Source: Phascolomyces articulosus
Taxonomy: Eukaryota > Mucoromycota > Mucoromycetes > Mucorales > Lichtheimiaceae
DNA length: 64,000 bases
NCBI GenBank assembly: GCA_025677815.1
Contig: JAIXMP010000002.1
Location: forward strand, 248,001-312,000
Direction of reading: 5' to 3'
Part shown: positions 1-64,000 of the stretch, one piece after another
Layout of the letters: the number at the start of each line of letters is the position of its first letter
Position numbering within the stretch: the stretch's first letter is position 1
The notes under the pieces: generated by a model
The model's database searches: none
Told to the model about the DNA's origin: nothing
The model's input: only the letters and a program-made list of their open reading frames with translations
Made by a program: the position numbers and the translations under genes

Positions 1-420
1 TCATTTCATCCATGTGATCCTTTGGTATATCGATGGCTCTTTATTGGATCCAGATACTGTGTCTGTTTGCCGAACCACCTCTACTTTATATCCAGCGTGA
101 TCGAACAATTGTATATAAACAGCCAAACGTTGGGTTGGTATAATACTCGCCATATAGAAATTACAAACAAAGAAATGAGCAATATAAAGTACCGGGAAGC
201 AGCTTTTTTGGCACCGTCTCCAAAAAATCGAAATTTGCGTCCAACTTCAATAGCCAATAAAACACAAGAGTGTTTTTCTTTTAACTCAAATAGTTGAAAT
301 TCTTGTTCCATTTATTCAAAACGTGCTATGAATTCAGCATGACGTTTTTCTTCGACAGGATCATGCTCTTGATTGGATTGCACAGTTTGAAGATCTTGAA
401 TCCTATCAAACGCGTATAGT
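1..420 (-). pseudogene. MSH3-like mismatch-repair protein, broken N-terminal fragment
   Basis: Read on the minus strand, this stretch encodes pieces of the MutS N-terminal mismatch-binding domain of MSH3, the subunit that pairs with MSH2 to recognise insertion/deletion loops. Recognisable in order are KRHAEFIARF, then EVGRKFRFFGDGAKKAA, then MASIIPTQRLAVY, then AGYKVEVVRQTDT; the last pieces match the MSH3 pattern NFMxASIPTxRL...GYKVGVVKQTET. The reading is not continuous. An in-frame TAA lies at 312-314 between the first two pieces. A one-base frameshift falls near 220-230, just after the AKKAAS segment. The frame then ends in TGA at 1-3, shortly after the Q-T-D-T motif. Low-complexity sequence at about 420-640 may be the disordered N-terminus. 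The homology is confident; whether it is a true pseudogene or carries assembly errors cannot be settled because the left part is outside the window. Confidence 0.65.
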
Positions 421-681
421 TTTTTCCAGTTGAGCGAGTGATGGTGGTTCCTTATTGATTGTGGAAGAGATGGTGGTTGGTACTACAGGTTCTGGAAAAG
501 GTATACCTGTTGTCGTTGTTACTGTTCATAGTGAATTCACCATTATTATGAATCAGTCATGTTTTATTTGTACACATGCTGTTGTTGGTGCTGGTGGTGA
601 CGGTGACGGTGACGAAAAGAAAGGGGAATTTAAACTTGTAGTGATTCTCTAATAACCCGTGGCGCTTCAACTATTTTTAAT

Positions 682-682
<1 letters not shown>

Positions 683-761
<79 letters not shown>
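683..761. repeat. Compound microsatellite (CT)n-(TA)n-(TG)n
   Basis: A run of CT dinucleotides at about 683-716 passes directly into TA dinucleotides (about 717-743) and then TG dinucleotides (about 743-760). It lies between the MSH3-like remnant and the ABC transporter gene. Its length is likely polymorphic; no function is inferred. Confidence 0.95.
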
Positions 762-2494
762 TTAATATAAAGCTACCTTTCCTTCTGGCTTTTTAGCTTG
801 TTGAAAAAAAAGAGCTTAGCGTCAACAATCGTTTTTACAAAAAAAAGTATAGAGATCGCCCTGTGTGACAATTGGTATGACACCCACTTTAAACCCAGCT
901 TCATCGTAAAGTGACTTAAATAACACAAACCCATCATACGTATATATATCTTGTGCATTGTGTTTATTATTTTCCCTTTTCTTCGCAAAACAAATTATTA
1001 GTCTATTCCTTAAGAATAAGTACGTATAGCCGTATCATCATCATTATCCAATAGTTAGTCAAAGTTATATTAACCCAATGAAATAGAGTCTCTTTAAAAC
1101 AAATAAATTACTAGTCACATCAATCATATGAATTATATAAAACAGTCTTTAACCTTCTTACTTCAGAAACCTATATAAGGATCTCAATAAAAAAAATACA
1201 ATAATTGTATTCAGCCCTTCGTTACCTTCCGAATGACACCAAAAACAAACTTTTCTGTTAAGAACCCTTTACACAATGAAGAAAGCATAAGAAATTTCCA
1301 AGTATAAAAATTTCATAACAACCCACAATCTAGAAAAATGACTAGGTTAAATAGTTTGCGGACATTCATAGTAAAACGTTATATGAACCTTGCTTCCTCT
1401 GTTACTTCACAAAACTGGAACGGTACAGAGAAGATTAATATGGCCTCTACACAACGAAGACACTAATAACCAGAGTTGGAGATGCACTATGTTCCCTTCT
1501 GGACGAAATACTCTGTATTTTTAAGGATTGAACTTAAAAGAAAAAATACAAAGCTATTTTACATTCATGAACAACCACAGAATAAGGAGGAAATAAAAAC
1601 AACTAGGATTTATTGTTTATTTGGTGGATTTTATAGAGGTGGTTAGTAGTATGAACGTAGCATAAACTTAAAATCTATATCAATATAATTACATTCTCAA
1701 GTCCTGTATTATAATACGTAAGAATTTAATAGATCGATTGATAAAGATACTTAATAAATTATAGGATTAAATATTAGCAATGATTATTTGGAAAGTGAAT
1801 TCATTTTTACTCATTGGTAATAACGAAGGCACGTACGTACCTACACCTTTTTTTAAAAAAAGCATCATATGAATGATCCCAGCAGCTGTATAAATCGTGT
1901 CGGTCGTACGTGGGTACTTAGGTCATTTTAATCTATCTTATTATTATGATCTACCCCTATTTATTAGGATCTACATACTTACTCTGCAGGTACATGAAAC
2001 ATATTGCTCATATTCTTTGTTACTATTGAAGAGTAGTTTAACTACAAACTGAATTATAGTCTACTTTTTACAAGATCTGACGGCGAAACTGATTTTCATG
2101 TACATAAAAATATGCAAATGCATCCTTTTTAACAACCTCTCACCTTTTTATTTTAAATTTAAATCGACAAACAAATGTATTGCGTGTATTTGATGTAAAA
2201 TTGGTCGTTATGGCCACTGATTTCGTTGAAAAAACAATAAAAAAGGTGAAGAATAGAAAAGAAACTGGAATTTAGAGAGCATCGTTGTTGTATACTTTTT
2301 TTTTTATTTCAAAAAGGAAATAAAAATGTGTATAAGTAAAAGGGGGATTGCATAAGATTTCTTTACTGCAGTAGTGATTTTTGGATTTATGCATTTCTCC
2401 TTAAATATTAATTCTTTTTTACGCACCATTCAACGATAACTCTCTTCATCCTTTCTTGGCCATTTTTTTAAATACTCAAACGGTAAAAGAAGAA
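762..2494. other. Intergenic, no gene seen; upstream region of the ABC transporter
   Basis: AT-rich with stops in all frames and only short chance reading frames. The last 150 bases before the transporter start contain T-rich tracts typical of fungal 5' leaders. No RNA gene or repeat was recognised apart from the adjacent microsatellite. Confidence 0.6.
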
Positions 2495-5400
2495 ATGCAG
2501 CAAGATACCTATAGGTCATTTCATCATAACCAGGATGATTACTATGATGATTACAATGATGATTACGATGATGATGAACTTATTGACCTTAAAGTTGAAC
2601 AAGTGAAAGCCAAAAAGCAAGGGTTAAAAAAGGTTGAATCATCTCATGCTGATGATAAAAATGTCAAGAGCAGCAAGAAAAAGAAAAACCCTTCGGTCAT
2701 GCCTCATCAATTATTTCGGTATGCTTCTAAGTTGGACCTTGTAGCTGTTTTACTAGCAACCCTTGGATCCATTGGCATTGGTGTACTTCAACCTGTTTCG
2801 GTAATATAATTAAAAAGAATAATATTCGTTAAGAAGTTTTTCATATTGAAATGTTGGAACGTATATTTATAAAATGGTTTGTTAATAGATTATCATTTTT
2901 GGTGAATTTCTTGCTAAATTTGGATCGTCCATGTCAAATGTGGATGAGTTACTTAATAATACCATTGAAATGATTCTCATTTTTGTCTATATCGGAACTG
3001 GTATTATTGTGGGTGGTTATTGTACACATGCCCTTTGGGTTTTATCTGGTGAAAATCAAGTCAAACGTATTCGACAACTCTATGTTCATTCTATTTTACG
3101 ACAAGATATGACTTGTAAAGTTTTTTTAACCATATATAGTTCCGGTTGCATTTATAAATGATATTCATCTACAATAATAAATTAATATAATATATAGGGT
3201 TTGATAAAGCAGAAGAAGGATCGTTAACGTCACGCTTAGCTACAGATACACAAATGATTCAAGATGGAATATCTGAGAAATTAGGCTTGATGATTCAGTT
3301 GATTGCTCAAGTAGTTGCTGGTTTTATCATTGCCTTCGTGAAAGGATGGCGACTTGCTGTCGTGATTCTTGCAACGGTTCCAATTATGGTCATTTTAGGT
3401 GCTGCCATGGGATTTCAGTATACAAAATTTACGCAAAGGGCCCAAGATATGTATGCTCATGCTGGATCCATTGCCGAACAAGTTTTTTCTGGTATACGGA
3501 CGGTATACGCTTTTTCATTACAAGATCGATTTTCAAAAAGTTACGACAGAGAATTAGACAAGGCCTGTGCAACAGGAGTTCGACGAGGTCTCTTTATGGG
3601 CATTCAAACAGCTGCTTTCGACTTTGTCCTGTTTTGTACTTATGCCATATCATTTTGGTATGGTGCTAAACTTGTCAAAGAAGGAACATTGACGGGCGAT
3701 GTCGTCTTGATTGCATTCTTTGCCATGTTGATTGGCACTATGTCATTGTTATCCTTGCCCATGAATTTGGCAGCAGTGGCATCTGCATGCGGCGCGGCGT
3801 ATCGAATCTTTGAAGTTATTGATCGGGTTCCTGATATTGATCCAGATTCACTCGACGGTATCAAGGATGGAAAACTTAGAGGAAAAATCGAATTCAGTAA
3901 TGTCGACTTTGCTTATCCTACTCGATATGATATTCAAGTTCTCAAAGGATTCTCAGCCAAGGTGGAACCAGGTCAGACGATTGCTTTAGTCGGTTCTTCT
4001 GGTTCTGGTAAATCAACCACAGTTCAATTATTGCAACGGTTTTATGATGTTTTGGGTGGTGATATATTTTTGGATGGTAAAAGTATCAAGAGTTATAATG
4101 TTCAATGGCTACGTAGACAAATTGGTGTGGTGTCACAAGAACCTGTGTTATTTAACATGAGTGTGCGTAAAAATCTACTGATGGGAGCAACATATACCAT
4201 AACGGATGATGAAATTGTCGAAGCGTGCAAAAAGGCGAATTGCCACTCATTTATCTCTCAGCTTCCTCAAGGTTATGATACCATGATTGGGCAACAAGGT
4301 GGCATGCTTTCTGGAGGTCAAAAACAACGGATAGCTATTGCTCGAGCTATTCTCAAGAATCCACCCATTTTGCTACTTGATGAGGTATATATATATTTAA
4401 AAAAAGTGGTATAACCAACTCGATCACTTTTTTTCTAATCAGGTTATATTTTTTTTTCGAAACCTATTAGGCAACATCTGCTTTGGACACAAAATCCGAA
4501 CGTAATGTACAACAGGCTTTGGATGTTGCTTCTGAAAACAGAACAACACTTATAATTGCCCATCGACTTTCCACCATTCGAAATGCAGATACAATTATTG
4601 TCATGAAACAAGGGCAAGTTGTAGAACAAGGCAGCCATAGCGATTTGGTTGAGAAAGATGGAGTCTATGCTGATTTGGTTCGTAAGCAATTAATTGCCAT
4701 GGAACAAGAAGAGGGCCAACAAGATGATAATCGAGACGATGACTCAACACCAGTCGGTAGTAATGTAATGGATGAAAAGGAACAAAAGCGTACCACCATG
4801 ACCAAACGTCTCAGTATTGTCTCTTCTTTGGAAGGCGTTGGCCTTGAACGACGACGAGAAATCGAAAATGAACAAAGATGGGAGACAACCAAGACACCTT
4901 TTTACAAAGTGTTGATGGAAATGAAACCTGAATGGCATCTCATCAGCTTGGGTGTTTTGGGTGCTGCGCTGAGTGGATCAGCTTTCCCTATCAGTGGCTT
5001 GTTGATTGCTTTGTGTATTACAGTGATGATTGATCCAACTGTGGGAGATATTATGCCTGGACCTATGGAGGGCGCTAATCTCTATTCTTTCCTTTTCTTG
5101 ATTATTGCTATCTCTGTCTTTGCTGGTATTACATTTCAAATTGGAGCCTTCGAAACAGCGGGTGAACGATATACACGACGACTTCGATCTCGCATGTTCA
5201 AGGCTTTTATGAAACAAGATGTTGCCTTTTTCGATAAAGAGGAAAATAATACAGGCGCTTTAACATCCATGCTGGCACTCGATGCACAAAACGTAAATGA
5301 AATTATATCTAAAATTGTGGGTGATATCGCAGGTGTTATTTCCACATGTATTAGTGGTAAGGACAGAAAAATAACAAGAAATCAGACGAGAAGGTGTAGT

Positions 5401-6940
5401 GTTTATTAAACATTTTATGCCATAACTTTAATAACACACGATCGCAACAATTTATATAGGCTTTGTCATCACTTTTGTATATAGCTGGATTCTTAGCTTA
5501 ATTATCATTGGATGTGTCCCATTCCTTGTGATTGGTGCAGCTTATCAATCCAAAATTGATATGAGCTTCGAAGATGATACCAAAAAAGCAAGCATTCAAA
5601 CAGGTGAAGTGGCGAATGAAGCCATCAAAACAATTCGTACTGTAGCTTCTTTGACAAAACAAGATTATTTTGAAAAGAAATATGATAAGGCCGGGTTACG
5701 ACCGCACAAATTGGCACAACGTAAAGCTTATTTGGGATCCATTGGATTTGCTCTTAACCAAGGCATGACAATGTATGTTTATGCAGTTGCATTTTATGCC
5801 AGTGTTCGTTTGATGAGTATTGGAAAAATCAATCTCGAACAAATGATGGTCACTTTAATGGTGACGATGATCACATCCTTTGGTATTGGTCGATGCTCTG
5901 CTCTAGTCTCTGGTATTGCTAAGGCCAAATATGCTGCACTTTCTGCCTTTGAACTATTAGAACGACACCCTTCCATTGATCCCGATCTCGAAGGCATTGA
6001 GCCCACCTCTGTTCAAGGTGAAGTTAATTGCGAAAAAGTTGCTTTCCGCTATCCTGCGCGACCGGATGTTCCAATCTTTAGTGGTGATTTTGATTTTACG
6101 GGTTTGGCTGGAAAGACCACTGCATTGGTAGGAGCTTCAGGTTGTGGTAAATCAACCATCATTGCTCTTTTGGAGCGATGGTATGATTCTCTCGAAGGTT
6201 CTGTTCGACTGGATGAACAAAATATACGAAACTATTCCCTTAGTAACTTGCGAAGTCACATGAGTCTTGTGGGCCAAGAACCTGTCTTGTTTGATCTGTC
6301 TATTGAAGAAAATATCCGTTTTGGTGTACCTAATAGTGCGAAAATAACAAAGGATGATATTATCAAGGCATGTACTGCGGCGAATATTCATCGGTTTGTT
6401 TCCAGTCTTCCAAAAGGTTATGATACTCGTGTGGGCGATAAAGGATCTCAACTCTCGGGTGGTCAAAAGCAGCGTATTGCTATTGCGCGTGCATTGCTTC
6501 GAAATCCTCGTGTATTGTTGTTGGTATGTTTATTTTTCAATGGGGATAACATGTCAAAATAAAATGAGATAGAAATAATGGCATGGCATGGTAATTAACA
6601 CCTATTGTTGATTTATTATAGGATGAAGCAACAAGTGCTTTGGATTCTGAATCTGAAAAACTTGTTCAAACAGCCATTGATAATGTCATTCAATCCGGTG
6701 GTAGAACAACCATCACTATAGCTCATCGTCTTTCTACAGTTCAGGTAATTTTAAATTTCACTAACTGTGGTGCTACTAAAAGTATTTTGTTAGTTACTTA
6801 CTCCTCTATACTAGAATGCCGATTTAATTTGTGTCATTGACCAAGGAAGAGTTGTTGAGCAAGGAACTCATTGGGAATTACTCAAGCTTGATGGTTTATA
6901 TAATACCCTTGTTCGTGAACAATCCTTGAATATCAATTAA
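2495..6940 (+). CDS. Full-length ABCB/P-glycoprotein-type multidrug or lipid exporter, 7 exons, 1305 aa
   Basis: An ATP-driven exporter of the TMD-NBD-TMD-NBD type, expected in the plasma membrane or an organelle membrane. Exons are 2495-2800, 2889-3114, 3198-4384, 4471-5356, 5460-6523, 6622-6744 and 6815-6940, which close exactly in frame. The first ATG in the frame is at 2495. Residues 1 to about 50 are strongly acidic, with runs of Asp and Tyr, followed by a Lys-rich stretch. The first nucleotide-binding domain has Walker [10 protein letters not shown] near residue 443, signature LSGGQ near 548 and Walker B LLLDE ending at 573. The second has GASGCGKST near 1093, LSGGQ near 1200 and LLLDE near 1225, both followed by ATSALD. 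Both catalytic glutamates are present, so both ATP sites look competent. Length and organisation match fungal and animal P-glycoproteins. The substrate cannot be read from sequence. Confidence 0.95.
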
Positions 6941-8120
6941 TAATAATCAGTTTTTACAAATATTAAATAATAAGCCCTACACTAATATAACGCCAGTTTT
7001 CTATAATATCTGCATCTTTCACATTTTCTGTGCATTTATTTATCAATTGATATACAACGGCAATTTACGTTATTGCATTTTTCTCTTAGTATTATAATGT
7101 ACAAACATTACAGAGTTTTTAACCGACTAAAAATGAATGAATAAAACTTTTTTTTGATATATGGTAACATTTCGCTCAAACTTGCTAGTACCGAGCAGGG
7201 ACTTCAATATTATTTTCACTTAATTTTTTCAGGAAAGTTTTATTTATTCTGTTCTTCATATATTTGAACAAAAAAGAGCCAAGATATTGTGTTTTTTCTA
7301 TGAAAGATTGCCTACAAACATTCAGTGCTTTTTTTATACAAAATTGTTGTACATATAAAAAAAATAATAGCTTATAAAAGTACTAAAGAAAGCTTGTCAG
7401 ATCTAATATGACAAAAGAAAATGTTGAATGTATGTGCACGTTGTGTTTGTGTTTTATATGCATAAAATTCTTAATAAACGCTTCAGTTTTATGATGAAAA
7501 TCATTCTGTTTTCAAGCGGGCCATCTACTTGAGTAGATTAATATAGATCCAGATTAAGTAAATAATGATTTCACCGACAAAGCACCAACAACAAGGAACC
7601 AGTGATTGTTTTTTTTATACATCAAGTTTGAACATGATCCCTCATGCATATGTTAGACGTTATGATTTATTACTTATAAGGCATTACTTTTAGATTGCCT
7701 ACTTTATATATAGATCTAACCGCAATATGGCTTGTTTATTTTAAAAAAATAGAGATCGCAACCTTAACTTATAAAAAAAAGCAATCATTGTTGCATTCTA
7801 GTATTTGAAAGTTCGTAGCGTTACACTATGTGAACAAATATACTATACTGTTGACCATATACTTCAATGAAGGGTGGCAAGCATTAAATAATTTAGATTA
7901 TTACTATTACTATGACATACATGTAAAAAAACAAAAAACACCCGCTGTGTTACACTCTAAACTAATTTATTTTACAAATATGAAAAGTAGGTCTAAAAAA
8001 GAAATGGTCATGTAATAAATACAAAAACGCTGTAAAAAGAAGAAACTTTTTCTATCATAATATGAACTACTACATTATATGGGTTGTATCTTGTTATTTT
8101 CTTTTGCCACAACCATTTAA
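6941..8120. other. Intergenic, no gene seen
   Basis: Lies between the 3' end of the ABC transporter gene (+) and the small minus-strand gene. It is AT-rich with homopolymer T and A runs and multiple AATAAA-like sites just after 6940. The few short reading frames start at non-ATG codons and show no recognisable protein pattern. Confidence 0.55.
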
Positions 8121-8767
8121 TTATTTTTTGTTAAGCTCGAGTTTAAATGGGATAGATTGATGTTGAGCTGTCATTATTTCAAAGTGAGGCTGGTCGACTG
8201 TTCCATTGAAAATAATAAATCCACCAGCGAGACAAGGAATATCATAACTGGAACTATGTTATTCACTGTTTCCAATATCGAACTACATAAATACATAGAG
8301 AAATAATAGGGATAATGAGTAAGGATAAAGAAGAATAAATATATAATTATAAAGGTTTGGAGTAGCAGCATAATATTTTTTCAACCTACCGTGAATTTCA
8401 CAGGATGGTCTGGATCAGTAACATCACTACACCACTTTGACTATCAAAAGCACAACATGTTTTTATATCAGATTCAATACGTTTTTGTACGAAACGCCTA
8501 ATAATAATATGTCAATGATCTTTTAGTATATACATTGATTTATTTGTCTGTCAAGTATTACTATGATTATGAAAAAAGTGATCGGTGGTAAACTTACTTT
8601 TCTGATGGAGTAATGTTTGCACCATCGACTTGTTCTACATCAAAAAAAGTATCTGGTTGGGCTCTGTTATAAATACAAAACGAGAGTACTTGCATAGTTA
8701 GGACAGCGAACAGCAGGAACAAAGTAAGTGATATCAATGAGAGTGATGATGTAGTTTTAGGAAGCAT
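8121..8767 (-). CDS. Putative small signal-peptide or signal-anchor protein, structure unresolved
   Basis: The minus-strand ATG at 8767 opens a frame with a hydrophobic stretch (SLTLFLLFAVLTMQVLSF) consistent with a signal peptide or anchor, followed by a polar region. The first exon would end at 8598 before GTAAGT. Downstream, protein-like stretches such as DVTDPDHPVKFT (about 8390-8435) and CLAGGFIIFN (about 8200-8240) occur in frames that I could join only partly. Skipping to the acceptor GTGTAG gives an open reading to a TAA near 8263, leaving the last stretch unused. Either my splice model is wrong or the gene is decayed. No family was recognised. A secreted or membrane-anchored product is inferred from the N-terminus only. 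Confidence 0.3.
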
Positions 8768-9629
8768 TCTTTAAGAAAATATGCTTTTTTTTTGCTGCTG
8801 AGAATATGAATATCTATAGAGAGTATATTGTGTATGGATTGAGAAATTTTTTACTTCTATTTTGTAGTAGAGTATGTAATACTTTAATAAGTAGTTCGTA
8901 TGTAATATAGATTTGATATTTTCTCGATAAATCCGATATATTTATATACTTTTTTATGATTGTCTTCCTTTGTTTTCCTGGTTTAGTAAAAATCCGAAAT
9001 GTTTCATGATAAAAATAAAGCAATCACTCTTTAAAGAGGAATAAAAATATTATACCGTAAAAGAAAACTTGGCGATGGTTTTGGTGACAATTGGTGATGG
9101 TACCAAGAGTGTCGCTAATTGTTGCCAAGTCGATCCAATTTTTTTTACGGTGGTATTCGGCATAGGAGTATTGAGTATATGCTTGGCAACTTTGTTCTTA
9201 TTCATGTTATAATGGTAATGGTTTTTTTTTTGCATTTTACAGAAATAAGAACAAGTTTTATGCTTTGTGTCCAATTTTGTTTCTTTTTATTGTATTACGT
9301 AGTGTCAATTAATTATGATCCTTCCGCAAGTTCACTACGGAAACCTTGCTACGAATTTTACTTCCCTTAAATAGCCTAGCTTGCCATAGTTTGAGTCAAA
9401 ATCAGTCGTTGCCAACATGACGATGACTCGTCCCCCCGTATGCTTGGTATGGATTATTATCAACATATACAGACGCCACTATTATCAGCATCTTGCATAT
9501 TTTTGCAAATTAAGGAGAGCTCTGCATCACTGCATGCTTTTTTTTTTCAAAACCAAGTAAAAACGTCTCCTCAAAAAAATAAGAATAATCAATTACATTC
9601 TCATTTCTTTTTTTTTTTTCAAATAATAA
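8768..9629. other. Intergenic; probable upstream regions of two divergent genes
   Basis: Separates the minus-strand small gene from the acyltransferase gene. It holds one 45-codon plus-strand frame (9075-9212) ending in a hydrophobic helix and an overlapping minus-strand frame; neither has support beyond being open. T-rich and CAA-rich sequence at 9590-9629 directly precedes the acyltransferase ATG. Confidence 0.45.
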
Positions 9630-11234
9630 ATGGCACTTAGTAAAATAGTGACAACCAGCAATATAACGGATATCATACATCCATCCAATAAACATAACAA
9701 AACAAAGGAAATATATACACTGGAACAACAAAAGCTATCTCTTCATGGCATCGACGCTATTATTCCACCTTTTGCATTTTCTATGCTTTTGTTCTTTTCT
9801 CCACCACCACCATCATCAAATACCTACACAATCAATGATATTATTGATAAGTTGAAAAATTCTTTGGCCGAAGCATTGGAACTTTATCCACCTTTGGCAG
9901 GAGCGGTTCATTGTGATGATAATGATAATTATCATATAGATCTTGATCCATTAAATGGTCGAGGGACTCCTTTTCATTTTGAAATCAAAAATAAACCATA
10001 TATCAACAGCGGTAACGATGGCAACAAAGGATTGTTAGCAAGAAATGAAGAGGAGAGTAGTATTCCATTGACATCTGAATCAAGTGTGCTTGCAATTAAA
10101 TTGACACAGGTAAACATAAGATTGGATTCCTTAATATTTAGTTATTTTGTTTATCGTAGTTTTATATATACTTTGTAAAGTTATTAATCATATACAATTC
10201 TTTCACACTATTGGATTTTTTATTAGTATTCATGTGGAACCATAGCTATGGCCATATCTGTGAATCACCAAGTTTCCGACCTTCATAGTCTTCTTGATTT
10301 TGTTCAAGTGTGGGCATTAATTGCGCGTGATGAACCTATAGATTATAGTAGAATTCCAAATGACTGGGCTCGTAGCCCATCTCGATTTTTCCCATTCTAT
10401 GACAAAAAATTTACAGTGCCACCTGCATGGTCGGTACACCCACATCCGGTTCCTATTGAAAAAGTGCTTGAACATGCTTATGTGCCTGGCAAAGCCACAG
10501 TATGGAGCATCACCAGGAATTCCATCCACCAATTAAAGACAGACATTCTCTCATCATCCTCATTCAAAAACAGCAATAAAAGTGGTTTCCCATGCAATTC
10601 TTTATGGATATCCAAATCAGATGCTCTAACAGCACTTCTCTCAGGGGCACTGACGCGTTCACGGGAAAGTAATACCAACATAAAACGACCTTGGGGACGC
10701 TCCGATCCAGGATCAAAAGTCGAGAAGATTAATATATCATGTAATTGTCGTTCGCGAGCACCTCAAGGTATGATCCAAAGTCATAATTATTTTGGTAATT
10801 TGGTAAAGATGACCGAATCAGCTATTTTACGCGAAGACCTATTGTCTCCTACCATCGATGCTACCGGTGGGGTTGCTCTTACCATTAGAACAGCCTTAAA
10901 CCAAGAACTTACACCACACACCATTGCAAACTATCTTGCTTTTTTTGATCCTAAAGAAATGGTCAAACCTCTTGCTCGTCTTCAATTGAATTGGGATATT
11001 CTATTTAGCAATTGGTGTCAATTTGATTTAACCAATGCTGGTTTGGATTTTGGATGGGGAAAACCATTCAAAGGATGTCCCGATAGTAACGACTCTACAC
11101 CGGGTGTTTGTATTGTCATGAATGGAGAGGTACCAGGAGATATATTGATTTCGCTAGGTGTAGAACTTTCTTGTGTTGAAAAATTAAAGGCGGATCCATT
11201 GTTAACCAAATACGCAACTCTAGTAGCATCATAA
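9630..11234 (+). CDS. BAHD-type (PF02458 transferase family) acyl-CoA-dependent acyltransferase, 495 aa
   Basis: Transfers an acyl group from acyl-CoA to a hydroxyl or amine of a small molecule; most likely cytosolic, as no signal or membrane segment is seen. Two exons, 9630-10109 and 10227-11234, join in phase 0 across a 117-bp intron. The catalytic HxxxD motif reads HQVSD (His174, Asp178) just after the splice junction. The structural DFGWG motif is intact at residue 434. Length fits the usual 430-500 aa. The N-terminus carries the expected PPLAG stretch of the first lobe, followed by a Gly/Asn-rich loop. It follows the family of plant BAHD enzymes and fungal trichothecene 3-O-acetyltransferase-like proteins; the substrate is unknown. 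No pathway partner is adjacent, so its role is open. Confidence 0.88.
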
Positions 11235-12914
11235 GCAAATTCAATGTACCATTGTAGTAGTATAATAATAGTAATTGAAAATAAAAGTTCTTCTTGTGAA
11301 TTATGATTGATATATAAGTATTCTCAATATTCGGTATCAAAATATTATGCTGCCTACCATAATTATTACTTGGGGAATTACAAAGAAATTTGTCATCTGC
11401 CGTATAAAGTATTTTTTGATAATATCTGAGAATAGTATCGATTTCTCTCTGTAGGCACTATGAATGGGAGAATGTAATCAAAAGGAACATGATACTTCAT
11501 TAAGCGAGTAACGGTTACTTATTTATTATTATCCCTGCATCCAGGAAGTCCAGGGTAATTGTGGCCAATTACATCCTTAAAAAAGACCTATATGTTTGAT
11601 TTTCACGACTCTGTTTAAAGGATAAAATTCAAAACATGGGATAGGGTTAATTATATATAGGACATTTTTAAGGATCATTATTGAAACACTGGAACCTACC
11701 CATCATTAATTTACTAATGGTTAGCACTTGTATTTAAGACATCTATATGGTATAAAAGCATACTCTTCTTTGAATATTATCACCCCAGCTACTTTTTCAC
11801 GAAGATAAGGAGTAGATGATTTACCAGGCATCGGGTTACAATATATTCTCAATGGTCAGAAATAAAGTTGTGCTCTATAATTTACAAGAATATTAATAAA
11901 AAAAATGAACAAAAAAAGGAGATGATAATAACAATAGTTTAAAAATAAAGAAAATGATTTAGTTACCGGTAAAGTATATGTTTATAAAGTTTAAATGAAC
12001 ATGTTTAAGTTTATATTATTATTTTAAGGTAGTTGGTTATATAAAAATTGCTTTCAAGTTTGTATCACAATAAAGTTTATTATTCTTCTCTGCCATGTAA
12101 ATGTGTGAACAATGTACAAAACTATGGGTTGTTAATTTTAGAGCAATAATATAGGACAATAACACCTCTTCTTCAATTCCTTTTTTATGGTTACATCATA
12201 TATAAATATTCATTATCCAATATATAATGAATAAGCGGTTGTTGTTCTGGAATCACCAGTGACTGATTATTTTATTTATCACCTAAATATTTGTGTGATG
12301 ATAACCTATATATTAGCACCAAAGGAAGAAATTTAATAATATCACACATCTTTTGTTCTGCTTTGAATGATAATATACTTGAAACTGCTGAGGCTTAGTT
12401 AAACTTTGATGAATTAGACTATTCATATATTAATAATTATAAATAATGGAGATGGTGAAGAAGTATTTTATTGAAATAGGAGTAATAACAAAAAAGAACA
12501 GAAAAATAAAGAATCAAGGGGGGGAGGAAGAAGAAATGTTCGCATTGAAGAAAGGGATGGCTGGTTTTTATTTGTATCCAAAACAAGCAATGATGGCACG
12601 AGTAACGAAAGACAACGACACTTTGTTGAAATTCACCCCCGATTATATATAAACTTTTCGGTGTTGATTGTGTTGTTGAGTATGTGTGTGAGTAGTACCA
12701 AAAGTTGGTGCTTTAATAATATTTCTCTCTTTCTTCTTCTTTATTCGTTTTCGTCCTTTCCTTCAAGGAAACGAATCATCTCACTCTCTTTTCTTTCATC
12801 CCATTTCATTCATTTTCTTTTTTAGTTTTCCACCAATCGCTTTATATCACCTCGAACTTTTTATATAAATAGTAACATTTGACTTAGCCCGAACATAAAA
12901 GTATTTTTGTCATC
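11235..12914. other. Intergenic, upstream region of the TBC gene
   Basis: AT-rich DNA with no supported gene. A 68-codon frame at 12446-12652 is Lys/Glu-rich but resembles no protein. A pyrimidine-rich tract (about 12720-12835) and a TATA-like motif occur near the TBC start, as in many fungal promoters. Confidence 0.5.
12858..12872 (+). promoter_or_regulatory. TATA-like element upstream of the TBC gene
   Basis: The sequence TTTTTATATAAATAG lies about 45-55 bases upstream of the ATG at 12915, after a long CT-rich tract. Position and composition fit a core promoter element; the transcription start was not determined. Confidence 0.35.
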
Positions 12915-15900
12915 ATGGGATCACTTCAGGTTCCTGCTGATTCATTAAATGTGAAACCAAGTACCAGTACACCATTACGTAAAGTCATGACTTCAGGCAA
13001 CTATCCACGATCTACACCGAGTTTATTACCTCAAAGTCGTACGATTAAAAGTACCAGTGCGGTTTCAGTCTACGCAGCGGCTGCATTGGATGCGAATAAT
13101 ATCCGACGACAACGATCTGAATCATTTGTACAGCAAAGAAAAAGTAGAGACCATCATTTTCTACATCAAGAGCAAGATACCGTCCCCAGAGCTCCGTCAC
13201 AAATTTGTCTAAGTCGTCATTCACCGATCCGAACCACCACATTACCTCAATCCACATCCACTCCTTCTACCATGACACCGAGTAAAGTAGCTGAATTCAT
13301 TGCCTCTTCTTCTTCTTCTTCTGCTGTCTCTTCTGACTCAGAAGATGAAGTAGATATTCAATTGGAACGTACGACGCATGGATTACCACACAAAGAACAA
13401 ACTAAAGAGCAACAACATCGACAAAGACAACGTGAAAGTAGTGTGAGTAGCAATAATACATCTTCTTCCTCGACAGATAGTAGTCATCATAGTGGACAAG
13501 AAGTAGAAGAAGAAGGTGCTATTTTGGAAGGTGTGATGATTCGTCGAGCAGTAAGACCTAGTTTTGTTCAACCCACAAAGACGGATATCACTGAACAACA
13601 GGAGAAAATATCTACATCAGAGGAAGAAAAAAAACCACCTACACCATCAAAAAAACAACCCAAAGTAATTACGAGTCGAGAATATTGGTCACCGCCGCCT
13701 ATCTCATCAGCGGATGGTTCACCTATTTTTCAAACCAACGGATTCCATGCTACCGATGATCCTAATGTTATCATTGCTTCTCCTTTATCTCCCACCACAT
13801 CAAACAACAACAGTGACTCTAAAAAACAACATTTCTTTAAATTGAAAAAAAGCAATAGTAGTTCATCCAATCATTCCTTATTTCATTTCAGTAAACGATT
13901 TCAAAACCATCATCACCGACATCATGATCTTGTACAAAATTCCAATCTTGTTTATCCACCTCCTCCTGTCTCCTTTGGTGAAAATCCCGAAACGTAAGTC
14001 ATGATCATTATGATGATGGGGTGGTGTGACCAACAAGTTAAAATAATACAAATACAACGACCGTTTTTTTATATTAATTTTTTATTTTTTTGGGGGTTTA
14101 TCCCGAATGATGGGGACGTTTTTTTTTATAATAGTGATCGATATGGATTTAAAAAAGCATCTCAATGGATTACTTTAGATAATCATCATGATTTTGATGA
14201 ACAATATATACCCATCTTGGAACGACGATCGATGAAATGGCAACAATTATTGGAAGAATATGAACCTAAATTACCTGAAAGAAGTTCAAAAGGTATTAAT
14301 ATATATAAAATGAATCCATTCCTCCCATTCCACCATCACTCTTTATTTGGGGATAAAAATAATAGGGGCGGAGGAAGAAGTAAGGGGATTCACGTAGGAC
14401 AAAAGAGATACTAACTAACCAGAAAAATGGATTCTGATTTTAATTAATAATCATCAAACTAGTTAAACGATATGTTCGTAAAGGTATTCCTGCTCATCTT
14501 CGAGGAAGAGTAAGTTAAAAAAAACAGTTTGATCCCTGCATATAGAACATTGAAAATGAGGAAGGAAAATAGATAGACTCATATTGTAAAAACTTATTTT
14601 TCACTTAGGTATGGTTTCACTATAGCGGAGCGGAAGCAAAGATGGACTCCAATCCAGGCGTGTACGCCAAATTCCTTGGCAAAGCCGAAGAAATGGGTGA
14701 TCAAAATGAATTTGCAGACATTATTGCACGCGATTTACATCGAACATTTCCAGACAATATTCAATTTCGATCCCCTTCCGCTTCTATGACAGATCCACAA
14801 CAACAACAGCAACAACGACAGCAAGAAGAATTACCAGCCATTATATCCGCTTTACAACGTGTATTATCTGCTTTTTCAGTCTATTCTCCTTCCATCGGTT
14901 ATTGTCAATCACTTAATTATATTGTAGGCATGCTTCTTTTATTCATGAATGAAGAAGAAGCTTTTTGGACCCTGGTGGCCATTGTACAGAATATTTTGCC
15001 TGCAGGTGTTTATGATGTCACGATGGAAGGGTCTAATATTGATCAAACTGTATTAATGATGTTGATTTGGGAACGGATGCCTCATTTGTGGGATAAATTG
15101 GCCGAGAAAAAATCTTCATTTTGGGATTATGCAGCAGATGGGACTTCCATGCCTACAATTACTTTGGTCACGAATCATTGGTTTCTTACTTTGTTTATTA
15201 ATATTCTTCCTATCGAGGTAAAGTGATTTCACAAGGCGTTTGATTACATATCATTCCATAGATGAAATTGTTAAAATAACCTTTATTGGTTTTTTTTACT
15301 GTTGATCATTGTTTTATAGACCGTTTTGCGAGTGTGGGATTGCTTTTTTTAGTAAGTAATTCTTACTGCATATTAAATTCTTATTTTTTTTCTTCTCCTA
15401 CCATGATTTTCATCTTTTATTTCTCTCCAATACATTATTCACTAACCCGCCATGGTTATTATTCTTCTTTTAATAGTGAAGGAGCCAGTGTCTTATTCCG
15501 AGTAGCCTTAGCATTATTCAAGATGAGTGAAACGACCATCATGTCAATTGATGATTCATTAGAAATCTTTCAAGTGATACAGGTATGATATAAACGTGCA
15601 TAGATGCGTGTAACCTTAAATTGACACTAACAGTTGGATCCACGTGTTTTTTTCTCCAGAACATGCCAAAAAAGATCATTGACTGCCAGATGTTACTGGA
15701 TGTAAGTGTGTCACCATCTCTTTGTCTCTCTGTTGCTGTTTGTAGTCATTAGATTATCAATCAACCCGTTATCTATGACAAAAGCTATGATTTGACATTT
15801 ATCCCCCCCTATTAATCTATCCAACCTTATCCAATTTTATAGTATACATTTCGACGCTTTGGATCATTGACAGATATTACACATGATGATTTAGAACGAC

Positions 15901-16034
15901 GAAGAGAAATGTGTCGAGATAGACGTCGATCTGGTCGTATACCTATTAATACAAAATCGAGAACATTACCAAGGAGACCTTTTGGCACAACACCTTGGAA
16001 ACGTAAGCCATCAGCAAATCATCATCATAAATAA
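12915..16034 (+). CDS. TBC-domain Rab GTPase-activating protein, 8 exons, 754 aa
   Basis: A GTPase-activating protein that accelerates GTP hydrolysis by Rab/Ypt proteins in vesicle traffic. Exons are 12915-13993, 14135-14292, 14463-14509, 14609-15217, 15320-15351, 15477-15582, 15660-15701 and 15843-16034, all in phase. Residues 1 to about 360 are Ser/Gln/Pro-rich and probably disordered, a regulatory or targeting region. The TBC domain follows, opening with RKGIPAHLRGRVW. It contains the arginine-finger motif ARDLHRTFP (Arg about 473) and the glutamine-finger motif GYCQSLNYIVGMLL (Gln about 528), so both catalytic fingers are present. The later WDCFFYEGA segment spans a splice junction. The C-terminus is basic. 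The HYSGAEAKMDSNPGVY segment resembles fungal Msb3/Gyp2-like GAPs, but the Rab target is not assignable. Confidence 0.9.
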
Positions 16035-16744
16035 TTTTATTAACCAAAAAAAATACCCTTATTTACAACCCATCACTATCACTATTATTATAATTATAAC
16101 ACATTTTGCACGGTTCTTTTTCATTATATAATTTATTACTATTATTATTACTCATTCAAACGCACAAACATACACCACATATATATACACTCTACACAAA
16201 TTTGTTGTTGTATACATCATTCTCACTTTACCCATGTAATCACACATCACGATCGCCCCAAACACACACTCATAATTTCTTGCATAACCATTTTCTTTTT
16301 TTTTTTTTTTGTTTTCACCATTCAATTGCTTAGAAAGCTTAACTCAAAACTCACATACACTTCTATATTATAATATTCTTATATATATATATTGCAGCAT
16401 AATATACATTTTATTTTCACGTCTTTTAAATAAGAAATAATAGTGGAGAGAGCGTGTGATTTTTTTTGGGAGTATATAAGCTTGTATAAAAAGTAGCTAT
16501 GGTAGAATTGTAAGTGGAAGTGATAATAATAGAACAATATACAAAGTGTTGGTTTTTTTAGTGTACACAATAAAAAAAACAAAAGGGTAAGAGGCAGTAA
16601 AAGTAAACAACTTTTTGAGGATTGGGTGAGTGGGTTGAAATAAAATGGAGTCAAAGAGAAATTATTATTATTATTATGGATTATAATATGAATAAGATAA
16701 ATAAAAAAACAGAAGATATATCATCGCACATCCAAACAATCCTA
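16035..16744. other. Intergenic between convergent genes
   Basis: Shared 3' region of the TBC gene (+) and the antiporter gene (-). It is AT-rich with A/T homopolymers and possible polyadenylation signals on both strands. No gene is supported. Confidence 0.55.
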
Positions 16745-19700
16745 CTAACGACTACTACCAGGAGGATACTCTTGATCAATTTGATCTTCCAATTCTCTGA
16801 TTTTTTCTTGTGTCTTTTGTTTCCAATCAGGATCCTTTTTATCCAATACAGCATGAGGTTCGGGTGCTTGACTATCTTCAATCACCACATGAGAATTTTC
16901 TTCCCATACTTCAATACGTGGATGGAGAGGTTTATGATATTCTTCTACTGCTTGAATGGCAATTTCTGGTGGTATACCAGGAATATCCGATACTTGTTCA
17001 GCTTCTTTTTCAGAATGAGGTATGATCTTGGATGCAAGTTGTGATGAAGGCTCAGGTTGTTGATGCGGTTGTTTTCGTCGGAACAAGTGACGTAAACCAC
17101 CACCGCTGGTAGTAGCACTGGAAGTAGATACTTCACTATTATTATTGGTACCTGCGGTCGTGGGTGACTGCATATTGTTGTTATTATTTTCTTGATCTTC
17201 CTTTTGGCGGTGGAGCCAACTTCGTAAACTAGAAACACTCGCTTCATTCTTTTCAATATTTAAATTAGCTTGTGACGAGGCTCTCGGATTAACGGGTTCC
17301 AAAAACCGAATATTATTGTTGGTATTATTATTACGTGTGGCTTCTGTCACTCGTTCCTCATCATCTGAATCACCAGGCAAGAAATCCTCCTCGGCGGTAT
17401 CATCATCCATATCCACAGCATAATGGGCTAATCCACCGTTACCATTTTCATGTTGTAATTCTTCCTTTTCTGCCTTTTCACGTTGGATCGTATTAATCAA
17501 TGTATTACGTTGTGTTTCACTCAACATGGGTCCATCGCCTAAATCACCACCATTATGATCGAGATTTTGATTTTGTGAATGGTTGTTACGTCGAAGCTTG
17601 GGTAATCGAACCACATTGTTACTGCCTGTGCTGGTGATGGAAAGTGTGCGTGTACGGATACGTTTACCGAGTTGGAAGAGTGGAATGGTTGTACCATGCA
17701 CCAAAGTGGATGCCAATACAATAAATAAGACTACAGGACTTAATAATTCAATAACAACTGGTTTTTCAGCTGAATCCTTGAATACTTCTTCCATTTCTTC
17801 TTTGGCAATCATGGATAAAAACACAGCACCTACACCCATGGGACCAAACCAACCACTGAAAATGGCTTCACGATAAGTCTTGATGGCAGGCATGACAGGT
17901 TTCAAGGCCAATACAATGGGAAGACGTCGAAAGAGCAATATTAAAATGGCAATGACAACAAGTCTCCATGGACTAAGTCCGATTTCTGCATTACCAAATT
18001 CATGCCATGGCTAAAAATAAATATAAACAATCAAATTTTCATCTAAAGCTTTTTGCCCATCTTTTCTCTCTCCACCTATTCCTCATATATTAAATTAATG
18101 TCATCCACTTACAATAATAGCACCAATATACGCAAAGACACCCAAATTAAGCATCATATCAATCACTTCTTGGAAATGAGCTTCTTCAGTTTCTTGCCGG
18201 AACCAATCATCCCAGGAGAATGCATTTCCCGCAACAAAACATGCGAGAACATCATCACTACCAGAGAAACCGGTCATACTCATTAAAAATAGCTACAATT
18301 TCCAAATGATATAAAAATAAGTTAATCTTTTTTCGCCAAGCCTTCTATTTTTTCCATATTTTTTTCATGCATTCATGAACTTACTGCAAGTGCAATAGCA
18401 AAACAAAGAAAAGAGGGCTTATCAATAAGGCGACTAGAAAAATAAGAGGTTTTTTCGTCAATAAAAATCAATTACAAAAATCACAAATATTTAAAGCTTA
18501 TACAAACCCAAATAACAACTTACTGTCTTTCTGACCACTGTAAAATCTTACGAGCAACCCAACCGACAACGACACCAATGACGCAGGACAACACAATTTG
18601 GAAAAGACAAGTTTCGTAAATCCATTTGCCGATAGCTTTACCGGTACCTGGTTCACCAATCAAGAAAATGGCTAAAAACATAAATGGGAAACCCATGCCA
18701 TCATTTCCACCACTATATATTTATATATAAAGAGTGAATAAGTATGTATATATGTATGTACGTAGTAAGTTACCCTCATCATCCGTCCCCATTCTATAGA
18801 GAGACACATGATAGATGAAAAAAAAGTAGTGGTAATAGTAGATTCTTAATCCATTTACCTTTCTGCAGATAAAGCATTTCGAATATGTGCAGGAACATGT
18901 TTTTCTGCAAATCGACCCTTTACAACAGAGTTTGCCAAGATCTAAAAAAACAAGTTTTATATCAGTTAGCAACAATTTCTTTTTTTATAGAAACAAATGT
19001 GCATATATATAACTTACAGGATCAGTAGGACATACACATGCGGCAATAACGAGGGCATTTAACTATTATTTAAAAATAAGATGAGTTTCAAGATAAAACA
19101 AAGAAATAGAAGTATATAAATCAACGTACATAATCAAGGGTAGGGATAAATGCCCAAATAAATAGACCACTGACTAACCACATGAAAATCATGATGGGAA
19201 TCATCAACATAAAGAATGTCAGCCATTCTTTCTTGAGATAATGTCTAGGTGTAACAAAAAAAAAAGTGTCAGTCTCAAAAGATAGATAATAAAACAACAA
19301 GTTTGATGTTCTTCCTTTGCTGCATCTTTTTTCACATAGTCCCCCTCAGCATCGCTTCATTGCCCATTTATGGGTGTATGTACCTTGGTAAATCAATTCC
19401 GACAGCCATTACCTAGGTAACAAAAGCATGATTGATTATCCGTTAGTTTATATGTTATATTTATCCCATCAATGATCGTGACTTGATGTTAAACGATCTT
19501 CTTACCTGAATAGCAATGACACATCGAGTAATTTGTTTTGTAATTTCATCGGTATCATTCCAATCATAAGGATTAAATCCATTCGCTACTAAAGGTCCTG
19601 CAATAATACCGACAACCAAAGCAACAACTAATCATCGGTCCATCCATTCAATTCATTTTCACATTAATATAACACAGGAACAAAAATCCATCATTAAAAA

Positions 19701-19856
19701 TCTCCTAGAAACAAGAAAAAACTTACAAGCTTCGGATATAAACAGTTTTTCTTTGACAAACATGGATACAAAGCCAAAAATGACAATAAAGCCACTTAGA
19801 ATGGCGATCGCAATACTAAATGTCGAAAATTCACCAGGGATCAACTCGACTGACAT
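16745..19856 (-). CDS. Plasma-membrane Na+(K+)/H+ antiporter, Nha1/Sod2 type (CPA1), 10 exons, 735 aa
   Basis: Exports Na+ or K+ in exchange for protons, for salt tolerance and pH/volume control. Minus-strand exons are 19727-19856, 19506-19627, 19384-19412, 19130-19244, 19018-19062, 18859-18941, 18524-18712, 18385-18433, 18113-18292 and 16745-18010; all phases agree. The membrane part (about residues 1-430) has the family motifs NPYDW after a GIIAGP stretch, VMAVGIDLPRHYL, AACVCPTDP (Asp146) and GFSGSDDVLACFVAGNAF. The Asp pair 267-268 in the last motif corresponds to the essential Asp pair of yeast Nha1/Sod2. The remaining 300 residues are a hydrophilic, Asn/Gln- and acid-rich cytosolic tail, as in fungal Nha1 proteins where the tail is regulatory. 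A 28-base open stretch between exons 6 and 7 was left out because direct joining restores the conserved SAESGGNDGMGFP. Confidence 0.92.
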
Positions 19857-22800
19857 TATGAAATGGTGTTTATAATAAAGACGAGTATGTAATAAGTATA
19901 ATACAGTAACTTAAAGGGGGAGGTGTATGGTGTTGTTTGTAATATGGAAAGTATAAAAAGAAAGGCAGATAATTATTATAAAAAACAAAGAATGAATATG
20001 TATGAATAGATAGATTGACAGATATAAAAGAACTTCTTTAATATATTATTAAGTGAAAAGGTAACGACAAAAGAAAAAAAAACTCAATACAAAAAAAATA
20101 ATACAGAAAAAAAGAAAAAGAAAAAGATTTGAGGGAGATCCACCACACAGGAAAGCAATTTAAGTACCAAAAACGGGAAAAACGTTCCGTTGAGTTCAAA
20201 AAAAAAGGCTTCCTAAAACGGTAAAAATCCTTTTTAGTTTCTTTAGTAAAAAAAACACGTATGCTCTCTTTAACATATGCTTGTGCACTTTTTATATATA
20301 CTAATAATTTTGCCACCCACTTCTTCCTCCGAGTCAAGATGTATATTAGTGTATAAACAGACAGTAACAGTATATATAACATACAGGATTATTTACATAG
20401 TTGTAATTAGATGCTGATAAAGAAGAGGATGATGATGATTAAGTTGATTATACAACAAATACACATTATTATTATTATTATTATGCATTCAAAAATGAAA
20501 GAGTATATATATAAAAAAGACACGTTACCTTATCAGTGTTTTTTAATAGACTATTCTTAATATATAACTAGCAACCGCATTTTATTACTATGTTTCAAAA
20601 AAAACAAGTTTCTTTTTATAACTGGTCGATCCACCCCATTTATATATAAATATGACCATAAGCTGCAAAAAATGAAGATATATGGTAAAAATTATATATT
20701 TTTACCATTTTACTATTTTTTTAACTAATTTAAGTGATAATTCTTGAGATTCCATCTTTTTCGCGTAAACGGATATGCCTTTCTTTTACATCCCATTGAT
20801 CGGTCGGTCGTTTTCAAGTAACACAAAGTCGCGCACTTGCCCGATTTATGTTGATTTTTTACCCAGAACTTTCTTGCTCAGCTGATTTGAATCAACCCTA
20901 ATGCAAGAACCAAACCAGAACCTTGTTTATATTATAACCCACACTCATAGACATTCATTGTTGTTGTTGTCAACTCTAAAAGGTCGATCCTCCATCATGA
21001 TACAACCTATAATTCGTTATGTAATGTTGAATTTGGAATAAAATATAATCCCCTTACATTTGATCTTGCTTAGGACCGGCGTATGTACGTGCTATTCTAT
21101 CAAAAGCCGAGGGGAGAGATGGTGTATTCTATATTCTAATACACGGCAACGTTTGAATGGGCTAAAGGCAATAAAATATATGTTATATTATCAGATGGTA
21201 GAACAGGTACCAATGATTGGATCATCATCATCTTTCCTTCTTGTTTTTCCATCATGTAACATTAAAAAAAGATTTTCATTGTTGTTTTGAAGACTAAAAT
21301 GCAATGAGACTTATTTTGTAACCCTGATCCACGATTACAATGAAGGTATCTATTCTACTCCTTGAAAAAAGATGATAATGAATAGTAATAGACATTCTTG
21401 ATTTACTACTAATGATATCATAATAACAAATTTATCAAGTAGCTATAGTATTCCATACAGTATCATCCAATAGGATCATCTCCTTTTTTTGTTTATTCTA
21501 TCGCCATAACTATTTTGGATGATCGATCATGAAGTCATTTATTCACACTGAACTTTTCCTTAAATTGACATAAGTATTGAATGTGTGGGAATTACCATTA
21601 AAAACATATATTTTATATTGAAATATCAAAGGATTATTTCTTTTTGTTCATTACGTCATAAGTTACCTAGCACTTGGTCCAATTCTTGATTTTTCTCTTC
21701 CAATTTTTATATAATAGAATAAATAATCCAGTAAAACGTGAATACAGTAGGGACGACAACATAACAATAGCAACAACAATACTCACCAAAGGTCCTGCTT
21801 GTTTCATACCACATGTGATCACTTAAAACATTTTCTCATATAGGACTAACCATTTATACTCATTTAAAATAATACATGCATGCTTTTCAAGGATAATAGT
21901 ATGAAGAAGTCTATATATATATATATCATAGGGAACTAGAACTTGAAATTTTTAGAACCAAGACATTCTTGTCTGAGTTACGGAGGAGGACTTCTTCCTG
22001 GATCCATATTGCATAATCTCAAACACAAAAGTGGTCTTCAACACCTATCATATATATCTTCCAAACCAAGTAATATTGATTCACCATATGTAATATAACA
22101 ATACTCTAGAACGGTCTAACATTCGTATTTTTTTTTTTTGAAAGTTGGTCATATTAAATGTTTTTAATTTTACCTTGTGATCCGATGTATAATTGATTTG
22201 AGCATTTTCGTATACACTTGCTTTGTATATATAATTAATTTTAACAATACTTTTTATCTACTAGAGACCGTAGTATATATAAAAAAAAGCTTTTATTTAT
22301 TCAAATATTTATATTTATATTCCCAGTATCCTGCTATACCTTTATTATGTATCCAAAAATGTTTAGGTCGAGTGAGCTCAATAAGTATACACACTAATTG
22401 AACAGATATGAAGGATGAGAAATATTGTACTTTCATGGGTGGCATTCTACTACTTTTTTCAGTAGTTTTCAGAGAACAATTTGAAAACTTGTAATACCTT
22501 ATAATGACATACATTTTGTCAGGTTATCATCACTGATGATGCTTTTTCGCATAATATGATTTACCGAGTTTTTCTGTGGTATATTTTGATACATCTTTGT
22601 TTAATTTTCTCGGATCATTACCAACTTATTTGACTGAAGAGACGAATGAAAACCATTGTTTTTTTTTCTTTAGATCCATATAAAAACGAAAATCTATCAT
22701 TCCCGTAACAAAAGATACTGTTGTTAACTAGTTGCTTAACTATTTTTATCCAGGTAAAGGTTGTCTAGCAACAGAAAATTCATATCTTTATGCATAGTTG

Positions 22801-23856
22801 CCTATTAACCATATTATTACGTGTGATTGCTTGGTACATAATTATATAGTAGTTGCCTATATAACAACATTTCAATGTGTTGTTGCTAAGTAACAAAAGG
22901 ACTATTATTATTGATATGCTTGGTTGCTTAGCTGTCATGGATCTGTAATCACAATATAGAGTAAGCCTTTTCATTTCCTTTGTACCCATATCTTATACAG
23001 TTTATTACAACACCAAAACTGGTTGTACAATAGCAGCATACATTTAGGATCTCTCGTCGGATTCTTTTCAAAGTTGTCATCCATCATACTCTTGTTGGAT
23101 TTATTTACATTTGTATTATAATTGATAGCCATAAAAAAGCAACGGGTTTAATATAATCCAATCCCGCTGCATTTATATTATATAATTCGGAACTGAAATA
23201 CGTATTAGTCCTGTCGACGTGGTACTGTACCTGGAAATCAGTATATATCGTTATAAAATATATCTTGCAATAAAGAACTATCATAATACAACAGATTTGA
23301 GTAATCTAATTATCCAAATGAGATTATTGGTTTATTTAAACAATTTAATTGTAGAATGGTCCCCTTCTTTTTCCTTACTACCATTACACATTTTATAAAA
23401 GTATAAGTATTAATCATCATTTATTATATGAATCAGAAATTTTTATATATTTCATTCATTGAGGAGCTTTAATATTTTTCTGTGATTTATATTTTATTTA
23501 ATCAAATATATAAATCTAAGAGATCGTATCGATTATTTATTACTATTATATATACTCGCTAGTCTTTATTTATTATCTTATTATTAGAAGCACAGGGTGT
23601 TACTATTTTTCTGCCAACAATACATTAATATAAATAACATATCAATTTACATAGCATTTGATTCATTATTATTTATTAATTTGATTTGCATTCATATAAA
23701 TATCAGAAGGATGGCGAATGATTATATGGATGGTATTTTAAACATAGAATGGGGAACATTATCAGATGAGATTAGGTATGTACTAAATAAATCATGAATC
23801 ATTATTCAATATTGATTACATACTGACGCATTTTATGTCGCTCAATAGAACTTATA
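19857..23856. other. Long gene-free region
   Basis: About 4 kb between the antiporter 5' end and the MITE. All reading frames are short and lack protein character. GTTGCCTA/GTTGCTTA-like words recur at about 22720-22930 without forming a clear array. It is the common upstream region of the divergent antiporter and Spa2 genes. No RNA gene was recognised. Confidence 0.5.
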
Positions 23857-24552
23857 CAGTGTTTTTCGTTCATCTTGGTCCACAAGGGGTCACCTTTTCC
23901 GTCAACCAGTGAAGATTAATTTGTTCGCTAATAAAGGGCAATTTTATTGACATATGAAAGTAAATTTATTCGCTAATGAAAATTGCAGTTTTCATTTCCA
24001 AAAGATAACATTGTTTGAGTATGAAGCATAATTATATTCATACATGATTAGTTGAATTATATAGAAATGAAATAGAATAAACTTTTTATAAATGATATGG
24101 AGGGCTTTTAATAAATGCTAAAAGAGAGTCAACTCATATACTATTAACCACATATGAAGATTTTCATTCAAACAATAATAGAAGATTATCTCAGTTACTC
24201 TGGCCACGAACAATCTTACATTATTCCTCACAAAAAGCCCTCCATGTCGTTTATAAAAAAAATTACCATATCATTAATAGATTTCTCGGTCTTCCAAAAT
24301 GGATAAAGTCATCTTTCATTGATGAAGTTTATTCTATTTCATTTCTATATAATCCAACTAATCATGTATGAATATAATTATGTTTCATACTCAAACAATG
24401 TTATCTTTTGGAAATGAAAACTGCTATTTTCATTAGCGAATAAATTTACTTTCATATGTCAATAAAATTGCCCTTTATTAGCGAACAAAATAATCTTCAT
24501 TGGCTGGCGGAAAAGGTGACCCCTTGTGGATCAAGATGAACGAAAAATACTG
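23857..24552. mobile_element. Tc1/mariner-type MITE with 228-bp terminal inverted repeats and TA duplications
   Basis: The left arm (23857-24085) and right arm (24325-24552, reverse complement) are nearly identical over about 228 bp, differing by scattered single bases. Both termini read CAGT(G/A)TTTTTCG and are flanked by TA (23855-23856 and 24553-24554), as expected for Tc1/mariner insertions. The inverted relation continues internally around GGAGGGCTTTT (about 24100-24115) and AAAAGCCCTCC (about 24232-24242), but the right side carries about 60 extra bases there. There is no transposase frame, so the element is non-autonomous. A transcript through it would fold into a long, nearly perfect hairpin. 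Confidence 0.9.
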
Positions 24553-24554
24553 TA

Positions 24555-25774
24555 TGTTGCAGAATAATATTTAGCACCCTTCTATTGCATTATTGAATGG
24601 AAACAAAAAATATCAGTAGTATAGTTTACTTGATTATTTGAAATAATTAAATTTCATAAATGATAATATAAACGCAGGAGGGAGTTGAATTGTTTCATTA
24701 ATATAACAGGATCGACACATTATCATCCGATGTTTCTATTTTATCTACTTTCATGGAGTACAATTTCCATTTCTTTTTTTTTCCGTTACCTATTATCCTA
24801 TCGCTATTATATATTCTTTACAACAGCAGCTGTTGAAGTGTAGACGAGATAAACCCCAAAAGAAGAAGGTTGCTGGTATTTGTAGTACAAAAACACTCAA
24901 TGTTTATATACCTATTTTTTAACAATGAAAAGTGAAACAAAAAAAGACTAAGCAGTAGTTGGATGGAACATGACGATCCTCAACATAAAGATATAGGGTA
25001 TCACACTAATGAAACCTGTGTTCCAGACTCAAATACATCTTAAACTCCGGTCGATGTTGATCCATGGTGAAATACGTTGTCCCTTTAACAGAGTATGACA
25101 ATATCATATAATTTACAAGCACCGTTTTCCTAAATTATTTTTGAGAGTATTGGTATTACCTTAATCAGTAATGTTTCGTTTTACGTGATACATCTATTAC
25201 TACTACTCCTACCTTATTATTATATAGCAACCTATTTTATAAGATTGTTAAGTTATATGTTATACAGAGGAAGCAAAGTCTATTGTATCATTATAAAAGA
25301 ACTGTTATATAGACAACGATAAAAATAACAAAGGCTATGGTTATTATTCATATGTAAATTGTGTATACTGTGTGGCCCTACACCATTTTGTGTAGCAAGA
25401 AAATAGCAAAAACATGGTAACGCATCGCATGGTTCATGGTATGAAATAATAAAAAGAAAAAAGGCCAAGGATTATTTTGTCAACGTTACACAAGAAATCA
25501 CACCTGAAAAATGATTACTTTTTATGATCATAGTCAAGGTGAATAATAGTTAATAGTAGTAGATTATTTTATATAAGGAATCAATAGCCTATTTTATATT
25601 TTATTACAACGAAAAAAAAAGGCTTTTTCTCTCTTTCTCTTCCTCTTTTTAATCTTTAACAAAAATACCCACTCCTTTTTTTTTTTTATTTATTTACATA
25701 TTTTCTATCTTCGTTTTTTTTTCAAGTCATCGTGGATCGTTTCTTCCTTCTTATAACGCGAATTATATTCTTAT
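24555..25774. other. Intergenic, upstream region of the Spa2 gene
   Basis: No supported gene. A pyrimidine-rich stretch (about 25610-25745) with a TATA-like TTTTATATAAGG near 25567 precedes the Spa2 ATG, resembling the layout upstream of the TBC gene. Confidence 0.45.
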
Positions 25775-28700
25775 ATGGCTTATTCTCGATCACCTCCTCG
25801 TTCACCTTCATCTCACGATGATTGGGATTCTCGTGGTCCCAAGCCTCTCACTAAAGCATTTTCAACTTCCTCATCTCGATCGGGAGGAGGGGGGCATGGA
25901 CGAACCCATTCTGTTACTTCTCAATCCAGTCGAGCCACAGGAGGAAGTTCAGCCAACAATGCCAGTTATGAAACAGCAGCACGGACATATTATGGAGAAC
26001 TCAAAAAGTTCCTTACTTCAGTACTTGCTAAAGGTTGGTGGGATATTTATAATTTGGAGAAAGAACTTTTATTAGAGCAACTACTTTGTGCAAGAAAAAG
26101 GGAATGTTAATGTTATTTGGTTTTGATTAGAGGCTGCCGAAGGTGCACAACCACAGCGAGTATCCGCACGTCAAAAACTTTCTCGACTTAATAACCTTCA
26201 ATTTCATGAATTGGCAATGGATGTATACGATGAATTGATGCGTAGAAATTTAAATGATAAGCAAGGTAGAAAAAAGAAAAAATAGATTGGGGATCCCATC
26301 TCTTATGATCACTGGAATACTAATACAGTTGGGTACGTCAATATAGTGCCTTTTCTTGCTGTTCGTGAAGAATTTCATCCTCGTCGTAATCAAGCAAGAC
26401 AAAAATTGGCAACATTACCAAGTGCTCGTTTTAAAGATCTAGCAAGTGATGTTTATCATGAATTAACTCGCCGTTATCCTCAAGTCGCTGATTCGGATGT
26501 AAGTTTTTTTTTTTTAAAAAAAAAAAGAATAATAGTATATGGATCAAAAAAAAAAAAAGAGAGACAACAGAAAATGTAGCACCATTCCAATTTTAAATAT
26601 ATAATTTAGGATGTGATGCGACCACCAGTACCACCTATTCCAACAAATAGTGGTGCGACAGCACCACAAGCAAGTCGTGCCACCAATATTGTACCTGTGA
26701 AAGGAACCATCAATGTGGAAGCAGTGGCTTTATCGGATGATGAAAAGGCATATATGGCACAAAGGGATGGCAGTAATGATGAACGTCAAACCTATCTGAG
26801 TGATAGTGGAGGAAGCAATAGTACAGGCAGTAGTGCAGGAGGAGGAGCTAGTGGATATCAACCCAAATCAGGTGGTGCTCCGCAAACGAATGGTCATCTT
26901 AGTAGTGGGAGTAATGGAAGTGAAGGAAATTTTCAATCCTTGGACAGTTTAATGGCAGATTTGGGTAATATGGTGACGACCAAGGGACCCAGTGCGACAG
27001 ATGGTGCTGATATAGACGATACTAGAGTAAGTTTTATCGATGAATCATATTTCTCCTCCTTGAAAAATATAAAACGAGAGAGATAATATTGGGGTTAATT
27101 TATTTGGAATTATTATTATTATTATTGTTATTTGCTAAAATGGATATATGATAATTTAGATGAATGAAAAAATGGAAAAAATGCGAGCTGATTATGAACA
27201 CAAACTTGCCAGTATGTCGAAACGTACACAGCAATTAGAAAACGAATTATTGGTATGTCATCCAATGATATTTAAACCAGCTCCATTCCCTTCATTGATT
27301 CATGATGGGGGATTCAATTATTATTATTATTATATTTATTATTAACACTATATAAACATCTCTGTATGTAATTTAGAATGCAAGAGAAAGAAAGGGGTCA
27401 TTAAAATCGGATGATCAAGATATGAATCATTTGCGGAAGGTAAAGTCAACTTGGGAATTTTAGTTATTATTATTGACATTATTTGAGCTGTTTTGTTTGT
27501 TTATATGCATATATATATATATATTTCAGAATTCAAAAAAAATAAGCTTATGTAGCTTGCTGATCCTTTTTTTCTTTTTATTTATTTCTCTATCTATTTA
27601 CATCTCTCCCCTCCCCCAATTTTTGCTGATAACTTTGCTAGATGGATAATTCTCGATTGAAACAATTGCAAGAAGAATATAATCGATTGGATGATCGGTA
27701 CAGACAATTAGAACAAGAACATCGTGATCAACAAGATGTATGTATTATGTAAAATAAATTATAAAGGCAACCCAGAAAAAAATTTAAAAGGACAACTGAG
27801 GACTGATAACGTGGTTAATAATATAATATACAATATAGGCTGTACGAGAAGTACGTGATGAAGCAGGTCATCTTTTAGAACAAATCAAACTTTTATCTTC
27901 TAAAAATGATGATCTCCGAGCGGAAAAATCCCGATGTGATGATCGTATTAGACAACTTACTGACGAGGTAATATAAAAAACAGGGATTGATTATGGCCGT
28001 AATTTTTTTTGGGGGGGGGTGATAATATATGATCTAACAAAAATTAAATGTATGCAAATTATTATTATTATTATATAGGTCCAAGAATGGCAAAGTAAAT
28101 GTGAAAAGAACCGATTGGAATTACGTACACTGAAAGGTAAAAACTTTGGATGAAATGGATATTAGAGGTATTCAATGATAAACCATTTATGGTAACACCT
28201 TTCAAATTACTATTATTAGCTTCATCCCTGATTGATTCTGCTATTCCTCAACAAACCGGATTTATTCAACCAACTCGTAATGGTGCAATTTCTCATGATC
28301 ATATCTTAACATATCAAACCAGTATTGACGAATTGCTGCAGAAGGCTAGGTAAATAATTGAAGGATTTTGAAGGAAGAAAAAGTTGGACTGAATCTTTAC
28401 TGATCCATTTACGTCATTATATATATATGTATATAGATCACATAAACCTTCTGATGTGTTATCATCCATGCAAAAGATTGTCATGACATGTAAAAAGGTG
28501 ACAGAAGAAGTAGAACAACATGAGACACGAGGAGGATTATCTTCGATTGCACAAACCAGCTTGTACAGTTTGAAAAGTCAGTTCTCTACTGCCTTGACCC
28601 ATTTGTTGACAGCTGCCAAAAACCATGCCAATGGTATGGGCATTAGTCCTGTCAGTTTATTGGATGCTGCAGCTGGACATATGACCACAGTGATGGTAGA

Positions 28701-29286
28701 TTTGGCCAAATTGTTGGGTATCAAACCTTCTTCCGAAAGTTCTTCTGGCGATAGTGGTATTGGAGGTATGGTGAGTATGGATTCCAATCGTAATGATACT
28801 TTGAATGCATTGAGTGGGGGTGGATCCTTGCGGAGAAAGGATTCCGCCAATGATAAAAGCAATAATCGTATTGCCGCTGCTGCAGCCGCAGGAGATGCAT
28901 TACTTCCTGAAGAATTAAGTGAATATCTCAAGAGTGAAACGGATCATATTGTTCAAACCATTCAACGTCTTTTGGCCGCATTACGTTCGCCTCGTGAAGC
29001 CAGTCAAGTCTATGGTATTATTACCTCGTTGATCAATATTGTGGCTAGTATCATGGAAGTCTGTGATAGCACATTTGGATCCACTGCCGGTTATCGTTAT
29101 CGTAAACAAGGCACACTTGTCATGACTGATCTTCAACATTGTAAACAAACTTTAACACATATGCGTGATACGTCTTTTGATCAATCGCCAGAAATGGCAA
29201 GCTCAACGGCCAAGCGGGATCTTGCCAAAGAAGCGTATGAAATTGCTAAATACACAAAAGAACTCATCAATATCTTGGATAGTTAA
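25775..29286 (+). CDS. SPA2: Spa2-type polarisome scaffold protein, 11 exons, 793 aa
   Basis: A scaffold that gathers formins, MAPK components and RabGAPs at hyphal tips. Exons are 25775-26033, 26131-26265, 26347-26498, 26610-27026, 27160-27252, 27377-27439, 27642-27737, 27839-27967, 28079-28136, 28220-28349 and 28437-29286, in phase throughout. After a Ser-rich start come two tandem Spa2-homology (GIT/SHD) repeats: ARQKLSRLNNLQFHELAMDV (about residues 99-125) and ARQKLATLPSARFKDLASDV (about 145-175). A Ser/Gly-rich linker and then a predicted coiled coil follow (about residues 310-490, encoded by several small exons). The conserved C-terminal helical domain is interrupted by a Ser-rich insert near residue 630. 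In yeast Spa2 binds Msb3/Msb4-type TBC proteins, so a TBC gene 10 kb away is a coincidence worth noting but not evidence of linkage. Confidence 0.9.
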
Positions 29287-29685
29287 AAAAAATGATGAAA
29301 TTTTCACTCACTCGCTATATCATTTTCTCCAAAAAAAAAACCATACTCTTTAACTTATTTCTCTCTTTTCTCACTCACCCAATCCTTCATTTATTATTTT
29401 CTTTTTTGTACCGTTGTAAATAATCTATTTTATAATTTATTTAAGCCCTTCTTCCTCCATCTCTTTCCAATCCATATCCAACCCTATTTTCGTTCCATCC
29501 ACCTTTTGAAAAAAGATTCCCCTCTCACTTCTTCTAAACCCAGTCATTCATTTTTGTTATTATATATTAATTAAAAAAAACATTATCACATATTATATGT
29601 ATGCATTATAATAGCGATGTTTTTATATTTATATATAGAGAATGAAGTTAATAGCCTTAGTATATAACGTACATGATAGAATACT
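29287..29685. other. Intergenic between convergent Spa2 and F-box remnant
   Basis: Pyrimidine-rich and AT-rich 3' region (TTATTATTT and TTTTATAATTTATT tracts) consistent with termination of the Spa2 transcript. No gene is seen. Confidence 0.5.
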
Positions 29686-31865
29686 CTAGGGCATTGTGGA
29701 AATTGGAGTAGAAAATTGAATTCCATATTGAGCTTTGGTTCCAGAATAACAATTTTTAAAATTGATATCTACTAATACAATTAGAAATATATTTTTGTTT
29801 TTTGATTGCATCAGAGTACAGTAGACCAACTTCTTGTTGGGGTTATGATCATTAAATACTTTTAAATCACTCGTTAACTTATAATTCACAACTTCCTCTT
29901 CTACCTGCTCCAGTCATGTAATCATATCATCCATATCTTGTTTCCTTTTCACCGAGAACATGCCTGTCATGTAGAGTTTTTTGCTGGGTTGTTGATTGAT
30001 ATTTTCTAGTGACAATAGTTTGGCTAATAGATCATCATTGCAGCCTTTAGGACGCATCACTATTTTCTGTGGTTGTTGGCTATCAAGTACGATTACATTG
30101 AGTAAGTTCAATAAAAGGTTGGACAGAGGTATTAATCTATTCTTGCTTATACGTTGGTGAAAAAAAGTCAGAGATGTAAACTGTTGATTTGACATGTTGA
30201 TTCGAATCACTGAGTACCTTTTACTACAACCAATTTGTTCTTTAATCTCCTCCTATTCAGCATTTATCATCCACGTGCTGAAAAGTAACTCGACGATGGT
30301 CAGATGTGGACATTGCTCACCTATAAAAGTCAACACACCTTTGGATCTGCGAATAACACATTGTGTAGGGCCAATTTTTTTAATTGTAATTTTCAGCTAA
30401 TATTGGATCCTCATCATTTGCTTGATGGTTTTTGTTGTTGTAACTAATACATAATCGTGTTGATAATCTTCATCTTTTCAAGTGCCAGACACGAAGATAA
30501 TAAAACATCAATCAGCAGTCCTTGATAATAGTTTTTTAATCGAAGATTCATTCCCATGGAAAGTAAGTGCAGATGTTTCAACTGTTGAATGACTTGAATA
30601 TGCATTGTAATAATTGGTAATGTTAATTTTTTGACATCCATTGCTTATGTTGTGGTAGACCAACGTTCAAAATTTGCCGTTGGAATCGTCAGTTGGAGCA
30701 ATTTCTTCAATACCGCAAAGTCGTGGCCAGCTTGTACTCTATCTTCCTGAGAAACGACCTATGGTGACATGTTTCAAATGTGGGAAATTGTCTTTCAACA
30801 CTGTCACTTTGTGTGATCTTGCTCTACGTAAGTTTGGTATCTTGCTATAAGATTCATTGTTTGAAATATTCAAATACCGGAATTCAGGATATTTCTTTAT
30901 AACATACTGTAGCCATATTCCTCCTCCAAGGCATCATATGTAACTAGGAAGTGCAAGCGAGCGTACATGTGTCGCAGGTACAATTGTGTCTTATATATTT
31001 TTATAGTTAGCCTTCTCACCCTCGCCACCATTACCATCTTCATCACTTGTTTCCGCTTCTTCTTCCTGAATCTCATAGCGTCCAAGTAAACCATCATCCT
31101 GCATAAAAGCATGTCGAATCTCCAATTATTTGAGTTTGGTACAGGTTGTGTGAATTGCTTCCATGCCATTAATATATAAGTAAAGGTCAATATAGAACAT
31201 CCCCAGTTCTTCAATATTTTGAAGTTGCTGCAAAACTGAACGAATGATTTCAAAATTATAAACTTTGTCAAATATTCGACGATCGTGGCTGTCTGCATCA
31301 AGACGTAATGATTTCAAATTGACTGGATGAAAAATGTTGGAAAAATGGAAAAGGTATCATGAAATTACGTGTGTTGGCTTTATGGTTGAACGAATTCGCT
31401 GTGTTGACAATTCATCGGAAAGAGATGGATCGTACTTGCGTACAGTGTGTTGCTAATGTATCCATGTCATTTCTGGTCATAAATCCGTCTTGTAATATCA
31501 AATGACATACGTAATATCCAAGGTTGTTATGTAAGCGCGGCTGTATTTGAGCTCACCTTTCGGCGTCCTGAACTTGCTTTTGCACTAAAAAGCAAGTTCA
31601 GGACACTTCGTCTTTTTTTCTGCTGCGTTGTTGCCGTTGTTGTTGCCGATTATACTGCTTGGTTGAATCCTTGAGTATGTTGAAAAGGTGTCAAAAGCAT
31701 TTTTTGTAATTCACTAGATGGTCTGAAATCGCAATGAACGAAAAATGCTGTACCATCCCAGGGACACGCAAAGGCATTCCATCAGGTCAAGATTGTCCAA
31801 ATGGGTACGATTAGATCAATCATCTCAAAAGGTAAATTGATGATAGGTTGATACTCTGTTTCCAT
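29686..31865 (-). pseudogene. Decayed F-box/LRR-like gene, tandem copy of the gene at 32288-34412
   Basis: Pieces in several minus-strand frames match the neighbouring F-box/LRR-like gene in order. From ATG 31865 comes the F-box start (NLPFEMIDLIV, then after a frameshift HLDNLDLMECLCVS). Leucine-rich segments follow at about 30897-31301 and 30444-30641, an SNQQFTSLTFF segment at about 29914-30210, and the last piece at 29686-29889 aligns with the other copy's C-terminus (TSDLKVFND versus TSDLNVLND). Multiple frameshifts and stops separate them, so no full product can be made. The F-box would have recruited SCF ubiquitin ligase. It carries a perfect hairpin at 31565-31604 that the sister copy lacks. 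Confidence 0.75.
31565..31604. repeat. Perfect 17-bp inverted repeat with 6-base loop inside the F-box pseudogene
   Basis: GTCCTGAACTTGCTTTT (31565-31581) is the exact reverse complement of 31588-31604, with loop GCACTA. The sister gene has only one, unpaired version of the AACTTGC sequence at the matching place (about 34138-34147). This suggests local inverted duplication rather than a conserved terminator. Confidence 0.85.
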
Positions 31866-32287
31866 CCTAACTATTTGAGGGCATTTTTACAGGCATAAAG
31901 AGAAAGTGATTTGAATAAAATCACACAATGGGTCAACAGTTTACCATTTATGGCAACCTTAACCGCTCGATTGGTTAATCCTGTCCCAGCACCTAATCAA
32001 TGACACTATTTCCTGTGCTTTTTGATATATGATTTAATATACATATCAAAGGAGTATCAATGAATTGCGACAGACAACTAGGTGATAAAACCAATGTTGG
32101 GAATAATTATTATATTTCAAGCAAAGAAAAAATAGTATAGAAAAAAAATATTGTGGTAGGTTTGAAATTACATTAAAGTTATATTGGATGATGTTGAATG
32201 ATAATAAAAAAAAATTACGGTAAATACATATAAAGATATATAAGAAATATTTTTTACTACTGCTGTAGTTCTGTTACCCTTCGAGGC
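31866..32287. other. Spacer between the two F-box genes
   Basis: AT-rich spacer of about 420 bases with no open frame of note. It forms the upstream region of the decayed copy and the 3' flank of the longer copy. Confidence 0.5.
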
Positions 32288-34412
32288 TTAAAAATTGATG
32301 AATAACACTATGGTTTGAGCAATCAACACGAGAATTTTTTTTTTTTTGAGATCCACATATATTTCACCAAAATAGAAGCGATCAATATGATTGCAACAGA
32401 ATATCGTAGACCAATGTCTGAGTTTTTCATCATCGTCCTGAATACGATCATTGAGGACATTCAGATCACTAGTTGTTTTATAGCTCGCATCTTCCTCTCC
32501 TACTTCTTCCAACCATGCTATCATATCGTCCATATTATGTTTTCTTTTCACTGAGTAGTAGCTTGTCATATAGAGTTTTTTGTGGTTATCGAGATTTTCT
32601 TGTGATGAAAGTTTGAGCAATAGATAATCATTTTGTCCATTAGGACGTCTCACTCTGTTTCGCGGTTGTTGACTGTCATATACGATAATATTGGATATAT
32701 TCAACAAAGTACCGGTGGCTGCAACTAATCTGTTACTGCCTATGCGGGTATTATACATGGTCAAGGATGTAAACCGTTGATTCGGCATTTTGATCTTAAT
32801 CACTGGATACTTCTTTCCTTCAGCATCTTCTTCATAATCCACCAGCCAGGTGCAAGAAAGTAATTCCATAATTTTCAACTGTGGACAATGTTCGCCGATA
32901 TCAGTTAATACATCTGGATTTGTCAGTGTCACGTTGTGTAATTGTAATTTGTTCAATGATGATTTTACAGTTGCTGGTTTTTTATCCTCTGTTGGTTGAT
33001 CTGTCACATTATCATTGTCATCGTTACTATCGTCGTTACTGTTATTGTTGTAACTAATTATCACATTAACAGCTTTTATGTGTTCAAGTACTGGACAGGA
33101 TGACAATAAAACATCAATAGGCAATTCTTGGTAATAGTATTTTAAACGAAATTTGACACCCATATAAAGTAAACGTAAATGTTTTAAACGGTGAATGACA
33201 TGGATGCTTTTTGGAATAATAGAGAGTCCCAATTGCTTGATATCCATTGTTGCTTTTGTACTACTCCATTGTTCGAAATTTGCTGTCCCGTCATCTACCA
33301 GAATGACATCTTTAATGCCTTTAAAAAGATGTGACCACTCTGTACTTGATATTCCCGAAAAACGACTCATGATGAGTCGGACCAAACGTGGAAAATGATC
33401 TCTCCATGCTGTTAGTTTACTTGATCGTGCTTTGTAAAAGTATGGTGTCTTGTGATAAAATTCGTTGCACGAAATATCCAAGGATTCGAGTTCAGGATAT
33501 TTTTTTGTGATATAAGCAAGCCATATTCCTCCCCCAAGGCACCAAATAAAACTTGGAAGTGATAATGAATGTAGACGTGTTGTTGGCATAATAGCGTCAA
33601 GTTGCTTTTTATAACTGCTCTCAATGAGATCATCTGCTTTCTGCTCTTCTTGACGGTGATAATATTGAAGTAACTCATCATCACTTAGAAAAGCATGTCG
33701 AATTTCCAGTTTTTTGAGTTTGGTACAAGCTGTATGAATCACTTCTATATCATTCACATTCAAGAGAAGGCTGCTGTACAACAATTCCAATCTTTCAATA
33801 TTTGGAAGGTGCTGAAGGACAGGAACAATGGTGTTTTCCAAATTATAAATATCATCCATTGTTGAACGGGTTTCAGTATTTGCCTCAAGTTTCAATGATT
33901 TCAAACTGGAGGGATGGAAATGTTGGAAAAATGGAACTGGTGTCATGAATTTACGTGTATTTACTTCGTGATTATAGAAATCAGCAGCGTTGATATCCCA
34001 TTGAAACGTGATCGATTGTACCTGTGTACAGAGGGTTGCAAGTTTATCCATATTTTTGGTTGTCATAAATCCGTCTTGTATGTATAAATGACGTATATAA
34101 TTGCGAAGATCGTGTACGAATGGCAATGCTACCGAGTTTGAACTTGCCTTGTGTCTTTTGCTTCTGCGTTGTTGTTGTTACTGTTGTTGTTGTTCATTCT
34201 GAGAATTGAGTGACTCCTCGAGCTTGTTAAAGAACTGCTCAAATTCATGTTTTTCAGTCAATTTGACTGACTGAAATCGTAAGGGACGAAAGAACATGTT
34301 CCATGGTATGGACACGCAGATGCATTCCATCAGATCAACATCGTCCAAATAAGTGACAATCTTCAATGATTTCAAAAGGCAAATCAACGATGGGTTGTGA
34401 TTCTGCTTCCAT
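32288..34412 (-). pseudogene. F-box/leucine-rich-repeat-like protein, nearly complete but interrupted
   Basis: Minus strand. The ATG at 34412 opens MEAESQPIVDLPFEII, the start of an F-box; one frameshift (near 34360) is needed to continue into KIVTYLDDVDLMECICVS. That frame runs to an in-frame TAA at 34178-34180 inside a CAA-repeat (polyGln) tract. The same frame then continues unbroken for 612 codons to 32288, with irregular Leu-rich segments (for example ERLELLYSSLLLNVND and LKHLRLLYMGV) typical of fungal F-box/LRR substrate adaptors of SCF ubiquitin ligases. So it is either a recent pseudogene with two lesions or a shorter protein made from an internal start. No introns are needed. The decayed tandem paralogue lies directly downstream. 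Confidence 0.7.
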
Positions 34413-34512
34413 CTTGGATAGCTTTTTTTTTTTGTAGGAACAGGGAAGCGAGAAAAATTCAGGCCTTGTAATACAAATGAAATTAAAGAATTATGGTTTA
34501 TTACAATTACTA

Positions 34513-36575
34513 TTAGTTTATAGACACGTTTTGAAAATCGCTATTGATATATGATCCATGAAAAGTACTAATATTGTATTTTCCAATATCGCATCGAGCC
34601 ATTTCCTCCATGTTGCGTGCATTCAAAATCAATAAAAAGCTACTGTCTTCTTCAGGTGCATTTTTACCCACAATGTTTACCAAACTTATAATAGCCCCCT
34701 CATCTTCGTCCTCATCCTTCTCGTCCTTCTCAATTTTGGTCGCAGATTTTTTTGGGACAAATATGGGTTCCGAACATGAATAACGTGGTTTGTTGTATAA
34801 AACGAGGGTACCTGACTCAAGATTAGCCTTGACTAAAATATATCGCTCTGCTTCTTCCTCTGTGTTGGGTGTTAAAAGTTGGCATCCCCATACATATCGA
34901 TTTTTTCGTAATGCATAATATTGAGAGAATCTTGGGAATTCAATGTTTTGAGCAATGGTCCTATAGGATCCGGTTCCTGTATTAAGGTCGCGATCCCATG
35001 AAAGTTGATAGCGTCTCAAATCACCAAAAGAAGATTGTCGAATAGGTGGAAAACTCATGCCCATGGGCCGTGTTTGTTTTTTTGTTGGTGTTGTGGTCAA
35101 ATGGGATGGGTGATGATATTGGTTTGGTCCACGTAAATAAGTACCAAAACTATGTAACTGATAAACGATATCTGCGTTGGAAAATGCACAAGTATCCAAA
35201 ATAATTGTTGGGTTCCCATTCTCGTCATCGATCGTGTCCCATGCATTGGCATGATGAAAACTGAAAAAGTTGTCAACTGGAATTGAAATTACATGACCTA
35301 CTTCTGGGCTGCGACTGATTATATGAAAATAAGTTGGTGATTTTTCGTCCCATATATAACTACCAACAGCGCTCCCTGAAAACAGTATATCGGCATCATT
35401 GTAATATAAGGGTGATTCAGGAATAATAACATAGTTTTGTGTCAGCATAAATGCGTGGATAAAGCTAGGTCGAATTCTTGTATTACTATTGTTGTTTGTT
35501 CCACCTGGAAGTCGTCGATGGGTAATTTCAGCTAGTATTGTAACGTGTCCTGATCGACTAATGGCAAACACAGTAAGCTTTGATATAGGTCCAAGTTTGA
35601 TGGTATAATTGAATGACTCTTCTGTGATAGGATCATATTGGTGATGTGATGCTGATAAATCTCCATTGAGGCGTTCGTCATAGTCGCCGTAATTATATAG
35701 TCTTTTAGGTTCTGAAGATCGAATTATGTATATATATTAAATTTCCTAATCAGTATTCTTTTAACCCTTATGAATATAATAATCTCATAAAAATAAAAGA
35801 TAAAAATTACCAAGTGTATTTGCATGAACCTGTTGAAGAACATTCAGATCAGTCTTGGAAACTAGATGATATTCGCCAAGTACTTCTTTGGATCGTTCAA
35901 GCCAATGCGTTGGCATAGGAAAATTAGGCGTTGGTGTAACCCCTACAGACGCTGATGACGGGTCTTTACGATTAATAATGCCTGTAAAAACTATTTCTCG
36001 AATACGAGATACTATTGCCACACAACGATCTAAAATCGATAAGTCTTGCACATGACCAAAAAATACAGATGATTTGGCACGTTGCCCAACCAGTTGACGT
36101 TCCAAAGATCCAGCCAAATTTCTTGCATTATATCGTACAGCTTGTTTTTCAGAAGAAATTTCAAATCGATGCATGAAAGGTAGACCATCAAAAGCATGTT
36201 TTATCATATATTTATTCCCATCAAGGGTATATTTTCCAGGACCTGCGTTTAAGTGACATAGATATAGAAAGGTTTAATTTGTGTTTTTATATTCCTTTGT
36301 AAAAACACTTATATTGTATTGTTCAATATCTTTGTTAATAAAAAATGTATTAATTCACTTATTTTACCTATACGATACATAATCCCACTCAACCATTGTG
36401 GAATCGTGCCATGGGTAGGTATCCAGATTGGTTCTGGCACTTCTTTTGCGTTACGAAATACGTTATTTTGTTGGATGTCTTTTATTTGATCTGTAAGTTG
36501 AAAGATTCGTCTTAATGAAGAAACGAGTTTATAACCTCCTATGAAGGCTAATACTGAAAATACAATATATAACAT
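34513..36575 (-). CDS. Carotenoid cleavage oxygenase (RPE65/BCO family), 3 exons, 612 aa
   Basis: A non-haem Fe(II) dioxygenase that cleaves a carotenoid or apocarotenoid double bond. Exons are 36368-36575, 35811-36242 and 34513-35711 (minus), in phase. The four iron-ligand histidines are all recognisable: His236 in SASHHQYDP, His299 in FIHAFMLTQNY, His366 in FFSFHHANAWD and His598 in STFHGSY. The N-terminal half has the family segment HAFDGLPFMHRFEIS. A hydrophobic segment at residues 1-20 suggests membrane attachment. An Asp/Glu-rich loop (about residues 555-570) precedes the last strand. In Mucorales, relatives of this family (for example Tsp3, AcaA and CarS) make the apocarotenoids that lead to trisporic acid sex signals. 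The exact substrate here is not assignable. Confidence 0.9.
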
Positions 36576-37244
36576 AGCTTGTAAATTTAGATGTGGTGTA
36601 AAGAAAAAAGAGAGAGAGAGAGAAAAAAAAATAAGAAAGCTAAATTTGAAGGATGGTTTATGCTGTTAAGGGGGCCAAAATAAATTTCATTGTTCTTGTT
36701 TTTAGGCTGTTCCTTGATCAGCTTGATTCGGAGACCCTGATCACAATATAAATAAATATGGCAACATGTACTATAACAGCAGTTTTGTTTACCAATGAAC
36801 ATATGTTTTATCCACTATTGTTATTAGTTTAACGACATATGCTTATTTTGTTCATATTTTATATGCAGGTTTCTCTTATCATTAGCACTAAGACAACGAC
36901 ATCATCTGTTGTATATAAACTGCAAAAAAAAAGAAGGGTTCAGTTTTGCTTTATACTATCTAACAATAATTATCGGTTAATATTGACATAATAAGTTGTT
37001 ATTTTGTGCTGTGAAATAACATAAAGAGCCTCCGTGATAATTATTGATTATGTTTTTCCCAATTTGATCCACTCTCTAGTATCGATGATGGGTTTGATTC
37101 CCTAATGCACCATAAAAAATGTTTTGGCCGACAGAAGTGTTTTCTGCCAAATTCGGCCAAAAGCTATGTAGTACTAAGCGCTTCTCTAACTCATGGTTGT
37201 ACGTTACCTTGGAGTGTATTTGACATTGATGAGTGTTTATATCA
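36576..37244. other. Upstream region of the carotenoid oxygenase, up to CACTA element A
   Basis: No gene is seen. A GA-rich stretch (about 36605-36635) lies near the oxygenase start. A self-complementary block at 37120-37166 is described separately. Element A begins at 37245, about 670 bp upstream of the oxygenase ATG, so it may alter its regulation. Confidence 0.5.
37108..37166. repeat. Left member of an inverted repeat pair flanking element A
   Basis: Begins CACCATAAAAAA and contains TTTTGGCCGA followed by its own reverse complement TCGGCCAAAA, with CAGAA...TTCTG inside. The reverse complement of 44133-44186 begins with the same CACCATAAAAAA and contains TTTTGGCCGA. The pair could be the ends of an older element into which element A inserted. 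A two-base TG flank on both sides is weak support. Confidence 0.5.
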
Positions 37245-37567
37245 CACTGTAGAAAATAATTCCTAAAAAAACCTAAACTCCTAACCGAAAAACAAGAATT
37301 CGTGTTTTCGGAACATTTTATATCCGGGTCTCAAAAAAAAAACCACAAAATCGTGTTTGTTACAGCTTTTGTGTACATGGTTATTCTCAAATTCGTGTTT
37401 TTCACTTGTTGGGGTTCATGAGTAGTTGTTCAACGTGAAAAAAACCTTATTAGCTTTTTATACGCTTAAACATCGTCTTTTCTAACTTTATTTTTTTTAA
37501 GTTCATATAATCATTTATTTGACTAACCTATACTTTTCGTACTAAACAGCTTTATTAACTTCGTCAA

Positions 37568-40500
37568 TGCCGAATCCAACCAACGATTTTAAGCCATTTC
37601 ACTGTCAGTCGTGTAATCAATCTTATAATCACTCTGTCGAGCGGGTGAATAAAACCCTTCATTTTGAGAGATACGGGGGTGATGAGGATGATTTTCATAT
37701 ATGTGTTCAAAATAAAGTGATTGGCTTACTATGAATGAATATGTAAGTCTATAAAAATTCTCTAACTACTAATATCCTAATATCGAATCAGGGACAAGAA
37801 CCTATCGATCTGTATGAAACTGAGTCTTCAGAGGACGAAGTAGAAAACCTTGGTTATGGATCAATCAGTAAGTTGGTAACAGTATATGAAAGGGCCGAAT
37901 TACCATGAAACTTTAGCAGTGTGATTTAATGTATATTGCTAGTCATTTCTTCAGGAACATCGCATCATCAAATGGATTGAATTCTTCAACACAGCCCTTG
38001 GATGTATCATTTTGTTTGCCAGAAGAATATGCTACTGGCAGTGTTGATGTATCTTTGATGCTATTTCAAATTGCAAAAAAATCAAAGATGGCACGGGAAC
38101 ATTTTGACAAACAAATGAAAGTCATCAATAATTACATTGAATCAGTAACTGAATCGCAACCACCAAAACTTCCACTATATACACACTACAAATGTCGCAC
38201 GCATATCATAAAAAACTCTCCACTCAAACTAACATCGTATGATATGTGCCCAAATGGATGCAAAGTGTACATCGATGGTGATGATTCACAAGAATGCAGC
38301 CACTGTAACGAAAAAGAAAAAAGATATCGAGAAAAGCGCGACAAGTCAGGTACTATAATCAAACAACCTGCAGCCACTATCAAGTAGCTTTCTGTCCTTG
38401 AGCAACTTGCTCTTATGGTGCACGACCTTGAAACCTGCGCATTACTTCGTTATCGACTCAATAGAGATGTGGAATCAGGCACTATGACTGATATATTTGA
38501 CGGCAGTATTTATTAAAAAGCAGCACCAAAGTTTTTCAATACTGAACTTTCAATTGCCATCGGATTATATACGGATGGATTTACCAAGTATCGCTCAATG
38601 ACTATATGTCATTTTATTATTTTGAATTTTCCACCATCCATCAGAACAGAACAAAAGTACATGCTTCAGTCCTGTATAATTTATGGAAAGCGATCCCCGG
38701 TAGACCTTAAAAGTTTTTTACAACCTACAATCGACGAGTTTACAATTCTTCAGGATTATGGTATGAAAGTTAAAACAAAGGATGGTGAATTTTTGGTCAA
38801 AGCGCATATTTTCTTTGCAGGAGGCGATATACCAGCAGTTAGTAAAATGTGTGGTCATGCCGGTCATTCCCATCAGTATGGATGTCGCACATGTTATATC
38901 GACAAGTTTGAAGTATCAGAGTGCAATTACCGGCCAAGAGAACTTCCTGCTGCACCCCGCAAAAGAGAAGATTATGGCCAAAGTTTACCTGAAGTTGGTC
39001 AAAGTCCAAGTATGTTTGCCGCTTTGAAAATACATCATGGTAGAGCATTTTATGTGTTGGACATGATGCATTTACTTTATCATGGCTTGGGAAAACAAAT
39101 AATCCATTTAATTCTGGGAACAGATTTCCTAACGGATAAAGCAACAAAGGGCAACAAAAAATATAACCAAACAAGGAAAGACAAAAAAAAGAAGGATGAT
39201 GATGATGAGACTAAACGAGGACCGTTATTCTTAAGCAACAGCGAACTAAAAGAGGTCAACAAGTGGATACAGAAAGCAGCCGTAACCCAACCATCAAACT
39301 TTTCCTGTGCCATCAGTAGTTTAACTACAGAGAGTAAAAAAAGGACAAATAGCAATTTTCGAGCAGTAGACTACATGTATTTTTTGCTCTTCTTCCAACA
39401 ATTATTAAGGATACCATCCAACCTATACATCGTCCAGCAGTTTTTGCACTATCAAAAATTGTTCAAATTGGAGCGAGTCGATCGATAACGCGATTGGATA
39501 TTGATGAACTTGAAAAAGCAATTAAAAACTGGCATTCATGGTTGATGGATCAGGTTGACGATAAACTTATTGCGCCTAGAATATTTTCAATAACGCAACA
39601 CTATTTAACACATATGTCATATTTTATTGAAAAGATGGGTCCAATGCCTTTTTATAGTGCATTTGCACAAGAGCGAGCAATTGGTGGAATTAAAGCGCGG
39701 ATCACATCACGACGAGATACTGGAACAAATGCTGGTAATTATATATTTGATCAATGCATATCTACTGATATCAGTATATTAATTATTTTATTATATAGCA
39801 AACGAAATGCTTAGCCTTGCTTCAGAAAGGCGTAACGAACGGATCAGTAATGGTAATAATGAAGCAACCAACTTATCTGCTTTCCATGCTCTTACAGAAG
39901 CTGAAACATCCGTCTCTGAGGATGAAAAAGATCCAGATAGTCCCGAACTTTGGTCACCATTTAATGAAGAGAAATTACAGGAACTATCTTCAAAGTATGG
40001 ATTTAATGTTGTTGAAAAGGTATATTTATTATGACATAAAATTGTGAGATAGTTCCTTATAATATGAAATAATGAACACAGAAGTTAACACGAAGCATTA
40101 TATACCTTAAATAGACTCGTCTTTATTACAGAGTGTTTGAAAGAAAGGAAGTAATGGTTGGACCAAATGACAGAGTACAAGTTGGATATCGTGTGTGGAG
40201 AAGCGATGGATTAGGCAAAAAAACAGGGCTTCGAAATGGAACTGTCTATGGATCCTCGTATAAGCATGGATCTTCATTACGAAAGAATAATGTAGTTAAA
40301 CTTTGCCTAGAACTTAACACCAATAGACAACGCAACAATAAGACAAATTCTGTAGCACTGACATACTTTGGAGAGGTTTCTGCATACTTTTGTTACGAAG
40401 TCGATGACAAAAAAAGTGTATTGGCTATGGTAAAGTTATATCAAGCAGTAGGTAGTGGTGAACCCGGTTCATGATCATATAGAACAGAAAGTGCAGCAGT

Positions 40501-40665
40501 AAAACATGTAGTTGTCAGTGTGTATGATATAACGGGTATTGTTTGGTCAATTGAAAGCCCAGCATCGTCACGATATTACTTGTGTTCAGTTGACGATCCC
40601 GGTAGAAAAAAGATAAAAAGCTTTGAAAGCCATAGCAAAAAAAATAACAAAAGATATATTAGGAA
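37568..40665 (+). pseudogene. Tnp2-like CACTA transposase of element A, interrupted
   Basis: It starts with MPNPTNDFKPF and a Cys/His zinc-binding-like segment (CQSCNQSYNH). It then shows CACTA transposase features: MCPNGCKVYIDGDDSQECSHC, a segment YTDGFTKYRSMTICHFIILN, GGDIPAVSKMCGHAGHSHQY with GCRTC, LDMMHLLYHGLGKQ, and a DUF4218-like KMGPMPFYSAFAQERAIGG. Introns are visible, for example ending before ANEMLSLA at 39799. In-frame stops at 38385 (TAG), 38514 (TAA) and 40472 (TGA), plus a frameshift near 39405-39450, break it. Each stop is one C-to-T change from a sense codon (CAG, CAA, CGA). The C-terminal YFGEVSAYF domain matches the end of the element B transposase. Confidence 0.85.
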
Positions 40666-41739
40666 CACTTGATCGCACATGGTAGTACCTTTTCAAGGTT
40701 TAAATTTTGTACTTTCGTTTTATAGATATTGAATATTTTTCTCACTTCCCTCTCTTTCTTTCTTTTACCATATATTTTTAAATAAAATAAAATAACATCT
40801 CAAGCTTCTTTATACTCTACCTTATTTTTGCATTTTTATTATTACTGTAACCCTTGATTTTAAGATAGGACTTAGGTGGATTACAGGTAATAGGTAGTTT
40901 AATATAGTGAGCACCAGTAGTAATTAACGTATACTACAACGATATATTTAATAAAATGGTCTTTAATTATTGTAGAAATTAGAAGACTTGTATGTGAATT
41001 GATTGGATCAAGTGGTTAGATAAAATAAGGCTTTTTAATAAGCAATTGGATGGATATGAATTGTATCAAGAATATAAAACAAATATGATTATTCAATATT
41101 TGAGTGATCGAGGGATAGGAATGTTAATTTATTCTTTTAGTGAAATGTTCGATGATTATTTCAGTTCAAAAATCCTGACCTTTTATACTTTTTCCAAAGC
41201 AGCGCAGCAATCAATTATTCTTGGCAGAAGACAACTTGGCGAGGAATAATATCCAATCGTATTGCATATATAAATGAGACAGAAGGTTATTGGTTGGCCA
41301 AGATCCTTGGCTGCATTACCAAGATGCTAAGATCCTTGGTAATAGAGAATAATGTTGAAAGTGATGGAATAAACAAGAAGGTCGAGTAGGACCAAGAAGT
41401 AACATCATTTCACAATTAAAAATCTCAATATTGGATATCAAGGCCAGATTCAGGAACAATATGCAGGTTACACAATTATGGACGGATGTATGATCAATAA
41501 GTTGGTTGCGCGAGTGGAAAAAAAGGCCTTTGGCTTTATAAATTTCACTGCTATTTCTAATACAAAATAATGATAAAAATGAAAGGCACTAATGATAAAA
41601 ATAAAAGGTACTGATGATAATAATAATATAACTGATATAAATAATAATAATATGGGAAAGATATAAAAAATAAAATAAATTGAAATAAAAATATATAAAA
41701 AGAAAGAGGAGAGTGGTAATCATTGAGTATTACATTACT
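40666..41739. other. Element A interior between the two genes
   Basis: No intact gene. A 67-codon frame (41046-41249, DGYELYQEYKTNMIIQYLSD) looks protein-like and may be a relic exon, but no partner exon was found. The rest is AT-rich and includes an imperfect direct repeat of GATAAAAATGAAAGGCACT-like units at about 41570-41615. Confidence 0.4.
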
Positions 41740-42912
41740 ATGGAGAATATATCACCTGATATTTACCTTGAAAATTCTCCATCATTTCATTCTCAACGCA
41801 CTCGTCACGTATTGACTACTACTACTAGGCGTACAACTGAAGATAACTTTGAAACCAAAGTTATCGGATAATTTGGCCAAATAAGCGGTTCACTTAATCT
41901 AATCAATTCAACGGTTGGTACCTTAGTAGAGAAGGTAGAAGGTTTAAAGGAAGAATTGGAGGTTGCCAACGAGGAGATTCTCAGTCTCAAAACTACCATT
42001 GCAACAAGGGAAGATAAACTTGCCAAGAGAGCCATGGAAGACGATAACGGCCCTGGGATTTTTGAAGACGTTCCTTTTGAGAAGGGCAAGTACGAGCGAA
42101 AAGTGGGGTCCCAAGCCAGGTTCTCAATGAATGAATTAATGGATCTTTGTAGAGACATCCGGGCACAACATAACCTTGATATGAGCGAGTTCGACGAGGA
42201 AATTACGGAGGACAACGTTTTGCTACATGCCAAAATCATTGTTGCCTCGATGCTCAAAGGGAAATCGGTTAACATGACCATGAAAACTACATGGAAAAGT
42301 GATCCAGAGCTTGCCCATAGAAACTGTGTTAAATTGGAACGTCGCTGTGCCAGATTTGTACCTTTGGCAGCATGCAGAAAAATTGGATGGCGAATAAAAT
42401 TTTACAATTGATTTGGGATCGAAAGGTGGGATACATTAAGAGAAAGGAAAAAGAAAGAAGACAACAACAGCTGCAGCTGCCATCTCAACAACAACAACAA
42501 CCATCTCAACAACAGCAACAACAGCATCCATCTCAACAACAGCATCCATCTCAACAACAGCAACAACAACAGCCGGCATCAACATCTGAACAACCGGAAA
42601 TGCCACCCCAACAACAACGACAAAACGATGATGATGAACTTGCAATGGCCTGGAGCGATGAAGAAGATCGAGTTGTAACAAGTGCAAGGCCAGCTGTATT
42701 GGGGCTTCGTGTTGGATCCAAGCGTCGCACGAATGCATCAGAAGGTATGGCATCTTTTCTCGATATATTTATTGTATTGGATCTATCATAAGAATGATAA
42801 TATAATAAAACCAATACTAACTGCAGATTTTACAATAGAACCTAGAAAAAAACGACAAGTCCAAAGAAGACAAATCCAAGATGAAAATGACGATAACAAT
42901 GATATATACTGA
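41740..42912 (+). pseudogene. Coiled-coil accessory protein of element A, interrupted
   Basis: ATG 41740 opens MENISPDIYLENSPSF. An in-frame TAA (41869-41871) follows codon 43. Then come a coiled coil (GTLVEKVEGLKEELEVANEE), a helical domain with CARFVPLAAC, a one-base frameshift near 42370, and the stretch KNWMANKILQLIWDRKVGYI. After that come a polyGln tract, an acidic patch and, after an intron following NASE, a basic tail (EPRKKRQVQRRQ). The order coiled coil, helical domain with a Cys/Asn/Trp motif, then charged C-terminus parallels the intact accessory gene of element B, so I infer a conserved second protein of these transposons, perhaps a DNA-binding partner as TnpA is in plant En/Spm. 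Confidence 0.7.
42464..42582 (+). repeat. CAA/CAG-rich minisatellite (polyGln with Pro-Ser spacers)
   Basis: Variable units of CATCTCAACAACAACA type repeat about five times, encoding Gln runs separated by Pro-Ser or His-Pro-Ser. It lies inside the accessory gene of element A and is likely length-variable. Confidence 0.85.
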
Positions 42913-43263
42913 GTGATGAATAAAAATAGTAGTAAATGCACTTATTACACAAATATATTACTTGATTATATCTATAAAGAATATAAATCGTTTGGTGATA
43001 GTATAACATGTTATTTTTTTCTATGCTAATAACAATAATGATATTGTGTGGTCGCTGTAGGAAGTGAAGCATCCATATACCACTGCCAGGTACGTATTGG
43101 ATGGAAGATTCCTATATTCTCGGCAGCTGTCCGAAAGGATGTACGTATTACACGTGTAACCTTTGTTAAGTAGGATTTGTCTTCCATGAATACTTAGGGT
43201 TTTTTTTTTAGGTTTTTTTAGGTTTTTTTACGAGCATTTTCGTGTATTCCTTTTTCTACAGTG

Positions 43264-44360
43264 TCAAGATTGTTTTTTATCCACTATAACTGACGTAATA
43301 AACAACTATAATATCAGGGTGGTAATAACAAATAGAGAGTATTATAAACAATATAATATCGGAAACTCATTTATAACGCATTTACATTTAATTGGAAGAT
43401 TTGTAATAAAAAATGATTTTATTAAATAAAAAAAATATGTTTATTACTAGCTAAGAGAAAATAATATTAATATCTATATAGAATCTATGAAAAACCAACA
43501 TAAAAAAAATATATAAGGAATGTAAACTTTTTTTATTTATTAATCTATATAAATTAGAATGTGTTTTTATATTGAGAATTGATATTATAAATATATATTA
43601 ACAATAAAAGAGTATAGTCACTTACCCTATTGTTCTATGCTAGAGAGAGAAGAAAAGAATTAGTTAGAAAAATAGATAATATGATGGTTGACATAAGAAT
43701 TTTTTCTTAAAAAAAACACATACTCCTCGATGTTATCTCTTTCTCGTTTATTTTGTGCATCATTTACATTTTTCATCGTAAACGCAACATTGTATTTGCG
43801 ATCCAATCGCCGTTGCACAAATCAAAGTGGATTGGAAGCGACTGCTCTTCTACTTCTTTCTTCAGTTCAGTGAGCAAAGAAGCTCTAAGTTCAGCATGGG
43901 TATGTTCTTAACTTTATTATTTATTTTCTGTTGAAAACAGATATTTACCTGTCACTGGCGTCATAATAGGGGTAATGCATTTTATATAAATAACAAAAAG
44001 AAAAAGAGAAAATGCCAAAAAAACCATCAACTATCTTGTTAAAATACATTGCGGTAGTTGTAACTGTCAAACCGTACTACTGAACATAATAAATATGGTA
44101 AGGCATCAAAAGTTTGTATTACGTCAAGTGGAGTTCTGCCAAATTCGGCCAAATTCGGCCAAAAGCTCAAATCTTTTTTTATGGTGTGGTTTGAGTATTG
44201 GTAGGATCCCATTCACTAGTTCACAAAAAAAGATAATTGTAAAACCGTGGTATTTTCATTCATAGTTATTAATCACCACGTTTGTAAAACAAAATTATTT
44301 TGTATGTTTAATAATCAATAATAATAAACATAAACCTTTGCTGAGCCTGATGTAACAGAC
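43264..44360. other. Gene-free sequence right of element A
   Basis: AT-rich, with only short frames. It includes the right member of the inverted repeat pair (44133-44186). Nothing else was recognised. Confidence 0.45.
44133..44186. repeat. Right member of the inverted repeat pair flanking element A
   Basis: Contains TTCTGCCAAATTCGGCC with AAATTCGGCC duplicated, and ends TTTTTTATGGTG. Its reverse complement starts CACCATAAAAAA like the block at 37108. The GGCCGAATTTGGC words resemble subterminal transposase-binding repeats. Confidence 0.5.
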
Positions 44361-44769
44361 GTCAATATGAAAATAAAGAGTATTCAGGATACTCCTGTAG
44401 AAATGTTTAAATTTCGAGAAGTATGAAGTATCATATCTGTTACTCCAACACAACTCACTCAATGGGGAGTTGAATGTAAATTATTATTTCATAATAATTG
44501 GTATACGCATAGTGTTTTTATAGAGTTACGCAAGGGAAAAATTACGGTATAATCCTACCTGCTGGAAAGCTGCCTGTCGTTGACCATTTTTTATCATCTA
44601 CTCCTAAGCCAATGGTACCGATTGCAAGCAATATCACTGTTATTATTTTAGATCCTATTACATTAATGGTTTTGGAGTAACCACGACTGAAGAAGTTGGC
44701 TATGGGTTTCATAAATTTTGCATTACCAATGAGTGTGAAACAACTCTTATTAAGAACGATATTGTATAA
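44361..44769 (+). pseudogene. Fragment of an MpaB-like oxygenase gene (last two exons)
   Basis: VNMKIKSIQDTPVEMFKF (from 44361) matches VNMEMKDIPDTLEAMIKF of the intact gene at 51759-53345. An intron-like gap ending in TTTATAG follows, then at 44524 SYAREKLRYNPTCWKAAC matches SYARNKVRYNPTNWKVAK. After a frameshift come VDHFLSSTPKPMVPIAS and ILDPIT. The intron sits at the same place as in the intact gene, so this is a DNA-level duplicate, not a retrocopy. It is on the opposite strand and lacks the first three exons. Several frameshifts make it non-functional. Confidence 0.75.
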
Positions 44770-44828
44770 ATAAATTGAATCCTGAAAGGTTTAAACCTTT
44801 TAAAAAAAAGTCCTGTATCATATTAGAA

Positions 44829-45151
44829 TTTAGATAGATTTATTAATTAATACCGAGCGAACCACAATCCAAAATCTTCACTTTCTTGATATGTCTTCAG
44901 CATGCACTTGTTGTTTGGCCCCAACATCTTCGAACATTTTCATGTTTTGATTTCCAATACCGTCTGTAAAAAAAGGTATGATCCAATATAGAGCAATGGA
45001 ATAATCAACATGAATCAAATAAGAATAATGTAGTAATAATGCAAATGCACGTGCCATGGTAAGTAGAGTGGGTGTGGTAATGTTGGAACGTTCTTCAAAT
45101 GGTAGATGCCCAATTTTCATACCTACAATGTTCAAAATATCCAATTAAATT
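44829..45151 (-). other. Coding-like remnant, family not recognised
   Basis: A minus-strand frame (MKIGHLPFEERSNITTPTL, then a hydrophobic LLLHYSYLIHVDYSIALY stretch) begins right after a GTAG acceptor-like site and ends at 44878. A neighbouring frame continues as YQESEDFGLWFARY. It looks like a decayed or incompletely modelled exon. It lies between the MpaB-like fragment and element B. I cannot name a function. Confidence 0.3.
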
Positions 45152-45818
45152 TCATGACATAGTCAGACTATTCAAACCAGGGATGAACCTATCCATTAAT
45201 ACTGGTTTTTGAGACTAAGTGCTTTTTTCAAGATCATGATAAGATATTCACATGAGATTGAATTGCGAACTGGAGATACTACTTAATAGTGAGATGTAAA
45301 AAAAAAAAAAACTAAGAACGTAAAATATCTTTACTTTCGATTGACCAACATCAGGTTGTTTTTCATTTTTGATTAGTGCTAAAAAAAGTATGGGGTAGCA
45401 TTCCTACTTTTACCTTCCCTTTTTATTACATTGTGCTGATAAAAACCCACTAAAGTAAGCCGTTTTTACAGAAAACTATTAACACAGTGGAAAATATTAT
45501 ACGATAATTACAGGTTCCAGAAAAGTATTCTATGTTGTCTATTATTAATAAAGAGTACATTCTAGAATTATAAGTAAAATCATGGATAAGGCTTGGATAA
45601 AATCTTTAATTCCAGTTTAAAACTTTGTTCTCTGGAACATAGAATAATTATAAAATTCTATGTTAATGGATTCCATAAAAGATGATGTAATTCAATCTTT
45701 AAGAGTAATTGTGTAATATGACAAGATTTCTTACTTTATTCTTCTTTTGTTCATGGATTGATACTTTAATAAATGAAGAAAAAAAACATTTGCTTTAAAT
45801 TGTTTTTGACACATAAAA

Positions 45819-48800
45819 CTATAATCTATTTCTTACTCCCAGGGTCTCTTGGTGATGCTTTCCGTTTACCATCCCTGGCCAAATTAAATGTTGCCTGAAT
45901 ATCTGATTTCCTCTTGTTTCAGTGACAAGACCAACGAAGTCAGTTATTGACTCTGTATCTACTATATACATCTTTTCTGTACTTGATTGAGTTAAATACA
46001 AGGATCCTGTAGAATTTTCAACTAGAGGTTGGTATATCCCGATAATGGCCAACTTTTTGGTGCTGTCGATAATTGAAGTACTTCTCGCTTTAGCATATGT
46101 AAAATAGAAGTAAACTTTGCCAAAATATGCTTTTTTTTCGAAGATCACACTTGAATTTAGACCGCGCCGCGCTCTCCTATTTTTTAATTGTAAAAATTCA
46201 TGTTACTCTGGCTGCTTTTATTGGCGTAACTGCAGTATTATAATACCTGTCAACATCTATCTCTAATCGCACCATGTATGCCATCCGTTGCTTTGAGGTG
46301 TGATGCAGTATACTGGAGTAGACATTGTGATTGAACCACAGCTGCCCACTGATATGAACATCTGTTGTGGCCCCTGTAATATCGCCAGTTTCATTTATAC
46401 GTGTACGGTATGTTTCAAGAGCATCACAAAAAACTTCTTTGGTGACACCTGCAATTGTATCTGCATATTCATCCAGTTTCAGCCTTTTAATAGTACTCCA
46501 TAATTCTGGAGCTGTACCATCCTGCTTTTCCCCGTATTTCCATGATGGCTCTGTTGATATTTCGTTACACTGCTGCAACTCTGGATTGTTATTTTCAGAT
46601 CTATCGTTTTCGACAACTGTATCTACATATCGTGCTCTGGCCAACGAAAGCATAACGTTAGATGCATTTATTCCAGGGTTAGTGGTGGAATTTATATGTT
46701 GCTTATACCATCCAATCATACGTTCTAAGCATCGTGCACTATAGTAACGCAGTGGTCCCATTTTCAAAATCATTTCAGGGATATGCGTTAAGTAATGTTG
46801 ATTCGCTGTAAATATTGATACTGAAATAACTTTGTCGATTTGTATAAGCTTTTTCAAATATGCATGCCATTGGTCTAAACCGCTAATATATATCATAAAT
46901 AAATTAGTTTAGGATCATTCTACTTTGACTAAATATTTTCACTTACGTGCGGATAGTTTCAATATCATTTTCATGTATCGAGTATTGTAGAGACAGCTGA
47001 CATGAACGAATAAGACCCAAAAGTTTCATCTTTGCTATATCATTCTTAATATGAGGTGCAATGAGTGTAGGTACAATATACAGCATGAAGTCAAGCCAAT
47101 CAACAGCTCTATTTTGCGATTGGCCAATCAAGCTATAAAAGTTCCCTTCGAATGCAGTTGGTATTTGGTTTCGCGAATATTCCATATCGTTCATGACTTT
47201 TTGAATAACGTCTCTTTGAATATCGAAAGGATTAGATTTTGCTACGTTGTTAACATGAGCGACTGTATACTTTCCAGAAAATAACTGGAATAATTGCTCT
47301 GCAATACTATGCCCAAGTAAATGCATTTCGTCCAGTCCGTAGAATTCTGGCCCTTTAAAGCTTTTCAAATCTGCTAAAAGAGATTTTGCTGTGATACCAG
47401 GCTAAAAGAGTAATTAACATGAAAATTTACTACGTAGTAAGATTATGTGCTGATTTAAATAACATAAAGTTACATATATATATGTATATACTTACTTCAC
47501 TCTTATTCTTATATCCATCTTTTGTACGCCATGCTGCAGACAAGTCAGGAAAATACATCCCACCTCTATTGTTACCATCAGGATGAATCCCTTTTACCAA
47601 ACACAAACGACATCCATAAAACGACATGTGTCCATTGTGGCATGCTAGTGCTGCTACACCAGGTATATTACCAGTTGCCAAAAGAAGGTGTACCCGCGCA
47701 CAAATATGTTTATTATCAGAGGTATGTACTTCCATTCCTTCACTTTGCAATATCTCCAACTCTTTCATTGTGGGCTTTAGGAAGCTCCAAATATCGTTTG
47801 GTTTACGTGGACCCGGAATTAGACATATCTGTAACATATTATTTTTTTCATATCTATCATATATACAATAAGTGATTAGTTATAACCTTATCCCTCTTCT
47901 ATGATTTTTCCTACTTTTGATCACTTTATAATAGCTTTTATACCTGATGGATGGATCCAGATTCAAAATTGTGCAGTGAATAATAGTCATCTTATACCGA
48001 GAATTTTTATCGAAAGGACGGAATGCATCTGCATAAAGCACTACGGCAATATCATACTCTCCAGTAAACAAATCATGTCTCATGCTTTGATATACTGATC
48101 CATCCAAAATATCACAAAATACTCCTTCAGTGTGAGTATGTGTATGTCGATAATTTAGAAGTTTACGAGTGTCTGGATTGTACAATAAATATGCAAGTTG
48201 GGAACCTAATGGAAGCTGTTCGATAGTTGCACGTGGTAATGAATCTGATCCTTCGATATATCTTGGTGTGGAACATTCGTCACATGTAAGGCTTGAATCA
48301 TCTTCATTATACATCTTACATCCATTTTCGCACATATGATAGATTGTAGGTTTTACTGGATATATAGTTTCCATTAAATCCTTTGATCGATGCATTGAAT
48401 AGATGTGTTCGTGAGCTGTAATATAAATAAAACGTTAGAGGTTTTATAAAGGATTTTCATTGGGAATTTACCTACATGGATCAATGCTTGTTATAATTTC
48501 GTTCATGAGTTTAATATACTGTAGGTGAGCTGCTCTTGAATTTGGGAAATTCTCATAAACTCTTTGAGCTTTTAGGCTTATTATTTCTGTGGCTCTTAGA
48601 GTAACACCATTCTGAAAATCATATCTTAGTCTTGCACTGTTACTTTCTCTGTTTTCTACTTACAAAAATCAACTAAAAATTAGACGTATAATATTCTGAC
48701 CTATTCAAAATATAATATGCATACCATTTTCGTTTATTATCTCCTCTACGTGTTCTTGTTGATTTACTCGATGGATATTCATTGACTCATCTTGATCATG

Positions 48801-49262
48801 ACTAATTACTGAATCGTTCAATGGAAGATTGTCAGCTGTAGTATTTATTTCTGTGATATCATTATTAGTAGACGATTCGCTATTTTCACGTATGAATTGA
48901 TCATCCAGTTCGTGATGTTCTCGATTGATTCTTGAATGAGATCTTATGAAGTGCTGTTCCTGCATTTGGCTATTGTGCACCGGTTAATAATTTGGACGTT
49001 GTCGATACGAACGGAGAAGTATGAGAAGATATTACCTCGAACCTGAACGTGAGTTTGTGCTTGAGCTTGAGCTTGAGCTACTACTACTATGGTTATTCAA
49101 CTTTCTTTTTTTCTGTCGGTGTGCCTGAAGACAGGCATTCGCATGAGTGCGAAAATAATCCTTGAGCACTTGTTGACGACACCAACCACAAGTTATTCTT
49201 TCTGTAGTACTTAATGATTGTTTTTGACGTTTACGATATTTGTTTGGCAAACCAAAAGTCAT
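45819..49262 (-). CDS. CACTA transposase (Tnp2-like), 8 exons, 973 aa, open reading frame intact
   Basis: Predicted to bind and cut transposon ends. Minus-strand exons are 49036-49262, 48725-48969, 48476-48646, 47944-48415, 47496-47853, 46947-47401, 46247-46882 and 45819-46176; all phases agree with no stop. The N-terminus has a zinc-finger-like CGWCRQQVLKDYFRTHANAC and a Ser/Arg tail. The core has MCENGCKMYNEDDSSLTCDEC, YADAFRPFDKNSRYKMTIIH, LIPGPRKPNDIWSFLKP, CHNGHMSFYGCRLC, GLDEMHLLGH and the DUF4218-like KMGPLRYYSARCLERMIGW. The end is the AYFGKVYFYF domain shared with element A. The last intron (46177-46246) is inferred to rejoin that domain; without it the protein would end at 46198 with 870 residues. 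One oddity is GNIPG where element A has GDIPA. Confidence 0.85.
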
Positions 49263-49333
49263 TGTGAGTATGGTTTATAAAAGGAAAAAAGAGTGATGTT
49301 AAAGTTTGCAGTAACAATGAAAATATAGTAACA

Positions 49334-49434
49334 ACAATGCTACGGAACACGTCTTTAATATAACGCTGCGGAACGCGTAGTTGTACCATAACGCTGTGGA
49401 GCGCGTTTTCGTATCGTAACGCTGCGGAACGCGT
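49334..49434. repeat. Four tandem GC-rich 19-bp units at about 28-bp spacing in the divergent promoter of element B
   Basis: Units at 49334-49352, 49360-49378, 49388-49406 and 49416-49434 share ATAACGCTGCGGAACGCGT with few changes. Three spacings are 26, 28 and 28 bp. They stand out in very AT-rich DNA and sit between the transposase ATG (49262, minus) and the accessory ATG (49554, plus). A protein-binding array controlling both genes is a reasonable inference. Confidence 0.85.
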
Positions 49435-49553
49435 AACATATTAATACAAAAGAAGTTCTGAACCATCACGTCATTATATCTCTCTTTTACTTGTTTATTC
49501 TTTTTTTCTCTTTTCTTTCTTCTTCACTGTTTTTTTTATTCTTTTATTTTATA

Positions 49554-50931
49554 ATGGCACCGCTTTCCCGTACTAATATCAACAGCCTACTCGATAATAT
49601 CCAATCCATTGCTCAAAATGTTAACGCTCTCACGGACAAAATTAATCAAATGCAAGAAAAACAAGAGGAACTAAGCAACTCCTTATCAACCATTATCCAA
49701 ACTCAAGATGAAATGCGTCTGATCATAGAGCAGCTTGCTTATGCACAGGACCAAGAACTGGAAGATAATTTGGAAGATGAAGTTGTACAACCTACTGTAA
49801 ATGTAATAAGGGACATTGATCGTCCATTCCGAGTTATGAATGGCAAACGACGTGCACTTAATTTGGACGTCACTACCATTGAAGAAATGATACAACAAAA
49901 AATTTTTCAAGGTGACCATGTAGCAAGCAGTAATGCAATTGTAAATATGCACGCTGCATTAATGGACTGCATTAACAACCTTCGTAACACATTACTAATA
50001 ACTGACTACACAATTGCTTGGAGTGATATTGACCCGACCCTACAGCTTCAGTCTATAAAGCAGTTTGAGGATAGCTTAGTGCCTCTAAACATAGGTCTCA
50101 ACAGATGCAAAAATTCATGGGCTGCTTCCTACCTTGTGGCATATAGATGGGGATATCTTTTCCAGTACCGCAAACGTAAAACGAATCTACAAAGTATATT
50201 ATCAACTGTGTCGTGTCCGTAGGAAAAGAATACGCCAAATAGGTGTATCTAAATTTAAATGAGGAAAAAAAGAATAAATAATAAATAAAATAGAATAACG
50301 CCATTATTATGAAATGGTGTGAATTAGAACTATATACCAAATAAGGTATAATGTTCAACAATAAAGAAAATAAGAAATGAATAAACGCCCTCTTAACATA
50401 AGGCGTAAATTAACAATAACAAATATCAATCCTCATCTCTATGGACTCATATAAACACGTACCCGACAATAGATAAATAATTAGAAATAAACACCTCATC
50501 GAAAAGTATAAAAGGACCTCAATTTTATTAGATAGTTTGATCATCACTATTTTTTATTAAATAAATCTATATAACAGACTCAACGTATTCTTATCGTCTT
50601 TATTTTTTCGATTTTACTACCTTTTATATTTTTCACAAACTGCTCAGGTACAGTAATGTATAGTATTAGATTTTACTTTTTTAAAAACGATTGTCATATC
50701 TATCTCACACAATTTCCAAAGGAAAATGAAAATGAAAATAATAACAATACAGATGAATCAACGGCTTCTTCACCAGATGATGTGATTACTAGTTCAACTA
50801 ACAGGTAATGTTAATTTTAAAGTATAATAATTTAATACTGGATGGACTACTAACTTTCCCCTCTATATATAATGAATTATAGTAACGATAATCAAAGTCG
50901 CCCTTCTCGCCGTCGTCGTCGTTTCCATTGA
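49554..50931 (+). CDS. Coiled-coil accessory protein of element B, 3 exons, 284 aa
   Basis: Exons 49554-50218, 50664-50804 and 50883-50931 join in phase and end at TGA. Residues 1 to about 70 form a strong coiled coil (SLLDNIQSIAQNVNALTDKI and the following Gln/Glu-rich heptads). An acidic linker (QELEDNLEDE) leads to a helical domain of about residues 105-220 with RCKNSWAASYLVAYRWGYLF. The tail is Asn/Glu/Ser-rich and closes with SRPSRRRRRFH, a likely nuclear signal. The first intron (50219-50663) is unusually long; if it is not spliced, the protein ends at 50222 with 222 residues. The layout matches the broken accessory gene of element A. No known family was recognised. A DNA-binding or oligomerising partner of the transposase is inferred. 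Confidence 0.7.
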
Positions 50932-51758
50932 ATGCCAATTATTGTTTCATTTATTCATTTGTTTCTTAGTAAATAATGATAGCTCTCTCATTTTAGTGAC
51001 ATACATTTCTCTTTCATATTATCATATCTGTTTATCAATTTCTTTCTATATATTTCAAAACCATTATATAATACAAGCTTTAATTTCATATAGTCACTTA
51101 ATACAGTATTTTTGCTTCTTTTTCGTTGAATCATTAAATTAACTACGTATCAGCTCATTACACCTCAAAAATAAAAGTAAAGCATAAAAATAATATATTT
51201 TAAACCACTAGTTTTTTATTACTTATTGTGTAATTGAACATTTTATTCAAAAATTATTGTGAAATGTTATCATATACTTCCAGGATTGTTTGTGTAATAA
51301 GATTTACTCTTGAATTATTGCTTCTATAAAAGAATAAGGATTAACCATGAATTCTTAAATTTATCTAAGAATAAGAATAAAACTTGGATTATACGTTCAA
51401 TTCTTTAATAATATAATAAAATTAAAACAAGAATAAGGGAAGAAAATGCATTTTTCAAGCTTTATTCTATCCTTAAAATCAAGGGTAAATGCATAATATA
51501 TCAAGGAATTCTATCATAATATTCTCCGCTGTGATAATTTCTAATATTAATATGATTATCAATTCCATATATACCATTCGATCAGCCGACAGCAATTTAG
51601 ATACTAGAGAAGAATTACATTCTGCTGCAAAGGCCCACTACAATATATACACTACATCCTCATCATGATCAACCACTATTTTTTCCAAAAAAGAAAGGTT
51701 TATTAGATAGCAATTGCAAATAAATATAAAATCATTAGCTTATTACTTCAGTTAAAAT
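50932..51758. other. Right end of element B and 3' flank of the MpaB-like gene
   Basis: AT-rich. AATAAGGA/AGAATAAG words recur at about 51330-51440 and may be subterminal repeats of element B. No gene is seen. Confidence 0.4.
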
Positions 51759-53345
51759 TTAGTGGGCTAAAGGGCATTTTAATGGTTTAAGCTTTTCGGG
51801 GCCCAATTCATAAATACAATATCCTTCTGGATAAGCTGTTTTACGCCCATTATAAAGCACCTTATATCGATTATTTCCATTTTTCGAATTTGGTTTGACA
51901 GGTGTATACGTCACAGGAGTAGATCGTGGCAACATAAGGTAGTACACAAATTGTGCATGAGATAGAAATACAAAATTGATTAAATATATAGCCCAGGTCT
52001 TTGGTGATGGTAGTCCAAAACCATCGATATCGATAGGATCCAAAATAGCAATAAGTATATTTTTTGCAATTGGTGCCATTGCTTTAGGAATATATGATAG
52101 AAAGTGGTCGATGACAGACTTGGCAACCTTCCAGTTTGTAGGATTATATCGTACTTTGTTTCTTGCATAGCTCTATAATCATTGTTATTAGAAATTCACA
52201 AAAAAAGCAAGCATACTCTATTATACTTTGTGTGCTATATTAATACTACTGGATTAAAAAATATTACATATACCTCTTGGAATTTAATCATTGCTTCGAG
52301 TGTGTCCGGAATATCCTTCATTTCCATATTAACGCCTATATCATACCAGATTCGAAAGATAGCCTATGTTTATTAAAGTATATTGTAACCATTATGAAGT
52401 ATAATAGAGATGTATACATTACGTTAATGTTTTCTTCGTGACCAGCATGGTTCTGATTAAATATATACATGGTTAAAATTTTCAACAAGCTTACATTTAT
52501 TTCGATTGGTTCCAACTTCCTCCAACCATACTTGTTGATCCATTTTATAGGTTCCAGGATGAAAAGAGAAAGAGTGTATATATAATCATCGTTCAAAATA
52601 GGATACTTGCTATGAATTTCATTTAATCGTGTGATTGCAGCAATTGGACGTCTTCTCTGTTCGTTAATCTCTTTCTGGGATAAATTGGGTGTTTCTTTTC
52701 TCAACTGCTCTATATGTGCAAATGCTTCAACTGCTTCTGACTTTATTATTTTTATCACGAATATGAATATTTTATAAGAAAGAAAATGTCAGATAAACAA
52801 TAAGCATGTCAAAAAATTGTATATTTATATAAACTATATTGGATAAACATATTTACCAAAATAAGACCAGTATCTTCCGTGCGTTTAAGCGGTCTTTTGG
52901 ACATTTCACCAGTTGCATGTAGAATTTTACTAATTGTGGGAATTGCAAAAGTCTTGAATAGTGCAAATTCATGAGAAAGATCAAAAAGAACTTCAAGTTT
53001 TTTTTTTAAAAAAACCATTCTTTGCATTAGTATTTATTTTATTTATTAACTGTTATGATTAAAGTATCGTTCATTACATGGAAATTCTTTGCGTGCTGTA
53101 GTATCATATACTTCTTCAGCAACAGATAAACTTGAAAGTGCTATTGTAGGATTCATGTATTTTCTTTTCAACTTTGCAATACTTTGGTGTCGAGCATAAC
53201 GAACCAATATAAGATAACCAAATACCAAAAAAATAATTGGGGTAGTAATCGCAATCGTTGTCGTATCATAAAGAATGTAGTTACTACTGTAAATATATCG
53301 AAATTTTAACATTAGATTGGAAAGAGCTTGAGTAGATAGGGGCAT
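51759..53345 (-). CDS. MpaB-like ER-bound oxygenase (MpaB/rubber-oxygenase family), 5 exons, 407 aa
   Basis: Family members are haem enzymes that oxidatively cleave isoprenoid carbon-carbon double bonds: MpaB cuts a farnesyl side chain in mycophenolic acid synthesis and rubber oxygenases cut polyisoprene. Minus-strand exons are 53078-53345, 52857-52990, 52423-52740, 52274-52363 and 51759-52172, in phase. A transmembrane segment lies near residues 33-52 (ITTPIIFLVFGYLILV), consistent with ER anchoring. Then come the family segments EFPFLFDLSHEFALFKTFAIP, ITRLNEIHSKY, DDYIYTLSLFILEPIKWI, DIPDTLEAM and RYNPTNWKVAKS. Length is normal for the fungal subfamily. A broken copy of exons 4 and 5 lies at 44361-44769. 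The substrate is unknown, but the neighbouring carotenoid oxygenase and prenyl synthase suggest an isoprenoid. Confidence 0.82.
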
Positions 53346-54296
53346 CTAGTTTATGACCATTTTCAATATAAATTAGAAGAAAAATGCGTAGATATGCAAA
53401 GATAAATTTTGTAGTATGCATAGCACCAACATAATAGCATAAATAGTTAAACTTTTACTAGAGATCAACCTCTTTAATAATCTCCAACTTTATGTATAAG
53501 GCTTTTCGTATCTTTGTTAAGCTGTAACACTGCAAGTACTATAAAACATTTATATCTATTTTGCGTAGTGAGGATAAGATAGATTATACTAACCTGTTTT
53601 AGTAATTTGTTACTATCGTAAGCAGTGTCAAAAAGTACCTTTGGAAATTTACACTTGTCATCGGAAAATGGTGAATAGTCTCTTCCCTTACCTTCTTATC
53701 ATTAATAAAGTTTATTTCTAAGCTATTGTCGGATTTGCAATACTCCCCCTTTATCTTGTTAAAAACTAAATGTATCTGTCCAAAAACATGATTTTGTCTG
53801 TAAACCTTTGTGGATTACAGCTGGAAATGGACCACCAGTTGTCTACAAATCACCAAGACCCATGAGGTCATTTTTTTAACTGCAGGCGCGATTTAAAAAG
53901 GAGTACGGACTTCTTTTACATTTTATTTTATATGAGGGCGTTGGCTAATAGGGAGTACGCGATATTTTATGTACGTACGCCTCCTTGCGTACCTGAATAA
54001 CTAACAAAATAAGAGATCACTGCTGCTGTATGGATTTTTCCAAATGTTGGAGTCGGCGTTCATCTTAGTTATAGATGATCAGTTATTGAACAGTATTGGT
54101 ATTGTTATATATAGTTATCTTCTAGGCAATGATCATTCCCATATGCGCTGCAGATGAGCACAATTCTCCTAATATTTTTAAATGTCCTGATCCTCATTTT
54201 TTGTAGTTTTTTTTTTTTTTTTTGCAAAATCTATCTCTTCAAACATATTGAATTGGGTTTGTTTTTTCAATTTTTTCAGATACTGCGACCTTTCTC
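53346..54296. other. Shared upstream region of divergent MpaB-like and prenyl synthase genes
   Basis: 951 bp with no gene, between divergent starts. A local block of higher GC (about 53790-54010) contains repeated short words such as GTACG. Its position makes it a candidate two-way promoter for two isoprenoid genes. Confidence 0.5.
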
Positions 54297-56005
54297 ATGA
54301 ATAGCTACATCAGCAAAAAACGAACTTCCACTTTATCTACTGCTTGTCTGGAAAAGACAACATCTGTTGTAAATTTTTCAAAAAAAGTGAAAATATGTGG
54401 TTCAAAAACAGAATCTTCCAGCAACTTGGATTCGACTAAAATTGATATTGTTAATACAAAAAGCAATAACAGTAATGGTACTCCAGACTACATAAAAGAG
54501 GTTTGTAAAAAAATATACAAGCCCGTGTCTACAAATGCATAGCAATATATATTTTTTTTTTAAAAAAATAGGTATTAATCATATCTATACTTTTTAATTG
54601 TTAGATTCTGCTAAAGCCATATAAATATCAGTCTTTACGATCATCAGGAACAAATGTTTTTAATCAATTCATTGATGCATTTAATGTTTGGCTAAAAGTT
54701 CCAGAAGAACGCCTTGCAATTATTAATAAAGCATCTGAATTGATGTTTCATGCAGCAATAATGTATATCAGAATACAACCAATTTTTCAGCAAACAAAGG
54801 TGGTTAACAAATGATTAATTACAATGCTTACGTTCAATGTATATTTTCTGAAAACTATAATAGGCTGGATGATATCCAAGACAATTCTCCTGTGCGAGAT
54901 GGTGAACTTGCTGCCCATTCCGTCTTTGGTGTAGCTCAAACTCTCAATTGCGCTAATTATTTGTGTTTTTTGGCGTTGGAGGAAGTTCGTAAAATGGAAA
55001 ATCTGAAAGCAGTTGAAATATTTTCTGGTACATATTAAAAGGCACATTACGTGTCAAGTGCGAAGAGCCTGAAATGTTTTTTTCGACCTATCTACTATAG
55101 ATACCACACCATACTCATCATCAATATCTTCTATTTTGTAACATATTATAAAAAGGTGAAATGGTTAACCTTTATTCCAGTCAAGGTAAATTAACACGAT
55201 TAAATTAATAAAAAAAACTATTCATAACGATTAATTATTTTATATTGGTATTTGATAAACGATAGGCATGGATGTTTATTGGCGTGATACAGTAACCTGT
55301 CCAACAGAAAAAGAATATTTTGAAATTGGTTTAGACAGTAAGTGTTTTGTTTACTTTAGTTTATATGTAATGAGCAATAATTTGTAGTGTGTTAAAATTA
55401 TATAATAGAAACAGTTGGCCATGTACGCATGGTTGTACGATTAATGCAAATCGAAAGTGTTTCCGAAACGTAAGTTTGTTAAATATACTTCAAGATGGTT
55501 TTGTTGTTAATTGTTAATATTTTCCTTTTGTTGTTATTATATTTATAGTGACTACACTGGTCTGGTGAGAAAACTCGGAATTCATTATCAAGTTTTGGAT
55601 GACTATATGAGCCTCCAGTCCAAACAGGTAAATATTAATCATAGTTTATATATAACTTATATTATATAAGTATATACTAATATACATTCAAAAAAGAATG
55701 CTCAGGATAAAGGTACATTTTGTGAAGATATTGAGGAAGGAAAATTTTCCTTGCCAATTATTCATTCAATCCAAGCAAATCCTCAAAATCGACAAGAATT
55801 ACTTGATATCTGGAAGCAGCGCACTAAATCCATGGAGTTAAAGCAACATGCGTTGAAATTACTTGAGGGTACTGGTTCTTTTAGCCATTGCCGTAAATTT
55901 CTCGAAGATCTTGAGCAGGACATAAGAAACGATATTCAAAAATTTGGAGAAAACGCTATTCTTGAAAAGATCATGAACACTGTCAGTATTCACAAGATTA
56001 AATAG
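54297..56005 (+). CDS. Geranylgeranyl diphosphate synthase-like polyprenyl synthase, 8 exons, 358 aa
   Basis: Condenses isopentenyl diphosphate with an allylic diphosphate, normally to C20. Exons are 54297-54500, 54605-54762, 54864-55027, 55156-55185, 55266-55337, 55409-55469, 55549-55627 and 55697-56005, in phase. The first Asp-rich motif is DDIQD (residues 123-127) and the second is DDYMS (247-251). The segments AHSVFGVAQTLNCANYLCFL, GMDVYWRDTVTCPTE and GTFCEDIEEGKFSLPIIHSI match fungal GGPP synthases. The usual Arg-Arg after the first motif reads Arg-Asp (VRDG). The first 68 residues are Ser/Lys/Asn-rich and absent from typical enzymes. It may be a pathway-specific paralogue or a changed-function subunit; both metal-binding motifs are kept. 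Confidence 0.9.
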
Positions 56006-56317
56006 GTATTCCGGCATATATTTATTATTGATTTTTCATGATATACAGTTTTCCTGATAATTATCATAAAACTAATAATTATATAATTTATATTAGTCAA
56101 TCAAAGATTGTTATTATAATATACTATATGGTTCTATACAATCAATAATATCTTCAATCCCTTATTATTTTTATATAATTGAATAAATTTATATGTACGC
56201 ATTTTGATTTTATAAAATATAATAAATTGATTATATGACCTATTTTATTTAGCGATATAGGGAGTGTTAAATTATTACTTTTATTATAATGAGGGTGTAA
56301 TATAAGTAGTAGATGTA
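56006..56317. other. Intergenic between convergent genes
   Basis: Short AT-rich 3' region shared by the prenyl synthase (+) and the decarboxylase-like gene (-), with several AATAAA-like words. No gene is seen. Confidence 0.5.
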
Positions 56318-58057
56318 CTAGTGATGATAGGCTTTTGAATCTACATATATTATTTTTGGTCTCTCAAAACCCGAAAAATGACAAGTGGTGATTGCATACG
56401 CTCCTAAATTTTCAGCATATATCCAATCTCCTATATTTAAAAGTGGAAGCCGTGCATTCTCTGAAAGACAGTCCCCAGGTTCGTCAGTATGCCCCCAAAC
56501 TCTGGATGAAAACTTTTGTTCGTTATTATGACAATTTCCATAGGTACAAACACCATTTTTCATCAATACTAACATATAGAGTAGTTTAATATATAATACT
56601 ATTACTATGGTAGCGAGGAAAAAACAACTGCGAAATTTAAGATGATATCTTACCTCTCAAATCAATCACATCACTGTAAAATAATCGTGTTGCAAAAGAA
56701 GAATGCAAAATATCATTAACATAATCTATCAATAGTTACAATGGAAGAATATTATTATCAATATGAACTTGACCAGTGATTATGATGTTTCTACTCCCCA
56801 GTCTTCAGCGATGATGCATAATATAATCATTTCTTTTATTTTTATTGTGCTACAATAACTTACATGCGTACGTTTTATTTCCTGTATCACTATCATCATT
56901 ATCTTCATTTAGCTCGGATAACAGCTTTCGACCAACTACTTGGCAGCATACAGTCAATGTAGAGGTTGCATAATAGCGCCCAGGCTCTGCAATGACTTGG
57001 ACATCATGAGGGAAAAGCTGATCTACAGCTTCTCGGATTACAGAAGTAATCTGTTCAAATGTTGGTTTTCCCGGATAATCGACTCCGAAAAATCCACCCC
57101 CAATATCAAGTAAGTTGCAATTGAATCCAAGCTGTTTTGCACGATCAAAGATAATGCGTGAGTTTCGTAAAGTATCATGATAAGCACCAGCGTCGGAACA
57201 TCCGCTGCCAACATGAAAACTACCACATGTAAAATAAAAATCGCCATGATTACATACAGTACTATACATTTAACTATATTATTGGATAAAATGACTATTA
57301 TCTATAGTTTTTACGTACCTAACACCCACTATATTCAAATCCAATGTTTTTGCGGTTTGCAATAGATTATCAACATCAGCCATAGGGGCTCCATATTTGA
57401 GTCCAATACCCCACTTAGCTTTTGAATCATCTGTAAGAATACGTAAGAGTAATTCGGCATTTGGATACAGTTTCTTGGTTTTATAAAGTTCATCGACACT
57501 ATCAAAGGTCATTTTACGCACCCCATTCTCAGCAGCAAATTGGAGATAAGAAGCTTGTTTGCACGTATGGGCATAGATGATGTTAGATGGATCAGCACCA
57601 CACTGCAATGCCTTCTGAATTTCGAACCCACTGGCGCAATCAAAACCGACTCCAAGTAATGTCAAATATTCAAGTATTTTTTGATCAGAATTGCATTTGA
57701 CCGCTAATAAAGGGTGTGAAAAAAAATATAAATACAAAACATAACTAAAACATAACTAATAGAGAACTTGGTCATAAATTTATTCTTACCGTAATAAGGC
57801 TTAATTCTAGGAAGACATCTTTTCCATTTTTGATGCTGACGATACAGTTGGCCCAAATCAAGAACAAAGAAGCAATCATCTTGTTCAATATGGTTATTCA
57901 AATTAACCCGAGATTCTAGTTCGTTTTTGATAATATATTTGATATAATCTGTTCTGCTTGTTACGGTATTATTATTAGAAAGCTGTAGCTGTGCTTCTTT
58001 ATTATCAAGAGTTGCTTGCTGTAAATTCGAACCGTATGTGAATGGTTTGATAAACAT
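56318..58057 (-). CDS. Ornithine/lysine decarboxylase-like PLP enzyme (fold type III), 5 exons, 443 aa, altered active site
   Basis: Minus-strand exons are 57790-58057, 57319-57703, 56864-57219, 56654-56725 and 56318-56568, in phase. The cofactor site is intact: the Schiff-base lysine in PYYAVKCN (Lys92), CASGFEIQ, SFHVGSGC, DIGGGFFG and AEPGRYY. The end has NLGAYAITTCHFSGFERP, as in eukaryotic ornithine decarboxylases. Two conserved places differ: YYVNDG is YYVNDI, and the catalytic Cys motif WGPTCD is WGHTDE (residues 385-390), so the usual Cys and the following Asp are replaced. Classical ornithine decarboxylation is therefore doubtful. It could act on another amino acid or serve as a regulatory, antizyme-inhibitor-like protein. 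Its place among isoprenoid genes suggests a specialised role, which is inference. Confidence 0.85.
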
Positions 58058-59625
58058 TTCTGTATATTTTCTAATATATATTGCTATGTTGCTATAAATA
58101 ATTGAGCGTTCATAAACTTCTTTTGCTACAGTTAAGAGCTTATATCGCTACTATTTTTTCAATATAGTAATTTTTGTTTAGAAATATATTACCGTAATGG
58201 CTGGTTAATAATCGCGTTAGAAAAGTAAAAGCTACCTAAAACTAAGGATGTAGATGTTTCTTTTTTTGTGGACACGGTTAACTATATTGCAGCTCTTATT
58301 GGTAATGACGCTATACTCCTTTAGGATAGGAGCGTGGTATTGTAAATATGGATAGTACATGCTATCATCACGATCATCGATGAGATTATACTTAAAATAC
58401 GCCCAATGCTATATAGCAATGCTTTTTTTAAGAGTTAAGGCACCAATAACATACCCTTCTGTGCAGTATATGCACTAATGATGAATTAGTTGGTGATGAG
58501 AAACAGGGGTATCTTCCAAGAAATTGTAACTTTTAAACGAAAATGTGATAGAAATAAATAAATTATCTAGGAGTGATAATATAATAAGAAAAGGATATGT
58601 TATATATAGATATTAATACATTTGTTATGTTAAGGAGTAATTATATAACAATTTTGAATTGCCGCAGCAGCAATACGATAATGATGATCATTTACAGGGT
58701 GTTTTAACGATTTTTATTACTGGTATGAATTATGTCATGACAAAGAAAGCTTTCAGAAAAGGATCAGAATATGCATATTTAAAGAACCAAGGAACGAATC
58801 AAAGTGCAATTCAATTCCTAGTTAAAGATACAAAAGAAGTTTAGGATGACAGTGATTCAAATTCAACAAATAATACTACTCGACGTATTATAGTCGTTAA
58901 GTATGTTATGGAACAAAATAATTAACCAAGAATTAGTAGAACCAACAATAACATTAAGAAGAATCAAATTTTTATTACACTGTTAAAAATATCTACTGAA
59001 GATACTGCAGGAAACCCCATAAAATGCTTTTTTTAAAAAGCTTCAATGGAGCATATGTTTTTAAAATATACTAAACATACTTGTATACCTCTTTAAGTTT
59101 ATACATAGCGTTGTGTAACAAACCTAATATTTGATTTTTCATGCAGAGTTTTACAGTACCACCTTCCTCTACTGCTACAATGATGTATATTTCTTTTTGC
59201 TTTACTATTGCTGTCTCCTATTTCCTCACCTGAAAAAAAACCCCCCCATTTTCGTTTCTGCAATGATAAACACGTCCCCCGTTAAGAAAGGGTTATGAAA
59301 ATACGCCATTAAATGTATTATATATTCAAGATAGTAACATTATTATGCACAAAAACGATGATATTATCAATAGCAACTAGATGTGCTTTTGGAAGTATAT
59401 TGATTTTGTATACGAAAACAGTAAATATTTAAAATATTTTTTTTGTAATACGTAATGAAGAGCTGGTTATTGTAGCAATTACCGAATATTAAACTACAGT
59501 TACATATTTAAACCCGTTTAAATTCTTTTTTTTCAAAGTCAAAGGTTCTGGTGCGCGAAATAGCATAATAAATATTTATTGATCAGTTATATTCTTTTTA
59601 ATAATAAGCCAATGCTTAAGTATTG
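58058..59625. other. Intergenic, with one degenerate coding-like stretch
   Basis: Upstream region of the decarboxylase-like gene and 3' flank of the P450. A frame at about 58659-58915 (YAYLKNQGTNQSAIQFLVKD, then after a TAG a Ser/Asn/Thr-rich segment) looks like a small relic; no family was recognised. The remainder is AT-rich and empty. Confidence 0.4.
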
Positions 59626-62047
59626 TTAAATTAGACGATTAGAACGTTCGATAAAACGGAGGTTTTGTTGAAAGGGGGCAAACGTAAGTCCACCATCATG
59701 ATAAGCATTTAAATCTGGTAATACTGGATCTCCGTTCTGTCCCAATGGAGCTTCGATCTGAGTAGTTGCTAGGATGCGTACCCAAAAAATAAACAGCTCT
59801 ACATCAGACTATTATAATAATATATTTAGCACATATAGAGCAAAATAATTAGCCACGTATATTTTATTTAAGCAAAGAAAAAATAAAACTGACCATGTGA
59901 ACACCTGGGCAAAGTCTCCTATCAAATTACCATGATATAGCATAATATAGTCAATGGTTAACCAGTCTTCGAAACCGAAATTTCTACTACAGTAATATAG
60001 TTATACTTGTAGAGTAGTAATATTTTCTATCTTACCTTCCCCAGCCAAAAACAAACTGATCTCGAGTTTTTACGCTTGCGTTCACAGAAACTGATAAGGG
60101 TCTTTGATCATTCATGTAACGCTCTGGTATGAATGCCTTTGGATCATCATAAAATTCCTCGTTAAAGTTCATTGTAAAGGTGTTGGCCAAAACTGCTGTA
60201 CCTTTAGGAATGATGTACCCTTGATATTCAACTAATGGTATTATTATTTATATTTAATAACACACCATACTATGAATAATGTAAAGTTAATAAAACGTCT
60301 ATTATTATTAATTTACCATCTTCTGTTGTTTCATGTGGGAGGCACAAAGGAACCGCTGGTCGATATCGAATACATTCTTTTTGTACTGAGAGCAAATATG
60401 GAAATTTTTCTCGTTCTTCAAAAACAGGTAATCGACCATAATCTGAAATGAAACCATCAATTTCTTTTTGAAGTTTCTTTTGGACATCCTTGTGATGGGA
60501 TAATATAAGAAATGCCCACGACAATGTAATCGCTGTCGTGTCTGTGGCGGCTTCTAATATGTCAACTACAACAATTATATATATATTATTTCAGTAATGA
60601 TAGCACAGCCAGGAATCGAAAGTATAGATTTCTGCTTCTGTATCATAATAGAGTGTATTTTTTCTTATTACCTATAAAGACAAGAATGTCATCATCCTCC
60701 AAATCATTTGCTTCTTTTAATTTATAAATTTCCTTGATAAAACAGTCAGGTTTATTGGAAAGAGCATTCTTGATCAGCCGTTGAAAATATGGATTTCGTT
60801 TTTCAAAGATAAAATTTTTCATTTCATCCTCATTATCGGTAAAAGTACGAATAAGCTTTGATAAACCAGGAAAAAACGTTTGCAAATCTTGCTCTGGAGC
60901 ACTAAATCTGATTGATGTATCGATGTAATCAATCATTGTCTTGCCTAATGGATCATCCAATGTTTTAGCTCTTATGCCAAGACATGTTTGCATAATGATA
61001 TTGAGTGTTCCCAACTGCATCAATTTAAAGACATTGGTGTAACCATGCTTCCTGGTGTCTGCCAGTAGAAGTTCTATTGTTTGGATGGCTTCGAAATTGA
61101 TCATATCTGTTTTACTAGCAATAGCCTTTGGTGTGAGTAAAGCTTGTGCTACATATAATATATGTTTAAATGCCATTTTGTTAATAAAAACAATACTATT
61201 TCTAATAAACTACATGATGATTGACCCATACCGATTGCTCGACATCTTTTCCATCGCTTGTCTGGATGTGTAAATACTAAGCCCCTAGAGACGAAAATGA
61301 AACAGTGAAATAATACATTATAATAATTAGTGTATACATTATATATTTTTGTAAACGTTCATTATAAGTTTTGTTACCTTTCATTGAGTGCACCGTATTT
61401 AGACATGTAAAGATGAAAAGGTCTACCAGAAGTTACGGCGCCTTTGACTTTAAGAATATCATTGGCAACATAAGGATCACCAATAAGAACCCACTGTTTC
61501 ATACCAAGTTTTATACGGATTAATGGACCTATAACAATTGTTTTCGTTGAGTTATACAAGTTAAATGATAAATTATTTTATGTTGTTGATTACTAAATTC
61601 ATCCACACAACAACACATCTCTCCATTTAAATTTCAGTAACTGACCATATGTTTTATGCCATTCATCAAATTTAAAAGCAGCAAATTCTTTAGGAACGCT
61701 AAAAATATGGCCTAATATGTTAATAAAATAAAAAATGGTAAGTCATAATTATCATTATTTATATAATAGCCGTCTTATTCTTGCTGAAAAATGATATAAC
61801 AATAAAAATTACCAAAGTAAGGAATAGCGTTTGGTAAAAGTGGAACTTGTTTTAAATCCTTCTTGCTGTAATTTTTTTTTCTTTTACTTTGCGTATTCCT
61901 CTGAGAAGAAAAAGTATAATAATAGTATATGCTGTAAAGAGTGAAACCCGTTGTAAGAGTTAATATAGTAATTGGAACTATAGGGGAGAAACCATTATTC
62001 GGTCTTGAAAATCTATTTCTAATGGTATCAACTATACTATCTGACAT
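59626..62047 (-). CDS. Microsomal cytochrome P450, 9 exons, 540 aa
   Basis: A haem monooxygenase that takes electrons from an ER reductase. Minus-strand exons are 61813-62047, 61646-61711, 61378-61528, 61232-61284, 60672-61148, 60317-60565, 60036-60231, 59894-59918 and 59626-59796, in phase. An N-terminal anchor (PITILTLTTGFTLYSIYYYY, about residues 24-43) is followed by a basic stretch and a Pro-rich hinge. The I-helix reads EAATDTTAITLSW, the K-helix ExxR is ECIR, then PERY, and the haem loop is FGWGRRLCPGVHM with Cys479 as ligand. The loop is split by two introns around a 25-base exon. All catalytic landmarks are present. Fungal P450s hydroxylate apocarotenoids in trisporoid synthesis as well as many other lipids; the substrate here is not known. 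It faces the NmrA-like gene head to head. Confidence 0.92.
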
Positions 62048-63220
62048 TTTTGTAGTATTTTTAACGGGAATAAGCTGTAAAGAAAAATTAGAATTAATCT
62101 ACATCACTTTTCAAATTGTAGTGTAGAAATCTACCATGAGAACCGTCAAATTAATAGCGATAGATCATACGATGAGAAACTGTAAAAGTTGATATTTATG
62201 CTTCTTAGTACTTTATTATTTATCCACTCCCGGTAACTATCTTAAATTATATCGCCTACTATATGTTGCTGCATAGTGGCATTAGCTGCATGAAAAAAAA
62301 ATTGGGGCAGGGCGGTCACTTACTAGAAACAAGAAGTGCCATAAGCTAATGAGGCGAAAAGTTAGATTATTGCGTAGAAACTTTTATTGCAATCCACAGT
62401 ACGGAGCCATTTTTTTGCCAACAACTTCAAGGGGGGTGCCAATAATACTGCCCCTTTTTTCAAATAACAGTAGTTCTTCCAACTTTATATACAATATTAT
62501 ACTCTTTAGTAACTTAACAATTCTACAGCAACTCACTTCTCTCCTTTATTTTGTAAATACTCCATATTTCCACTGCGATTACTTATAAGGTTCAAAACAT
62601 ACTTGTTAACCTTTTACTTGCGACGACAGTTGTGATAAATGATTGCTCCATTGTTTACACTTAAATAGGGAGTATGAATAAACAATACTGTCATGCAATG
62701 CATTGATTATAACATAGTTTGGTTCGGACACATCATAAAGCTTTTTTTTAAGGAAACTGTCGACACCCTATCAGCTGGGTTTTAAAAATAGGTGTTAGCA
62801 GTTAATACTACATTATTTCTAATGGGTGGCATCAGGAATAAGAACAGTAAGTCATCAATAATGATGGCCTGGTATAAAGGTAAAGAAATATTATTTTTTT
62901 GCATTAAATAACTTCATGTAATATCATATGGGCATCCAGTTTATTTTACACAGAAAAAAGTGTTGTTATAGCTTCATATGAAATATGATATATGGTTAAC
63001 AATAGCAATTAATAAATGAAGTGATTGTTAAGAACATAGTAACATATAAGTGCTATTTTACTTTTATCGCCATGTTATTAATATATATATAAGAAAATAA
63101 ACTATTATAATTTATTATACCCACGGGTATGTTTGTTTGTTTTTGATTGCATATAAATTAGCCTCGAACGTTTAAAAGTATATTCTTCACATTTTTCTCC
63201 TTTTTATACAAAAAATAAAA
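62048..63220. other. Shared upstream region of divergent P450 and NmrA-like genes
   Basis: 1.17 kb without a gene. It is AT-rich; a TTTTTATACAAAAAATAAAA tract immediately precedes the NmrA-like ATG. The head-to-head layout repeats that of the MpaB-like and prenyl synthase pair. Confidence 0.5.
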
Positions 63221-64000
63221 ATGGTGACAGATAACCATGAACGTGTGTTTGTTTTGGGAGCTACAGGAAATGTCGGTTCTGCTGTGGTAGAAGAGCTCAT
63301 CAAGCAAGGTGCCCTTATTACTGTTTATACCCGTACACCTAAAAAAATCAATGAATCTCCGGGAACGACAATTATCCAAGGTGAATATACTGATCTAAAA
63401 CCATTTAACGAGGCTATTCAAGGACATTCGCGGTTATTTTTGATTGTCCCGGAAATCGACGATATGGCCAGCATTAAGATAGATATTGCCAAAACTGCAT
63501 ATGAAGCTGGTGTCAAACAAATTGTCCATGTGTCTGCGAAATCTGTTCCTTGGCGCCATTATCAAGCTGCGTTGCCATTCCAAATAGCTGAAAAAGCCAT
63601 TTACAACCTTCCCAATCGTAATGGTGCTGGTTTTGTAAGTCTTAGGCCTTGTCCTTTTATGACCAATATTTTGTTTACAGTGGACACTATACAAAAGCAA
63701 AATACTTTTATGGATCCTGCGGAACCGGATGAATTGCAAGAATGGATATCTCCCCGTGACGTTGGGCAAGTCGCAGCCCGTATTTTGCTTGATCCAGTTG
63801 AAAAACATGGTGATGTCGCATACGAATTAGTGGGTGATGTACAATCTCCAGAGAAACGGGCTCAAATGCTGACCTCGGTATTGGGCCGTAAAATCGAGTA
63901 CACGCAAGTTTCTTCAGAGACACTGTATGAGATGCTTCTACAAGTTGGATTCAGTCATGCATTGGCATTTGGTGCAGCAACTCATCAAGATAAAAATCCA
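63221..64000 (+). CDS. NmrA-like NAD(P)-binding (atypical short-chain dehydrogenase) protein, 3' end beyond window
   Basis: An open frame of 260 codons from ATG 63221 to the window edge, with no intron seen. It begins MVTDNHERVFVLGATGNVGS, where GATGNVG is the Rossmann dinucleotide-binding motif of the NmrA/SDRa family. It then shows the family pattern YTRTPKKI, LIVPEIDDM, VKQIVHVSA, LRPCPFMTN and the WISPRDVGQVAARIL segment. The catalytic Tyr-x3-Lys of classical dehydrogenases is not evident, so it could be a redox sensor or regulator of nitrogen-response type, or a reductase such as an isoflavone-reductase-like enzyme. It is divergent from the P450. The C-terminus is missing only because the window ends. 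Confidence 0.88.
   Translation, partial: MVTDNHERVFVLGATGNVGSAVVEELIKQGALITVYTRTPKKINESPGTTIIQGEYTDLKPFNEAIQGHSRLFLIVPEIDDMASIKIDIAKTAYEAGVKQIVHVSAKSVPWRHYQAALPFQIAEKAIYNLPNRNGAGFVSLRPCPFMTNILFTVDTIQKQNTFMDPAEPDELQEWISPRDVGQVAARILLDPVEKHGDVAYELVGDVQSPEKRAQMLTSVLGRKIEYTQVSSETLYEMLLQVGFSHALAFGAATHQDKNP

Follow-up and report, generated by a model that had tools for sequence, protein, structure and literature searches.

Does a run of isoprenoid-type genes on one contig of the Phascolomyces articulosus (Mucorales) genome encode a single pathway and, if so, what would that pathway make? We use "the window" for the whole stretch of 64,000 nucleotides that was analysed; adding 248000 to a window coordinate gives the coordinate on its contig, C23. 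Our analysis indicates that the gene run extends beyond the window and probably makes an oxidised terpenoid of undescribed kind.

Extent and gene content of the cluster

All six genes named in the original prediction are present in the window, each with an open, hand-spliced model: a carotenoid cleavage oxygenase (CCO), an MpaB-like haem oxygenase, a GGPP synthase (GGPPS)-like protein, an ornithine decarboxylase (ODC)-like PLP enzyme (ODC1), a P450 (P450-1), and an NmrA-like NAD(P)-binding protein. Introns are of the GT-AG type, with none in the NmrA-like gene. The models are predictions from DNA and some junctions are weak, the weakest joining exons 1 and 2 of MpaB. P450-1 (59626-62047, minus strand) has nine exons that match PF00067 and carries the haem motif FGWGRRLCPG; the NmrA-like gene (63221-64090, plus strand, ending at C23:312090) is a single exon (PF05368, E 2e-21). 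Both predicted head-to-head pairs were recovered, MpaB with the GGPPS-like gene (951 bp apart) and P450-1 with the NmrA-like gene (1173 bp apart).

The predicted limits of the cluster were wrong. Beyond position 64000 come three more intact genes and a truncated one, all on the plus strand and reaching about 75.3 kb: a second ODC-like gene (ODC2, 65264-66982), a second P450 (P450-2, 68069-70534), a truncated 2OG oxygenase (approximately 71020-71905, limits set by eye), and the intact 2OG oxygenase that it adjoins (73558-75295). The dense part of the cluster therefore runs from 51759 to about 75295, some 24 kb, and comprises eight genes, namely MpaB-like, GGPPS-like, ODC1, ODC2, P450-1, P450-2, NmrA-like, and the intact 2OG oxygenase. 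Overall, the data support a biosynthetic cluster of isoprenoid type that extends further than the window could show. When the six families other than CCO were placed at random in the 47.4-Mb genome, all six fell within 24 kb in 0 of 20000 trials, and a prenyl synthase, an MpaB and an ODC did so in 1 of 20000; this test used families picked after the fact, uniform placement, and a P450 number of 75 estimated from 116 exon matches.

A GGPP synthase-like protein with a replaced IPP site

The GGPPS-like gene (54297-56005, plus strand; PF00348, E 5e-47) has eight exons, including a 30-bp microexon (55156-55185) that is missing from the NCBI model. We aligned its product with 34 of 36 matches, leaving out P0032 and P0036. 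Four positions that we take to be IPP-diphosphate ligands, K, R, H and R, are replaced by T, F, F and D, each being invariant in 32/32 aligned homologues that cover the site; the R to F change is at the IPP-site Arg (KKxR/GKxxR) and is accompanied by K to T. The allylic and metal residues are kept at all 11 tabulated positions, and the FARM is intact. Loss is thus one-sided within the active site (4/4 on the IPP side, 0/11 on the allylic/metal side), and the predicted fold is intact (pLDDT 87, modelled on the NCBI protein, which lacks the microexon). CarG-type GGPP synthases differ in all four ligands. In the same genome, the C89 GGPPS keeps GKDIR and RRA; the GGPPS-like protein shares 42.5% identity with its pieces. 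Because the IPP ligands are lost while the allylic and metal residues are kept, the GGPPS-like protein probably does not make GGPP. The loss of these ligands contradicts the role first assigned to it, that of supplying a prenyl precursor.

These residues best fit either a candidate IDS-like terpene synthase or a prenyltransferase that uses a different acceptor. The closest precedent is a Melampsora GGPPS in which replacement of Arg81 by Pro was accompanied by loss of coupling and production of (E)-nerolidol (PMC7484799). Its authors equate Arg81 with the KKxR Arg of insect FPPS, and by our own mapping it would correspond to the Arg of GKxxR. The Melampsora enzymes and ours share an origin in the GGPPS family, a retained FARM and, on that mapping, a replaced GKxxR-type Arg; the Melampsora NDxxS forms also share the change of SARM Asn to Ser, at a position where 33/33 homologues have Asn. 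The Phascolomyces protein differs in belonging to another phylum, in further lacking the K, the H and the second Arg of RRG, and in being clustered with P450, 2OG oxygenase and ODC-like genes. Elsewhere, a diterpene synthase with substitutions at its IPP-binding residues is described from a sandfly (PMC12376265), and GGPPS-derived terpene synthases are reported from termites (PMC13143122). The passages searched in PMC11234867, on non-canonical terpene synthases, contain nothing on such an enzyme type. A genome scan with PF19086 for canonical terpene synthases gave no match, as did its control.

Several observations count against a terpene synthase. The SARM reads DDYMS, and this DDxxS form departs from the NDxxS mark of IDS-like terpene synthases. 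NDxxS is the SARM form first screened for by Wei et al. 2020 (PMC7484799), and in that report a Melampsora member whose SARM is conserved still acts as a terpene synthase, so NDxxS serves as a screening mark rather than a strict one. A paralogue on C35 groups with the GGPPS-like protein (96/94, long branches) yet keeps the IPP ligands. The Terpene_synth_C match is weak and falls short of its cut-off (E 0.001 for the hand model, 0.045 for P0001). No close orthologue appeared among the 36 matches (best non-self 53%), in a search lossy enough that the species' own C89 GGPPS was absent from it.

The ODC-like pair

ODC1 (56318-58057, minus strand; PF02784, E 1e-80) has five exons, and its hand model is identical to P0040. 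The two ODC-like genes lie 312 bp and about 9 kb from the GGPPS-like gene. Their products have the same two Pfam domains as ornithine decarboxylase and antizyme-inhibitor-like paralogues, and both retain the PLP Lys69. They depart from ornithine decarboxylase in residues and in their location within a terpenoid-type cluster. At the substrate-site positions Cys360/Asp361, ODC1 has D,E and ODC2 has C,E; the catalytic Cys of ODC1 is accordingly replaced by Asp (C360D, motif GHTDEPGD). ODC2 carries D88N, although in a putative dimer with ODC1 the complete half-site would have to come from it. In an alignment of 25 of the 120 listed matches, P358H and D361E occur in 7/7 Phascolomyces, Zychaea and Circinella members of this subfamily with changed substrate residues, which we saw only in Lichtheimiaceae. 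One Zychaea member, P0041, has lost the PLP Lys. Complementary losses of Lys69 and Cys360 are described for planarian ODC paralogues (PMC5574924).

The MpaB-like oxygenase and the distant carotenoid cleavage oxygenase

The MpaB/Lcp-like gene (51759-53345, minus strand) encodes 383 aa in five exons (53345-53078, 52990-52857, 52740-52495, 52363-52274, and 52172-51759). Its PF09995 match is below the curated cut-off (E 6e-4, 20.3 versus 23 bits), but of 30 residues that do not vary among 19 homologues it keeps 29. Only 3/19 of these homologues carry PF09995, the two most distant included, and at E 0.05 the domain was not matched in paralogue P0159 or in relatives P0157 and P0161. The model of P0159, which is 54% identical to the window protein, resembles t-anethole oxygenase (E 5.6e-5, TM 0.57/0.69) and, more weakly, latex clearing protein (Lcp; probability 1.00, E 0.02, TM 0.46/0.47). 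By way of this paralogue, the MpaB-like protein is predicted to have a fold in common with Lcp-type haem oxygenases; a PDB search with its sequence returned one chance-level match (E 1.6). A PF09995 family search of the genome found no locus, whereas an MpaB protein query found nine merged loci, including a relic in the window and a partial match on C13. Family searches therefore miss split genes here.

The CCO gene (34513-36575, minus strand; three exons; PF03055, E 2e-77) keeps all four His ligands in alignment. Tandem repeat-rich genes adjoin it, and its nearest partner, MpaB, lies across a gap of 15183 bp. The gap holds two tnp2-type transposase genes, one at 37917-40471 (plus strand; PF02992, E 9.5e-16 at 38517-39485) and one in several frames at 45822-48434 (minus strand; PF02992, E 4e-7 at 47433-47879), and between them the relic, a decayed MpaB exon at 44553-44780 (plus strand), the outer limits of all three being set by eye. 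The core of the relic (44573-44728) is 48% identical to residues 265-316 and has one internal stop. Among eight ORFs of the gap scanned with Pfam, nothing besides the transposases matched above cut-off. The genome carries seven CCO loci, and the window CCO is 44% identical to the C56 paralogue and 39% to the C58 paralogue. Its membership in the cluster is unproven, and so is the notion of two cleavage enzymes in one pathway.

Linkage in relatives and comparison with known clusters

We looked for linkage in relatives with contigs identified by their length. Two members of the ODC-like subfamily lie on one contig in Zychaea, whereas none of 19 MpaB matches, including 6 from the four species in which the subfamily occurs, lies on a subfamily-bearing contig (395496, 302344, 345666, 1130698, and 1313056 bp). 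Given this and the lack of a close GGPPS-like orthologue in our search, the complete gene set may be confined to P. articulosus. Within the genome, we rejected a recurrent prenyl-synthase/ODC module on C22, C30 and C23, since on C22 and C30 the synthase resembles the COQ1 type on visual inspection and the ODC is a canonical one; duplication of a housekeeping pair is the likelier explanation. A further region (C22:548-586 kb) contains three MpaB paralogues, a 2OG oxygenase and a P450. A second copy of the cluster there is unsupported, the P450 being 33% identical to P450-2 and the 2OG oxygenase 41% identical to that of the cluster.

The Epichloe loline alkaloid cluster likewise combines an ODC-like decarboxylase with a 2OG oxygenase and a P450; to our knowledge, it has no prenyl enzyme and no MpaB. 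Terpene-type candidate clusters have been described in Mucoromycota, where GGPS genes are widely reported and the conserved cluster is carRA+carB (Koczyk et al. 2021, PMC8070225); the terms decarboxylase, P450, NmrA and MpaB are absent from the main text of that paper. Literature searches, with subscription journals mostly outside their reach, found none on P. articulosus, and none pointing to such a cluster among the matches listed for Mucorales GGPP synthase or terpene synthase clusters.

Proposed pathway and alternatives

We propose, with a probability of about 0.5, that the 24-kb region is a specialised-metabolite cluster for an oxidised, possibly nitrogen-bearing terpenoid, with the GGPPS-like protein as an IDS-like terpene synthase. 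From the gene content we infer a shared pathway with the following order of reactions. Housekeeping synthases elsewhere in the genome would supply GGPP or FPP. The GGPPS-like protein would bind and ionise the allylic diphosphate through its intact Mg/DDxxD side and be unable to add IPP. The resulting skeleton would then be modified by two P450s, the 2OG oxygenase, the NmrA-type reductase and the MpaB-like alkene-cleaving haem oxygenase. In a putative amine step, the ODC-like pair would supply or modify an amine derived from a non-ornithine amino acid; the two proteins may act as a dimer, with ODC2 contributing the catalytic Cys missing in ODC1.

A lost IPP site beside a kept allylic site is as compatible with a new acceptor as with cyclisation. 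Like the indole-diterpene enzyme PaxC, the GGPPS-like protein might transfer GGPP or FPP to a non-IPP acceptor, in this case an amine or amino acid on which the ODC-like pair acts, giving a prenylated amine or terpenoid alkaloid. Enzymes of the trans-prenyltransferase fold with unusual acceptors exist, e.g., MoeN5 (PMC7839719). Both the acceptor and the ODC-like substrate are putative, however, and we consider this route unlikely. A more specific version, to which we give decidedly little weight, is a terpenoid-alkaloid pathway, here in an early-diverging fungus, in which the IPP-site-less GGPPS derivative would join or cyclise a prenyl group with an amine from an ODC-derived heterodimer with one active site, followed by two P450s, the 2OG oxygenase and MpaB-type cleavage.

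Alternatively, there may be no single pathway. A transposon-rich, gene-poor stretch could collect duplicated, partly dying genes, with the GGPPS-like protein and ODC1 as pseudoenzymes or regulatory subunits. The truncated 2OG oxygenase, the MpaB relic, the residue losses in ODC1, ODC2 and Zychaea P0041, and the missing MpaB linkage in relatives are consistent with decay. We nevertheless hold it to be improbable, as eight genes are open with GT-AG sites (some weak), the GGPPS-like losses affect a single side of the active site, and the co-location is far beyond random placement. Least credible, and in our judgement very improbable, is the pathway first proposed, in which true GGPP supply and two cleavage oxygenases, CCO included, lead to a trisporoid-like or other apocarotenoid signal. 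The retained His ligands of CCO favour it, and the relic at 44.6 kb is a hint that the group formerly extended further left. Against it stand the lost IPP ligands, the 15.2-kb gap with two transposases, and the multiplicity of CCO loci. Known trisporoid steps, moreover, use CarS and AcaA (PMC5133782); our comparison of CCO was with paralogues in its own genome.

Implications

Fungi outside Dikarya were long considered incapable of producing secondary metabolites, but this view is now changing (PMC8070225). If the proposed terpene-synthase reading is true, prenyl synthases gave rise to terpene synthases one more time, in a lineage other than rust fungi and insects. A cluster built around an IPP-site-less GGPPS derivative would escape searches based on NDxxS motifs or on canonical terpene synthases. 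With the ODC-like subfamily, the recruitment of an amino-acid decarboxylase away from polyamine synthesis becomes open to direct testing, and the GGPPS-like protein may do chemistry other than chain building.

Gene content and boundaries of the cluster

Gene models in the genome of Phascolomyces articulosus (Mucorales, Lichtheimiaceae; 47.4 Mb, 110 contigs) were spliced by hand from open frames and GT-AG sites, with reading extended beyond the window end at 64000. The window spans C23:248001-312000. In window coordinates (C23 position less 248000), the group runs from an MpaB/Lcp-like haem oxygenase (MpaB; 51759-53345, minus strand) through the GGPPS-like gene (54297-56005, plus), an ODC-like PLP enzyme (ODC1; 56318-58057, minus), a P450 (P450-1; 59626-62047, minus), an NmrA-like gene (63221-64090, plus; an open model crossing the window end), a second ODC-like gene (ODC2; 65264-66982, plus) and P450-2 (68069-70534, plus) to a truncated 2-oxoglutarate (2OG) oxygenase (about 71020-71905, plus) and an intact one (73558-75295, plus). 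To the right follow a magnesium-transporter-like and then a proton-ATPase-like gene, both recognized by eye. The original prediction of an isoprenoid/apocarotenoid cluster was correct that a gene cluster exists, but placed its left edge wrongly and missed the right half, as ODC2, P450-2 and the 2OG oxygenases lie beyond 64000.

Eight of the nine intact models were compared with Pfam; seven, including the GGPPS-like protein, exceed their own cut-offs, and MpaB falls below. P450-1 is based on exon matches from the family search and a haem motif in the spliced model. The hand models of ODC1 and ODC2 are identical to NCBI proteins P0040 and P0037, respectively. The NCBI version of the GGPPS-like gene (P0001) omits a 30-bp microexon (55156-55185), whose inclusion brings back an E..NL..QG stretch present in homologues. 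The splice choices are weakest at exons 6-7 of P450-2, exons 1-2 of MpaB and exons 1-3 of the 2OG oxygenase. Because the best match to MpaB in the protein database search is only 58% identical, this gene may lack annotation.

The carotenoid cleavage oxygenase (CCO; hand-spliced model, 34513-36575, minus), previously counted as a member, is separated from MpaB by a 15183-bp transposon stretch holding two tnp2-type transposases. Aligned to a solved enzyme, it keeps each of the four histidines that bind the iron. The genome has seven CCO loci; the identity of this one is 44% with a pair on contig C56 (over the larger piece), 39% with C58 and 30% with C89. The C56 pair (16544-18365 and 47961-49785, about 31.4 kb apart) is 97.9% identical across 2.5 kb, as if recently duplicated as a segment. 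The other flank of the window CCO carries two tandem repeat-rich genes (30469-34113, minus; repeat blocks 70-72% identical, leucine-rich-repeat-like by eye), the longer of which was scanned and has no Pfam match; beyond them lies a gene (25653-29283) that by eye resembles Spa2 and whose VBS_C3G9 and GIT1_C domains span 28393-29283. The relic of an MpaB exon, at about 44.6 kb, is a sign that the group may formerly have extended further leftward, so CCO membership is possible, though nothing ties the gene to the group.

Clustering relative to chance

Merged genome loci number 6 for prenyl synthases of all kinds, 9 for ODC-like genes, 14 for 2OG oxygenases and 23 for NmrA; the P450 number, 75, is an estimate based on 116 matching exons, with 92 of 291 candidates scored. 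For MpaB, nine loci remain after the matches of a protein query are merged, the window relic and one partial match among them; the PF09995 family search returned no locus in the genome, because the exons are short. Across 20000 random placements, all six families fell inside 24 kb in 0 runs, and prenyl synthase, MpaB and ODC together in 1. Random placement does not account for the grouping; the figure shows no more than this, since placement was uniform and the families were picked after the cluster was seen.

In relatives, 0 of 19 MpaB matches lie on contigs bearing the ODC-like subfamily, and on this evidence the linkage of the two is not conserved.

The MpaB-like and ODC-like enzymes

Despite its Pfam score, MpaB keeps 29 of 30 residues invariant across 19 homologues. 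A paralogue on contig C22 (P0159; 54% identical) has a predicted structure (pLDDT 88) that resembles t-anethole oxygenase (E 5.6e-5). Its match to latex clearing protein has probability 1.00 but, at E 0.02, lies beyond the 0.001 level. Both of these are alkene-cleaving haem enzymes. On C22 (548169-561261, 570805-571245 and 585657-586223), three tandem MpaB paralogues, then a 2OG oxygenase and a P450, lie inside 38 kb, possibly another cluster.

From 120 listed ODC matches, 25 were aligned and 24 placed in a midpoint-rooted tree. ODC1 and ODC2 group with Zychaea P0038, P0041 and P0042 and Circinella P0039 and P0043 (support 100/100), with Fennellomyces P0047 as neighbour under that root (100/99). 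Position 358 is His in 8/8 members of this subfamily and Pro in 17/17 other aligned ODCs; position 361 is Glu in 7/8 and 0/17. Individual members depart further: Cys360 is Asp in ODC1, Asp88 is Asn in ODC2, in Zychaea P0041 the PLP Lys is Gln and His197 is Asp, and the two Circinella proteins are changed at 88, 274 and 332. As ODC active sites are formed jointly by two subunits (PMC4595762), and planarian ODC paralogues show complementary losses of Lys69 and Cys360 (PMC5574924), ODC1 and ODC2 could by analogy form a heterodimer. P0042 pairs with ODC1 (94/94), and P0041 has no clear placement inside the group. Both appear to lie on one 395496-bp Zychaea contig, so Zychaea, too, probably has two subfamily members linked at the contig level. 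Elsewhere in P. articulosus, two more tandem ODC-like genes occur away from the setting of this cluster (C65:31537-35365), and a COQ1-type prenyl synthase (by eye) adjoins a canonical ODC at both C22:424960-427918 and C30:67542-70573, as if an ancient duplicated pair.

Proposed pathway

The GGPPS-like protein, taken as the key enzyme, had been cast as supplier of the prenyl precursor, an assignment that probably does not survive the loss of its IPP-diphosphate ligands. In a second divergent GGPPS-like gene (C35:409936-410358) the IPP ligands are kept, but TNDFLG stands where the second Asp-rich motif would be.

Terpenoid clusters are already known from fungi, and so are IDS-like terpene synthases; their present combination is not described in the literature searched (Mucorales GGPP/terpene synthase clusters and fungal IDS-like terpene synthases, with subscription journals mostly outside). 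From sequence, we infer as most likely a route in which housekeeping enzymes would supply GGPP or FPP, which the GGPPS-like protein would ionise without IPP addition to give a terpene or a prenylated acceptor. P450-1, P450-2, the 2OG oxygenase and MpaB may then oxidise this product, and the NmrA-like protein may reduce it; an ODC-like step would act on an amine.
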